Of a stretch of 64,000 nucleotides of DNA, positions 1-64,000 are shown one piece after another. The translations under genes were made by a program, and so were the position numbers. The DNA lies in the NCBI GenBank assembly GCA_019119395.1, contig DWXC01000018.1, forward strand, positions 1 through 64,000, written 5' to 3'. Every line of letters begins with the position of its first letter. Position 1 is the stretch's first letter. Below the pieces are notes generated by a model that saw only the letters and a list, made by a program, of their open reading frames with translations, made no database searches and was not told the origin of the DNA. The stretch comes from Candidatus Borkfalkia stercoripullorum (GTDB taxonomy: Bacteria; Bacillota; Clostridia; Christensenellales; Borkfalkiaceae).

Positions 1-1158
1 CAGGTCGATGCGGTCCAGCAGCGGACCGGATATTTTGGAAAGATAACGGGTGACCTGTCCCTCCTTACAGGTGCACGGACGGGAAGGATGACCGTAATAA
101 CCGCACGGGCACGGGTTCATTGCCGCTACCACCATAATCGAACAGGGGTAGCTGAACGTCCCTCCCGCACGGGAAACAGTGATGATCCCGTCTTCGATGG
201 GCTGGCGCAGTACTTCCAGTGCCTGGCGGTTAAATTCCGGCAGTTCATCCAGAAATAGCACCCCGTTGTGCGCCAGCGAAACTTCGCCCGGCCGCGGGAT
301 GCTGCCGCCTCCCGCAAGCCCCACCGCGGATATGGTGTGATGAGGCGAGCGGAACGGCCGGCGGTTCACCAGCGGGTGTTCCGGGGTGAGCATCCCCGCG
401 ACCGAATAAATTTTAGAGGTCTCGATGCTCTCTTCAAAGCTCATGTCCGGCAGGATAGAAGGCAGCCGCTTCGCGAGCATGCTTTTTCCTGAGCCGGGCG
501 CCCCGATGAGCAGGATGTTGTGCCCGCCCGCGACGGCCACTTCCAGCGCGCGCTTTGCCGTCGCCTGCCCCTTTACGTAAGCCATGTCGAATTTGTTTTC
601 GCTCCGCTTTGCGGTCGCGTACGGCCGCGCGGGGACGGGAGAGATCGGCTTTAAGCCGCTCAGATGGTCTATGACCTCCGTGAGGCTTTGCGCCGCGAAC
701 ACTTCCACCCCCTCGATATACGCCGCTTCCGCCGCATTGCCCGCGGGGATGACGAACTTCTTATAGCCCGCCGCCTTTGCGGAAATGAGAAGGGGCAAAA
801 TGCCCGTAACGGGGCGGAGCGCCCCGTCGAGCGCGAGTTCTCCGAGAAACACGACGCCGCCGCAGTCCGCTTTGAGCTGTTCGGTCGCTTTGAGGATGCC
901 CACGGCGATCGCCAGATCGAACGCCGAACCCTCCTTCCTCACGTCCGCAGGGGCGAGGTTGACGGTGATCTTCGACAGCGGGAACTTCCTGCCGCTGTTT
1001 TTGAGAGCGGAGCGCACCCGCTCGCGGCTCTCCTTTACGGCGGCGTCGGGCAGCCCCACGAGTTCGTAACTCGGAAGCCCGTTGTTGATGTCCGTTTCCG
1101 CGGTGACGGGCACGCCGTCCAGCCCCGCAAGGGCGAAACTTGTCACTTTCGATAACAT
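1..1158 (-). CDS. comM: YifB/ComM-family Mg-chelatase-like AAA+ ATPase (3' end outside window)
   Basis: The first 386 residues are visible and the C-terminus lies beyond base 1. Residues 1-170 form the Lon-protease-like fold that opens this family (motif [14 protein letters not shown] near 35-48). The chelatase-type AAA+ domain follows, with Walker A GAPGSGKS near 219-226, an RSPHHT motif near 270, and Walker [11 protein letters not shown] near 300. Known members (ComM of Haemophilus) are helicases that aid branch migration during natural transformation. A role in DNA uptake here is inferred from the family only. The ATG at 1158 is preceded by a GGAAAGGAAG Shine-Dalgarno. The gene follows the terminator of the upstream membrane-protein gene. 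Confidence 0.9.
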
Positions 1159-1181
1159 ATCTCTCTTCCTTTCCGAAAAAG

Positions 1182-1205
1182 AAAAACTCCGCGCGCGGAG
1201 TTTTT
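1182..1205 (-). terminator. Intrinsic terminator after the GT39-like gene
   Basis: A perfect palindrome ACTCCGCGCGCGGAGT is flanked by A5 and T5, 10 bases past the stop of the membrane protein at 1215. It separates that gene from comM. Confidence 0.75.
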
Positions 1206-1214
1206 CTCGGGACT

Positions 1215-3377
1215 TCAGATCCTGTAATAACCGTTGTTGATAAAGCTCGTCCAGCCGAAGCAGTAACGCGCCGCCGACGCGTACGTCGGGAAGCAGAAAG
1301 TCATCGGCAGCATGAGGATAAAGACGACCGCGTATACGATGAGGAGCGCGAACAGCACCTTCATCGTCTTGTTCATCTGCATGCCCAGCACGGCGGTCGG
1401 CTTGCTCTTGTCGTGCACGTACGCCGTGTAGACGGTGAGCGGGATAAAACCTATATAGAACAGGCTGAACAGCAGGCTGTGCGCCGCGCCCGCGTTCGGA
1501 GAGAACGCAAACGTCAGAACGGACGTTAGCAGCCCGCAGAGGAAAACGAGGTAGACGCGCAGAATCCTTGCGGAATACTTGGTCGCGTAAGCGCCCTTCC
1601 TGCCGCCCGTCGCGAAATACAAGATCGCGTATACGGTCATGAAGATGAACCCGATAAACGCCGTGAGCATGATCGCGGGATTGAGCTGCGCGTTCAGCGC
1701 GAGATAGCGGCTGCCTTCCGAAGCGGAAAGGAGGGTCGCCCCTTTGAGCCCGATGAGCCAGCCGAACGCATTAGAGGCGTTCGCAGCCGTGTACGAAGTG
1801 ACGTTGCCGACCGTAAAACTGTCGCCGATCGCACGCAGGATGAGGTTGAATATGCCGTAAGCGGGATTCTGCGGATCGGCCTCATAATAACGCACGTAAC
1901 TGAAATAGGACGCCAGCGAGGAAAGAACCGTCACGAGGATCGTGCCGAGTACGAAAGACACGAGGAAAAACAGATAAATGAGCCTGTTTTTATAGGCGAC
2001 GTCCGCCGCGAGTGCGGAAGATTTTTCTTCGTATGCATCGATGTTCGCCTGCATTTCTTCCTCGGAAATGTTCGGGGCGGCATTCTTTTCGCTCATCTCC
2101 CTGCGCGCTTTTCGCTGGTTATACGCGTGCGCCCTGTGATGGCGCACCGCGCCGAATACGAACAGGACGAGCGTCCCGATCCCCGCGATGACCGTTTTGG
2201 GGTCTACGGCGAAGGCAAACGCGAACGCAAGCCCGGAAAGGAGCACCGAAAGCGCCGTACCCACGGGCTTTTCGGACGATACGCCCCGCGCATAGAAGCG
2301 GTACATGAAGAAATACGAGAGCAACACGAAGAATGCGGATATCGAGAAAGTAAGGCCGAGCCTGCCCACCGTGAGCGCGAGCCCGCCGGCCGCGAACAGC
2401 CCCGAAAGCAGAAGCCCGAACCCGTCTTTGCCGAAGAGTTCTTTCCCGAAAAAATACGCGAGCGCCACGAGCGCCGCCGTGAACAGGAGCGGCATGAACC
2501 GAAGCCCGAAGGGGCTTTTGCCGAACATGAGCACGCCGAGAGAGACCAAAAGGACGGAAAGCGGGCCTGAATCGGAGTCTATGTTGTATACGCTGCCCTC
2601 ATACACCTGTCTGCCGAGGGAAAGGTTGTCCACCTGCATGAGGGTGTACATTTCGTCCTCGGTGAAATCGAACCAGGCGGCGTTGCCCGCGCGCAGGCTG
2701 CCCTGCGCGTCTACGAGCGCCGTCGCGCTTTCGGGCTGGATGCGGAAAGCATCCGCCATCGCGGTGCGGCTGTCGTAACCCGAACCGTATACGGCGCGCA
2801 CGTCGTCCGCCGTCACGTATGCGGGAATGATCTTGCCGTCCTCGTCGATGAAGACGACCTCGTTGACGAGCATTTCCGCGTCCGTTTCGAGCTTGATCAG
2901 GCGGTAAGAAGTGGAAAGCGGATTGGACGTCGTTTCGCTTTTTAAATCCGCAAATCGGAACCAGTTGTAATTTTCGCCCGAAAGGCCCTCGCCGCTTTGG
3001 GAATAGATATTGCCGAACGTGACGCTGCCCAGCCTGTTGACGCTCGACCAGCTGATCGACGACGCGGACGAGGAAGGCACGCTCGCATAGTTGAACGTGA
3101 TATCCGTATCCGAGCCGATCTCGGTATAGACCGAACCTACGTTGACCCAGATCTCGTCCAGGCCCTTGCCGTCCTGATAGTCGAGATAGAACACGACCTG
3201 CCCGTCGGGAACGGCGCGGTACGCTTTGCCGGGCGCGGCGGCGCTGCCGATGGTCGCGAGCCCCGCCACGAGAAAAACAAGCACGAGGATGAACGCCGCT
3301 TTCGCGAACTTGGACGAACGGGCGACCATCTCCCGAATTTTGTTGGGTTTTTTGACTTGATTGGTGTTTTTTGCCAT
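1215..3377 (-). CDS. Polytopic membrane protein resembling GT39 (PMT/ArnT-type) glycosyltransferases
   Basis: 720 residues. A basic N-terminus is followed by one membrane segment (about 24-47). An extracytoplasmic beta-rich region follows (about 50-265), and then about ten hydrophobic segments. The stretch [15 protein letters not shown]...[25 protein letters not shown] resembles the second half of the dolichyl/undecaprenyl-phosphate-sugar-dependent GT39 family. The usual acidic catalytic pair in the first extracytoplasmic loop could not be identified, so transferase activity is uncertain. A charged cytoplasmic loop (about 410-460) splits the membrane region. ATG with a GGAAGAG ribosome site; own promoter at 3411-3439. 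Alternatively it could be a membrane scaffold without enzymatic activity. Confidence 0.5.
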
Positions 3378-3410
3378 TTTTTTGCTCTTCCGAATGGATT
3401 CGTATATTTT

Positions 3411-3439
3411 ATTATAGCGTAAAAAACGAGAGATGTAAA
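3411..3439 (-). promoter_or_regulatory. Sigma-A-type promoter for the GT39-like gene
   Basis: On the minus strand TTTACA (3439-3434), 17-nt spacer, TATAAT (3416-3411), about 34 bases before the ATG. Confidence 0.7.
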
Positions 3440-3525
3440 TTATTTTTCCGCGAAAGCGAAAAAAACAGTAAGAAAAAAGGGAAATGCCGCCGGTAGCCCG
3501 CCCCGTAAAATTTTTCGGAAAGGTA

Positions 3526-3554
3526 TTGACATCCCTCTTTTTCCGTGATAAACT
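3526..3554 (+). promoter_or_regulatory. Sigma-A-type promoter for the nucleoside hydrolase
   Basis: TTGACA (3526-3531), 17-nt spacer, TAAACT (3549-3554), 31 bases before the ATG. Confidence 0.7.
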
Positions 3555-3585
3555 TTACGGCAGAACGATTCCGAGGGAAAAATTC

Positions 3586-4479
3586 ATGAAACAAAAAATC
3601 TGGCTGGATACGGACATCGGCGACGATATCGACGACGCGTACGCGCTCACTTTGCTTTTGGCAAAGGGAGCGGATCTGATCGGCGTTTCCACCGTTTACA
3701 GAAACGCGCGCCAGCGCGCGAAGATCGCCGCAAAGATGCTCGCGCTGTGGGGAAAGCATATCCCCGTGTACGAGGGGGAAAGTTACCCCGAAAAGCAGCC
3801 GCTCTTCCGCTTTGCGCATTCGGATGAGGGAGACGCCCCGAACATCCCCCACTACTTCAAAGAATCCATGGAAAACGAGCGGACGGAAAAAGACGGCGTT
3901 GCGCACCTGCTTTGTGCACTCAGAACATACCCGCACTCCGTTACCGTCGCCGCGGTCGGCCCGCTGACGAACCTCGCCCGCGCGGCGGAAAGAGAACCCG
4001 AAACGTTTCTGCTCGCAAAGGAGATCCTGCTCATGGGCGGCAATTTCACCCAACGCGAGGCGGAATGGAACATATTGTGCGACCCCGAAGGGGCGGACAA
4101 GGTGTTCCGCGCGGGCGTGCCCGTCCGCGCCGTCGGCTTCGACGTCACACGGCGCTGCCGCTTCGACGAGGATATGCTCACATTTCTGAAAGGCCTGCGC
4201 GCTCCGAAAAACAGGCTGCTTTCCGCCATGACGCAAAAATGGATCGCGGATACCACGAAAGACGAGGCCGCCGTACCCACCATGCACGACCCGCTGACCG
4301 TGGCGGCGCTCTTCGACGAAACGCTCGTCCGCTTTGCGAGGGGGAAATTTTCGGTATGCCTGAACGGCGCGGACAGGGGCATGACCTTGCCCGACGAAAA
4401 CGGCACGCCGCTTTTGTATGCCCGAGACGCGGACATCCCCCGCTTCATGACAATGCTCCGCGGCGCGCTCGAAGAATGA
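3586..4479 (+). CDS. Inosine/uridine-preferring nucleoside hydrolase family protein
   Basis: 297 residues. It carries the family hallmark [11 protein letters not shown] (8-18), whose aspartates bind the catalytic calcium and the ribose. Further family signs are the LLMGG strand (148-152), EWN (160-162), and the conserved [10 protein letters not shown] segment with its HDP at 234-236. Family members cleave the N-glycosidic bond of ribonucleosides in the cytosol to give base plus ribose; which nucleoside is used cannot be read from the sequence. The middle I in DIGDD replaces the more common P. The start at 3586 is chosen because GAGGG sits just upstream, the promoter is at 3526-3554, and upstream in-frame sequence overlaps the promoter. 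Single-gene unit. Confidence 0.88.
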
Positions 4480-4552
4480 CCCGCGCCATCTGAAAAATCA
4501 AACGGATTCGGGGCGCGCCGTAAAGGCGCGCCTCCTTCGGCACAAAAGCAAA

Positions 4553-4575
4553 GCCGCACCCGTTTCGGGTGCGGC
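4553..4575 (-). terminator. Terminator after rplS
   Basis: Minus strand: a 10-bp perfect stem GCCGCACCCG / CGGGTGCGGC with loop AAA is followed by TTTGCTTTT, 24 bases past the rplS stop. Confidence 0.85.
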
Positions 4576-4598
4576 TGTCTGCGCTTTGTTCGGAAACC

Positions 4599-4943
4599 TT
4601 ATCTGACTTCCTTGATCTTTGCGGCTTTGCCCGTACGTCCCCTAAGGTAGTACAGCTTCGCCCTGCGGACTTTGCCCTTTCTGATCACGGTGATATCCGC
4701 AATTTTCGGGGAGTGGACGGGGAACGTCCTTTCGACGCCTACGCCGTAAGAGAGCCTTCTTACCGTGAACGTCTCCCTGATGCCGCCGTTTTTCTTTGCG
4801 ATCACGATGCCTTCGAACGCCTGGATCCTCTCGCGCGTGCCCTCGACGACTTTCACGCTTACTTTTACCGTGTCGCCTACGTTGAAAGCGGGAACGCTGT
4901 CTTTGAGGTTTTCCTTCTCGATCGCTTCGATCAACCCTTTCAT
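4599..4943 (-). CDS. rplS: 50S ribosomal protein L19
   Basis: 114 residues, the normal length of L19. It has the typical N-terminus ending in [13 protein letters not shown] and the family signature [17 protein letters not shown], then [17 protein letters not shown]. The product sits at the 30S-50S interface. In most Firmicutes rplS follows trmD directly. Here it comes after rbgA-rnhB-yraN and has its own promoter and structured leader (4944-5044). GGAGG lies 9 bases before the ATG. Confidence 0.98.
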
Positions 4944-5044
4944 CGACTTTTACCTCCATAGTTACTAAGCGTTCGTGGCCGACTATCGCCAGAGGACCGC
5001 CCGAAGTCTTTTGCTATTTTACCATATTTCGCACGGCAAGGCAA
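4944..5044 (-). promoter_or_regulatory. rplS promoter and candidate L19-type mRNA leader
   Basis: Minus-strand promoter TTGCCT (5044-5039), 17-nt spacer, TAAAAT (5021-5016). The predicted transcript has a leader of about 65 nt that can fold by pairing GACT (near 5007) with AGTC (near 4982) around CGGGCGGTCC. Ribosomal protein L19 leaders are known in Firmicutes. I assign this only by position and foldability; a covariance-model search would decide. Confidence 0.45.
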
Positions 5045-5111
5045 CCGTTTTTCGCCCCGAAGAGGGCAAAATTTTACTTTTTTTGCGCCTTTTTCGCCGA
5101 TTTGCCCCGAT

Positions 5112-5477
5112 TTACGCCGTAAACGCACCGACGATGTGGTTGATGCGGTCTTCGAACACTTCCAATACGTCGAAGCGCACCGCAAAATCGTCCCTGCCCG
5201 CCTTCATCAGAAAGTAGCGGGCGATGTCGATATAGCGCTTTTCCTTTTTGCCGTCCACCGCTTCCGCGGGCGTGCCGAACGCGCCGGAAAGGCGGGTCTT
5301 TACCTCGCAAAAGACGACCGTATCCCCGTCCTTTGCCACGATGTCGGCCTCGCCGAAAGGCGTTTTATAGTTGGTTTTGAGTATTTTATAGCCGAGCGTT
5401 TTCAGAAATTTCGCGCCCCGCTTTTCCCCTGCCCTGCCCAGAACTTTTTTGTGAACGTCCTGCGGTGAATTTCGCAT
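5112..5477 (-). CDS. yraN: UPF0102 (YraN) family endonuclease-like protein
   Basis: 121 residues, full length for the family. The core is of the Holliday-junction-resolvase/restriction-endonuclease type: GRAGEKRGAKFL near 14-25, then GEADIVAKDGDTVVFCEVKTR near 42-62. This supplies the D-(E)xK pattern of the PD-(D/E)XK fold. Function is unproven; the family commonly neighbours rnhB and comM/dprA. Its start lies inside the 3' end of rnhB (76-base overlap), so the two are probably translationally coupled. Confidence 0.9.
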   Translation of the reverse strand: MRNSPQDVHKKVLGRAGEKRGAKFLKTLGYKILKTNYKTPFGEADIVAKDGDTVVFCEVKTRLSGAFGTPAEAVDGKKEKRYIDIARYFLMKAGRDDFAVRFDVLEVFEDRINHIVGAFTA

Positions 5478-6067
5478 AATCCGTACTCCCGAATGGCAGC
5501 CTCGTGCGCCGCCGTGCCGTAGCCCTTGTGCGCGGCAAACCCGTACTGCGGATAAATTTTATCGTATTCGCACATGAGACGGTCTCTGTGCACTTTCGCA
5601 AGGATGCTCGCCGCGCCGACGGTGTAAGAGAGCGCGTCGCCCTTTACGATGTTCTGCTGCGGAAGGGATATATCGATGGAAAAGTTCCCGTCCGTAAAGA
5701 CGACGTCGGGCTCTGTGCCGAGCCCGTCGACGGCGCGCTTCATGCAAAGGCGCGTCGCTTCCAGAATGTTCAGGCGGTCTATCTCTTCGTTGGAAAGTTC
5801 TTCGATGCGGTAGGCGACCGCCTGTTTTTTGATGAGTTCGAAAAGCCGCCCGCGCTCCTTTTCGCTGAGTTTTTTGCTGTCGTCTATCCCCTCAATGATC
5901 TCTCCGTCGGCAAGGGGCAAGATGACCGCCGCGCAGACCACGGGGCCTGCCAGCGGGCCCCTGCCTGCTTCATCCGCGCCCGCTATGTACCGCGCGCCGA
6001 GCGCGAGCATTTCCCGCTCGAAGCGGAGTTTTTCTTCCGCGTTCCAATTTCTTTTCATGCGCATCAC
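5402..6067 (-). CDS. rnhB: Ribonuclease HII
   Basis: 221 residues. The type 2 RNase H signature AGADEAGRGPLAGPV (about 29-43) supplies the first Asp-Glu pair. EGIDDSKKLSEKER follows, then the catalytic aspartate region PDVVFTDGN, and VGAASILAKVHRD near 150. The enzyme nicks RNA in RNA-DNA hybrids and at single misincorporated ribonucleotides. The start is 6 bases downstream of the rbgA stop; an ATG three codons later is also possible. Confidence 0.96.
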   Translation of the reverse strand: MMRMKRNWNAEEKLRFEREMLALGARYIAGADEAGRGPLAGPVVCAAVILPLADGEIIEGIDDSKKLSEKERGRLFELIKKQAVAYRIEELSNEEIDRLNILEATRLCMKRAVDGLGTEPDVVFTDGNFSIDISLPQQNIVKGDALSYTVGAASILAKVHRDRLMCEYDKIYPQYGFAAHKGYGTAAHEAAIREYGLCEIHRRTFTKKFWAGQGKSGARNF

Positions 6068-6073
6068 CGATTT

Positions 6074-6937
6074 TCAGCCGAAAAAGCCGGCATAGTCCGC
6101 CGCGCGTTCGAGCGTTATTTTGCCGATGCGCCCTTTGCGGAAATCGTCCATGAGAGCCCGCGCGCCCCGCTCCAGGTCGTACTCTCCGCCGCGCAGCACA
6201 AAGCCGCGCCTCCTGCATATGCCGCCGAGCATCTCCGCGGGGGGCGCGATCTCCTCGATCGCGTAGCGCTCTTTGAGGAGCGCGGGATAGTTTTCCGCGA
6301 GTTCGCGCAGGAGTTCGAGGGAAAGGCCGTAAAAATCCAGAATGTCGTCGTTGATGCTGCCGATGTACGCGAGGTGCTGCGCGAGCGTCTGATTTTCAAA
6401 GGAAGGCGGCATGGTGCCGGGGGTGTCCAGAAGTTCGAACCCCGCACAGCGTATCCATTGCTTGCCGCGCGTGACGCCCGCCTTATCGCCCGTAACGGCG
6501 CGTTTTCCGCCCGCAAGCGCGTTGATGACGGTGCTCTTGCCCGTATTCGGAATGCCCGCCACCATAAAGCGCAGGGGACGGGTAAGCCCCTTTGCGGCGT
6601 CGCGCGCGCGCTTTTCCTTCAAAAGTTCGAGCGCCCTTGCAGATATCTGCTTTGCCGCGGAAGAGGCGTTCGCCGCCGCGCACTTTACCGCGAGCGCGCC
6701 GCCCTTGTTCAATTCCAAAAGGAAGGCGTCCGTTTTCGCCCCGTCTGCAAGGTCGGCCTTATTCAATATATATAATACGGGCTTATTCTGCACGAGCGCT
6801 TTTAATTTTTTGTTGAAAGTCGCGGCGGGCGCGCGGGCGTCCAGCACGAACATCACCCCGTCGACGAGCGGCACGCAATCCTGCATCATGCGCATCGCCT
6901 TCGTCATATGCCCGGGGAACCATTGGATGAATTTCAT
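6074..6937 (-). CDS. rbgA: Ribosome biogenesis GTPase RbgA (YlqF)
   Basis: 287 residues. A circularly permuted GTPase: the G4 motif NKAD (59-62) precedes G1 GIPNTGKS (128-135), and G3 DTPG is at 171-174. The N-terminus WFPGHMTKAMR is diagnostic for the family, which acts in late 50S assembly in Firmicutes. The C-terminal helical domain is present. The upstream flank is the hairpin array at 6954-7600; the Shine-Dalgarno AGGAG lies immediately after the array end. Confidence 0.96.
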   Translation of the reverse strand: MKFIQWFPGHMTKAMRMMQDCVPLVDGVMFVLDARAPAATFNKKLKALVQNKPVLYILNKADLADGAKTDAFLLELNKGGALAVKCAAANASSAAKQISARALELLKEKRARDAAKGLTRPLRFMVAGIPNTGKSTVINALAGGKRAVTGDKAGVTRGKQWIRCAGFELLDTPGTMPPSFENQTLAQHLAYIGSINDDILDFYGLSLELLRELAENYPALLKERYAIEEIAPPAEMLGGICRRRGFVLRGGEYDLERGARALMDDFRKGRIGKITLERAADYAGFFG

Positions 6938-6953
6938 AGAACTCCTAAAACCA

Positions 6954-7600
6954 AATTCACACTTTCCTCGTGCAAAGGCACTGCGGAAAGTCGTGATTTT
7001 TAGGAAAACCCCAACGTTCGCCGTTTTGCAAACGGCTCTGCGTTCGGATTTTTCCTCTTTGCCGCTTTTTAAGGGCTTACACTATTATGGATGCGGCAAA
7101 TTCACCTTTCCTGCCCGAGGCCGCGCGCCGCGGCAAATCGTGGGCTTATTCCGAAAAGTGCGATTTTCGGAAACGCAAGTGATTATTTTAATAATTATGC
7201 GAAAAAGCAAAAATGACACTTTTTGCTTTTTCACTCAATTTGGCAACGCTTTGCCTTACGGGAAGAGGGTGAATTTGCGCCCTTATATATTATGTGTGCC
7301 CCTAAAAGGGCGCAAAGAGGGAGAAAACGCCGTCAGCCGTAAGGCGCGCGGCGGTGTCGCCCTAAAATCACGGAAAAATGATTTGTCAGCACAAATCATT
7401 TTTCGTGAACCCAAACAATTTAAGGCGCGTTTGAAAACCACGCTTTTCAAAAAGCGCACTCAATTTGCCGCATGCTTGCGGTCTCAACGGGTGAATGCGG
7501 CGCGCATGATATGGTGTGCACTCAAAAAGCGCGCCGCAGAGGGCAGAGCCCTCAAACTCACGGAAAAAAGTTTTATCAGCTTAAAACTTTTTTCGTGAAT
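6954..7600 (-). repeat. Hairpin repeat array A (trmD-rbgA intergenic)
   Basis: This accounts for a 640-base gap without a credible gene. Three compound units are present. Modules include an ACTTTCC/GGAAAGT stem with inner GTGC-AAAG-GCAC (6961-6991); stems TTTGCCGC/GCGGCAAA (7058-7065 with 7093-7100), TTTGCGCCCTT/AAGGGCGCAAA (7274-7284 with 7306-7316) and TGCGGCGCGC/GCGCGCCGCA (7496-7505 with 7529-7538), all around a related loop; and terminal modules opening TTCACGAAAA and closing TTTTCCGTGA. The last module supplies the final five codons and the stop of trmD. Confidence 0.9.
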
Positions 7601-8261
7601 CAAGTAGATCCGGCCTCTTTTCCCGCGTGAGCTTTTCCGACTGTTCGCGCCGCCACTTGTCGATTTCCGCATGGTTGCCGCTGCGAAGAACTTCCGGCAC
7701 GGCAAGCCCCCTGTATTCCACGGGGCGGGTATATTGCGGGTATTCCAGCATGTTTTCCGAAAAGCTCTCCTGCACCAGCGACGACGTGTTGATAACGCCG
7801 TCTACATAGCGGCAAAGGCAGTCCGTAACGACCATCGCGGGGAGTTCCCCGCCCGTAAGGACATAGTCGCCGATGCTGATCTCTTCGTCGAAAAACAGAT
7901 CGAGTGCGCGCTGATCCACCCCTTCGTAATGCCCGCACAGAAGGATGAGGTGTTCGTATTCCAAAAGCTGAAACACCTTCTGCTGGCGGAAGGTCTCCCC
8001 CTTCGGCGACATATAAATGCGCCGAGCCTTATGCTCGGGGTCGAGCGCTTCCACCGCGGAGCCGATGGGCTGCGCCGTCATCACCATGCCCGCGCCGCCG
8101 CCGAAGGGATAGTCGTCGCATTTGAGATGCTTGTCCTCGGTGTAGTCGCGGATGTTGACGATGTTGATCTCTATTTTGTTTTCCTTCCTCGCCCTGCCCA
8201 AAATGCTCGCCGAAAGAGGCGCAAACATTTCGGGGAAAAGCGTAAGTATGTCGATGCGCAT
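7581..8261 (-). CDS. trmD: tRNA (guanine37-N1)-methyltransferase TrmD
   Basis: 226 residues. A SPOUT-class enzyme methylating G37 of tRNAs with G36 to prevent frameshifting. The signature segments are MRIDILTLFPEMF, DDYPFGGGAGMVM, LLCGHYEGVDQR and SIGDYVLTGGELPAM (the trefoil-knot SAM site), and RSGNHAEIDKWRR. The stop lies inside repeat array A: the C-terminal SRKKF is encoded by the array's outer hairpin, so the tail of this otherwise conserved protein is element-derived. Starts 3 bases after the rimM stop. Confidence 0.97.
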   Translation of the reverse strand: MRIDILTLFPEMFAPLSASILGRARKENKIEINIVNIRDYTEDKHLKCDDYPFGGGAGMVMTAQPIGSAVEALDPEHKARRIYMSPKGETFRQQKVFQLLEYEHLILLCGHYEGVDQRALDLFFDEEISIGDYVLTGGELPAMVVTDCLCRYVDGVINTSSLVQESFSENMLEYPQYTRPVEYRGLAVPEVLRSGNHAEIDKWRREQSEKLTREKRPDLLDSRKKF

Positions 8262-8264
8262 GAT

Positions 8265-8768
8265 TTACTGCTCCGCGAAAACTTCGAAGAACCGCTTTTC
8301 GTTTACGGTCAGTTTTTTATTTTCGATATCCACGCCCGAAACGACGCCGTCGGCGGCGGGGAACATCCCCTCTTTATCGCCGTTTTTCAAAACGTACACG
8401 TCGGTATGGGCGGGCAGAACGTCCGCGATTTCGCCGAGGCGTTCGCCCTTTTCCGTGACCACGGCGCACCCGATGATATCCACAATGTAATACCTGCCCT
8501 CTTCGAGCGCGGGCGCGTCGGCGCGGAGCGCCTCTATCTCTTTTCCGCGGAGGAGTTCCGCCGCGTCCCTGTCGGCAATGCCCGAAAGGGCGAGGTACGC
8601 CGTCTGCGCGTCGGTGCGGCAGGAGAGCACTTTGTATTCCTTTCCGCCGATGTATACTTTTTTGAATGAACGCATGTCCGCGGCGTCGTCTAAAAGGGGT
8701 TTGACCTTGATCTCTCCGCGCACGCCCTGCGGTTTTAACACTTCGCCGATGACGATGGTTTCGGGCAT
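8265..8768 (-). CDS. rimM: 16S rRNA processing protein RimM
   Basis: 167 residues. N-terminal RimM barrel (IGEVLKPQGVRGEIKVKPLLDD) and a C-terminal PRC-barrel (EGRYYIVDIIGCAVVTEKGERLGEI, then the closing LTVNEKRFFEVFAEQ). It assists 30S maturation and binds S19. The start at 8768 is chosen because it begins the conserved domain and follows AAGGAGC; longer in-frame extensions only shadow khpA. Part of rpsP-khpA-rimM-trmD. Confidence 0.95.
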   Translation of the reverse strand: MPETIVIGEVLKPQGVRGEIKVKPLLDDAADMRSFKKVYIGGKEYKVLSCRTDAQTAYLALSGIADRDAAELLRGKEIEALRADAPALEEGRYYIVDIIGCAVVTEKGERLGEIADVLPAHTDVYVLKNGDKEGMFPAADGVVSGVDIENKKLTVNEKRFFEVFAEQ

Positions 8769-8802
8769 CTTATTGCTCCTTGATAAGAAAAGAAGCGGAA
8801 GA

Positions 8803-9057
8803 TCATTCCGCTTTTGCCTTTTCCTTGATTTCGATATTGTATTTTTTGCCTTCTTTCGCGGAAGCGCAGCGCACGAGCGTGCGGAGCGCCTTTGCGATCT
8901 TGCCCTGTTTGCCGATGACTTTGCCCATATCCGATTCTTCGAGCAAAACGACGATCTCCGTACCCTTTTCGCTCTCGTTGACCTGATATTCGATCTCGTC
9001 TTTATGCTCGGCAAACTGCTCGACGACGTATTTTACCAAATCCAGCATTTTCCGCAC
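8803..9057 (-). CDS. khpA: KH-domain RNA-binding protein KhpA (YlqC)
   Basis: 84 residues, essentially a single KH domain with the GxxG loop as GKQG in MGKVIGKQGKIAKALRTLV. It starts with the family's LDLVKYVVEQFAEHKDEI. In other Firmicutes KhpA pairs with the Jag/KhpB protein and binds many mRNAs and sRNAs. Its place between rpsP and rimM is the conserved one. Confidence 0.95.
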   Translation of the reverse strand: MRKMLDLVKYVVEQFAEHKDEIEYQVNESEKGTEIVVLLEESDMGKVIGKQGKIAKALRTLVRCASAKEGKKYNIEIKEKAKAE

Positions 9058-9066
9058 CCCTTACGA

Positions 9067-9360
9067 TTACTTCTTCTTTCTCGTTTTCGTTCTCGGCGCG
9101 GAAAGTTTTTCGCTTTTTTCGATGACACCCTGACGGATGAGAAGGGTCTTGACCGTTTCGGTCGGCTGAACGCCCTTGGAGAGCCAATCCTTCGCCTTTT
9201 CCGCATCGATCACGATCTCTTCGGGCCGGCTGGTGGGATTGTAGTGCCCGACCTTGTCGATGTATTCCCCGTCGCGCGCCTTACGCGAATCGACGACGAC
9301 GATACGATAGAAGGGGGATTTTTTGTCGCCCAATCTCGTAAGCCTCATTTTGACTGCCAT
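9067..9360 (-). CDS. rpsP: 30S ribosomal protein S16
   Basis: 97 residues. Begins [21 protein letters not shown], a strongly conserved S16 start; [17 protein letters not shown] and [14 protein letters not shown] complete the domain. The C-terminal tail is basic. It heads the transcription unit rpsP-khpA-rimM-trmD. The promoter lies at 9415-9443 and AAAGGAG precedes the ATG. Confidence 0.98.
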
Positions 9361-9414
9361 GATTTTTTGCTCCTTTATACTGAAAATTGATCTGCTTTGC
9401 GCATTTACCGCCCT

Positions 9415-9443
9415 ATTATAGCGGATAAAAAAGAGACTGTCAA
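9415..9443 (-). promoter_or_regulatory. rpsP operon promoter with -35 inside the ffh terminator
   Basis: Minus strand TTGACA (9443-9438), exactly 17-nt spacer, TATAAT (9420-9415). The -35 hexamer is part of one arm of the terminator stem at 9437-9460. Confidence 0.85.
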
Positions 9444-9460
9444 GCGTTTTTGCTTGACAG
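9437..9460 (-). terminator. Terminator after ffh
   Basis: A 9-bp perfect stem CTGTCAAGC / GCTTGACAG with a 6-base loop, followed on the minus strand by TCTCTTTTTT, 9 bases past the ffh stop. Confidence 0.85.
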
Positions 9461-9469
9461 GATTAAAAT

Positions 9470-10786
9470 TTACCGCATGAACGGCAATCTTTTGCCGCCC
9501 TTGATCTGCTTCATCAAAAGTTTCGTCTGTTCGAACTGCTTCAAGAGTTGATTTACGTCCTGCACGTTCGTGCCCGAACCCGCCGCGATGCGCTTTTTCC
9601 GCGAAGAGTTGATGATTTCGGGCTTTTCGCGCTCTTTCTTCGTCATGGAAAGGATGATCGCCTTGATCCGCTCCATTTTCTTTTCGTCGAAGTCGCTCTC
9701 TTTGATCTTCAACTTGCTCATGCCCGGCATCATGCCGAGAACCTGCGACGCTCCGCCCATTTTTTTGAGCGATTCGAACTGGTCGAGGTAATCTTCCAGC
9801 GTGAAAGACGCGTCGCGCATCTTCTTTTCCAACTTTTTCGCCTGTTCTTCGCTGACCGCTTCCTGCGCCTTTTCGATGAGGGAAAGGACGTCGCCCATGC
9901 CCAGAATGCGCGACGCCATGCGGTCGGGATAGAAGGGTTCGAGGTCGGTGAGCTTTTCGCCCACGCCGATGAACTTGATGGGTTTGCCCGTGACCGCCTT
10001 GATGGACAGGCAGGCGCCGCCGCGGGTGTCGCCGTCCAACTTGGTGAGGATGACGCCCGTCACGTCCAGCCGTTTATTGAACGTTTCGGCAACGTTTACA
10101 GCGTCCTGCCCCGTCATGGAGTCGACGGTGAGCAGTATCTCGTTCGGGTGCACCTCGTTTTTGATGTTTTCGAGCTCCTGCATGAGCGCGTCGTCTATGT
10201 GCAGGCGGCCCGCCGTGTCGATGATGACGGTGTCGTACCCCATCGAGCGGGCATATTCGATGCCCTGTTTCGCCGTCTTTACGGGGTTTTGCGTGCCCTT
10301 TTCGAACACTTCCGCGCCCGCCTTGCCGCCGACGACCTGCAACTGGTTGATCGCGGCGGGGCGGTAGATGTCGCCCGCGACCAAAAGCGGCTTTTTGCCC
10401 TGCTTTTTGAGGAGTACGGCGAGCTTGCCGCACAGCGTGGTCTTGCCCGCGCCCTGCAAGCCGCACATCATGATGACGGTGGGCGGCTTATCCGCGATTT
10501 CGAGTTTCGCGTTCGTCGAGCCCATGAGCGCGCACAGTTCGTCGTTGACGATTTTGATGACCTGCTGCGTGGGGTTCAGGCTCTTCAAAATTTCCTGCCC
10601 GACCGCCTTTTCGGATACGTCGGCAATGAATTTTTTGGCGACGTAGATATTTACGTCCGCCTCCAAAAGCGCGATGCGGACTTCGCGCATGGCGCCCTTG
10701 ATTTCAAGCTCGGTGAGTTTTCCGTGCTTGGTGAGTTTTGAAAAAATATGGTTGAGCCTCTCGGAGAGAGAAGAAAACAATGCCAT
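9470..10786 (-). CDS. ffh: Signal recognition particle protein Ffh (SRP54)
   Basis: 438 residues. NG domain: N-terminal LSERLNHIFSKLTKHGKL, G1 GLQGAGKTT near 110-118, DTAGR near 190, TKLDGD near 248. The methionine-rich M domain lies at the C-terminus (KKMGGASQVLGMMPGM...GGKRLPFMR), although it is shorter than in some species. It binds signal sequences and SRP RNA and docks on FtsY. ylxM lies upstream, with a small membrane-protein gene between. Confidence 0.98.
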   Translation of the reverse strand: MALFSSLSERLNHIFSKLTKHGKLTELEIKGAMREVRIALLEADVNIYVAKKFIADVSEKAVGQEILKSLNPTQQVIKIVNDELCALMGSTNAKLEIADKPPTVIMMCGLQGAGKTTLCGKLAVLLKKQGKKPLLVAGDIYRPAAINQLQVVGGKAGAEVFEKGTQNPVKTAKQGIEYARSMGYDTVIIDTAGRLHIDDALMQELENIKNEVHPNEILLTVDSMTGQDAVNVAETFNKRLDVTGVILTKLDGDTRGGACLSIKAVTGKPIKFIGVGEKLTDLEPFYPDRMASRILGMGDVLSLIEKAQEAVSEEQAKKLEKKMRDASFTLEDYLDQFESLKKMGGASQVLGMMPGMSKLKIKESDFDEKKMERIKAIILSMTKKEREKPEIINSSRKKRIAAGSGTNVQDVNQLLKQFEQTKLLMKQIKGGKRLPFMR

Positions 10787-10810
10787 AAAATAATATCCCT
10801 TTTTTAGAAG

Positions 10811-11365
10811 TTATTGCAAATAATATTTCGGATCAATATCCTTTAATTCCATCGGCTCTTTTTCTTTATTCCTTTTCAGAGACTTTAATATGCACCCCGA
10901 TACGAGCAAAACGACATATATAACAAACAAACTTGGATTGTACCAAGAACGTACCGAACGTAACAGAGTTTCCGTTTCGGAAAGTTCCTTCTGCAAATCG
11001 GAAGTCCATTCGGCACTTCCTTCAAGCGCCTTTAACCGCTCGATTTCTCCGTTGAGATCGGCCATCCAAATATTTAACCAGATATAAAAAGCGATAATCG
11101 CCAATATCAATATGAATAAAAATACACCGATAACCTGTTTTTTTCTGCTTTTTCCGCGTAAAGGAAGGATGAATAAACCGACCATCATCCAAACCAATGC
11201 CGTTAAAACAAGCGCCTGCAAAAAATAAACGGCTGTTTTATTGTATACCGACAAAACGTCCAACACAATAAGCGCACTGCAACCCGCTACGAGAACGAGC
11301 GACGGAACAAATATAAATATTATATTATACCTACTGAACAGCTTTTTTAATTTCCCCTCTTTCAT
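10811..11365 (-). CDS. Unrecognised small membrane protein between ylxM and ffh
   Basis: 184 residues. About four hydrophobic segments are visible: NIIFIFVPSLVLVAGCSALIV, YFLQALVLTALVWMMVGLFIL, QVIGVFLFILILAIIAFYIWL and LFVIYVVLLVSGCIL. A charged, probably helical stretch (DLNGEIERLKALEGS...LSETETLLRSV) separates the third and fourth. I recognise no family. The start at 11365 is preferred over a GTG seven codons earlier because AAGGGG lies between them. It is clearly AT-richer than the flanking core genes and interrupts the usually adjacent ylxM-ffh pair, which suggests a later insertion. Confidence 0.65.
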   Translation of the reverse strand: MKEGKLKKLFSRYNIIFIFVPSLVLVAGCSALIVLDVLSVYNKTAVYFLQALVLTALVWMMVGLFILPLRGKSRKKQVIGVFLFILILAIIAFYIWLNIWMADLNGEIERLKALEGSAEWTSDLQKELSETETLLRSVRSWYNPSLFVIYVVLLVSGCILKSLKRNKEKEPMELKDIDPKYYLQ

Positions 11366-11402
11366 ATTCTCTTTTCCCCTTCTCACTGTTCTATTTTTTA
11401 CT

Positions 11403-11753
11403 TCATTTTTTTACCGCTTCCAATATTTTCAAAACCTTATCCGCTTCGCCGGAATACTGCGGATTAGCAGACTTAAAATCTTCCGCGCATCGCCGCGCCT
11501 CGGCGATGCATGATTCGTATAATGAAATCTTTTGCTCTATTGCGACGACGCGCAGTTTTTCTTCGTAACCGTCCAAAAGGGCGCGGCACTTGGCGAGCGT
11601 ATCGGATACGCCCTGCTTGGATATGCCCTTTTGCTCGGCGATCTCCGTCAAAGAGAGGTCGCACATATAATACAGCTCGCAGATATCCCTTTGGTGCTCC
11701 GTCAAAAGAGCGCCGTAAACGTCGAAAAGCCGCAGATACTTCAAATCTTTCAT
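11403..11753 (-). CDS. ylxM: YlxM/UPF0122 helix-turn-helix protein
   Basis: 116 residues. A sigma-factor region-4-like helix-turn-helix: LLTEHQRDICELYYMCDLSLTEIAE, then KGISKQGVSDTLAKC. In streptococci YlxM modulates SRP GTPase activity and is nearly always encoded next to ffh or ftsY. Here one small gene separates it from ffh and DUF2130 separates it from ftsY. Confidence 0.92.
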   Translation of the reverse strand: MKDLKYLRLFDVYGALLTEHQRDICELYYMCDLSLTEIAEQKGISKQGVSDTLAKCRALLDGYEEKLRVVAIEQKISLYESCIAEARRCAEDFKSANPQYSGEADKVLKILEAVKK

Positions 11754-11781
11754 ATCATCGACCTCTGTTTTCGTTTTTTAA

Positions 11782-13077
11782 TTATAAACGATTTGCCCCT
11801 GACCTGTCAAGTAAGTTCTTAAACAAGTCAGGGGCAACGTTCATTGTAGTCTTGTTTTCTTTTAATTCTTTAAATTTAGCCGCCATGGTCGGATTGTTTT
11901 TTGTTAATTTTTTAATTGTTAAATCTTCAGCCTTATTATTTGCCAAGCGCAAATTATTTTCCGACCCCAGTAAAGCATCTTTAATTTTTTGCAAATGGTC
12001 AATCGTTTTATCAATCTCATCGATTGCTTTTTTAAATCTTTCGCTTGCCAACCGATAATTATTGGCAAATTTTTCTTTGAAATCATTAAGATCATCCTCA
12101 AAATGAGTGATATCTAAATTTTGTTCTTTCATAACCATCAATTCTTTTTTATATTCCAGTACTTTTAACGACGAATTCCTTAAAAGCGTTATAATAGGGA
12201 TAAAAAATTGAGGTCTTACAACATACATTTTAGGATATTTATGGGAAACATCGACGATACCCGAATTATAAAATTCATTGTCAGATTCCAGCATTGACAC
12301 AAGAACGGCATACTCACACTTTTTTTCGTTGCGATCTTTGTTGAGTTCTTTGAAAAAATCTTCGTTTTTCTTTTTAGTCGCCGTAGTCTCTCCTTCGTTT
12401 TTCATTTCAAACATAATTGAAATAAATTCGGTTCCGCTTTCATCATAATCCCTAAAAATATAATCGCCTTTACTACCCGTCTTGATATCATTGTCCTTTT
12501 CAAAATAAGCATTTTGAAAACCTAATGCTCTTAACTTATTAAATTCTATCTCGCAATGCTGCTCTAAACTTTCGCCCCATATTTTGACACTTTGTCGTGC
12601 TTTTAAATCCTTATAATAATCAATATCCGCCTGCTTTTCTTTTAATTTCCTTTCATATTCCTCTTTTAAATGATTTTCTTCAAGTTCCTTTTCCTTTTGA
12701 GCAATCTCCTGTTCACCTTGCAATTTCGTGATTGCTTTTTCTTTTTCTGCCAGCAATTCTTGAGCGTTTTTAACCGCTTCTGAAACAGCCAATTCTTTTT
12801 CTTTATCCGCAGCGGTAACTTTCCCTTGCAATTCAATTATTGCTTGCTCTTTAAGCGCGAGTTCCTTCTCTTTCTCGTTTAATTTAGCATTGAATTCTTT
12901 CTCTGCTGCAAGTTTTGCTATTTCTATATCATTTTGCTTTTCTCTCAATAATTGTTCTTCCCTTGCCTTAATATCTTTTGCAAATTCTTTATCACGAACT
13001 TGCTTGATCATTGCTGCATAACCATTTTCATCAACTTGGAACACTTGACCACATTTGGGACACTTAATTTCATTCAT
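11782..13077 (-). CDS. DUF2130 family protein with zinc ribbon, coiled coil and nuclease-like C-terminus
   Basis: 431 residues. An N-terminal [14 protein letters not shown] half-ribbon is followed by a long charged coiled coil (about 30-170, rich in K/E, with repeated AEKEKAI-type heptads). The conserved DUF2130 core then contains [30 protein letters not shown], whose D...ExK arrangement (FEMK) resembles a PD-(D/E)XK nuclease centre. Activity is an inference. The gene is much AT-richer than its neighbours and sits between ftsY and ylxM. It has its own promoter and an elaborate leader at 13092-13268, so it is probably horizontally acquired and tightly controlled. The strong AAGGAGGG site is 9 bases before the ATG. 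Confidence 0.8.
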
Positions 13078-13105
13078 TTAATTACCCTCCTTTATGTATA
13101 AAAAA

Positions 13106-13126
13106 TGCGTCCCATTGAGAGACGCA
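13106..13126 (-). terminator. Leader terminator (attenuator) before the DUF2130 gene
   Basis: Read on the minus strand: TGCGTC, 9-nt loop, GACGCA, then TTTTTT, ending just before the Shine-Dalgarno. It looks like a Rho-independent terminator inside the 5' leader. The loop plus one stem base (13113-13121, CTCTCAATG in RNA sense) is perfectly complementary to CATTGAGAG at 13148-13140, which would form a competing helix. Confidence 0.6.
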
Positions 13127-13149
13127 CCGAAAAATGCTCCTCTCAATGT

Positions 13150-13234
13150 TACCACACATTTTCCTCAAACAAAGGCGAGAGAATACATTTTTACCATAGT
13201 ATTCCCTTTGAATGAGGTATTAAAATGTGTGGTA
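13150..13234 (-). promoter_or_regulatory. 85-nt 5'-end hairpin of the DUF2130 transcript
   Basis: Four stacked helices share one axis: 13 bp (TACCACACATTTT, 13150-13162, with 13222-13234), 5 bp (13163-13167 with 13213-13217), 6 bp (13170-13175 with 13205-13210) and 6 bp (13181-13186 with 13199-13204). This gives 30 pairs around a 12-base loop. The predicted transcription start (about 13233) coincides with its base, so it would form the extreme 5' end of the mRNA. Confidence 0.75.
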
Positions 13235-13239
13235 CTATC

Positions 13240-13268
13240 ATTATATCAAACTAATTTTTTAAAGTCAA
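13240..13268 (-). promoter_or_regulatory. Promoter of the DUF2130 gene
   Basis: Minus strand TTGACT (13268-13263), 17-nt spacer, TATAAT (13245-13240). Confidence 0.8.
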
Positions 13269-13277
13269 TATTTTTAA

Positions 13278-13318
13278 AAATAAAAGAAGCAAAGTATTTT
13301 ACCTCGCTTCTTTTATTT
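13278..13318 (-). terminator. Terminator after ftsY
   Basis: A 13-bp perfect stem AAATAAAAGAAGC (13278-13290) with 13306-13318, followed on the minus strand by further T-rich sequence, 63 bases past the ftsY stop. Confidence 0.7.
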
Positions 13319-13380
13319 GTAGTCTTGTTTTCACAGTAATCTTTGTCTTTTGAATACATTATCCTGTCGGGCGTTTCCGC

Positions 13381-14277
13381 TCAGATGATGCCCTCTGTAA
13401 ACTCTTCCGCGTCGAAAAGCTGCAGATCGTCTATCTTTTCGCCCGTGCCGACGAAAATGACGGGGATCTTCAGTTCGCCGCACAGCGATACCACGAACCC
13501 GCCCTTTGCCGTGCCGTCCAATTTGGTCAGAACGATGCCGTCGAGATCGACCGCTTCGTCGAATATGCGCGCCTGCGACATGGCGTTCTGCCCCGTCGTG
13601 GCGTCGAGCACGAGCAGCTTATAAAAATGCGCTTCGGGGTAATCGCGCTCCACGACGCGATCCATCTTTTTCAATTCTTCCATAAGGTTGGCCTTGACGT
13701 GCAGCCGCCCCGCCGTATCCACGATGACGACGTCCGTCTTTTTCGCCTTGGCGGAAGAGATCGCGTCGAACACGACCGCGGACGGATCGCTCCCCTCTTC
13801 GTGCTTGACGATGCGCACCTTCGCCCTGTCTGCCCAGACGGAAAGCTGGTCAGCCGCCGCTGCGCGGAAGGTGTCCGCCGCCGCCACGGTGACGCTCTTT
13901 TTCTGTTTGACGAAATAATTGGCAAGTTTGCCGATGGTCGTGGTTTTGCCCACGCCGTTCACGCCGACGAGCATGATGACCGCGGGATATTCGATTTCGG
14001 GCACTTCCGCTTCGCAGAGGGTATCCTCTATGACGTCCTTCAAAAGGTTGACGACGAACTCTCTGTCTTTGAGTTTTTCCGCCTTCGCTTCGGCGCGGAT
14101 CTGATCGATGACGTCTTCCGCCGTCGTGACGGAGATATCCGCGGAGATCAGGATTTCTTCCAACTCGTCGTAAAAGTCGTCGCCGAGTTTGTTTTTTGCG
14201 AACAGCGCGTTGAGTTTGGAAGAGATGTTGTCCTTCGTCTTTTTGAGTGCTCCGATGATTTTTCCGAAAAGTCCCAT
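13381..14277 (-). CDS. ftsY: SRP receptor FtsY
   Basis: 298 residues, with almost no acidic A domain, so only the NG core is present. N domain from about 10 (LKKTKDNISSKLNALF), G1 GVNGVGKTT near 108-116, DTFRAAAADQL near 137-147, DTAGRLHVKANLM, and TKLDGTAKGG near 252. It is the membrane docking partner of Ffh in co-translational targeting. AAAGGAGG is 5 bases before the ATG, and repeat array B ends immediately upstream of that site. Confidence 0.97.
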   Translation of the reverse strand: MGLFGKIIGALKKTKDNISSKLNALFAKNKLGDDFYDELEEILISADISVTTAEDVIDQIRAEAKAEKLKDREFVVNLLKDVIEDTLCEAEVPEIEYPAVIMLVGVNGVGKTTTIGKLANYFVKQKKSVTVAAADTFRAAAADQLSVWADRAKVRIVKHEEGSDPSAVVFDAISSAKAKKTDVVIVDTAGRLHVKANLMEELKKMDRVVERDYPEAHFYKLLVLDATTGQNAMSQARIFDEAVDLDGIVLTKLDGTAKGGFVVSLCGELKIPVIFVGTGEKIDDLQLFDAEEFTEGII

Positions 14278-14292
14278 AAAACCTCCTTTCTG

Positions 14293-14925
14293 CGTTCACG
14301 AAAACCTCGGCGGGACGCCGCCTGCGGTTTTCCGCGATATTGAGGGCTCTGCCCTCTGCGGCGCGCTTTTTGATGGCACGCCGTATCATGCGCGCCGCAT
14401 TCACCCGTTGAGACCGCAAGTATGCGGCTAATTGAGTGCGCTTATCCAAAATAGCGATTTCGGAACGCGCCTTAAATCTTTTTGATTCACGAAAACCTCG
14501 GCGGGACGCCGCCTGCGGTTTTCCGTGATTTTGAGGGCTCTGCCCTCTGCGGCGCGCTTTTTGAGGGCACGCCGTATCATGCGCGCCGCATTCACCCGCT
14601 GAGACCGCAAGTATGCGGCTAATTGAGTGCGCTTATCCAAAATAGCACTTTCGGAACGCGCCTTAAATTATTTAAATAATCACTTGCGTTTCCGAAAATC
14701 GCACTTTTCGGAATAAGCCCCCGATTTGCCGCGATGAGCGGCCTCGGGCAGGAAAGGTGAATTTGCCGCATTTATATTAGTGTAAGCCCTTAAAAAGCGG
14801 CAAAGAGGAAAAATCCGAACGCAGAGCCGTTTGCAAAACGGCGAACGTTGGGGTTTTTCTAAAAATCACGACTTTTCGCAGTGCCTTTGCACGAGAAAAG
14901 TGTGAATACCCTCATTTTTCGCGAA
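14293..14925 (-). repeat. Hairpin repeat array B (methyltransferase-ftsY intergenic)
   Basis: This accounts for a 630-base gap. Two nearly identical units (14296-14470 and 14485-14665) each contain TTCACGAAAA...TTTTCC(G)TGA, a GAGGGC-TCT-GCCCTC hairpin and a 10-bp TGCGGCGCGC stem (14357-14366 with 14390-14399; 14548-14557 with 14581-14590). A third, diverged unit has TTCCGAAAA/TTTTCGGAA (near 14683-14710), TTTGCCGC/GCGGCAAA (14762-14769 with 14797-14804) and ACTTTTC/GAAAAGT around GTGC-CTTT-GCAC (14871-14901). The array starts at the methyltransferase stop and ends at the ftsY ribosome site. Confidence 0.9.
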
Positions 14926-15838
14926 CCGAGGTGTTTCGTTCGTAAAACACCTTTCCGTCATAGCCCTGGATGCGCTTGTCCTCGTCGGCGCGTTCCAGCC
15001 GTTGCTGCGCCCAGATACAGTACTGCGCGTTCGCCTCGATGCCGAAATACTTCCGCCCCAGTTTTTTGGCGACGACCGCCGCCGTGCCCGAACCCAAAAA
15101 CGGGTCGAATACCGTTTCCCCCTCGCGCGAACTTGCCAGAATGAGTTTCGCGTACAGCTTTTCGGGCTTTTGCGCGGGGTGCGCCGTGTTTTCGGGCATT
15201 GACCAAAAGGGGATCGTGACGTCGTCCCAAAAATTGGACGGGCAGGTGTCGCGGAATTTTCCGCCGCCCTCTTCCTTCCAATCTTTGGGCGCGCCGCCCT
15301 CGCGGTAGGGTGCGATGACTTTGCGCCGCACCTTGACCGCTTCGAGATCGAAAGTGTAATTTTTCCCCTTGACGGCAAACCATATGTCTTCCATGCCGTT
15401 TTTCCAGTTGGCCTTCGCGCCCCTGCCCTTTTCCCTCTGCCAGGTGATGCGGTTTTTCACCTCGAAAAACTCGCCGAGCACCCTGCCGACGGTAAGGCCG
15501 GAACGCCAGTCGCAGCAGACGTAGATGCTGCCGCCCTCTTTCAGCAACGGCGCCGCAAGGGAAAGCCAGCGGCGGGTGTAAGCCTCGTACTCGGCGTCTT
15601 CCCGTTCGCGGAAGATCTCGCCGCCGTAATTTTTGGTCAGGTTATACGGCGGGTCAGCTACGATCAGGTCGGCAAAGCCGCGGGGCAGAAGGGGCATGAC
15701 GGAAAACGTGTCGCCCAAAGCGACCGCGTTTTCGGGCGCGGCAGCCCCGACCGGGGTTTCTATGCGCACGCACCTCGAAAGATATGCGCCGCCCTCCTCG
15801 AGCGGGGTGTCGATCGTCCTGTTTTTTGCCGCTTTCAT
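14912..15838 (-). CDS. Solitary beta-class DNA adenine/cytosine-N4 methyltransferase
   Basis: 308 residues. The amino-methyltransferase motif IV DPPYNLTKNYGG (about 61-72) comes before the SAM-binding motif I region VFDPFLGSGTAAVVAKKLGRKYFGIE (about 252-277), the order that defines the beta class. GGSIYVCCDWRS and the HPAQKPEKL motif (HPxxKP, about 227) are also typical. No restriction endonuclease gene is nearby, so it is an orphan methylase; the recognition site is unknown. It lies between smc and ftsY, which are usually neighbours. Its C-terminal VREK and stop fall at the edge of array B. Start by ATG with a modest GGAA site. Confidence 0.88.
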   Translation of the reverse strand: MKAAKNRTIDTPLEEGGAYLSRCVRIETPVGAAAPENAVALGDTFSVMPLLPRGFADLIVADPPYNLTKNYGGEIFREREDAEYEAYTRRWLSLAAPLLKEGGSIYVCCDWRSGLTVGRVLGEFFEVKNRITWQREKGRGAKANWKNGMEDIWFAVKGKNYTFDLEAVKVRRKVIAPYREGGAPKDWKEEGGGKFRDTCPSNFWDDVTIPFWSMPENTAHPAQKPEKLYAKLILASSREGETVFDPFLGSGTAAVVAKKLGRKYFGIEANAQYCIWAQQRLERADEDKRIQGYDGKVFYERNTSVREK

Positions 15839-15868
15839 AAAAAATTTCCGTTCTTTGATATAGCACCG

Positions 15869-15892
15869 TGCCGCCCGGCGTTCCGGGCGGCA
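15869..15892 (-). terminator. Stem-loop between smc and the methyltransferase
   Basis: A 10-bp perfect stem TGCCGCCCGG / CCGGGCGGCA with a 4-base loop lies 14 bases past the smc stop. It lacks a good T-tract, so it may be a processing or stabilising hairpin rather than a terminator. Confidence 0.45.
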
Positions 15893-15905
15893 TGTCAGAC
15901 TTGTT

Positions 15906-18900
15906 TTATGCGACCGTATCGCCGCCGAGCTTGCTCTCCACCTCGGACAGCTTGACGGAAACGATCTTGGAAACGCCCTTTTCTTCCATCGTGACGCCGA
16001 ACAGGCAGTCCGCCTTTTCCATGGTCGGCTTCCTGTGGGTGATGACGATGAACTGCGTCTCTTTTGCGAATTTTTTCAAGAACTGCGCGAACTTGTCGAC
16101 GTTCGCCTCGTCGAGCGCGGCCTCGATCTCGTCGAGCACGCAGAACGGCATCGGGCGGAGCATGAGGATGGCGAACAGAATGGCGATCGCCGTGAGAGCG
16201 CGCTCGCCGCCCGAAAGCAGGGAGATCTTCGTCAGTTTTTTGCCCGGGGGGCAGGCGACGATCTCCACCCCGGCGGAGAGCGGATCGTCCGTTTCCGAAT
16301 AGTCCATCTGGAGTTCCGCCTTGCCGCCGCCGAACAGCTCCCTGAACAGCTTTTTAAAGTTTTCGTTGATCTGGTTGAACCCTTCGTCGAACTGTTTCTG
16401 CATTTCGCCTTTGAGTTCTTCGAGCGCGGCGCTCGTGTCGTCGATGCCCTTTTGCACGTCGTCGCGCTGGGCGGCCATCTCCTCGTACTGCGCGGAAAGC
16501 GCCTCGTATTCTTCCAGCGCGTTGTGGTTGATCGGCCCGAGGGAATTGATCTCGCGCTTTAATCGGTTGACGAGCGTCTGCCCCTCTTTCGGATCGAAAT
16601 TTTCGTCTTTATACGCGAGGCAGCTTTCATACGTTTCCTGATACTCCTCGTCGATGCGCGCCTGCAGGTTTTCGAGTTCCGAATCGATTTTGGTCAGCTC
16701 GATCTCCTGGCGGTGGCGCTGTTCGGAAAGGGCGTCTATCTGCTCCTGCGCGGCGCGGCTCTTGGACATGATGCCCTCGAGCTCCGCGTTCAGTTTTTCC
16801 TTATCCGACAAAAGCCTGTCTTTCCGCTCGCGCAGGGAATTGAGTTCGCCGAGCTGTTCGGGGGTGAGAGCCGTCTTTTCCGCCATCTCTTCGAGATCTT
16901 CGATCGTGGCGGCGATGTTTTTGATGTTCGCCTCCGAATCTCTTATCTTGCTTTCCAAGTCCTCTTTTTCGCGCAAAAGGCGCTCGGCGTTGGCGTTTTC
17001 GTTCTCCATCGCGGCGCGGTACTGCGCGATGTACACGTGCAGCACGTTGAGCCGCAGGTTGCGCTCGCCCAGTTCGGATTTGAGTTTGTCGTACTCGGCT
17101 TTGCGCTTTTCGCTCTCCTCGTCGGCGGCGCTCTTCATTTTGCTGAATTTTTCTTCCCCTTCCGAAGAAGTGGAAAATTCGCTGTCTATGCCCTGCATCC
17201 GCTCGTAAAGCACGGCGAGCGTACCTTCCTGCGTTTTGAGGGACTTTTCGTCCTCGAAAAGTTTTTGTTCGAGGGTCTGCACCTTTTCTTCCAGCGCGGC
17301 GCGCTTGGCGCGCGCTTCCTGAAAACTCTCGCGCAGCGTTTCCAGCTCTTCGGCGGCCTTGTTTTTCCTCTCTTCCAGCGCGGCGCGCTCGGAAGAGAGT
17401 TTTTTTGCCTCCGCTTCCGCCGCGGCGATCGCCTTCGCAGTCTCTTCGATTTTCCGCTCGTTTGCGAGGAGGTTTCCGCTGTCCGCGCGGCGCGAACCGC
17501 CCGTCATCGATCCGGATGTGGAAATGACGTCCCCGTCCAGCGTGACGATGCGGAACGCGTGCGGGTACTTTTTGGAGATCTCGTTGGCGTTCGCGATATT
17601 ATCGGCGATCAGCGTGTTGCCGATGAGGTTGTATATGACGTTGTCGTAATACTTGTCGTAGCGGACGAGTTCGTTCGCAAGCCCCACGGCGCCCTTTTCT
17701 TTGAGCGCGCGGCGGGTGTAGTCCGTCTCGTAATGCGGCTTCAACGACGCGACGGGCAAAAACGTGACCGAACCGCCCTTGGTGCGTTTGAGGTATTCGA
17801 TGAGGGCGCGCGCGTCGTCGCTCGTGGCGGTGACGATGTTCTGCATCGCGCCGCCGAACGCCGTTTCGATGGCGACTTCGTACTTTTCGTCGCACTTGAC
17901 GATATCCGCGATGACGCCCTTGATGCGCTTGGCGAGGTCGGGATCGGAGCGGCTGTCGCTCATCAGTTTTTTGACCGAGAATTTATACCCTTCGAAGTCC
18001 TCTTTCACGTTGAGGTAAAAGCGCTTCCTGTCGTTCAGGGAAGATACGCGCGCGTTCGCGTCGAACAGTTTTTCGGATACTGCGTCCTCCTGCGCGTTGA
18101 GACCTGCGATCTCATCTTCCTTGGCGGCTTTGGTCTCCTTTTCGCGGGAAAGGTAGTCGACGAGTTCGTCGTACCAGTCCTTGTTTTCCGCAAGCGCCTT
18201 TCTTTCCGCTTCGATCTCGCCTTTGAGCTTTTCCGCCTGCGCCGCGATCTCGGAAATACGTTCCTCGACCGCCTCTTTTTTTGCGGAAAGCGTGCCGATG
18301 TTCTGTCTGATCTCGGAAAGGTTTTCGATCGTGTCGATGACGGTTTTCTGCGAACGGTCGGTAAGTTCTTCGTATTCGGAGATCTTGCCGCTGAACGAAG
18401 AGACTTCCTCGTTCAGAACGGAAATTTCCTTTTCGGAATCGGCGATCTTCGCGCGGTAATCGGCCGCGGCTTTCTGCGCGGAAGCGACGGAGCCTGCGAT
18501 AACTTCCAGACGTTTTTCGCTTTCGGCGATGAAATTTTCGCTGTTTTCGCGCTGTTCCTTAAAGAACCCGATACGTTCGCGGATGACTTTTACGTCGCCC
18601 TCTTTCTTTTCGAGGTCGACGGTGTATTTGAGTATCTGTTCGTTGATCTGCTGCAAGAGCGCGTCGCTTTCGGCGGTCTTTTTCCTGTCCTCGGCGTACC
18701 GCGCTTCCAGCCGCTCCACTTCGGCCCTGCCCGCGTCGATCGCCGATTGCAGGGAATCGAGCATGGCGTTGATCGAGGCGCGCGCGGAAGCGGCGTTGTC
18801 GTGCTTGTATATGTAGAGATTGATCTCCGAATTTTTGAGCTGCCCGTACAGTTCGTTATACCGCTTGGTCTTTTCCGCCTGGCGCGCGAGCGGGGTAAGC

Positions 18901-19505
18901 ATGTGCTCCACTTCGCCGATGCGCTGCAAAAAGATGTTCAGGTTGTTGTAGGAGTTGGAGAGCCGCCTTTCGATATCCTGTTTGCGCGATTTGAATACGA
19001 TGATGCCCGTCGCCTCTTCGAAAATGGCGCGCCTGTCCTCGGGCTTCGCGTTCATGATCTGCTCGATCTTGCCCTGCCCGATGATGGAGTACCCCTCTTT
19101 GCCGAGGCCCACGGCGTGCAGCCTGTCCACGATGTCTTTCATGCGGCAGGGCTGTTTGTTGATGAGGTATTCGCTCTCGCCGCTGCGGAACAGCCGCCGC
19201 GTCATCGCCACTTCGTCGTAATCGAGGTCGGCGAACATCCTCGTGGAATTGTCGAATGTGAGCGTGACCTCGCAGAAAGACTGGCTCTTCCGCGTCTGCG
19301 TGCCGCCGAAAATGACGTCCTGCATGTTCGAGCCGCGCATGGTTTTTGCAGACTGTTCGCCGAATACCCAGCGGATCGAGTCGGCCACGTTGCTCTTGCC
19401 GCAGCCGTTCGGCCCGACGATACAGGTGACGCCGTTATCGAATTTTATTTCGGTCTTGTCCGCAAAGGACTTGAAACCGTTGAGTTCGACTTTTCTGAAA
19501 TTCAA
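15906..19505 (-). CDS. smc: Chromosome segregation protein SMC
   Basis: 1199 residues. N-terminal ATPase half FRKVELNGFKSFADKTEIKF with Walker A GPNGCGKSN, then coiled coil (about 170-500). The hinge (about 510-680) ends in LDGDVISTSGSMTGG, followed by a second coiled coil. The C-terminal half has the signature LLSGGERALTAIAILFA and Walker B PFCVLDEIEAALDEAN. It condenses and aligns chromosomes with ScpAB. I chose a TTG start at 19505: GGGGGAG lies 7 bases upstream, the conserved domain begins there, and the rnc stop is one base before it. A longer in-frame extension would only read through rnc. Confidence 0.95.
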   Translation of the reverse strand: MNFRKVELNGFKSFADKTEIKFDNGVTCIVGPNGCGKSNVADSIRWVFGEQSAKTMRGSNMQDVIFGGTQTRKSQSFCEVTLTFDNSTRMFADLDYDEVAMTRRLFRSGESEYLINKQPCRMKDIVDRLHAVGLGKEGYSIIGQGKIEQIMNAKPEDRRAIFEEATGIIVFKSRKQDIERRLSNSYNNLNIFLQRIGEVEHMLTPLARQAEKTKRYNELYGQLKNSEINLYIYKHDNAASARASINAMLDSLQSAIDAGRAEVERLEARYAEDRKKTAESDALLQQINEQILKYTVDLEKKEGDVKVIRERIGFFKEQRENSENFIAESEKRLEVIAGSVASAQKAAADYRAKIADSEKEISVLNEEVSSFSGKISEYEELTDRSQKTVIDTIENLSEIRQNIGTLSAKKEAVEERISEIAAQAEKLKGEIEAERKALAENKDWYDELVDYLSREKETKAAKEDEIAGLNAQEDAVSEKLFDANARVSSLNDRKRFYLNVKEDFEGYKFSVKKLMSDSRSDPDLAKRIKGVIADIVKCDEKYEVAIETAFGGAMQNIVTATSDDARALIEYLKRTKGGSVTFLPVASLKPHYETDYTRRALKEKGAVGLANELVRYDKYYDNVIYNLIGNTLIADNIANANEISKKYPHAFRIVTLDGDVISTSGSMTGGSRRADSGNLLANERKIEETAKAIAAAEAEAKKLSSERAALEERKNKAAEELETLRESFQEARAKRAALEEKVQTLEQKLFEDEKSLKTQEGTLAVLYERMQGIDSEFSTSSEGEEKFSKMKSAADEESEKRKAEYDKLKSELGERNLRLNVLHVYIAQYRAAMENENANAERLLREKEDLESKIRDSEANIKNIAATIEDLEEMAEKTALTPEQLGELNSLRERKDRLLSDKEKLNAELEGIMSKSRAAQEQIDALSEQRHRQEIELTKIDSELENLQARIDEEYQETYESCLAYKDENFDPKEGQTLVNRLKREINSLGPINHNALEEYEALSAQYEEMAAQRDDVQKGIDDTSAALEELKGEMQKQFDEGFNQINENFKKLFRELFGGGKAELQMDYSETDDPLSAGVEIVACPPGKKLTKISLLSGGERALTAIAILFAILMLRPMPFCVLDEIEAALDEANVDKFAQFLKKFAKETQFIVITHRKPTMEKADCLFGVTMEEKGVSKIVSVKLSEVESKLGGDTVA

Positions 19506-19506
19506 A

Positions 19507-20181
19507 TCAGTTCTCCCCCGATGAATTTTGTAATTTGCACAAAAGCGCCTTTGCGGCGGCCTTTTCCGCTTCCGCTTTGCTGCCCCCTTCGCCGAGGGCG
19601 AACAATCCTCCGCCCGCCGCGCGGACGGTGAAGCGGGGCGCATGCGCCGCGCCCTCCGTTTTTACCAGCGTATACTCCGGTTTTTCCGGCCCGCGCGCCT
19701 GCAAAAATTCCTGCAATTCTCCCTTGTAATTGCGCTTCCCGCTCTCCTCAGAGACGATGGGCGCAAGGTGTTTGCGGACGAATTTTTCCGCTTCGTCCAT
19801 GCCGCCGTCGAGATAGATCCCCGCGACGAGCGATTCGAACAGGCTGGATATCGCCTTTGCCCCGGGTTTTGCACCGCCGCCGAAGAGCAGAAACTTGTCC
19901 AGCCCCGCGCGCTCGATACATTCTTTGAGCGGAGCTTCGGAAACCAGCCGCTGACGCGTCTGCGTCATTTTGCCCTCGTTCTCCCCGCCGTGCAGAAAAA
20001 GCAGCTTCGCGACGAGAAACCCGAGCACCGCGTCGCCCAGGAATTCGAGGCGTTCGTTGCTCAAAACCCCGTGCGCGTTCGCATAGGAAGAGTGCGTAAA
20101 ACAGACGGTAAGAAGCTCTTTGTCGGCGAACGTGTAGCCGATGACGCGCTCGATTTCGGCGACGTCAGGACTCGGAAGCAC
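19507..20181 (-). CDS. rnc: Ribonuclease III
   Basis: 224 residues. The endonuclease domain has the signature SNERLEFLGDAVLGFLVAKLLF (about 41-62), whose acidic residues bind magnesium, and the second acidic patch DGGMDEAEKFV. A C-terminal double-stranded-RNA-binding domain (about 155-222) ends in GGSKAEAEKAAAKALL. It processes rRNA precursors and cuts long RNA hairpins, which is notable in a window rich in long hairpins. It overlaps the plsX 3' end by 17 bases; no acpP lies between them. Confidence 0.96.
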   Translation of the reverse strand: MLPSPDVAEIERVIGYTFADKELLTVCFTHSSYANAHGVLSNERLEFLGDAVLGFLVAKLLFLHGGENEGKMTQTRQRLVSEAPLKECIERAGLDKFLLFGGGAKPGAKAISSLFESLVAGIYLDGGMDEAEKFVRKHLAPIVSEESGKRNYKGELQEFLQARGPEKPEYTLVKTEGAAHAPRFTVRAAGGGLFALGEGGSKAEAEKAAAKALLCKLQNSSGEN

Positions 20182-21199
20182 CGATCGACTCCAGGTCTAC
20201 GCCCGAAAGCATCTCTTTGATGCTGCCGATGATATTGCCGTCGGCCGCCTCTTTCGCCTGCAAAAGGGACGCGCAGATCGAATCGGCCTTGCTCGAACCG
20301 TGCGACTTGACGACGACCTTATCGATGCCCAGAAGCACCGCCCCGCCGTACTTGTTGTAGTCCATGACCTTTTTGATCTTTTTGAAGGTGGGGCGCATGA
20401 ACAGCGCGTATCCGATCTTCGCCATAAAGGAAGAGGAGATGTATTTTTTGATGATCTTCATGACGGCGGCGGCAGTGCCTTCCGTCGTTTTGAGCGCGAT
20501 GTTGCCCGAAAAACCGTCGCACACGGCGACGTCTATGTCGCCCGCCATGATGTCGCGCCCTTCCACGTTGCCGACAAAGTTGATGCCGGGAAGGGTCTTT
20601 AAAAGTTCGTGCGCTTCCTGATGCAGAGGGTCGCCCTTATGGTCTTCCGTACCGTTGGTCACGAGCCCCACGCGCGGCTCTTTGATGCCCGAAGCGCGCG
20701 CATACGCCGTGCCCATGATGGCAAAGTGGCATAAATTCACGGGTTTGCACTCCGCGTTCGCGCCCGCGTCGATGATGTACACCCTGCCCTCTTTCGCCGT
20801 CGGAAGGGCGGGGCAGACCGCCGGGCGGGAAATGCCGCGTATCCTGCCCACGCGAAGGAGCGCGCCCGTGAGCACCGCGCCCGTGGAACCCGCGGAAACG
20901 AAGCCTTTCGCCTCATCGTCCTCTTTGAGCATTTTCAGCGCCACCACGAGGGAAGAATCCTTTTTCTGCCGGATGGCGGCGGTGGGCACGTCGTCGTTGG
21001 TAATGACTTCCGTGCAATGCACGATCTCCAAACGCGCCTTGTCGTACGAAAGCGGAGAGAGCGCGGCGGAGATTTTCGCCTCGTCGCCCGTGAGTACGAC
21101 TTTAAGTTCTTTATCCGTTTGCAAAGCCTGCACCGCGCCCTTTACGATCTCTTCGGGGGCGTTGTCGCCGCCCATTGCGTCCAAAATGATTTTTGTCAT
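20165..21199 (-). CDS. plsX: Phosphate acyltransferase PlsX
   Basis: 344 residues. Starts MTKIILDAMGGDNAP, the invariant PlsX opening. The rest of the domain includes GFVSAGSTGAVL, LIDAGANAECKP-like text (IIDAGANAECKP) and CDGFSGNIALKTTEGTA. It makes acyl-phosphate from acyl-ACP for phosphatidic acid synthesis. The start at 21199 is fixed by homology and by GGAG upstream. The fabD/fabG/acpP genes often seen beside it are absent; array C and ilvD come next. Confidence 0.96.
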   Translation of the reverse strand: MTKIILDAMGGDNAPEEIVKGAVQALQTDKELKVVLTGDEAKISAALSPLSYDKARLEIVHCTEVITNDDVPTAAIRQKKDSSLVVALKMLKEDDEAKGFVSAGSTGAVLTGALLRVGRIRGISRPAVCPALPTAKEGRVYIIDAGANAECKPVNLCHFAIMGTAYARASGIKEPRVGLVTNGTEDHKGDPLHQEAHELLKTLPGINFVGNVEGRDIMAGDIDVAVCDGFSGNIALKTTEGTAAAVMKIIKKYISSSFMAKIGYALFMRPTFKKIKKVMDYNKYGGAVLLGIDKVVVKSHGSSKADSICASLLQAKEAADGNIIGSIKEMLSGVDLESIGASES

Positions 21200-21229
21200 A
21201 AAAACTCCTATATCCTTGTTCACAAAAGG

Positions 21230-21988
21230 GAGTTCACACTTTTCTCGCGCAAAGGCGCTGCGAAAAGTCGTGATTTTGAGAGACAACCGCCGTTCGCCGA
21301 CACAAGGTCGGCTCTGCGGCGTTTTTCTCTCTGCGGCGTCGCGGCAAAATATTTTACGCAAGCATTTACAATACTTGCAAATGCTTTGCTCCTATATGTT
21401 TGCCGCTCCTTATTTCCAAAAATCTCACACCGCTGCGCGCGTTGCGATTTTTGGAAGCCTTAATTTAAGGGCTTTCCTATTATGGCAATTTTCGCATTCA
21501 CTCTTTTTCGACAAGCCGCTTGTCGCGGCAAATCGGGGGCTTTTTCCGAAAAGTGCGATTTTCGGAAACGCAAGTGAATTATTTGGGTTCACGAAAAATG
21601 ATTTGTGCTGACAAATCATTTTTCCGTGATTTTTAGGGCTCTGCCCTCTGCGGCGCGCTTTTTGAGAGCACACCGTATCACGCGCGCCGCATTCACCCGT
21701 TGAGACCGCAGGTATGCGGCAAATTGAGTGCGCTTATCCAAAATGGCGATTTCGGAACGCGCCTTAAATTAAATAATAATCATGTGAAAAAGCAAAAACC
21801 ACGCTTTTTGCTTTTTCACTCAATTTGCCAATGCTTTGGCTTACGGAAAGGGTGAATTTGCGGCACTGTATAGTTTGCGTGCCCTTAAAAGTGCCGCAAA
21901 GAGGGGAAAACCGTTTGGGTTTCCCCTCAAAATCGCACGATTTCGCAGGCATCGGCTTGCCGAGAAATCGGCGAGTTATTTTGTGAAT
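21230..21988 (-). repeat. Hairpin repeat array C (ilvD-plsX intergenic)
   Basis: This accounts for a 776-base gap. Modules: ACTTTTC/GAAAAGT with inner GCGC-AAAG-GCGC (21238-21268); a reversed GCGGCAAA/TTTGCCGC pair (21351-21358 with 21399-21406); TTCCAAAAAT/ATTTTTGGAA (near 21415-21455); TTCCGAAAA/TTTTCGGAA (near 21545-21570); TTCACGAAAAATGATTTG with its complement (near 21589-21627); TGCGGCGCGC (21649-21658 with 21682-21691); a long GTGAAAAAGCAAAA stem (near 21783-21820); and TTTGCGGCACT/AGTGCCGCAAA (21857-21867 with 21890-21900). The ilvD stop codon lies in its TTCACAAAA edge. Confidence 0.9.
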
Positions 21989-23640
21989 ATTGCGCCTTTG
22001 CTCGCCGAAGTCACCTGCGCGCGGTAGCGTTTCAGGTAGCCGTCTACGGGCTTTTCGAGGGGCTTGAAGTTTTTCAGCCGCTCTTTCATTTCCTTTTCGC
22101 CGATGCGCAGATTGATCTCGCCCTTTTCGATGTCGATGTCGATGATGTCGCCATCCTTGATGACGCCGATGGGGCCGCCCGCCGCCGCCTCGGGGCAGAC
22201 GTGGCCGATCGCCGCTCCGCGCGTCGCGCCCGAGAACCTGCCGTCGGTGATGAGCGCCACGTCAGCGCCCAGCCCCGCGCCCACGATGGCGGAGGTAGGG
22301 GAGAGCATCTCGCGCATCCCGGGGCCGCCCTTGGGGCCTTCGTATCGGATGACCACGACGTCGCCCTTCACGATCTTGCCCGTGGAAATGGCTTCCATTG
22401 CAGCCTCTTCGCTGTCGAACACCTTTGCGGGGCCGCTGTGTTTGAGCATCGCGGGATCGACCGCGCTCTTTTTGACGACCGCGCCTTCCGCCGCGATGTT
22501 GCCTTTGAGGATCGCGAGCCCGCCGGTGGGGGAATAGGGGTTGTCCATCGGGCGGATGACTTCTTTATCCAGAACGCGCGCGTTTTTCACCCGTTCGTGC
22601 TGCGTAACGCCCGAAACGGTCATTGCCGAACCGTCGAACAGCCCCGCATCTTCGAGCTGTTTTATGACGGCCGAAATGCCGCCCGCCTCGTTCAGATCTT
22701 CGATGTAATGTTCGCCCGCGGGCGCAAGTTTGCAGATGTGCGGAACTTTCGCGCTCACTTCGTTGAAGGTGTCTACGGAAAAATCCTTCTCGCTCATGCC
22801 CACTTCGTTCGCCACCGCCAAAAGGTGCAGGACGCTGTTGGAGGATGCGCCGATGGCGTTGTCCACCGCGACGGCGTTTCTCACCGCCTTGGGAGTGATC
22901 ACGTCGGAGGGGCGGATGTTGTTTTTCACCGCGTTCATCACCGCTTCGCCCGTTTCCTTGGCGAGCATGATGCGCCTGCTGTAAACCATGGGTATGGTGC
23001 CGTTGCCGGGCAGGGCGATGCCGAGCGCTTCGGTCAGGCAGTTGAGGCTGTTCGCCGTGAACATGCCCGAGCAGGAACCGCAGGTGGGGCAGGAAGAGCA
23101 TTCGTATTCGTGCAGTTCTTCCGCGTCGATCCTGCCCGCGTTGTAGGCGCCCACCGCTTCGAACATAGAGGAGAGGGAAAGGCGCTTGCCGTGCATTTTC
23201 CCCGCGAGCATCGGCCCGCCCGAAACGAAAGCGCAGGGCAGGTTCAGGCGGACTGCCGCCATGAGCATGCCGGGGATGATTTTGTCGCAGTTGCCCACGA
23301 ACACGATGCCCGAAAAAGCATGGGCGCGCGCGAGTATCTCCGCGCTGTCCGCTATGATCTCGCGCGAGGGCAGGGAATAGCGCATACCCGCATGCCCCAT
23401 GGCGATGCCGTCGCACACGCCGATGGAGGGCACGACGACGGGTTTGCCGCCCCCCGCGATGACGCCCTCTTTGACCGCTTCGGCGATCTTATCGAGGTAC
23501 ATATGCCCGGGGATGATGTCGCTCTGCGCGCAGATGATGCCGATGATCGGCTTTCTCATCTCGCTGTCCGTCCAGCCGAGCGCGCGCATGAGCGAGCGCT
23601 GCGAGGACATTGCCGTTCCTTCGGAAAAAATATTGTTCAT
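21976..23640 (-). CDS. ilvD: Dihydroxy-acid dehydratase
   Basis: 554 residues, full length. Cysteines for the iron-sulfur cluster are seen in [11 protein letters not shown] and [16 protein letters not shown], and the C-terminal family signature [24 protein letters not shown] is present. It converts 2,3-dihydroxy-3-methylvalerate and its valine analogue to the 2-keto acids, the third step of branched-chain amino acid synthesis. AGGAGAG precedes the ATG. It is the last gene of the ilvB-ilvN-ilvD cluster and is separated from ilvN by array D; ilvC is not in the window. Confidence 0.98.
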
Positions 23641-23689
23641 GGCTTTTAACTCTCCTGTGTAATATTTTTTGTTTTACGAAAATGTTCGT

Positions 23690-23826
23690 GCTTCCTCGTG
23701 CAAAGGCACGGAGGAAAGCCATGATGTTTAGGTCTCCGCGTTCGCTGTTTTGCAAACGGTTCATGGTTTGGGTTTCCCCTTAAATCGCGGAAAAACGATT
23801 TGCCGGCACAAATTATTTTTCGCGAA
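23690..23826 (-). repeat. Short hairpin repeat array D (ilvN-ilvD intergenic)
   Basis: Two modules of the same family: GCTTCC/GGAAAGC around GTGC-AAAG-GCAC (23690-23719), and TTCGCGAAAAA...TTTTTCCGCGA (near 23784-23826). The latter is a compensated variant of TTCACGAAAA...TTTTCCGTGA. It begins 3 bases past the ilvN stop. Confidence 0.8.
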
Positions 23827-23829
23827 CGC

Positions 23830-24357
23830 CTATATCATTTCGTTGTAATCGAGTTCGTCTTTGAGCTTTTTGTCTCCGCGCGCGAGCGCCGTCACGCCCG
23901 TACGCGCCATTTCGAGTATGCCGTAAGGCTTCAGAACGCCGACGAAACCGTCCAGCTTGTTCGTGTCGCCCGTAATTTCCAGAACGAGGCTGTCGGGGGA
24001 AAGGTCTACGATCTTCGCCTTATATACGTCTTTGATCTCGATGATCTCCGACCGCTTTTCCGCGGGGGCGGCGACTTTGATGAGCAAAAGTTCGCGCATC
24101 ACCGAGTCGTCCTCCTTCACGATCGCGATCTTTTTTACGTCGATGAGTTTGTCCATCTGCTTGGTCATCTGCGAGAGGATGTAATCGTCCCCGTTCAGAA
24201 CGATGGTCATGCGTGAAAGGCTTTCGTCCTCCGTCGCGCACACGCAAAGGCTGTCTATATTGTATCCGCGGCGCGCGAACAGCCCCGAAACGCGGGTCAG
24301 AACGCCGCTTTTATTGGCGACAAGCGCCGTTATGATGTATTTTTTCATCCTTCGCAC
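23830..24357 (-). CDS. ilvN: Acetolactate synthase small (regulatory) subunit
   Basis: 175 residues. N-terminal ACT domain (ITALVANKSGVLTRVSGLFARRGYNIDSLCV) and a C-terminal ALS-associated domain (EIIEIKDVYKAKIVDLSPDSLVLEITG). It binds IlvB and gives valine feedback sensitivity. Four bases separate it from the ilvB stop, so coupling is likely. The start may be the ATG three codons downstream (MKKYII). Confidence 0.96.
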   Translation of the reverse strand: MRRMKKYIITALVANKSGVLTRVSGLFARRGYNIDSLCVCATEDESLSRMTIVLNGDDYILSQMTKQMDKLIDVKKIAIVKEDDSVMRELLLIKVAAPAEKRSEIIEIKDVYKAKIVDLSPDSLVLEITGDTNKLDGFVGVLKPYGILEMARTGVTALARGDKKLKDELDYNEMI

Positions 24358-24361
24358 CGCC

Positions 24362-26008
24362 TTAAATTTTTGTGATGATGGAATCGAACGACTTGCCCGG
24401 CGCGATCATCGGCAGGACTTTGTCGTCGATGTCTATCTTGCAGTCCACAAGTACCGGCCCGTCCTCTTTGAACGCTTTCGCGAGTACCGTCTCCGCGTTT
24501 TCGGGGCGGTCGAGCAGAAATCCTTTCGCGCCGAACGCTTCGGCGAGTTTGACGTAATCGGTCTTTCTGTCGAGGGTCGTCTGCGAATAGCGTTTGTTAT
24601 AGAACAGCGTCTGCCACTGCCGCACCATGCCGAGCGTGTTGTTGTCGGCAAGCAGAATAACGAGCGGAAGCCTATAAGTGACCGCCGTGCAGAGTTCGTT
24701 GAGGTTCATATGGAAACTGCCGTCGCCCGTAACGAGCACCGTCTTTTTCCCCGAACCGGCGCACGCGCCGATCGCCGCGCCCATTCCGAACCCCATCGTG
24801 CCCAGACCGCCGCTGGAAATAAAGGTGCGCGGCTTTTCGAAGGGATAGTACTGCGCCGTCCACATCTGGTGCTGGCCGACGTCCGTCGCCACGGGCGTGT
24901 CCGCGTCCGTAAATTTCTTTGCTGCCGCCACGATCTTCTGCGCGGCGGGGTACTCCGCGGTATTTTTTTCGTATTCCTTGTAAGCGTTCGCCTCTTTCAG
25001 CCAGTCGGAGCGGTCGGCCTGTCTCAAAAGGGGAAGGAGCGTCTTTAAGATCTCGTTCAGATCCGCCATGACGGAGATGTCCGCCCTGACGTTTTTGTCT
25101 ATTTCCGCGGCGTCGATGTCGAACTGCACGATCGTCTTTCTTTCGCGGAATTTCGCCCTGTCGCCCGCCACGCGGTCGGAAAAGCGCATGCCGCACACGA
25201 TCACCGTGTCCGCGCGCATGAATGCCTTCGCGCTCGCGTCCGTGCCGTGCATACCCACAAGCCCCAGAAACTGCGGGTCGGAGGCGGGGTATGCGCCCAA
25301 CCCCATGAGGGTGGAGCAAACGGGCGCCTGCAACTGCCCGGCGAGGGCGCGCAGGTTTTCCGCCGCGTTCGAACTGATCGCGCCGCCGCCGGCGATGATG
25401 AGAGGGCGCTTTGCCTCGCGTATGGCTTTAGCCGCCTCGGAAAGCGTCTCTTTCGCGACCGGTTTGGGGGTGTAAACGCGTTTCGGCTTTTCCTCGTATT
25501 CCGCCGTTTCCGTCTGCAGGTTTTTGGGTATGTCGATGAGGACGGGGCCTTTCCTGCCCGAACCCGCTATGTAAAACGCCTCGCGTATGGTGTCGGCAAG
25601 TTTATTCACGTCCTTTACGATATAGTTGTGTTTGGTGATCGGCATGGTGATGCCCGCGATGTCCACTTCCTGAAAGCTGTCGCGCCCTAAACCCGCCACG
25701 GTCACGTTGCCGGTAATGGCGACGAGGGGAACGGAATCCATGTACGCCGTGGCGATGCCCGTGACGAGGTTGGTCGCCCCCGGGCCGGACGTCGCGATGC
25801 ACACGCCCGTCTTGCCCGTCGCGCGGGCATAGCCGTCCGCCGCGTGCGCCGCGCCCTGTTCGTGCGCGGTCAGAATGTGCCTGAGCGTTCCGTCGCGGTA
25901 GATCGCGTCGTAAATGTCGAGCACGCATCCGCCCGGATAACCGAAAACGGTGTCGACGCCCTGTTCCTTCAGGCAATGAATGAGTATTTCTGCTCCGGTA
26001 AGTTTCAT
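24362..26008 (-). CDS. ilvB: Acetolactate synthase large subunit
   Basis: 548 residues. ThDP-enzyme architecture: the N-terminal pyrimidine-binding domain has FGYPGGCVLDIYD and AHEQGAAHAADGYAR (catalytic glutamate), then a central FAD-type domain. The C-terminal PP domain has VTGDGSFHMNLNEL...ADNNTLGMVRQWQ. It forms acetolactate or acetohydroxybutyrate, the first step of valine, leucine and isoleucine synthesis. The start at 26008 is set by the conserved MKLTGAEILI and AAGGAGTT upstream. The promoter is at 26103-26131. Confidence 0.97.
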   Translation of the reverse strand: MKLTGAEILIHCLKEQGVDTVFGYPGGCVLDIYDAIYRDGTLRHILTAHEQGAAHAADGYARATGKTGVCIATSGPGATNLVTGIATAYMDSVPLVAITGNVTVAGLGRDSFQEVDIAGITMPITKHNYIVKDVNKLADTIREAFYIAGSGRKGPVLIDIPKNLQTETAEYEEKPKRVYTPKPVAKETLSEAAKAIREAKRPLIIAGGGAISSNAAENLRALAGQLQAPVCSTLMGLGAYPASDPQFLGLVGMHGTDASAKAFMRADTVIVCGMRFSDRVAGDRAKFRERKTIVQFDIDAAEIDKNVRADISVMADLNEILKTLLPLLRQADRSDWLKEANAYKEYEKNTAEYPAAQKIVAAAKKFTDADTPVATDVGQHQMWTAQYYPFEKPRTFISSGGLGTMGFGMGAAIGACAGSGKKTVLVTGDGSFHMNLNELCTAVTYRLPLVILLADNNTLGMVRQWQTLFYNKRYSQTTLDRKTDYVKLAEAFGAKGFLLDRPENAETVLAKAFKEDGPVLVDCKIDIDDKVLPMIAPGKSFDSIITKI

Positions 26009-26131
26009 GGCAACTCCTTGACCCGACAAAAAAGAGAGACGGCGGTTTTCGCGCGCCTCGCCGCTCGGGCGGCATATCCTATAATAATGTCTGTTTCCTT
26101 TTATTTTAGCTAAATTGCGCGGGGCTGTCAA
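26009..26131 (-). promoter_or_regulatory. ilvB promoter and leader
   Basis: Minus strand TTGACA (26131-26126), 17-nt spacer, TAAAAT (26108-26103). The leader of about 90 nt contains GCCGC-CCGA-GCGGC and a second GC-rich inverted repeat followed by TCTCTCTTTTTT, which could act as an attenuator. No T-box motif and no leader peptide with an acceptable start are visible. Confidence 0.6.
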
Positions 26132-26245
26132 GTATTTTGAATTTGGAAAGGGCAAACACGGCCCGCGTCCGCTTTTTACGGCGCGGGATCGGCCGAAGAG
26201 CCCCAAAAAAAATTGTAAAATACGGAAAACGTGCGATAAAAACAG

Positions 26246-26274
26246 TTGACAAATGATTTCGATTTATATAAAAT
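26246..26274 (+). promoter_or_regulatory. tRNA operon promoter
   Basis: TTGACA (26246-26251), 17-nt spacer, TAAAAT (26269-26274), about 30 bases before the first tRNA. Confidence 0.8.
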
Positions 26275-26304
26275 AATATAGCGTCTTTTGAGAGGCGGCA
26301 ACAT

Positions 26305-26381
<77 letters not shown>

Positions 26382-26464
26382 AGTTTTTCTTTGCGGCAAA
26401 GCCCGGCCGGGTTTTTGGGCGTCGGAGAAACAAAAACGACCGCTTTTGCGGTTTTTATACACAA

Positions 26465-26539
26465 GGCCCCATGGTCAAGCGGTTAAGACATCGCCCTTTC
26501 ACGGCGGTAACCCGGGTTCGAGTCCCGGTGGGGTCACCA
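26465..26539 (+). tRNA. tRNA-Glu (TTC)
   Basis: 75 nt with encoded CCA. The acceptor stem GGCCCCA pairs with TGGGGTC, and the anticodon loop is CTTTCAC. Confidence 0.97.
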
Positions 26540-26575
26540 AAATCGGCACGGCTTTCAGACCGTGCCGAACAATAT

Positions 26576-26652
26576 GGCGGCGTAGCTTAGTTGGTTATAG
26601 CGATCGGTTCATACCCGATAGGTCGTAGGTTCGAATCCCACCGCCGCTACCA
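26576..26652 (+). tRNA. Elongator tRNA-Met (CAT)
   Basis: 77 nt with encoded CCA. The acceptor GGCGGCG pairs with CGCCGCT, and the anticodon loop is TTCATAC. Without the initiator hallmarks it reads as elongator Met; a lysidine-modified tRNA-Ile cannot be wholly excluded. Confidence 0.93.
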
Positions 26653-26660
26653 TGCCGGAA

Positions 26661-26690
26661 AAAGCCCGAAGGTATTTACCTTCGGGCTTT
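26661..26690 (+). terminator. Terminator of the tRNA operon
   Basis: A 13-bp perfect stem AAAGCCCGAAGGT / ACCTTCGGGCTTT, then TC, starting 9 bases past the last tRNA. Confidence 0.85.
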
Positions 26691-26806
26691 TCGGCAAAGC
26701 GATTTGCCGAAATATTCGTTTTGTCATCGGAAGAAAACGGTTTTTTGTCGATTCGATGAAATTTTCGCGCTCGCGGCAGAGAAACGCCGCCGCTTTCAAA
26801 ATAGAC

Positions 26807-26835
26807 TTGTAAAATTTGCGGAGCTGTGTTATACT
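26807..26835 (+). promoter_or_regulatory. lon promoter
   Basis: TTGTAA (26807-26812), 17-nt spacer, TATACT (26830-26835). No CIRCE or CtsR-type heat-shock operator was seen between it and the ATG at 26906. The rest of 26691-26905 is without recognisable features. Confidence 0.65.
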
Positions 26836-26905
26836 ATATAATATACAATAAGCCGAGCGGCGGTGAGTCCGGCTTCGGTACGGACGAAAAGAGAAAGGTA
26901 GAATT

Positions 26906-29224
26906 ATGGCAAGAACAAAAAAGACATACGTATTTCCGCTCGTTGCGCTTCGGGGCAAAGTCGTGTTCCCCGACGTGCAGTCGAGCTTTGACGCGGGCAG
27001 GCTGATTTCGCTCACGGCGATCTCGCGCGCTTCGGAAAAGGATATGAACCTTTTCGTGAGCCTGCAAAAGGACGCCGCGAAGGAACAGATATCCGCCAAG
27101 GACGTCTGCGCCGTCGGCACGGTCGTCAAAATCAAACAGATCGCAAAACTGCCTTCCGGGAATCTGCGCATAACCGTCGACGGCGTTTACCGCGCGGAAG
27201 CGGAGGAGATCTATGAGGAGGACGGCTGTTTTTACGCCGTCGTGACCCGCATGAAAGCGGTTCACGGAGACGAGGTGCTCGAAGAGGCGTATTTCCGCAC
27301 CGCGCGCGACGTCCTCAAAGATCTGACGTCGGGGGATATGCGCTTCCCCAAAGAACAGATATCCGCCTTGGACAACGTGGGCGATCCCGACGTATACATC
27401 AACCGTTCCATGCAGTATCTGCATATTAAGGAAGAGACGAAGCAGCAGCTCCTCGAAACGGCAAACGTCGTCGAACGGCTCAAACTGTACGAGCGCTGCC
27501 TCAACGACGAACTGGAAATTTCCAAACTCGAAAAGAAGATCAGTTCGATGGTGCGCCGCAGCATCGATAAAAACCAAAAGGAATATTTTCTCCGCGAACA
27601 GCTCAAAGCCATCCATACGGAGCTCGGCGACGACGAGCAGGAAAAGGACGCCCTTTCCCGTCAGATCAAGGACAAGCACATGCCCGCCGAGGTGGAGGAA
27701 AAGGCTCTCAAAGAGATCGCCCGCATGGACAAAATGCCGCCTTCTTCCCCCGAATATACGGTCATCCGAAACTATCTCGACTGGCTCATCGAACTGCCGT
27801 GGACGGAGGAAACGCAGGATACCGAAAACATCCTCGACGCGAAAAAGATCCTCGACGAAGATCATTACGGGCTGGAAAAGGTAAAAACGCGTATCACGGA
27901 ATATCTTGCCGTGTTACAGCTCACAAAGAGCATGAACGCGCCCATTTTATGTTTCGTAGGGCCTCCCGGGGTGGGCAAAACGTCCATCGCAAAGTCGGTG
28001 GCGCGCGCCCTCGGCAGGAAGTTCGTGCGCATGAGCCTCGGCGGCGTAAAAGACGAGGCGGAGATCAGGGGGCACCGCCGCACCTATGTCGGCGCGATGC
28101 CGGGGCGCATCATCTACGCGATGAAGCAGGTCGGCTCGGTCAATCCCGTGTTTTTGCTGGACGAGATCGACAAGGTGTCTTCCGATATGCGCGGCGACCC
28201 CGCCAGCGCCCTTCTGGAAGTGCTCGACCCCGAACAGAACGCGACTTTCCGCGACAGGTTTCTGGAAGTGCCGTACGATCTTTCCAAGGTGCTGTTCATC
28301 ACAACGGCAAACACGGTGGACACGATTCCTGCGCCCCTTTTGGACAGGATGGAACTCATCGAACTCAACGGATACACGCTCGACGAAAAGCGCGAGATCG
28401 CGAAGCGCTATCTCGTTCCCCGCAAAATCGAGGAAAACGGGTTAAAACCCGAACTCATCGGGATCACGGACGGGGCGATCACCGCGATCATCGAGGGGTA
28501 CACGATGGAAGCGGGCGTGCGCAGCCTGGAGAGGCAGATCGGTTCGGTGTGCCGCAAGATCGCCGTGCGTTACGCCGAAAACAGGGACATGGAAAAGCAG
28601 ACGGTCACCGAAGAAAACCTCGAAAGCATCCTCGGCGTGCGCAAATATTCGCGCGACGTTTCCAAACTGGACGGCGACGAGGTGGGCGCGGCCACGGGGC
28701 TCGCATGGACGAGCGTCGGCGGCACGACGCTGACCATAGAAGTTTCGTGCATGCCGGGCAAGGGCGAGATCCAGCTCACGGGCAAGTTGGGCGACGTGAT
28801 GAAGGAATCCGCCCGCGCCGCGATCAGTTATATCCGCGCGCATGCGGATATGTACGGCATCGACGCGGAAACGTTCTCGAATACCGATATCCACATCCAC
28901 GTGCCCGAAGGGGCGACCCCGAAGGACGGCCCGAGCGCGGGCATCACCATGGCGACGGCGATTTTGTCCGCATTTACGCACAAACCCGTCCGCAAGGACA
29001 TCGCCATGACGGGCGAGATCACCCTGCGCGGCAAAGTCCTGCCGATCGGCGGGCTGAAAGAAAAGGCGCTCGCGGCGCACCGCGCGGGCATCAAAAACAT
29101 CATTATTCCCAAAGAAAACGAAAAGGACGAAGAGGACATCCCGTCCAACGTGCGCGGAGAACTGAACTTTATTCCCGCCGCGGAGGTGGATACGGTGTTC
29201 CATAACGCGATCGCGGGGTTGTAA
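26906..29224 (+). CDS. lon: ATP-dependent protease Lon
   Basis: 772 residues. N-terminal substrate domain (about 1-200), helical linker, and AAA+ module with Walker A GPPGVGKTS near 351-359 and Walker B VFLLDEIDK. The C-terminal protease domain has the Ser-Lys dyad: serine in GPSAGI near 676, lysine in GGLKEKALAA near 719. It degrades misfolded and regulatory proteins in the cytosol. Start by ATG with AGAAAGG upstream. Its stop TAA abuts the engB ATG, the conserved lon-engB pair of Firmicutes. Confidence 0.98.
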   Translation: MARTKKTYVFPLVALRGKVVFPDVQSSFDAGRLISLTAISRASEKDMNLFVSLQKDAAKEQISAKDVCAVGTVVKIKQIAKLPSGNLRITVDGVYRAEAEEIYEEDGCFYAVVTRMKAVHGDEVLEEAYFRTARDVLKDLTSGDMRFPKEQISALDNVGDPDVYINRSMQYLHIKEETKQQLLETANVVERLKLYERCLNDELEISKLEKKISSMVRRSIDKNQKEYFLREQLKAIHTELGDDEQEKDALSRQIKDKHMPAEVEEKALKEIARMDKMPPSSPEYTVIRNYLDWLIELPWTEETQDTENILDAKKILDEDHYGLEKVKTRITEYLAVLQLTKSMNAPILCFVGPPGVGKTSIAKSVARALGRKFVRMSLGGVKDEAEIRGHRRTYVGAMPGRIIYAMKQVGSVNPVFLLDEIDKVSSDMRGDPASALLEVLDPEQNATFRDRFLEVPYDLSKVLFITTANTVDTIPAPLLDRMELIELNGYTLDEKREIAKRYLVPRKIEENGLKPELIGITDGAITAIIEGYTMEAGVRSLERQIGSVCRKIAVRYAENRDMEKQTVTEENLESILGVRKYSRDVSKLDGDEVGAATGLAWTSVGGTTLTIEVSCMPGKGEIQLTGKLGDVMKESARAAISYIRAHADMYGIDAETFSNTDIHIHVPEGATPKDGPSAGITMATAILSAFTHKPVRKDIAMTGEITLRGKVLPIGGLKEKALAAHRAGIKNIIIPKENEKDEEDIPSNVRGELNFIPAAEVDTVFHNAIAGL

Positions 29225-29842
29225 ATGATCATCAAAGACGCGAAATTCATGCTGTCCGCCGCGGACAGAAAGGGCTTTATCCGCCCCGAAAAACCGATGA
29301 TCGCCGTGTGCGGCAAGTCGAACGTGGGTAAAAGCTCGTTCATCAACGCGCTCGCGAACCGTAAAAAACTGGCGAAAACTTCGGCCGAACCGGGCAGAAC
29401 GCGCCTCGTCAATTATTTCGATTTCGGGCAGTTTGTTCTTGCCGATCTGCCGGGGTACGGGTTTGCGCGCGTTTCCAAGGCCGAAAAACAAAAATGGGCG
29501 CGCCTTCTGGAAGATTTTTTTGCGGAAAAGGAGAACATCGCGCACGTGTTTGCGCTTGCGGACATCCGCCACGACCCGACGGCGGACGATATTACGATGA
29601 TAGAATTTCTTTATTATCACCGCATTCCGTTCACGATCGTGGCGACCAAAGCGGATAAACTGCCTAAAACGCGCGTCAAGGAACATGTCCGCGCCATCGC
29701 GTCCGAATTCAAAACGGGCGAGGGGAACGTGGTCGCGTTTTCTTCGGAAACGGGCAGGGGAAAAGAGGACGTTTTGTCCCTATTAGACCGTATTTTGCTC
29801 CTTTCGGAGCAAAATGAAGAGCCCGCAGAGGAAGACGGCTGA
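29225..29842 (+). CDS. engB: Ribosome biogenesis GTPase EngB (YsxC/YihA)
   Basis: 205 residues. G1 GKSNVGKSS near 30-38, G2/G3 region EPGRTRLVNYFDF...LADLPGYGFA, and G4 ATKADKLP near 140. It functions in 50S assembly. Its ATG begins immediately after the lon stop codon with no gap, so translation is probably coupled. The C-terminal acidic tail (EQNEEPAEEDG) is not conserved. Confidence 0.96.
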   Translation: MIIKDAKFMLSAADRKGFIRPEKPMIAVCGKSNVGKSSFINALANRKKLAKTSAEPGRTRLVNYFDFGQFVLADLPGYGFARVSKAEKQKWARLLEDFFAEKENIAHVFALADIRHDPTADDITMIEFLYYHRIPFTIVATKADKLPKTRVKEHVRAIASEFKTGEGNVVAFSSETGRGKEDVLSLLDRILLLSEQNEEPAEEDG

Positions 29843-29849
29843 AAATCCG

Positions 29850-29878
29850 TTGCTTTTTTCCCTCGCATGTATTATAAT
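29850..29878 (+). promoter_or_regulatory. Promoter for the degenerate sugar transferase
   Basis: TTGCTT (29850-29855), 17-nt spacer, TATAAT (29873-29878), starting 8 bases past the engB stop. Confidence 0.7.
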
Positions 29879-29910
29879 GGAATATCACAAAGCAGGAGTT
29901 GCAAAGGAAC

Positions 29911-30756
29911 ATGGAATCTATTCTCGCTCCGTCTTTTCTGAATACGCCGTGGGGAATGGCGGTCTTCATTATTCTCGATATCGCGATATTTATCCTCATT
30001 GCGGCGCTCAATTACCGTTGGCTGTTCAAAAGGCTGTTCGATATTTTGTTTTCGGCGGTCTTTCTTGCCGTGTTTTCGGTGTTTTTCCTCATATTTCTCG
30101 CGGTCGGCGCGATCTATAACAAAGCGACGAACGCCTATCCGTCTCTTTTCGAACGCAGGTATTACTGCGGCAAAAAGGAAAAGGTCATCAGCGTTTTGTC
30201 GTTTACGACCGAGCGCGTCCAGCACGACGAAAACGGAAAACTGTTGCCCGAAGAGGAGCGGGCGACCCGCTTCGGCAAATTCATGAAGGGCTGCGGGCTC
30301 AAATATTACCCGTGGCTGCTGCACGTGTTTACGGGGAGGCTGAGCTTCGTCGGCCCCGTTCTCATGCCGCTTTCCGACGCTTTGGCGCTCCCGCCCGAAG
30401 GGAAAGCGCGCTTTTCGGTGCGCCCGGGCATCGTGTCCTCCCTCGCCCGGTACGGCGGGGAGAAACTGACGTATGCCGACATGCTCGAAGAGGACGCGGA
30501 ATACGTCTCGCATATCAATCTTTTCCGTGACATCGCGTTTTTCATGACCCGTTTCGCGCAGAAGATACGCGGCGAAAAGTCGAACAACCTCGGCGAAGCC
30601 GCACATAAGAGTTACATCGAAGCGAGGAAGGAAGAAGGGACGCTGACCGACGAAGAGGCGGACGCGTTCGTCGCGGACGCGGAAGCGCGCCTGCGCATCA
30701 AAAAAGAGGCGGATTCGGAGAGGAAACTTTTCGAAGAGCGCAATTTTTACAGATAA
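29911..30756 (+). CDS. Bacterial sugar-transferase (PglC/WcaJ-like) homologue lacking the catalytic Asp-Glu pair
   Basis: 281 residues. An N-terminal membrane helix (about 14-36) and a second hydrophobic segment (about 45-70) preceded by KRLFDILFS, the usual start of the phosphoglycosyltransferase domain. The domain can be followed through TRFGKFM, LSFVGP and VRPGIVSSLARYGG to the closing IAFFMTRFAQKIRG. Where active members have DELPQLFNV this one reads KYYPWLLHV, so both catalytic acids are replaced. The other copy in this window (61863-62555) keeps DELPQ. It may be inactive or have a new role. The C-terminus adds a charged helix (about 230-281). The start is the ATG after AAAGG rather than the TTG four codons earlier. 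Confidence 0.72.
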   Translation: MESILAPSFLNTPWGMAVFIILDIAIFILIAALNYRWLFKRLFDILFSAVFLAVFSVFFLIFLAVGAIYNKATNAYPSLFERRYYCGKKEKVISVLSFTTERVQHDENGKLLPEEERATRFGKFMKGCGLKYYPWLLHVFTGRLSFVGPVLMPLSDALALPPEGKARFSVRPGIVSSLARYGGEKLTYADMLEEDAEYVSHINLFRDIAFFMTRFAQKIRGEKSNNLGEAAHKSYIEARKEEGTLTDEEADAFVADAEARLRIKKEADSERKLFEERNFYR

Positions 30757-30766
30757 AGCATGTCAT

Positions 30767-30800
30767 GCGGGCAGGGGCGGCGGCTTCTGCCCGCCGTTTT
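30767..30800 (+). terminator. Terminator after the degenerate sugar transferase
   Basis: An 8-bp stem GCGGGCAG / CTGCCCGC around a 12-base loop, then CGTTTT. Confidence 0.65.
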
Positions 30801-30856
30801 ATCTTAAATCATGGAATTTCAGCTTTTTATAGGATCGGGAGGAAAAAGGAGATCGC

Positions 30857-32188
30857 ATGCAGCAGCAGTCTATGTTCATGAAAGAGGCGGATCTGCCTCT
30901 CGCGGCGCGGCTCCGCCCGCGCACGCTCGAAGAGTTCGTCGGGCAAAAGCATCTTTTGGGGGAAGGGAAAGTTTTGCGCCGCCTCATCGAGGGGGATAAG
31001 ATCGGCTCGATGATCTTCTGGGGGCCGCCGGGGGTCGGCAAAACGACGCTCGCACGCATCATTGCGAACAGAACAAAGGCGACGTTTATCGATTTTTCCG
31101 CCGTGACGAGCGGGATAAAAGAGATCAAACAGGTCATGGAACAGGCGGAAAAGAACCGCATTTACGGGGAAAAGACCATACTGTTCGTGGACGAAATACA
31201 CCGCTTCAATAAAGCCCAGCAGGACGCTTTTCTGCCCTTTGTGGAGCGGGGGAGCATCATCCTCATCGGCGCCACGACGGAAAACCCGTCCTTCGAGGTG
31301 AACGGGGCGCTTTTGTCGCGCTGTAAAGTGTTCGTTTTGCAGGCGCTCAAAACCGAAGAACTCACAGAGCTTTTGCGCCACGCGCTGACGGACGAGCGCG
31401 GCTTCGGCGGGCAGAATATCGAAATTGAGGACGGCCTTCTCGAAACGATAGCGGCGTTCGCCAACGGCGATGCGAGAAGCGCGCTTTCCACGCTGGAAAT
31501 GGCTGTCCTGAACGGAGATGCGGACGGCGACAAGACGGCCGTGACCCGCGAAACGGTCGAGCAATGCACTTCAAAAAAATCTCTCCTGTACGACAAGACG
31601 GGCGAGGAACATTATAACCTCATTTCGGCGCTGCACAAATCCATGCGCAATTCCGACCCCGACGCCGCCGTGTACTGGCTCGCGCGCATGTTGGAAGCGG
31701 GTGAAGACCCGCTGTATGTCGCCCGCCGCGTCACGCGGTTCGCGAGCGAGGATATCGGCCTTGCCGACCCGCGCGCGCTCGAAATAGCGGTGGCGGCGTA
31801 CCAGGCGTGCCATTTTATAGGCATGCCCGAATGCAGCGTGCATCTGACCGAAGCGGTCGTATATATGTCGGTGGCTCCCAAATCCAATGCGCTGTACATG
31901 GCTTACGAGAGCGCCAAAAAGGACGCGCTCACCATGCTCGCGGAGCCCGTGCCCCTCGTCATACGCAACGCGCCGACAAAACTGATGAAAGAGCTGGAGT
32001 ACGGCAAAGGCTATCAGTATGCGCACGACTATGCCGATAAGCTGACGGACATGCAGTGCCTGCCCGATTCCCTCGCGGGGAGGAAGTATTACCGCCCGAC
32101 GGAAGAGGGCACGGAGGGCAGGATCAAGGCCCGCCTGAAAGAGATCGGGGAATGGAAAGAAGCGCATAAAAAGAAACCGAAAGAGTAA
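30857..32188 (+). CDS. rarA: Replication-associated recombination protein RarA (MgsA)
   Basis: 443 residues. AAA+ clamp-loader-like ATPase: PLAARLRPRTLEEFVGQ N-terminal box, Walker A GPPGVGKTT near 57-65, Walker B ILFVDEIHRFNKAQQD, sensor 1 GATTENPSFEV. The C-terminal tetramerisation part has SEDIGLADPRAL and ends in YYRPTEEGTEGRIKARL. It acts at stalled replication forks. AAGGAG is 5 bases before the ATG. Confidence 0.96.
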   Translation: MQQQSMFMKEADLPLAARLRPRTLEEFVGQKHLLGEGKVLRRLIEGDKIGSMIFWGPPGVGKTTLARIIANRTKATFIDFSAVTSGIKEIKQVMEQAEKNRIYGEKTILFVDEIHRFNKAQQDAFLPFVERGSIILIGATTENPSFEVNGALLSRCKVFVLQALKTEELTELLRHALTDERGFGGQNIEIEDGLLETIAAFANGDARSALSTLEMAVLNGDADGDKTAVTRETVEQCTSKKSLLYDKTGEEHYNLISALHKSMRNSDPDAAVYWLARMLEAGEDPLYVARRVTRFASEDIGLADPRALEIAVAAYQACHFIGMPECSVHLTEAVVYMSVAPKSNALYMAYESAKKDALTMLAEPVPLVIRNAPTKLMKELEYGKGYQYAHDYADKLTDMQCLPDSLAGRKYYRPTEEGTEGRIKARLKEIGEWKEAHKKKPKE

Positions 32189-32200
32189 ACGGAAGGAAAA

Positions 32201-32230
32201 AGAGCACGCTTTACCGGGCGTGCTCTTTTT
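32201..32230 (+). terminator. Terminator after rarA
   Basis: A 9-bp stem AGAGCACGC / GCGTGCTCT with an 8-base loop, then TTTTTCC, 12 bases past the stop. Confidence 0.8.
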
Positions 32231-32352
32231 CCTTTTCGGGCATTTTTGCGGGCTTGTTTCGACAATTTCGGGCAGGTGTCCTCTCGTACAAGTTCCGGGG
32301 GTGCGGGCGCGATCAGGCATAACGGAGCTGCTTTTTTCATATAGTCAATATT

Positions 32353-32583
32353 ATGAACGTATTGCAGCTCAAAACGGGCGAAAGCGCGAAAGTCGCGCAG
32401 ATAACCGCAGACGAAAGGGCGAAAAACCGTCTGTTTATGCTCAACGTGTATGTCGGCGCGCAGGTCACGCTCGTACGGCGCGCGCCGTTCGGCGGCGGCG
32501 TCATGCTCGAAGCGGGCGGGGTGCGGCTTGCCGCAGACAAAAAACTTGCGGAAAAAATTTTCGTCGAAAAGGAGGGCGGATGA
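32353..32583 (+). CDS. feoA: FeoA family ferrous iron transport protein
   Basis: 76 residues forming one SH3-like FeoA domain (LQLKTGESAKVAQI...RLFMLNVYVGAQVTLVRRAPFGGGVMLEAGG). FeoA is a small cytosolic partner of FeoB. No Shine-Dalgarno is visible before the ATG, and a -10-like TATAGT (32340-32345) ends 7 bases upstream, so a leaderless mRNA is possible but the -35 is poor. It overlaps feoB by ATGA. Confidence 0.88.
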   Translation: MNVLQLKTGESAKVAQITADERAKNRLFMLNVYVGAQVTLVRRAPFGGGVMLEAGGVRLAADKKLAEKIFVEKEGG

Positions 32584-34505
32584 GCGGGAAAAAGGCAAAA
32601 CGGGAAGAAATGCGCATACTGCTCGCGGGCAACCCCAATTGCGGAAAATCCACCCTGTTCAACGCGCTTACGGGCGGCCACGCCAAAACGGGCAACTGGC
32701 ACGGCGTCACGGTGGGGATCTCCGAACGTTATGCGCGCATCGGCGGGCGCGGGGCAATCGTCGCGGATCTCCCCGGGATCTATTCCCTTTCTTCGCCGAA
32801 TATGGAAGAAAAGATCTCACGCAAGGCGCTTGAGGGAAAAGATTACGCCGCGGCGCTCGTCGTCGCGGACGCGCTCACTCTGCCCCGTTCGCTCAATTTT
32901 TTCCGCGAAGTAAAGGAGCGCGCGCCCAAAACGCTGCTCGTCGTCACAATGTGCGACCTGTTGAAGCGGCGTGGCGGTTTTTTGGACGAAAAGAAACTTT
33001 GCGCGACGCTCGGCGTGCCCGTCGCCTGCGTCAACGCGCACAGCGGCAGGGATATCAAAAAACTGCGGCTCTTTCTGGCGGAACACCTTTTTGAAAAAGA
33101 CGTGCGCGCCGTTTGCGGCGCACATGCGCCGAACGTTTCTTGTTCGGGTGAGCCCGAAAGCGCTCTTTGTTCGCCCGAAGCGCTCGCGGGCGTGTGGTCG
33201 GGCGGCGCGTTCCGCGAGAGCCGCGCGGAAAAACTTCTGTACAATCCGTTTGTCGCCGTGCCGCTGTTCTTTATCACGCTGCTCGCGGTGTTCTTTCTCG
33301 CGTTTGCGGATAAAATGCCCGGCGTGCTTCTCAAAAATTTATTGGAGGGGTGGGTAACGGAAGATATCGGCGGCACTTTTTCGTCGTGGGCGCAAAGCGA
33401 GGGCGCCGCGCCCGCCGCGGTCGGGTTTACAGCCGCGCTCTTTTCCGGGTTGGGGATGCTCTTATCCTTTCTGCCGCAGATCGCGATTTTGTACCTCGCG
33501 CTCTTTATCATGGAAGAGAGCGGCTATATGTCCGCGCTCGCGTTTATGACGGACGGCGCTTTCAGGAAAGTCGGGCTTACGGGAAGGGCGGCGTTTTCCG
33601 TTCTGATGGGCTTCGGGTGTTCCGCCGCCGCGATCCTTACGACGCGCGGATTGGAAAGCAAGGATGTGCAGCGGCGCGCCATCCTCATATTGCCGTACAT
33701 ATCGTGCAGTGCGAAAATGCCCGTGTATCTCGCCGTCATCTCTTCCTTTTTTCCGCACAAATTTCTCGCGCTCGCCGTCATTTATTTCGGCGGGGTGGCG
33801 CTCGCGTTTGCGGCGGCACTCGCCCTGAAAACCGCCCGCCCCGCGGAGGACGGGCTCGCCATGGAGATCGCGCACCTGCAATTCCCGTCCGTCAGACAGG
33901 TCGCAAAATCGTTGCTATTTTCGTGCAAACAGTTTATAATGAAAATCGTAACCGTCGTTTCGGCAGTCCTCGTCGTCATGTGGTGTCTGCTCTCCTTTGA
34001 TTTTTCTTTGCGGTATGTGGGGGAGGGCGGCGCGGGCTGCATGGCGGAGGTTTTGTGCCGCGGTCTGAAATATTTGTTCTACCCCATGGGCATCGCCGAC
34101 TGGCAGGTGGCGCTCTCCGCGCTCACGGGGCTTGTCGCAAAGGAAAGCGTGGCGGGCATGCTCGCCGTGTTTTACGGGGCAGACCTTTCCGCGGCGATGA
34201 GCGCGTCTTCGGCGGCGGCTTTCACGGCGTTCATCATGGCGTGTTCGCCCTGCGTTTCGGCGATCGCGGCGTCGGCTCGCGAACTCGGCGCAAAGCGCGC
34301 GCTTTTGAACGCGCTGTCGCAGACGGGTATCGCGTTCCTCATCGCGTATGCCGTGTACGCCGTTCTGTATTTCGGCGCGCCGCTCGTCCTCCTGCTTTCG
34401 GCGGCAATCTTTATCGCTCTGTTTGCCGTGCGCAAACGGAAAAGGAAAAAGCGTGAAAAAACTTATCGCAGACGGGCGGACGACGCTCAGAGACCTCATC
34501 GATAA
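32580..34505 (+). CDS. feoB: Ferrous iron transporter FeoB
   Basis: 641 residues. N-terminal G domain: G1 GNPNCGKST near 17-25, the effector segment NWHGVTVG, G3 DLPG near 62. A short GDI-like helical stretch follows, then a membrane domain from about 230 with two gate repeats; FGCSAAAILTTR (near 345) holds the conserved pore cysteine. It imports Fe(II) across the inner membrane. It is shorter than the E. coli protein, mainly at the C-terminus and linker. The last 53 bases overlap the next gene. No feoC is present. Confidence 0.94.
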   Translation: MSGKKAKREEMRILLAGNPNCGKSTLFNALTGGHAKTGNWHGVTVGISERYARIGGRGAIVADLPGIYSLSSPNMEEKISRKALEGKDYAAALVVADALTLPRSLNFFREVKERAPKTLLVVTMCDLLKRRGGFLDEKKLCATLGVPVACVNAHSGRDIKKLRLFLAEHLFEKDVRAVCGAHAPNVSCSGEPESALCSPEALAGVWSGGAFRESRAEKLLYNPFVAVPLFFITLLAVFFLAFADKMPGVLLKNLLEGWVTEDIGGTFSSWAQSEGAAPAAVGFTAALFSGLGMLLSFLPQIAILYLALFIMEESGYMSALAFMTDGAFRKVGLTGRAAFSVLMGFGCSAAAILTTRGLESKDVQRRAILILPYISCSAKMPVYLAVISSFFPHKFLALAVIYFGGVALAFAAALALKTARPAEDGLAMEIAHLQFPSVRQVAKSLLFSCKQFIMKIVTVVSAVLVVMWCLLSFDFSLRYVGEGGAGCMAEVLCRGLKYLFYPMGIADWQVALSALTGLVAKESVAGMLAVFYGADLSAAMSASSAAAFTAFIMACSPCVSAIAASARELGAKRALLNALSQTGIAFLIAYAVYAVLYFGAPLVLLLSAAIFIALFAVRKRKRKKREKTYRRRADDAQRPHR

Positions 34506-35286
34506 CAACTATGCGCAAGGCTCGTTCGCCTTTTCGCGCCTTCTGCGCGACAGGGATATCCGCGTAAACGGCGAAAAGGCAGGCAAAAACGTGCTTTTGG
34601 AAACGGGCGACGAGGTTGCCGTGTACACGACGCCCAAGGAAGAGGCGCGCGCGTTTTACGATATTGTTTTCGAAGACGAAAACGTGCTCGCGGCGGACAA
34701 ATACGCGGGAGTAAATTCCGAGGCGCTCTTTTGCGCCCTGCGCGAGCGGTGCGGGGCGCGCTTTATCCACCGCCTCGACCGCAACACCTGCGGCGTCATG
34801 ATCTTTGCGAAAAACGAGGAGGCGGAAAAGGAGCTTCTGGCGGCGTTCCGTGAGCGCCGCGCGAAAAAAATTTACGAAGCGGTGTGCTTTCATGCCTTTC
34901 AAAAGCGGGCGGATGTCCTGACGGCATACTTAAAAAAGGACGCGGCCGCAGCGAAGGTGAAAATTTTTGCCGAGCCGCAAAAGGGCGCGGAAAAGATCGT
35001 TACCGAGTATTTCGATGCGGAGAGCTTCGGAGAATTTTCCCGCGTGAAAGTGCGGCTGCACAGCGGAAAGACGCACCAGATACGCGCGCATTTGACTTTT
35101 GCCGGACATCCCGTTGCGGGCGACGAAAAGTACGGCGACGAGACTCTGAATAAAAAATATAAACTCAGGCGGCACATCCTCGTCGCGAAAAGGCTTTCCT
35201 TTACCTTTACGGGGGCGCTCTCGTATCTGAACGGAAAAGAGTTCGTTTCCGCGTTTTCGGCGGAATACCCCGACGTCAGAGAGTAA
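34453..35286 (+). CDS. RluC/RluD-type pseudouridine synthase
   Basis: 277 residues from a GTG start at 34453 chosen because AAAGG lies 6 bases upstream and the S4 domain begins there. S4-like domain (1-60, TLRDLIDNNYAQGSFAFSRLLRDRDIRVNG), then the catalytic domain with the invariant aspartate in HRLDRNTCG near 106-114 and the late motif RVKVRLHSGKTHQIRAHLTFAGHPVAGD. It isomerises uridines in rRNA or tRNA; which site cannot be told. It starts inside feoB, hinting at coupling. Confidence 0.9.
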   Translation: MKKLIADGRTTLRDLIDNNYAQGSFAFSRLLRDRDIRVNGEKAGKNVLLETGDEVAVYTTPKEEARAFYDIVFEDENVLAADKYAGVNSEALFCALRERCGARFIHRLDRNTCGVMIFAKNEEAEKELLAAFRERRAKKIYEAVCFHAFQKRADVLTAYLKKDAAAAKVKIFAEPQKGAEKIVTEYFDAESFGEFSRVKVRLHSGKTHQIRAHLTFAGHPVAGDEKYGDETLNKKYKLRRHILVAKRLSFTFTGALSYLNGKEFVSAFSAEYPDVRE

Positions 35287-35339
35287 AACAAATACGATTT
35301 TCGGTCGTTCCCGACGGCGCCGTGCGCCGGTCATAAAAA

Positions 35340-35369
35340 GCGCCCGTCCGCAACTTTGCGGACGGGCGC
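35340..35369 (-). terminator. Bidirectional terminator between convergent genes
   Basis: A 12-bp perfect stem GCGCCCGTCCGC / GCGGACGGGCGC; TTTTTA follows on the minus strand (PurF-like side). Confidence 0.85.
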
Positions 35370-35386
35370 TGCCGTTACACGTATAT

Positions 35387-52260: not shown

Positions 52261-54561
52261 ATGGAACAGGCAAAAATTTCCGTGCTCATACCCGTTTACA
52301 ATACGAAAAGGACGCTCGCGCGCTGTCTGGACTCCGTTTTGGGACAGACGCTCAAAGACATCGAAATCATATGCGTGGACGACGGGTCGGACGGCGAAAC
52401 GAAGGCGGCCCTGCGCGCGTACGCGGACAGAGACGGCCGCATACGCGTCCTGACGCATGCGGAGAACAGAGGGCTTTTGTATGCGCGGAAAACGGCGATC
52501 GAGGCGGCGTCGGCGCGTTTTTGCATGATTTTGGACAGCGACGACGAATTCGTTCCGAACGCGTGCGAGCGCGCATACCGCGAGATCGTGAAAAGGAAAG
52601 CGGACGTCGTGCAGTTCGGCACGGAAATCGTGTGCGAAGAGGGCGTGCCCGAAAGCGCTGCGGCGCCGATGCGGCGCTGCGTCCGCGTAAAAAAGGGCGC
52701 GCTGCGCGGGGAAAAGATTTTTTCCGTTCTGATGGGCGCAGGCGATTCTCGCTGGAATTTGTGGAACAAAATTTATGAAACCGAGCTTTTGCGGCGCGCG
52801 GCGGCATATATCCCCGAAAAAAAGTGCGTGATGGCGGAAGACTTTATGATCTCTTTCATCGTTCTGGCGGAGGCGGAGCGGTTTTTCGGCATAAAAGACA
52901 AACTCATACGCTATTCTTTCGGGAACGGCGTCTCCACCGCGTCGGTGCGCGGCAAATCGGGGTATATATGGTTCGCGCGGCGCGAGACGGCGTGCAAGGC
53001 CGCGGAAGCGTATTTGTCCGACCGGAAAAGGGGCGGGCAATATTCGGAAGCCCTGCAAAATTGGAGAAAGGAGTTTTTCCGTTCCACTTTGTACGCGTGG
53101 CTGTACGAATGCCCCGCGGAGTATTCGGCGGAAATATTCGATGAGATCGTTTCAGAATACGGGGCGGAGGCGGCAGCGGAAGAACTCGTAAAAACTTTCG
53201 GCGCATGGCGCGCGGGAGAGATCGCCAAAAAGATGAGCGGGGCGCGCTGTTTGCAGACGGAACGAAAAGAGATCAAAACGGTCGCTTTTTTCTATCACCG
53301 CTATTATAACGGCGGGGTGGAGCGGGTCATGTCTTTGCTCATCCCGAAGTTTCAGTCGTGGGGCTACAGGACGGTATTGCTCGTCGGGGAGAAAAACGCC
53401 AAGGATTATCCTCTGCCCGAAAACTGCCCGAAAATTGTTTTGCCCACTTCCATAGAATGCGGCGGGGAAGGGTACGCAAAACATGCGAAGGCACTCGGAG
53501 AAGCTCTGCGGAAGTACGGCGTGGACGCGCTCCTGTATCAGGCGGCGAGTTCGGAATGTCTCTTGTTCGATATGCTCGTTGCCAAAGGATGCGGCGTTCG
53601 CTTTTATGTTTCCATGCACGAAGCGTTCGGCCTGCCGCTCATGCTGCGCGGGCAGGCGTTCGCCTCTTCTCCGTATATTTTGCGCCTTGCCGACGGCGTG
53701 CAGACACTCATGCGGAGCGATGCGGCGCTCCTTTGCGCGAACGGGATCAACGCGCATTACATTACGAATCCCGTCGATTTTGCCGTGGCGGGCGAACGTT
53801 CTCCCGCGGGCAAAAATATCGTCTGGGTCGGGCGGTTCGATGACAGGCAGAAGCGCCCGCGCGACGCGATCCGTATCCTTGCCGAAGCCGTCAAAAGCGT
53901 GCCGGATGCGCGGCTGACTTTGGTCGGGTCTTCGGGAAGCCGCGCCGCCGATGCTCTCTACAAAGAATTCGCGAAAGAGTGCGGGGTGGAAAAGAACATC
54001 GTTTTTGCGGGGTTCGCGGCAGACCCTTCCCGATATTACGCCGAAGCGTCCGTCCTGCTGATCACCTCTTCGTTCGAAACATGGAGCATGGTGCTTTTGG
54101 AGGGGATGAGCAGAGGGCTGCCCGCCGTGGTTTATGAAATGCCTTATCTCGAAACGCTTCGGGAAAACGGCGGCTGTATCTGCGTGGAGCAGGGCGACGT
54201 CTGGGCGGCGGCGCGGGCCGTGACAAGCCTTTTGACGGACGAAACGAAGAGGGCCGCGATGGCGGACTGTTCTCTCGCGGCGGCGAAAAAATTCGCTTCG
54301 GCGGATCTTCGCGGCGGCTGGGAAGGAATGTTTTGCGGCCGCGCGCAGTGCGCGGCGGACGAAAACGACCTTCGCATCGGCATGCAGTCGCTGTCCGATT
54401 TTTACGGGCGTTCGTTCTTCGGGAACGGGGGCGGCGGAGTGGTCGCGAAAGGGCTGAGGTATTGGAAAACGCACGGCTTTTTCCGGACTGTTTCGCGCAC
54501 GGTGCTGTACGTGCGGCAGAACGGGCTGAAAGGGACTGTCCGCAGAATATTCGGAAAATAA
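52261..54561 (+). CDS. Bifunctional glycosyltransferase: GT2 domain fused to GT4 domain
   Basis: 766 residues. The N-terminal GT-A part begins ISVLIPVYNTKRTLARCLDSVLGQTL and has VDDGSDG and the DXD-like motif ILDSDDEF near 92; an insertion and helical region run to about 325. The second half is a GT-B enzyme: VAFFYHRYYNGGVERVMSLL near 341, VGRFDDRQKRP near 522, and FETWSMVLLEGMSRGLP near 603. The arrangement suggests one protein adding two successive sugars on the cytoplasmic face of the membrane during polysaccharide or teichoic-type polymer synthesis. Sugars unknown. Monocistronic. Confidence 0.88.
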   Translation: MEQAKISVLIPVYNTKRTLARCLDSVLGQTLKDIEIICVDDGSDGETKAALRAYADRDGRIRVLTHAENRGLLYARKTAIEAASARFCMILDSDDEFVPNACERAYREIVKRKADVVQFGTEIVCEEGVPESAAAPMRRCVRVKKGALRGEKIFSVLMGAGDSRWNLWNKIYETELLRRAAAYIPEKKCVMAEDFMISFIVLAEAERFFGIKDKLIRYSFGNGVSTASVRGKSGYIWFARRETACKAAEAYLSDRKRGGQYSEALQNWRKEFFRSTLYAWLYECPAEYSAEIFDEIVSEYGAEAAAEELVKTFGAWRAGEIAKKMSGARCLQTERKEIKTVAFFYHRYYNGGVERVMSLLIPKFQSWGYRTVLLVGEKNAKDYPLPENCPKIVLPTSIECGGEGYAKHAKALGEALRKYGVDALLYQAASSECLLFDMLVAKGCGVRFYVSMHEAFGLPLMLRGQAFASSPYILRLADGVQTLMRSDAALLCANGINAHYITNPVDFAVAGERSPAGKNIVWVGRFDDRQKRPRDAIRILAEAVKSVPDARLTLVGSSGSRAADALYKEFAKECGVEKNIVFAGFAADPSRYYAEASVLLITSSFETWSMVLLEGMSRGLPAVVYEMPYLETLRENGGCICVEQGDVWAAARAVTSLLTDETKRAAMADCSLAAAKKFASADLRGGWEGMFCGRAQCAADENDLRIGMQSLSDFYGRSFFGNGGGGVVAKGLRYWKTHGFFRTVSRTVLYVRQNGLKGTVRRIFGK

Positions 54562-54573
54562 AATAAAAACAGA

Positions 54574-54604
54574 GGCGCGCCGCGGAATTTGTCCGCGGCG
54601 CGCC
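54574..54604. terminator. Terminator between convergent genes
   Basis: A 13-bp perfect stem GGCGCGCCGCGGA / TCCGCGGCGCGCC with a 5-base loop; A-rich on the upstream side, no clear T-tract downstream. Confidence 0.6.
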
Positions 54605-54651
54605 GTATGTATCCGGGCGCAGGCAGCGATTTTGCGCGCCCGCGCATGAGG

Positions 54652-55380
54652 TCAGTGCTTTTCGGGCATAAATTTCCAGTAGCGCACGGGCATATAGCCT
54701 TTCATCTGTTTTTCGTGCGGGCGGGCGGCGATGTTTACCGAGCGGTAGTATTCTTTCCACAGCGTTCGGAAGTGCTGTTCGCAGTCGGAAAGGGGGATGT
54801 CCACCTTGTCCGCCGTATCGGTCATGACGCACTCTTTGCCGTTGTACAGCGCGGCTTTGCCGCGCGATACGTCGTGTATCACAAACGGCTGATCGGGCAG
54901 GCGGGCGATAAAGTGGGGCAGGATGAGTTCCAGAATATCGTTGTCGGGAGAAAAGGGCGCGTAAAATATGCCGCCTTGCCCCTCCATGAACCGCAAAAAT
55001 CCCGTATAACGGTGCGCTTCGAGGGTCACCTTTTTCTTTTCTTCGCGCGCGGCGATGACGGCGGGGTGGGAGAGCATGCCGCCCACGGGCGCTCTCTTTG
55101 CGACGATCAGGCGGATGTATTCGAGCGCCGTCTGTTCCTTGGTTTCCGATCCCCTCCGCAAGATCAGCGAAACGTCTCCGAGGGAACGGGGCGCGTATTC
55201 GCGCAGTTTCCTTTTGACGCGCCCGCTCTTCTCTTCGTCCGTATCGACGAGGATGACGGTGGAATCCAGCGCGAGCTGCACCGTGCGGGAGGACGTCACG
55301 ACGCAGTCCCTGTCCGTGCAGGCATTGAATACGGCGGTGTAAAACCCGTCGGGCGTGCCGTCGGTGATGTATACGTTCAT
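54652..55380 (-). CDS. TIGR03915-type putative DNA repair protein
   Basis: 242 residues. Starts MNVYITDGTPDGFYTAVF; further conserved-looking parts are HPAVIAAREEKKKVTLEAHRYTGFLRFMEG and HFIARLPDQPFVIHDVSRGKAALYNG. The family is defined mainly by its strict partnership with the radical SAM protein encoded just upstream, with which it overlaps by four bases (ATGA). It is proposed to take part in DNA repair or modification, but the reaction is not known. Confidence 0.82.
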   Translation of the reverse strand: MNVYITDGTPDGFYTAVFNACTDRDCVVTSSRTVQLALDSTVILVDTDEEKSGRVKRKLREYAPRSLGDVSLILRRGSETKEQTALEYIRLIVAKRAPVGGMLSHPAVIAAREEKKKVTLEAHRYTGFLRFMEGQGGIFYAPFSPDNDILELILPHFIARLPDQPFVIHDVSRGKAALYNGKECVMTDTADKVDIPLSDCEQHFRTLWKEYYRSVNIAARPHEKQMKGYMPVRYWKFMPEKH

Positions 55381-56636
55381 AACTGCCCCGTCAGCGCCGA
55401 AAGGGAAACTTCGGGCGCGGAGAACATGGAAAGCTGTTCGTATTTTTCGCCCCTCTCTTCCAGCATGAGCATGGTTTTTACCGTCGCTGCGTTTTCGCTC
55501 CCGTAAAACTTGCCGCCGCAGGTGATAAAGTGCTTCGCCCTTTTCAGGACGATGCGCATTTTTGCGAGGTCGTCGAAATCCAGCACGGCAAACTTTCTCG
55601 CTTTGATGATTTTATATGCGCCCAAAGTGCCGATCCCGGGCACGCGCAAAAGCGTTTCCAGGGGGGCTTTGTTGACTTCCACGGGGAAAAACTGCATGTG
55701 CCTGAGCGCCCAGGCGCATTTCGGGTCGTATTCTTCGGGCAGGTTTTCTCCCTCTCCCGCGATCTCTTCGGCGGAAAAACCGTAAAAGCGCATCAGCCAG
55801 TCCGCCTGGTACAGCCTGTGTTCGCGCAAAAGCCCCGTGCATTTGTCGGGCAGAAGGGAATGTTTTACCACGGGGATGTAGGAAGAATAGTATACCCGTT
55901 TGAGGGAAAAACGGCGGTACATCGCCTCGCTCAGCTTCAATATCTGCCCGTCCGGTTCGGGGGACGCGCCCACGATAAGCTGCGTCGTCTGCCCCGCGGG
56001 CAAAAACAGTTTGCGGTGCTTTGCCTTTTCCTCCTTCGCCGCCGCCTTTTCAAGGGCGAGCTGCTTCATCGGCATGAGCACGCCTTCCTTGTTTTTTTGG
56101 GGCGCGAGGAGGCGCAGGCTCTTTTCGGAGGGGAGTTCCACGTTGAAACTCATGCGGTCGACGTACATCCCCGCGCGGGAAACGAGTTTCCTGTCCGCCA
56201 GGGGGATGCCTTTGAGGTGGATATACCCGTTGAAGCGGTACACCTTGCGCAGTTTGATCACCGTGTCGAGCATGCGCTCCATGGTGGCGTCGGGCGAGCC
56301 TTCCACGGCGGAGGAGAGGAACAGCCCTTCGATGTAGTTGCGCTTGTAAAACGCCATGGTCAGTTCGCAGATCTCGTCGGGGGTGGCGGATGCGCGCGGC
56401 ACGTCCGCTTCCGCGCGGTTGGGGCAGTACAGACAGTTGTAGGAGCAGCGGTTGCTCATGAGTATTTTCAAAAGGGAAATACAGCGCCCGTCGGGGGTAA
56501 AGGAGTGGCAGATCCCCGCGGGGCTCGCGTTGCCCGTGCCGCCCTTCGCGTTCGCCCGCCGCGAACCCGAAGACGAGCAGGAAACGTCGTACTTCGCGCT
56601 TTCCGTGAGTATTTTCAGCCGTTGAGCGTCGATCAT
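55377..56636 (-). CDS. Putative DNA modification/repair radical SAM protein (TIGR03916 type)
   Basis: 419 residues. Radical SAM cluster motif CSYNCLYC (CxxxCxxC, near 65-72), with NRAEADVPRASATPDEI after it. The C-terminal part has a helix-hairpin-helix DNA-binding module (LLRVPGIGTLGAYKIIKARKF, near 320-340). Start at 56636 is chosen for GGAGGGGG 9 bases upstream. It forms a two-gene unit with the TIGR03915 protein; the pairing of an iron-sulfur radical enzyme with an HhH module points to a nucleic-acid substrate. Confidence 0.86.
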   Translation of the reverse strand: MIDAQRLKILTESAKYDVSCSSSGSRRANAKGGTGNASPAGICHSFTPDGRCISLLKILMSNRCSYNCLYCPNRAEADVPRASATPDEICELTMAFYKRNYIEGLFLSSAVEGSPDATMERMLDTVIKLRKVYRFNGYIHLKGIPLADRKLVSRAGMYVDRMSFNVELPSEKSLRLLAPQKNKEGVLMPMKQLALEKAAAKEEKAKHRKLFLPAGQTTQLIVGASPEPDGQILKLSEAMYRRFSLKRVYYSSYIPVVKHSLLPDKCTGLLREHRLYQADWLMRFYGFSAEEIAGEGENLPEEYDPKCAWALRHMQFFPVEVNKAPLETLLRVPGIGTLGAYKIIKARKFAVLDFDDLAKMRIVLKRAKHFITCGGKFYGSENAATVKTMLMLEERGEKYEQLSMFSAPEVSLSALTGQL

Positions 56637-56738
56637 GGCTTTCCCCCTCCGCATATTCGTGAGTACAGTATACCGCGCCGCGGTCAAAAAGTCAAACATT
56701 TGTTCGTATTTTTATGCGGAAAAATTTACATTTTTCAC

Positions 56739-56768
56739 TTGTTTTTCATTTGCCGATAGTGTTATAAT
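56739..56768 (+). promoter_or_regulatory. Promoter of the two-component operon
   Basis: TTGTTT (56739-56744), 18-nt spacer, TATAAT (56763-56768). Confidence 0.6.
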
Positions 56769-56818
56769 AATATATACCCTTTATAATGAATGTGTACGAA
56801 CAATGGGAGGATAATGAT

Positions 56819-57484
56819 ATGAAAGTACTGATCGTCGACGACGAAGAGATGATCCGCAACGTGCTGCGCGAATACGTCGAGTTCGAAGGGAACGAAGCGT
56901 TCGAAGCGCAGGACGGCATTCAGGCTGTCAAGATGTGCAAAGAAAACGATTACGACATCATTCTGATGGACGTGATGATGCCCGCGCTCGACGGTTTTTC
57001 CGCCGTAAAGGAGATCAGAAAGTTCAAGGATATCCCCGTCATCATGCTTTCCGCGCGGGGGGAGGAGTACGACAAGCTGTTCGGCTTCGAAGTCGGCGCG
57101 GACGATTATGTGACCAAGCCCTTTTCGCCCAAGGAAGTCATGGCGCGCATTTCCGCGGTGACCAAGCGGCACAAGGCGGGAACGGCCGCGCGCGAAACGC
57201 TCAAGTTCGAAGGGCTCGAGATCGACATGAAGGGCCGCAACGTGTATGTGGACGGGGAGAAGCTGGAGCTGACCCCGAAGGAATACGAGCTGTTGTTTTA
57301 TCTCGTAAAGAACAACGGCATCGCCCTTTCGCGCGAAAAACTTCTGTCGGACGTGTGGGGGTTCGATTTTTACGGCGACGACCGCACGGTGGACACGCAC
57401 ATCAAAATGCTCCGCAGCAGCCTGAAAGAATACAGGAAATTCATCGTCACCCTGCGGGGAATGGGGTATAAATTCGAAGCATGA
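56819..57484 (+). CDS. OmpR/PhoB-family response regulator
   Basis: 221 residues. Receiver domain (1-118): acidic pocket DDEE near 7-10, phospho-acceptor aspartate in IILMDVMMP near 51, lysine in VTKPFSP near 101. Winged-helix effector domain (about 125-221) with LTPKEYELLFYLVKNNG and DDRTVDTHIKMLRSSL. Start chosen for GGGAGG 8 bases upstream. Overlaps the kinase by ATGA. Confidence 0.95.
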   Translation: MKVLIVDDEEMIRNVLREYVEFEGNEAFEAQDGIQAVKMCKENDYDIILMDVMMPALDGFSAVKEIRKFKDIPVIMLSARGEEYDKLFGFEVGADDYVTKPFSPKEVMARISAVTKRHKAGTAARETLKFEGLEIDMKGRNVYVDGEKLELTPKEYELLFYLVKNNGIALSREKLLSDVWGFDFYGDDRTVDTHIKMLRSSLKEYRKFIVTLRGMGYKFEA

Positions 57485-58926
57485 AGGGAAAGCGGCTGCG
57501 CAGCATCAACTTCATATTGTGGATCAGTTTCCTCGCGTTCGCGGCGTTCATCCTGATCATGACGTGGGTCTTTCAGACGACCCTGCTGCGCCAGTTTTTT
57601 ATCAGCGAAGTAAAGGCCGACCTCGAGGATATCGGCGGGAATGTATACCGCCGCATATCCGAACTGATGCGGGCGCCGAACGTTGCGGACGACGGGATCG
57701 ACGTATACATCGCTTTGGAGCAATACAACAATCCTTCCGTCAACATTTATGTTTTGGACGAGTCGGGGGATTGCCTGTATCCTACGGAAATGAACGCGCC
57801 CTCCGAGGACTATAACGTGGGGGTGGATCAGGACGTTTTCAACGTCGTTTTCGAAGAACTGTGCAACGCGGGTACGGACAAGGGGGTCATCGTACGGATA
57901 GACGACGGGAATTACGTTTATTCGGCGCGTTTTACCCGTACGGACGGGCAGAGCTCTGACAATTATCTGTATATCAATTATTCGACCGAACTGTCTGAAA
58001 GCGCGTTCAGCATGATGGAAAAAGAGCTGATCGTCATTGCGGTGGTCGTCGTATTTGTCGCTCTCATCATCTCCGCGCTTTTGTCCATGGAGCTGACCCG
58101 CCCGATCGCCCGCTTTACGCGCGCCGCGCGGCGCATGGCGAAAGGCGACTTTACCGTCGATTTCAAGGGCGAATATACCTATGCGGAGATGGACGCGCTC
58201 GCCGAGACGCTTGACTACGCGAAAGAGGAGATCGGCAAGAGCGACCAGCTGCAAAAAGAAGTGCTCGCAAACGTCACGCACGATCTGAAAACGCCGCTGA
58301 CCATGATCAAAGCCTACGCCTCCATGATACAGGAGATCTCGGGGGACAATCCCGAAAAGCGGGCGAAGCACACGCAGGTCATCATCGACGAATCAGACCG
58401 CCTGACGGCGCTCGTGAACGACATCCTCAATCTGTCCAAGATCCGTTCGGGAATGGATTCCCTCAAATTGCAGGAATTCAATCTTTCCGAATTTATCCAT
58501 ACCGTATTGGAGCGCTTCGACTATCTGACCGAAACAAAAGGGTATACGCTCGTGCGCGACATCGACGACGAACTGTATACCGAAGCGGACACGGAGAAGC
58601 TCGAACAGGTCGTCTACAACCTCGTCGGCAATGCCGTCAATTATACGGGAGAGGATAAAAAGATCACCGTTTCCCTCAAAAAAGCGGAGGGCGGCAAGAT
58701 CCGTTTTTCCGTCACCGATACGGGCAAGGGCATCCCGCCCGATGAGATCGATACGATCTGGGACAGGTATTACCGCTCCACCGAAACGCACAAGCGCCCG
58801 ATCAAGGGGACGGGGCTGGGGCTTTCCATCGTAAAGACCATTCTCGTCAAACACGGTTTCGAGTACGGCGTGGAAAGCGAAGTCGGCAAGGGCAGCACGT
58901 TCTATGTGCTTTTCCCCGAAAAGTGA
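57481..58926 (+). CDS. Membrane sensor histidine kinase
   Basis: 481 residues. Two membrane helices (about 12-34, 181-203) enclose an external sensor (about 35-180). Then HAMP (about 203-258), the phospho-acceptor H-box ANVTHDLKTPLTMI near 263-276, N-box NLVGNAVNYTGED, G1 DTGKGIPPDE, and G2 GTGLGLSIVK. Signal unknown; cognate of the adjacent regulator. The two-gene unit stands next to the polysaccharide genes. Confidence 0.95.
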   Translation: MKGKRLRSINFILWISFLAFAAFILIMTWVFQTTLLRQFFISEVKADLEDIGGNVYRRISELMRAPNVADDGIDVYIALEQYNNPSVNIYVLDESGDCLYPTEMNAPSEDYNVGVDQDVFNVVFEELCNAGTDKGVIVRIDDGNYVYSARFTRTDGQSSDNYLYINYSTELSESAFSMMEKELIVIAVVVVFVALIISALLSMELTRPIARFTRAARRMAKGDFTVDFKGEYTYAEMDALAETLDYAKEEIGKSDQLQKEVLANVTHDLKTPLTMIKAYASMIQEISGDNPEKRAKHTQVIIDESDRLTALVNDILNLSKIRSGMDSLKLQEFNLSEFIHTVLERFDYLTETKGYTLVRDIDDELYTEADTEKLEQVVYNLVGNAVNYTGEDKKITVSLKKAEGGKIRFSVTDTGKGIPPDEIDTIWDRYYRSTETHKRPIKGTGLGLSIVKTILVKHGFEYGVESEVGKGSTFYVLFPEK

Positions 58927-58954
58927 ACCGAAAAACGAACAAAGAACGGCAGGA

Positions 58955-58985
58955 GACTTCCCGGGGGGTTCGGGAAGCCCCGTTT
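58955..58985 (+). terminator. Possible terminator after the kinase
   Basis: CTTCCCG / CGGGAAG stem, followed by CCCCGTTTGTT; weak T-tract. Confidence 0.45.
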
Positions 58986-59024
58986 GTTCCTATGCCGGTT
59001 TTCCCGGGGGTATGGGGGAATCGG

Positions 59025-59053
59025 TTGCAAAAAAAGGCGGGCTGTTGTATAAT
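59025..59053 (+). promoter_or_regulatory. Promoter of the O-antigen ligase-like gene
   Basis: TTGCAA (59025-59030), 17-nt spacer, TATAAT (59048-59053). Confidence 0.75.
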
Positions 59054-59093
59054 AAATCGGTCTTTTTCCGCCGGGACGCATCGCGGGGAGGGG

Positions 59094-59150
59094 CTCTTTG
59101 GCGGGCGCACCGCGGGGAGGGGTTTCCCTCTTTGGCGGGCGCACCGCGGG
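59094..59150. repeat. Tandem repeat in the 5' leader
   Basis: A 23-base unit beginning CTCTTTGGCGGGCGCACCG occurs at 59094-59116 and 59128-59150, with GGGGAGGGG between and just before. Confidence 0.85.
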
Positions 59151-59163
59151 AAACGGAGGTTCT

Positions 59164-60678
59164 ATGCTGAAAGAAAAATTTACGGCGATCGCGGAAAAGC
59201 CCGCCGTGCAAAAGATACTCGGATTTTTCGACGGGCCCGTATATCCCGCCGTCTATGCGGCGCTCGCCCTCATAACGTCCGTATTCGGGCTGGAACTGCC
59301 GTTTTTTGTCCTGACGGCGCTCGCCGTCCTCTTCGTATGCCTGTTCGCGGATGATGTCCGCTCGCTTTTCGTGCCCGTGGTGATGATGACGATGGGCAGG
59401 AGCTGGAAACATGCGTCTTTTGCGCCGTACCGTTCGGATTTTTTGAGCCGCCCGTACGTGATCGCCGTGCTGTGCGTCGTCGGGGCCGTCGTCGGGGCGG
59501 CGCTTTTATGGCGGCTGATCGCATGGCGGGGGGAACATAACTTTTTTAAGGACAAGAGCGCCTATAAATGGGGCATCGCCGCCGTGAGCGCCGCGTTCCT
59601 GCTCAACGGCGCTTTCTTTTCGGGCTGGGTCTTGTCCGATCTTTTGCTCGGGTTGCTGTACGTGGCGGCGTTTTTCGGGCTGTATATATTCTTTTTCAAT
59701 ACCTTGCGGCGCCGCGAAGGGCTCGGGATGTATGCCGCGTGGGTCTTGTTCTGGGCGCTTTGCCTGATATTGGCGCAACTCGCGTGGATCTTTGCGGCCG
59801 AAGGCGCGGTACGGGACGGGGCTATCGACAAAGACCGCGTCGTTACCGGCTGGGGCGTGGGAAACCATATCGGCGCGCGCATCGCCATATTCCTGCCCGC
59901 CTGCTTTTATCTGAGCATGAAGTCCCGCCGCGGGTGGGTGTTTTACGTCTGCGGATTCGTGTTTTTCGGAAGCATCCTGCTCACGCTCAGCCGCACGGCG
60001 GCGTTGATCGGCGGCGTTGCGCTCGTCGTCATGGCGGTTTACCTGAGCGTCGTCAAAACGCCGTGCAGGAAATTTATCCGCATTTTCAACATCGCCTGCG
60101 TTGCCGCCGCGGCCGTCTTTGCCGCCGTTTTTCGGGCGAAGATCGAAGAGGTGTTCGCCGTGTTTTTCGAACGCGGGTTCGACGATATGGGCAGGTTTTT
60201 CATCTGGAAGAGCGGGATCAAAAATTTCCTGCGAGCGCCCGTGTTCGGCGTCGGCTTCTGCGAACCGATTGCGCCCGGCTTTACGATCGGAAGCGGCGAA
60301 GGGATGTTCCCCGACATGTACCACAACATATTTGTGCAGATGCTGGCAAGCTGCGGCGTCGTCGGGCTTGCGGCGTTCGCGTTTCATCTCGTACAGTTTG
60401 CGCGCACGGCGCTGCGGAAGGGGATAACGGCGGAAAGGCTGTTTTCGGTTGCGGTCGTCTGCGTGATATTGGCGACGAACCTGTTGGACGTGCATCTGTT
60501 TCTTCCGACCGTCACCGTCGTCTATTCCGTGTTCCTGCTGTTTACGGAACTCGCCCCCGTTTCGGGCGCGCCGGCCGAAGGATCGGCGCGCCCCGAGGCG
60601 GAAAAAGAAGCGGAAGCGCCCGTGCCGCCCGTCGGCGGGGCCACGGCAGAGGAGAGCAAAACGACGGATGCGGAATGA
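59164..60678 (+). CDS. O-antigen ligase/polymerase-like membrane protein (Wzy_C type)
   Basis: 504 residues with about ten to twelve membrane helices. The Wzy_C region reads GSILLTLSRTAALIGGVALVVMA (near 275) and continues to a large external loop with the histidine motif MYHNIFVQMLASCGVVGL near 395. A hydrophilic Pro/Ala/Glu-rich tail (about 460-504) is cytoplasmic. Such proteins polymerise or ligate polysaccharide repeat units carried on undecaprenyl diphosphate. Start chosen for CGGAGG 5 bases upstream of ATG 59164. Confidence 0.85.
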   Translation: MLKEKFTAIAEKPAVQKILGFFDGPVYPAVYAALALITSVFGLELPFFVLTALAVLFVCLFADDVRSLFVPVVMMTMGRSWKHASFAPYRSDFLSRPYVIAVLCVVGAVVGAALLWRLIAWRGEHNFFKDKSAYKWGIAAVSAAFLLNGAFFSGWVLSDLLLGLLYVAAFFGLYIFFFNTLRRREGLGMYAAWVLFWALCLILAQLAWIFAAEGAVRDGAIDKDRVVTGWGVGNHIGARIAIFLPACFYLSMKSRRGWVFYVCGFVFFGSILLTLSRTAALIGGVALVVMAVYLSVVKTPCRKFIRIFNIACVAAAAVFAAVFRAKIEEVFAVFFERGFDDMGRFFIWKSGIKNFLRAPVFGVGFCEPIAPGFTIGSGEGMFPDMYHNIFVQMLASCGVVGLAAFAFHLVQFARTALRKGITAERLFSVAVVCVILATNLLDVHLFLPTVTVVYSVFLLFTELAPVSGAPAEGSARPEAEKEAEAPVPPVGGATAEESKTTDAE

Positions 60679-60690
60679 TGCGGAATAAAT

Positions 60691-60731
60691 CAAAGAGGCG
60701 CCGCGCGTATTGTTCGCGCGGCGCCTCTTTG
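60691..60731. terminator. Bidirectional terminator between convergent polysaccharide genes
   Basis: A 17-bp perfect stem starting CAAAGAGGCGCCGCGCG, with a 7-base loop. Confidence 0.85.
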
Positions 60732-60743
60732 ATCCGAAATTAT

Positions 60744-61850
60744 TTATTGCCCGTTCCGCAAAAGCAGATCGTAAAGATCGGTCAGCCGATGCGCCTCTTT
60801 GGCGATGTCGTATCCCGCGTTTTCGATCGCTTCCCGCGCGTTTTGCGTGCGCGGCGAATCTTTCGCCAAAGCCTCCGCCCAGGCTTCGGCATCCGAATGC
60901 GTCCGGGCGGGAAGAAAGCGGCACGTGCCGCTTGTGCCCGCTTCCGCGGGCACAACATCCGATAACAGACACGGAAGCCCCGCCGCCTGCGCCTCGATCG
61001 CGACCATGCCCAGCCCCTCGTAGCGCGAAGGGAGCGCGAACACGTCCGCGGCCTTATAATACGGCGCGGGGTCGCACGGCGGCACGAAACGCACGCTCTC
61101 TTCCGCCCCGAGTTCTTTCGCCCTTTTCCGCAAACCTTCCTCGTCCGCGCCGCCGCCCACGAGAACGAGGGTCATTTCCCGCTTTTTGCGGGCGAGCGCG
61201 AACGCTTCGAGCAGAAAAAACAGGTTTTTCTGATAAACGAACCTTCCCACGAAAAGCGCCGTCCTGCCCGTAAATCCGAATTCCGCTTTGCGCAGTTCGT
61301 GTTCCGCCTGCGAGCAGTAAAATTTTTCGGCGGGGATCGCGTTCGGCAGGATGACGGCTTCGTCCGCGCGCTTTCCGAAGAGGTTTTCCGCCGCATGGCG
61401 GCTGCAGGCCGCGAGCGCCGTCGCTTTTTTCGCGGCAAAGGGGCGGAGCAGTTTTTTGAAGAGGTAGTGGTCGGAATTTTTGTCGAACGCGCTGTGCGAA
61501 TGGCAGATCCGGACGGGTATACGCGCTCCCGCCGCAGGCGGCAGGGCAAACGCGGAAAGGGTCGTCATGTGCGAATGCACCGCCGCATAATCTTCGGAGC
61601 GGTATATCTTTTTCAGCGCGCGCATCGCCCGTAAAGGGTGCCTGCTGAAAGACGGGATATAAAATATTTTCGACGTCGGGTCGATTTCGTGCACTTTTTC
61701 GTCGAAACCGCATTTTCCGTAAGTGACGAAGTCGAACCGATATTTCGAAATATCGGTATGGCGGAAATAATTCAATAAAAAAGCGGCAACGCCGCCGATA
61801 CGTGCGTTGCCGACGATTTGTATGACCTTGAGCCTTTCGTCTCTTTCCAT
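60744..61850 (-). CDS. GT4-family glycosyltransferase
   Basis: 368 residues. GT-B fold: N-terminal VIQIVGNARIGGVAAFLLNYFR, HSHMTTLSAFALP, C-terminal ALFVGRFVYQKNLFFLLEAFA, DVFALPSRYEGLGMVAIEAQAAGLP (E-x7-E motif near 287-295). It resembles EpsF/CapM-type enzymes of capsule synthesis. Located between the ligase-like gene and the initiating transferase; donor sugar unknown. Start at ATG 61850, 13 bases after the... upstream transferase lies at lower coordinates beyond 61863, so this gene follows it by 12 bases in one transcription unit. Confidence 0.9.
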   Translation of the reverse strand: MERDERLKVIQIVGNARIGGVAAFLLNYFRHTDISKYRFDFVTYGKCGFDEKVHEIDPTSKIFYIPSFSRHPLRAMRALKKIYRSEDYAAVHSHMTTLSAFALPPAAGARIPVRICHSHSAFDKNSDHYLFKKLLRPFAAKKATALAACSRHAAENLFGKRADEAVILPNAIPAEKFYCSQAEHELRKAEFGFTGRTALFVGRFVYQKNLFFLLEAFALARKKREMTLVLVGGGADEEGLRKRAKELGAEESVRFVPPCDPAPYYKAADVFALPSRYEGLGMVAIEAQAAGLPCLLSDVVPAEAGTSGTCRFLPARTHSDAEAWAEALAKDSPRTQNAREAIENAGYDIAKEAHRLTDLYDLLLRNGQ

Positions 61851-61862
61851 TCAGGACTCCCT

Positions 61863-62555
61863 TTATTTGCCGTAAGCCTGCAGTTTGAGTTCCGCACAGA
61901 TGATGTCGTTGGAGGAATAATTGATCTTGATCTCCCGCTTCAGCGCGGCGTATTGCGCTTCCGTCACGGGGCGGAGAAATTTTTTCTCGCCCACGAAAAC
62001 GAGCAGGACGGTCTTGAAGAGGATCTTCAGATCCAAAAACAGGGATGCGTGCATCACGTAATAGGCGTCGTAGTATTTGCGGTCTTCGATGGAGAGATGC
62101 CCGTTCCCGTTTACCTGTCCGAGACCCGTAAGCCCCGGCCGCATTTCAAATTTGATGAGTTCCCAATCCCTGTAATCGGAGTCGTACACGGGGAGCAGGG
62201 GGCGGGGCGCGATGAAGCACATGTCGCCTTTGAGTACATTGAAAAGCTGGGGCAGTTCGTCTATTTTGAATTTGCGGATGACCCTGCCGACTTTGGTGAC
62301 GTTCGCGTTTTTATCGGAAATGACGGGGTGGTCTTTGTCGAACGCGACCGTCGTGCTTTTCATCGAACGGAATTTATAGCAGTAAAATTTCTTTCCCTGC
62401 TTGCCCGTCCGAAGTTGTTTGAAGATGACTTTGCCTCCGTCTTCCGCCTTGATGGCGATCGCCACGACGAGAAAGATCGGGCTCGTCGCCGTAAGCATGA
62501 AGAGCGCGAACAGAAAGTCGACGCAATATTTGAAACGTATATAGTTTTTATGCAT
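61863..62555 (-). CDS. Undecaprenyl-phosphate sugar phosphotransferase (initiating transferase)
   Basis: 230 residues. A membrane hairpin (about 10-36, FLFALFMLTATSPIFLVVAIAIKA), then the phosphoglycosyltransferase core: QLRTGKQGKKFYCYKFRSM, the catalytic pair in KFKIDELPQLFNVLKGDM near 97-114, PRPLLP, and RPGLTGLGQVNG near 140. It loads the first sugar phosphate on undecaprenyl phosphate. ATG 62555 chosen for ACGGAG 5 bases upstream; a longer reading frame lacks a ribosome site. The GT4 gene follows after 12 bases, so the two form an operon. Confidence 0.93.
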   Translation of the reverse strand: MHKNYIRFKYCVDFLFALFMLTATSPIFLVVAIAIKAEDGGKVIFKQLRTGKQGKKFYCYKFRSMKSTTVAFDKDHPVISDKNANVTKVGRVIRKFKIDELPQLFNVLKGDMCFIAPRPLLPVYDSDYRDWELIKFEMRPGLTGLGQVNGNGHLSIEDRKYYDAYYVMHASLFLDLKILFKTVLLVFVGEKKFLRPVTEAQYAALKREIKINYSSNDIICAELKLQAYGK

Positions 62556-62642
62556 TGTTTCTCCGTAGCCCTTTCTTTCGGGCGGAAATTTGATCGGAAA
62601 CCGCGCAAACAAGGCCGGCGCGGTATTCCCGAATGCCTGTCC

Positions 62643-62671
62643 ATTATAACATTTAATTTCACTATAGGCAA
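62643..62671 (-). promoter_or_regulatory. Promoter of the transferase-GT4 operon
   Basis: Minus strand TTGCCT (62671-62666), 17-nt spacer, TATAAT (62648-62643). The rest of the 62556-62858 gap holds the divergent rfbA promoter and no gene. Confidence 0.7.
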
Positions 62672-62787
62672 CTTTTTTCATGCAAAGGAGATATTTATTC
62701 CGTGAAAAAATGCTGAAAATTTTGTTTAAATCGCGGCTTGTATGTAGGATATCGTTTCGCTCCGGGACGAGATGTTTTTATAAAAGA

Positions 62788-62816
62788 TTGACTTTGCCAT
62801 GGCGATATGGTAGAAT
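62788..62816 (+). promoter_or_regulatory. rfbA promoter
   Basis: TTGACT (62788-62793), 17-nt spacer, TAGAAT (62811-62816); GGGAGG precedes the ATG. Confidence 0.75.
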
Positions 62817-62858
62817 ATTTAAAAGGTTTATGCCCGTTGCATAAGGGAGGAAAAACGG

Positions 62859-63737
62859 ATGAAAGGGATCATTCTCGCGGGCGGCGCGGGGTCGCGCCTG
62901 TCGCCGATGACGGCGGCGGTTTCCAAACAGCTGCTGCCCGTATACGACAAACCGATGATCTTTTATCCGCTGTCCGTTCTTTTGTCCGCGGGGATCTGCG
63001 AAATTTTGGTCATCTCCGGGCCGCGCTTTTGCGAAAGTTTCCGCGCCCTTTTGGGGAACGGTGAGCGCTTCGGCGCGCGCATTTTTTATAAAGAGCAGGA
63101 AAGGCCCGAAGGCATCGCGCGGGCGTTTTTGCTGGGAGAGGAGTTTGTGGGGGGAGAACCCTGCGCCCTGGCGCTGGGCGACAACGTGTTTTTCGGCAAA
63201 GGGCTGAAAAGTGCGCTCAAAAGGGCGGCTGCGGATGCGCGGAAGGGCGTAAACACCCTGTTCTGCCGTCCCGTGGACGACGTTTCGCCCTATTCGTCCG
63301 TCGCTTTTCGCGGCGGCGTTCTTACGGATATAGAGGAAAAACCGCAGGGGCGTGCGCCCGGCATCGCCGCCGTCGGGCTGGCGTTTTTCGGCCGCGGCGT
63401 CATGGAATACGCGAAACGCGTAAACGCGTCTCCGCGCGGCGAATACGAACTGACCGACGTTTACCGCGCGCTCATTGCGGACGGCGGGCTTTGCGCCCGA
63501 GTGTTGGGCAAAGGGTATTCGTGGTTCGACGCGGGCACGGCGGGGCGGCTGTTTGCGGCTTCGGCGGCTGTCCGCGCCGCGCAGAAGAAAGGGATGCTTA
63601 TCGGTTCGCCCGAAGCCGAGGCGTACCGCAACGGCCGGATCGGGGTTTCCGATCTGAAACGCGCGGCGGCGGCATATAAGAATTCCGATTATGCGGAAAC
63701 GCTCGCGCGGTTTGCCGAAAAGGAGAGCGGAGCATGA
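62859..63737 (+). CDS. rfbA: Glucose-1-phosphate thymidylyltransferase
   Basis: 292 residues. Nucleotidyltransferase signature KGIILAGGAGSRLSPMTAAVSKQLLPVYDKPMI, ALALGDNVFFG, IEEKPQ, and YSWFDAGTAGRL near 217. Makes dTDP-glucose from dTTP and glucose-1-phosphate, the first step of dTDP-rhamnose or other dTDP-deoxysugars. Overlaps rfbB by ATGA. Confidence 0.96.
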   Translation: MKGIILAGGAGSRLSPMTAAVSKQLLPVYDKPMIFYPLSVLLSAGICEILVISGPRFCESFRALLGNGERFGARIFYKEQERPEGIARAFLLGEEFVGGEPCALALGDNVFFGKGLKSALKRAAADARKGVNTLFCRPVDDVSPYSSVAFRGGVLTDIEEKPQGRAPGIAAVGLAFFGRGVMEYAKRVNASPRGEYELTDVYRALIADGGLCARVLGKGYSWFDAGTAGRLFAASAAVRAAQKKGMLIGSPEAEAYRNGRIGVSDLKRAAAAYKNSDYAETLARFAEKESGA

Positions 63738-64000
63738 AGTGGCTCGTAACGGGCGGCGCCGGTTTTATCGGCGGCAATTTCATTTACCGCATATTGGACA
63801 TGTATCCCCGCGACGAAGTGGTCTGCGTGGACAAACTGACGTATGCGGGCAATATGCAGACGCTGGAGCGGGCAAAGAACGATCCCCGGTTTTCCTTTTA
63901 TAAAGAGGACGTCGCCGACGCGCGCGCCATGGCGTCCGTGATCGGCAGAGAGCGCCCCGACGCAGTTGTCAATTTTGCGGCGGAAAGCCATGTCGACCGC
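63734..64000 (+). CDS. rfbB: dTDP-glucose 4,6-dehydratase (3' end outside window)
   Basis: The first 89 residues are visible. Extended SDR: NAD-binding TGGAGFIGGNFIYRIL, VDKLTYAGNMQTLE, and the start of the active-site region VVNFAAESHVDR. It converts dTDP-glucose to dTDP-4-keto-6-deoxyglucose, directly after RfbA in the pathway. Confidence 0.95.
   Translation, partial: MKWLVTGGAGFIGGNFIYRILDMYPRDEVVCVDKLTYAGNMQTLERAKNDPRFSFYKEDVADARAMASVIGRERPDAVVNFAAESHVDR

Follow-up and report, generated by a model that had tools for sequence, protein, structure and literature searches.

Integron attC sites are recognised in the form of folded single strands that carry extrahelical bases, and their stem sequence varies. 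The repeats analyzed here differ from them in having five hairpins, and no cassette genes were seen. Correia and ERIC elements also have an anatomy that differs from that of the five-hairpin unit. As a likeness, they too are small repeats in operons, with the ability, on their side, to alter mRNA processing (excerpts of PMC3049150). The BOX elements of Streptococcus, according to the same excerpts, are likewise modular hairpin repeats with a variable number of modules that can sit between genes, but by reading they are set apart by the arrangement boxA-boxB(n)-boxC, whereas here five-part units are stacked and face one another.

The REP, BIME and REPIN families are similar in being extragenic, multicopy, hairpin-based and arranged in mosaic arrays and inverted pairs (excerpts of PMC3733652, PMC2817692 and PMC3116915), and REP dimers with different stems have already been described (excerpt of PMC3733652). 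However, a REP is a single hairpin of 20-40 bp, whereas the present unit has five hairpins over about 190 bp, with no GTAG/CGTC tag seen and no association with Y1 genes; its converging order had no exception at the 80 junctions, and a conserved bulged C is combined with free stems. The five-hairpin repeat looks like an undescribed small repeat of an already known sort (REP/BIME, BOX); no description of such a family was found in the titles and abstract openings surveyed, a set that left most subscription papers outside its scope.

Architecture of the five-hairpin unit

The window, i.e. the whole stretch of DNA that was analyzed, comprises 64,000 nucleotides of Candidatus Borkfalkia stercoripullorum (contig DWXC01000018.1), from a MAG of the Clostridia. 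The initial annotation had described four intergenic hairpin arrays in it, and these were found at approximately the coordinates proposed. As it had also suggested, one family lies behind all four: a single type of unit that spans about 190-235 bp, contains five hairpins in the order HP1-HP2-HP3-HP4-HP5 and occurs in both orientations (Table 1). The three modules that it had distinguished are all real, but they are not three separate hairpins: the module with the TTTTTRAGGGC loop is HP3, whereas the AAAG/CTTT and TTCACG...CGTGA modules are two forms of one hairpin, HP1. That HP2, HP4 and HP5 belong to the same unit had escaped that annotation, as had the orientation rule and the taxonomic spread described below.

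Table 1. Coordinates of the arrays, units and adjoining features in the window (> and <, units on the + and - strand).
Feature	Position	Strand	Details
Array 1	6956-7599		unit order > < <; trmD-rbgA interval
U1, array 1	6956-7188	+	HP1 6956-6996, HP2 7002-7056, HP3 7058-7100, HP4 7101-7140, HP5 7144-7176
U2, array 1	7189-7409	-	HP5 7199-7234, HP3 7274-7316, HP1 7368-7409
U3, array 1	7411-7599	-	HP5 7425-7457, HP3 7496-7538, HP2 7539-7553, HP1 7558-7599
trmD stop codon	7581-7583		inside HP1 of U3
Array 2	14295-14906		unit order > > <; leftover arm to 14925
U4, array 2	14295-14485	+	HP1 14295-14337, HP3 14357-14399
U5, array 2	14486-14678	+	HP1 14486-14528, HP3 14548-14590
U6, array 2	14672-14906	-	HP5 14686-14718, HP3 14762-14804, HP1 14866-14906
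Leftover HP1-like left arm	14912-14925	-	outside U6
Stop codon of upstream DNA methyltransferase gene	14912-14914		at end of leftover HP1-like arm
Array 3	21233-21975		unit order > > <; first unit interrupted
U7, array 3	21233-21585	+	HP1 21233-21273, HP5 21539-21571; nested element inside
Nested second small element, 119 nt	21341-21459	+	within HP3 region of U7
U8, array 3	21588-21778	+	HP1 21588-21629, HP3 21649-21691
U9, array 3	21769-21975	-	HP3 21857-21900, HP1 21933-21975
ilvD stop codon	21976-21978		HP1 of U9 directly adjoins it
Array 4, shortened	23685-23826	.	HP1-HP2 facing second HP1; interior lost
Array 4, parts			HP1 23685-23724 (+) and HP2, then HP1 of inverted unit 23785-23826 (-)

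U5 is a near-identical tandem copy of U4. By reading, HP1 has TTCAC and GTGA as its conserved, mutually pairing ends. As regards terminal inverted repeats of the MITE type, complete converging arrays start with a TTCAC-like and finish with a GTGAA-like sequence, the two sides being different hairpins. While the stems differ between members of the family, certain positions in linkers and loops hardly vary, and the three inner A-T pairs of HP5 do not vary at all. A bulged C was present in 95 of the 106 unique HP1s with TCAC/GTGA ends, to which the count was limited, over 31 left arms, and in all 10 HP1s of a sister genus. Seven of the remaining unique HP1s had no bulge and four had a G on the 5' side, the latter probably representing C-bulged hairpins as read on the opposite strand. 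HP1 loops were found in the forward form 63 times and in the inverted form 5 times by a script that also picked up some false hairpins. The family can be regarded as a natural library of hairpins that share one fixed shape and have free stems. A weak, TATTATA-like promoter match was seen in the HP3 loop of U1 (7059-7088), and another in the nested element.

Covariation of the stems

The proposal that pairing itself is maintained, with stems compensated in both arms, held up in an alignment (A1) of 68 of the 70 clusters of units less than 90% alike, from which L162:1281 (nested insert) and L180:3427 (chimera) were omitted. Covariation reached 0.707, whereas shuffling gave a mean of 0.201 and slid partners did not exceed 0.218; double changes were present at 19 of the 20 pairs. 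In HP3, 534 of 552 pairs over the first eight positions were Watson-Crick, and the 69 units that were parsed had 38 distinct left arms; one of the 70 units was skipped, and most of the 14 mismatches classed as "other" came from two rows out of register. The HP3 double-change score was 0.44, whereas 200 column shuffles and 200 arm shuffles gave at most 0.10.

Perfect stems could also be produced by mutation, with one arm templating the other (quasipalindrome template switching), the repeats otherwise being copies of a dead element in decay. Template switching is known to homogenise inverted repeats (excerpts of PMC7202029 and PMC8604942) and could yield such stems without any enzyme; the arms are almost strictly Watson-Crick, with no G-T preference. 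Near copies fit it as well: in 44 nearest pairs of 90-97% identity, 22 double changes were counted, mostly in both directions and thus corresponding to between 11 and 22 events, whereas 36 pairs were broken, and loops differed more than stems (6.9% vs 3.4%). The latter result also indicates that not all loop positions are conserved. On the other hand, arm copying should erase the bulged C, which nevertheless has one fixed place in most HP1s. The nearly invariant linker and loop positions next to differing stems and the predominance of forward HP1 loops also count against it, and it does not explain the orientation rule described below. We consider this explanation rather unlikely. Arm-to-arm conversion, which the initial annotation had itself named as the finding that would overturn its reading, stays a rival that leaves the conserved bulge and the orientation rule unexplained.

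Mismatch types and the level of pairing

Whether the pairing is that of RNA or of DNA cruciforms had been left open, and the types of mismatch favour DNA. In anchored counts on units less than 90% alike, which rejected one HP5 and one to four HP3s as out of register, G-T and A-C were similarly rare, at 0.4-1.5% each (HP3, G-T 1 and A-C 1 of 280 pairs; HP5, 5 and 3 of 343 pairs), and near copies (90-97% identity) had 9 G-T, 6 A-C and 21 other mismatches. The RNase P RNA of the same genus, used as a control with 25 of 26 sequences over the cut-off and counted without the anchoring used for HP3 and HP5, had 276 G-T and 10 A-C among 2375 pairs, i.e. 11.6% G-U and 0.4% A-C. A tolerance of G-U far above A-C, as expected of structured RNA, was thus not observed in the anchored and near-copy counts. 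A first mismatch count gave 6 G-T to 16 A-C. The unanchored A1 count (22 G-T, 7 A-C and 100 other, mostly in HP5) points weakly the other way, and most of its G-T excess was gone after the anchored recount. Because G-T and A-C are about equally frequent in the units, unlike in RNase P RNA, the stem pairing seems, from sequence comparison, to be kept at the DNA rather than the RNA level.

This bears on the idea that the units are structured parts of operon mRNA, acting in processing, stability or attenuation, with selection on the RNA keeping the pairing. In its favour, besides the unanchored count, the conserved loops and bulge resemble RNA motifs, and 17 of the 19 scorable arrays of this genome lie between co-directional genes (gene calls by our own codon-based script). 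This share is, however, near the background of 38 of 47 neighbouring pairs in the window, there is no G-U excess of the RNase P size, and both arrays and single units occur in both orientations relative to the transcript (seven sense and five antisense units between co-directional genes in the sister genome G232). Structured mRNA is, in our judgement, an improbable explanation. Here, RNA selection is probably not the source of the compensatory changes at dozens of loci, which is a warning for covariation-based RNA discovery, and counting G-U against A-C could separate RNA selection from DNA-level pairing.

Orientation and position of the units

At 80 junctions between neighbouring units (arrays of overlapping loci being removed only where their cores were identical), the order was > < in 39 cases, > > or < < in 41 and < > in none, so that HP1 never faced HP1. 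Facing units were also unusually dissimilar: the 16 facing pairs of this genome had a mean identity of 0.552, with none above 0.7, whereas permuted units gave 0.643 with 28% above 0.7 (p=0.0004). For the 10 direct pairs, identity looks no different from random (p=0.46), and none of 25 facing pairs in relatives exceeded 0.75. The orientation rule and the lack of alike facing units provide testable statements on repeat tolerance in operons.

HP1 lies mostly at a stop codon or directly upstream of a ribosome-binding site. In the window, stop codons are 0, 3 and 5 nt from HP1, apart from that of trmD. In G232, with gene calls from the same script, the median gap on the HP1 side was 5 nt in 14 scorable loci of 17 (HP1 was unplaced in three, and L274 was measured to a leftover arm, HP1 itself being 12 nt further), compared with 48 nt on the side of HP5 (17 loci; p=0.001).

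Distribution and occupancy of intergenic gaps

In this gut bacterium, the repeat fills many of the gaps that separate adjacent genes. With a covariance model, no fewer than 78 units were detected in this genome, and units were present in 37 of 40 genomes of the genus and 15 of 200 of the order (own genome included); they are spread through genus, family and order. These counts are lower bounds because up to 85 or 17 candidates per genome were scored in the two scans, the latter with stricter filters. In line with the initial annotation, which knew of no named element of this makeup, Rfam 15 at the gathering threshold matched three tRNAs only in the window, all outside the arrays, and nothing at E<=0.1 in four further loci (L066, L067, L069 and L250).

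Species differ as to whether a given gap is occupied or empty. The gap 3' of ilvD, read by eye in 27 of 30 loci, contained units in 11 rows, shortened or remnant hairpins in 2 and none in 14; of nine loci with both rbgA and trmD, three had units, one a single hairpin and five none; and the khpA-rimM gap held a unit in one of five g18 genomes. No target site duplication was seen by eye at the four arrays, nor in the khpA-rimM gap of G209 compared with four unit-free sites, the flanks of which have diverged, and no insertion event was seen as such. In relatives lacking the unit, this gap can have a small hairpin at the stop codon.

Such a hairpin would suit intrinsic terminators or attenuators multiplied inside operons, as would the 48 terminator-like sites found in 6000-24500 (35.7 expected overall), 11 of which fall in arrays making up about 12% of that stretch. 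The scan, however, used a loose consensus that hairpin-rich DNA alone can raise, and a terminator needs neither a five-part unit nor a bulge nor an orientation rule; we hold this origin to be very unlikely.

Proposed mode of propagation

The best explanation, to which we would give a probability of roughly 0.45, is that the unit is a mosaic extragenic repeat, non-autonomous, which uses HP1 to dock at the edges of genes and is recognised in the form of folded single-stranded DNA. Recognition would be by an enzyme of recombination or transposition that reads the shape, bulge and loops of the folded unit, not the sequence of its stems; we infer this, as well as the movement of the unit. HP1 would be the docking end, settling against a gene edge, either at the stop codon of the preceding gene or just upstream of the ribosome-binding site of the gene that follows the gap. 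One unit docked at each edge would give a converging pair, and later docking at an existing HP1 the order > > <. A facing pair of the same type would form a long palindrome, unstable or prone to misfolding, and would be lost. Effects on the operon mRNA are likely but would be secondary. The family also points to a possible undescribed enzyme that recognises folded DNA.

A bolder form of this reading, which we regard as possible but doubtful, is that the repeat represents mobile DNA of a new class, in which a unit of five hairpins moves while folded as a single strand, is read by its shape (bulged C, loops) rather than its stem sequence, docks by one end at gene edges, and is moved by an undescribed enzyme of this Clostridia order. 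Under it, the stems would diversify because two alike facing units in one gap are not tolerated.

Searches for an associated enzyme

A further possibility is that the repeats are REP/BIME elements moved by a REP-associated Y1 transposase (RAYT): extragenic hairpins, inverted pairs and mosaic arrays between genes, with different stems per dimer, are found here as in REPs (excerpt of PMC3733652). However, neither a Y1 transposase nor a reverse transcriptase (RVT_1) was found in this genome, which is 92% complete. Over 40 genomes of the genus, Y1 and unit counts correlate negatively (rho -0.37, p 0.02), Y1 being present in 9 of 19 genomes with at least 30 units and in 14 of 21 with fewer. Moreover, the TTCAC/GTGA ends pair, and by reading no unpaired GTAG or CGTC end was seen. 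A RAYT system is the least probable of the explanations considered.

A retroelement origin was rejected, as no RVT_1 was found in this genome. An origin from phages or plasmids was also set aside, on a weak basis of one query each: U5 was unmatched at distant sensitivity and one HP3 pattern was unmatched in viral contigs. An autonomous copy carrying its gene between facing units was likewise rejected; no such copy was found among the gaps between units, and the 50 ORFs in seven of these gaps (350-4000 bases) included no recurrent protein. The C34 gap, which lies between facing units, contains two short ORFs.

Anatomy of the repeat unit

By folding and alignment, the repeats resolve into one unit of approximately 190-235 bp, in which five hairpins follow each other in the order HP1, HP2, HP3, HP4 and HP5 (see the table). 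The initial annotation had described modules with an AAAG/CTTT loop and modules with TTCACG...CGTGA edges; both are present, but not as separate modules, as both are HP1. In the MAFFT alignment of units less than 90% alike, almost no variation is seen in the linkers TTCAC and CAAAT or in portions of the HP3 loop; in HP5 the same holds for the three inner A-T pairs. The HP4 stretch past TTCAC resembles the HP2 right arm of the same unit type, and on this sequence likeness an alternative HP2-HP4 pairing is conceivable and may exist.

Hairpins of the unit, arrays in the window and associated features
Feature	Location	Description
HP1		base TTCAC/GTGA
HP2		most variable in length among the hairpins
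HP3		stem of 8-10 pairs; loop of 21-28 nt around AAGGGCACRC...TATTAT
HP4		starts TTCACC
HP5		loop region AAAAGCGTGGTTTT or close to that
Array 1	trmD-rbgA gap	fills the gap
Array 2	methyltransferase-ftsY gap	fills the gap
Array 3	ilvD-plsX gap	fills the gap; window 21200-22000; plsX follows the array
Array 4	ilvN-ilvD gap	fills the gap
HP4/HP2 likeness (example)	window 7101-7140 and 7002-7056	
Lone HP1-like left arms	window 14912-14925; window 21219-21229; contig C28 near 76,000	adjoin outermost HP1
Small element of ~119 nt	window 21341-21459; contig C34 near 41,700	within HP3 region of unit U7; within another unit
Insert ATAATATCGAGGCGAGCCTCGATATT...	locus L063 (initial 160 bases, upstream of rbgA); locus L162, 1281-1412	interrupts the HP4 loop; rest of the unit intact
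Run of 15-base repeats	window 49985-50079	GCGGACGGCTCGGAT-like

Pairing is maintained while stem sequences change

The shape of the unit is conserved and the sequence of its stems is not. The HP3 hairpins of 69 units sharing under 90% identity show 38 distinct left arms, and 534 of 552 pairs over the first eight positions are Watson-Crick; the double-change score is 0.44, as compared with a maximum of 0.10 in shuffles. Across the whole alignment, changes on both sides were found in 402 cells versus 139 after shuffling and at most 133 with slid partners. The claim of the initial annotation that pairing itself is maintained is borne out by these figures. Between nearest relatives of 90-97% identity (44 pairs), 11 to 22 compensated and 36 broken pairs were counted, and in near copies 3.4% of stem sites and 6.9% of loop sites differ. 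In 95 of 106 different HP1 hairpins, spanning 31 different left arms, and in 10/10 HP1s of the sister genus, a single additional C, positioned four pairs up from the base, interrupts the 3' arm. Seven of the remainder have no bulge, and four have a G on the 5' side and are probably readings of the opposite strand. A bulge of this kind should disappear if the stems were kept by arm copying alone.

Whether the pairing is kept in RNA or in DNA cruciforms had been left open by the initial annotation. RNA tolerates G-U but not same-strand A-C, and the RNase P RNA of the genus (25/26 sequences), counted without the anchoring applied to the repeat arms, has 276 G-U and 10 A-C in 2375 pairs. In anchored repeat arms the two mismatches are similar and rare: G-T 1 and A-C 1 of 280 pairs in HP3, and G-T 5 and A-C 3 of 343 pairs in HP5. 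Over all 116 units the anchored counts (G-T, A-C) are 1 and 2 in HP3 and 6 and 8 in HP5; in G232, a genome of the sister genus, they are 1 and 1 in HP3 and 2 and 3 in HP5; near copies have 9 and 6. A first unanchored count gave 6 and 16. The unanchored MAFFT alignment points the other way, with 22 and 7, almost all of these in HP5, whose arms are shifted out of register by gaps. Because anchored G-T and A-C are about equal, unlike in RNase P RNA, there is good evidence that pairing is maintained at the DNA level, through recognition of the folded single strand or through arm copying; an RNA role lacks a G-U excess of the size seen in RNase P RNA.

Genes around the arrays

The host MAG measures 1.87 Mb, and the window is its contig C37. 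By RbgA, the nearest public relatives of the host are Clostridia MAGs, the closer matching at 97% and the other, Candidatus Borkfalkia avistercoris, at 86%. The genes rbgA/ylqF, trmD, ftsY, plsX, ilvD and ilvN have NCBIfam matches above cut-offs, and the flanking methyltransferase gene is an adenine-specific DNA methyltransferase (matches under the curated cut-off); all lie on the minus strand. Flanking genes are co-directional at 17/19 arrays, close to the window background of 38/47. In most relatives inspected at ilvD, this gene is followed by a MKLQIFDSTLRDGAQG-like gene start, and array 3, with plsX behind it, thus lies at a synteny break, perhaps due to recombination between arrays.

Orientation and placement of the units

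At 80 junctions with gaps below 350 nt, neighbouring units converge (HP5 sides inward) in 39 and point the same way in 41, and diverging pairs are absent. Seven larger gaps (350-4000 nt) include three diverging pairs, which we take as distinct arrays. Facing partners of the host genome are less alike than permuted ones (16 pairs, mean identity 0.552 vs 0.643, p=0.0004); for direct neighbours there is no such difference (10 pairs, p=0.46); in relatives, identity above 0.75 occurs in 0/25 facing and 0/13 direct pairs.

In G232, HP1 sits near a gene edge: it lies 0, -14, 4, 5, -13, 4, -14, 5 and 5 nt from a stop codon in nine cases (one of the 4-nt distances being measured to a leftover arm) and 924 nt away in a tenth; in four others the distance was taken to a start codon and is 12, 7, 144 and 66 nt. 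The median distance from the HP5 side to a gene edge is 48 nt. In the window, HP1 contains the trmD stop codon and is 0, 3 and 5 nt away from the stop codons of ilvD, ilvN and the methyltransferase gene, and on the opposite side of the gap the next start codon is 17-44 nt past the HP1 start. Each unit would dock its HP1 at either edge of a gap; if this were universal, converging pairs would arise and diverging ones could not, and we infer docking as the source of the converging-only order. The lone HP1-like left arms beside several arrays look as if they were remnants of earlier units.

Spread and probable movement

An Rfam search of the window and of four further loci assigned the repeats to no family, in agreement with the initial view that no named element has this makeup. 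One unit used as query had no match in phage or plasmid records. We regard the anatomy of the unit and its statistics as solid; the units likely move, and the substrate is most plausibly folded single-stranded DNA. A Y1 transposase is disfavoured as the mover, with none in the host genome and a count that drops as unit count rises across 40 genomes; reverse transcriptase is likewise absent from the host genome.

Two blastn queries gave 42 and 56 matches in the host genome, and a covariance model built on HP3-HP5 gave at least 78 units. Several host contigs (C2, C4, C10, C16, C20 and C34) have their first 300 bases inside or beside units, so that the repeats probably interrupt MAG assembly and copy numbers are probably underestimates. 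With the same model, units were found in 37/40 genomes of the genus (0 to at least 85 per genome) and in 15/200 sampled genomes of the order, including the host's own. Beyond the genus these belong to two genera of the same family, g18 (the sister genus, scores up to 100 bits) and g20, and to two other families, f6 and f14; in the latter three, scores are 26-56 bits and the unit is recognisable by eye in part only. The complete HP1-HP5 order outside the genus was confirmed in g18 only. The 17 units listed in G232 are mostly solitary; behind at least two of them (L272, L286) comes another unit, itself partial.

Gaps are occupied in some genomes and empty in others: of 27 rows read by eye, 11 have units in the gap 3' of ilvD, two have shortened or remnant hairpins there and 14 have neither; nine loci with both rbgA and trmD have units in three, a single hairpin in one and none in five; and the khpA-rimM gap has a unit in 1/5 g18 genomes. 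The HP1 at the ilvD stop codon is common to G000, G008 and G014, and the HP3 stem behind it differs in G008 and G014; from these sequences, modules seem to have been exchanged. Stretches similar to the ~119-nt element, which has its own hairpins, occur in the ilvD gaps of the relatives G008 and G019. The ATAATATCGAGGCGAGCCTCGATATT insert is a different one, and the corresponding unit of G011 is without it.
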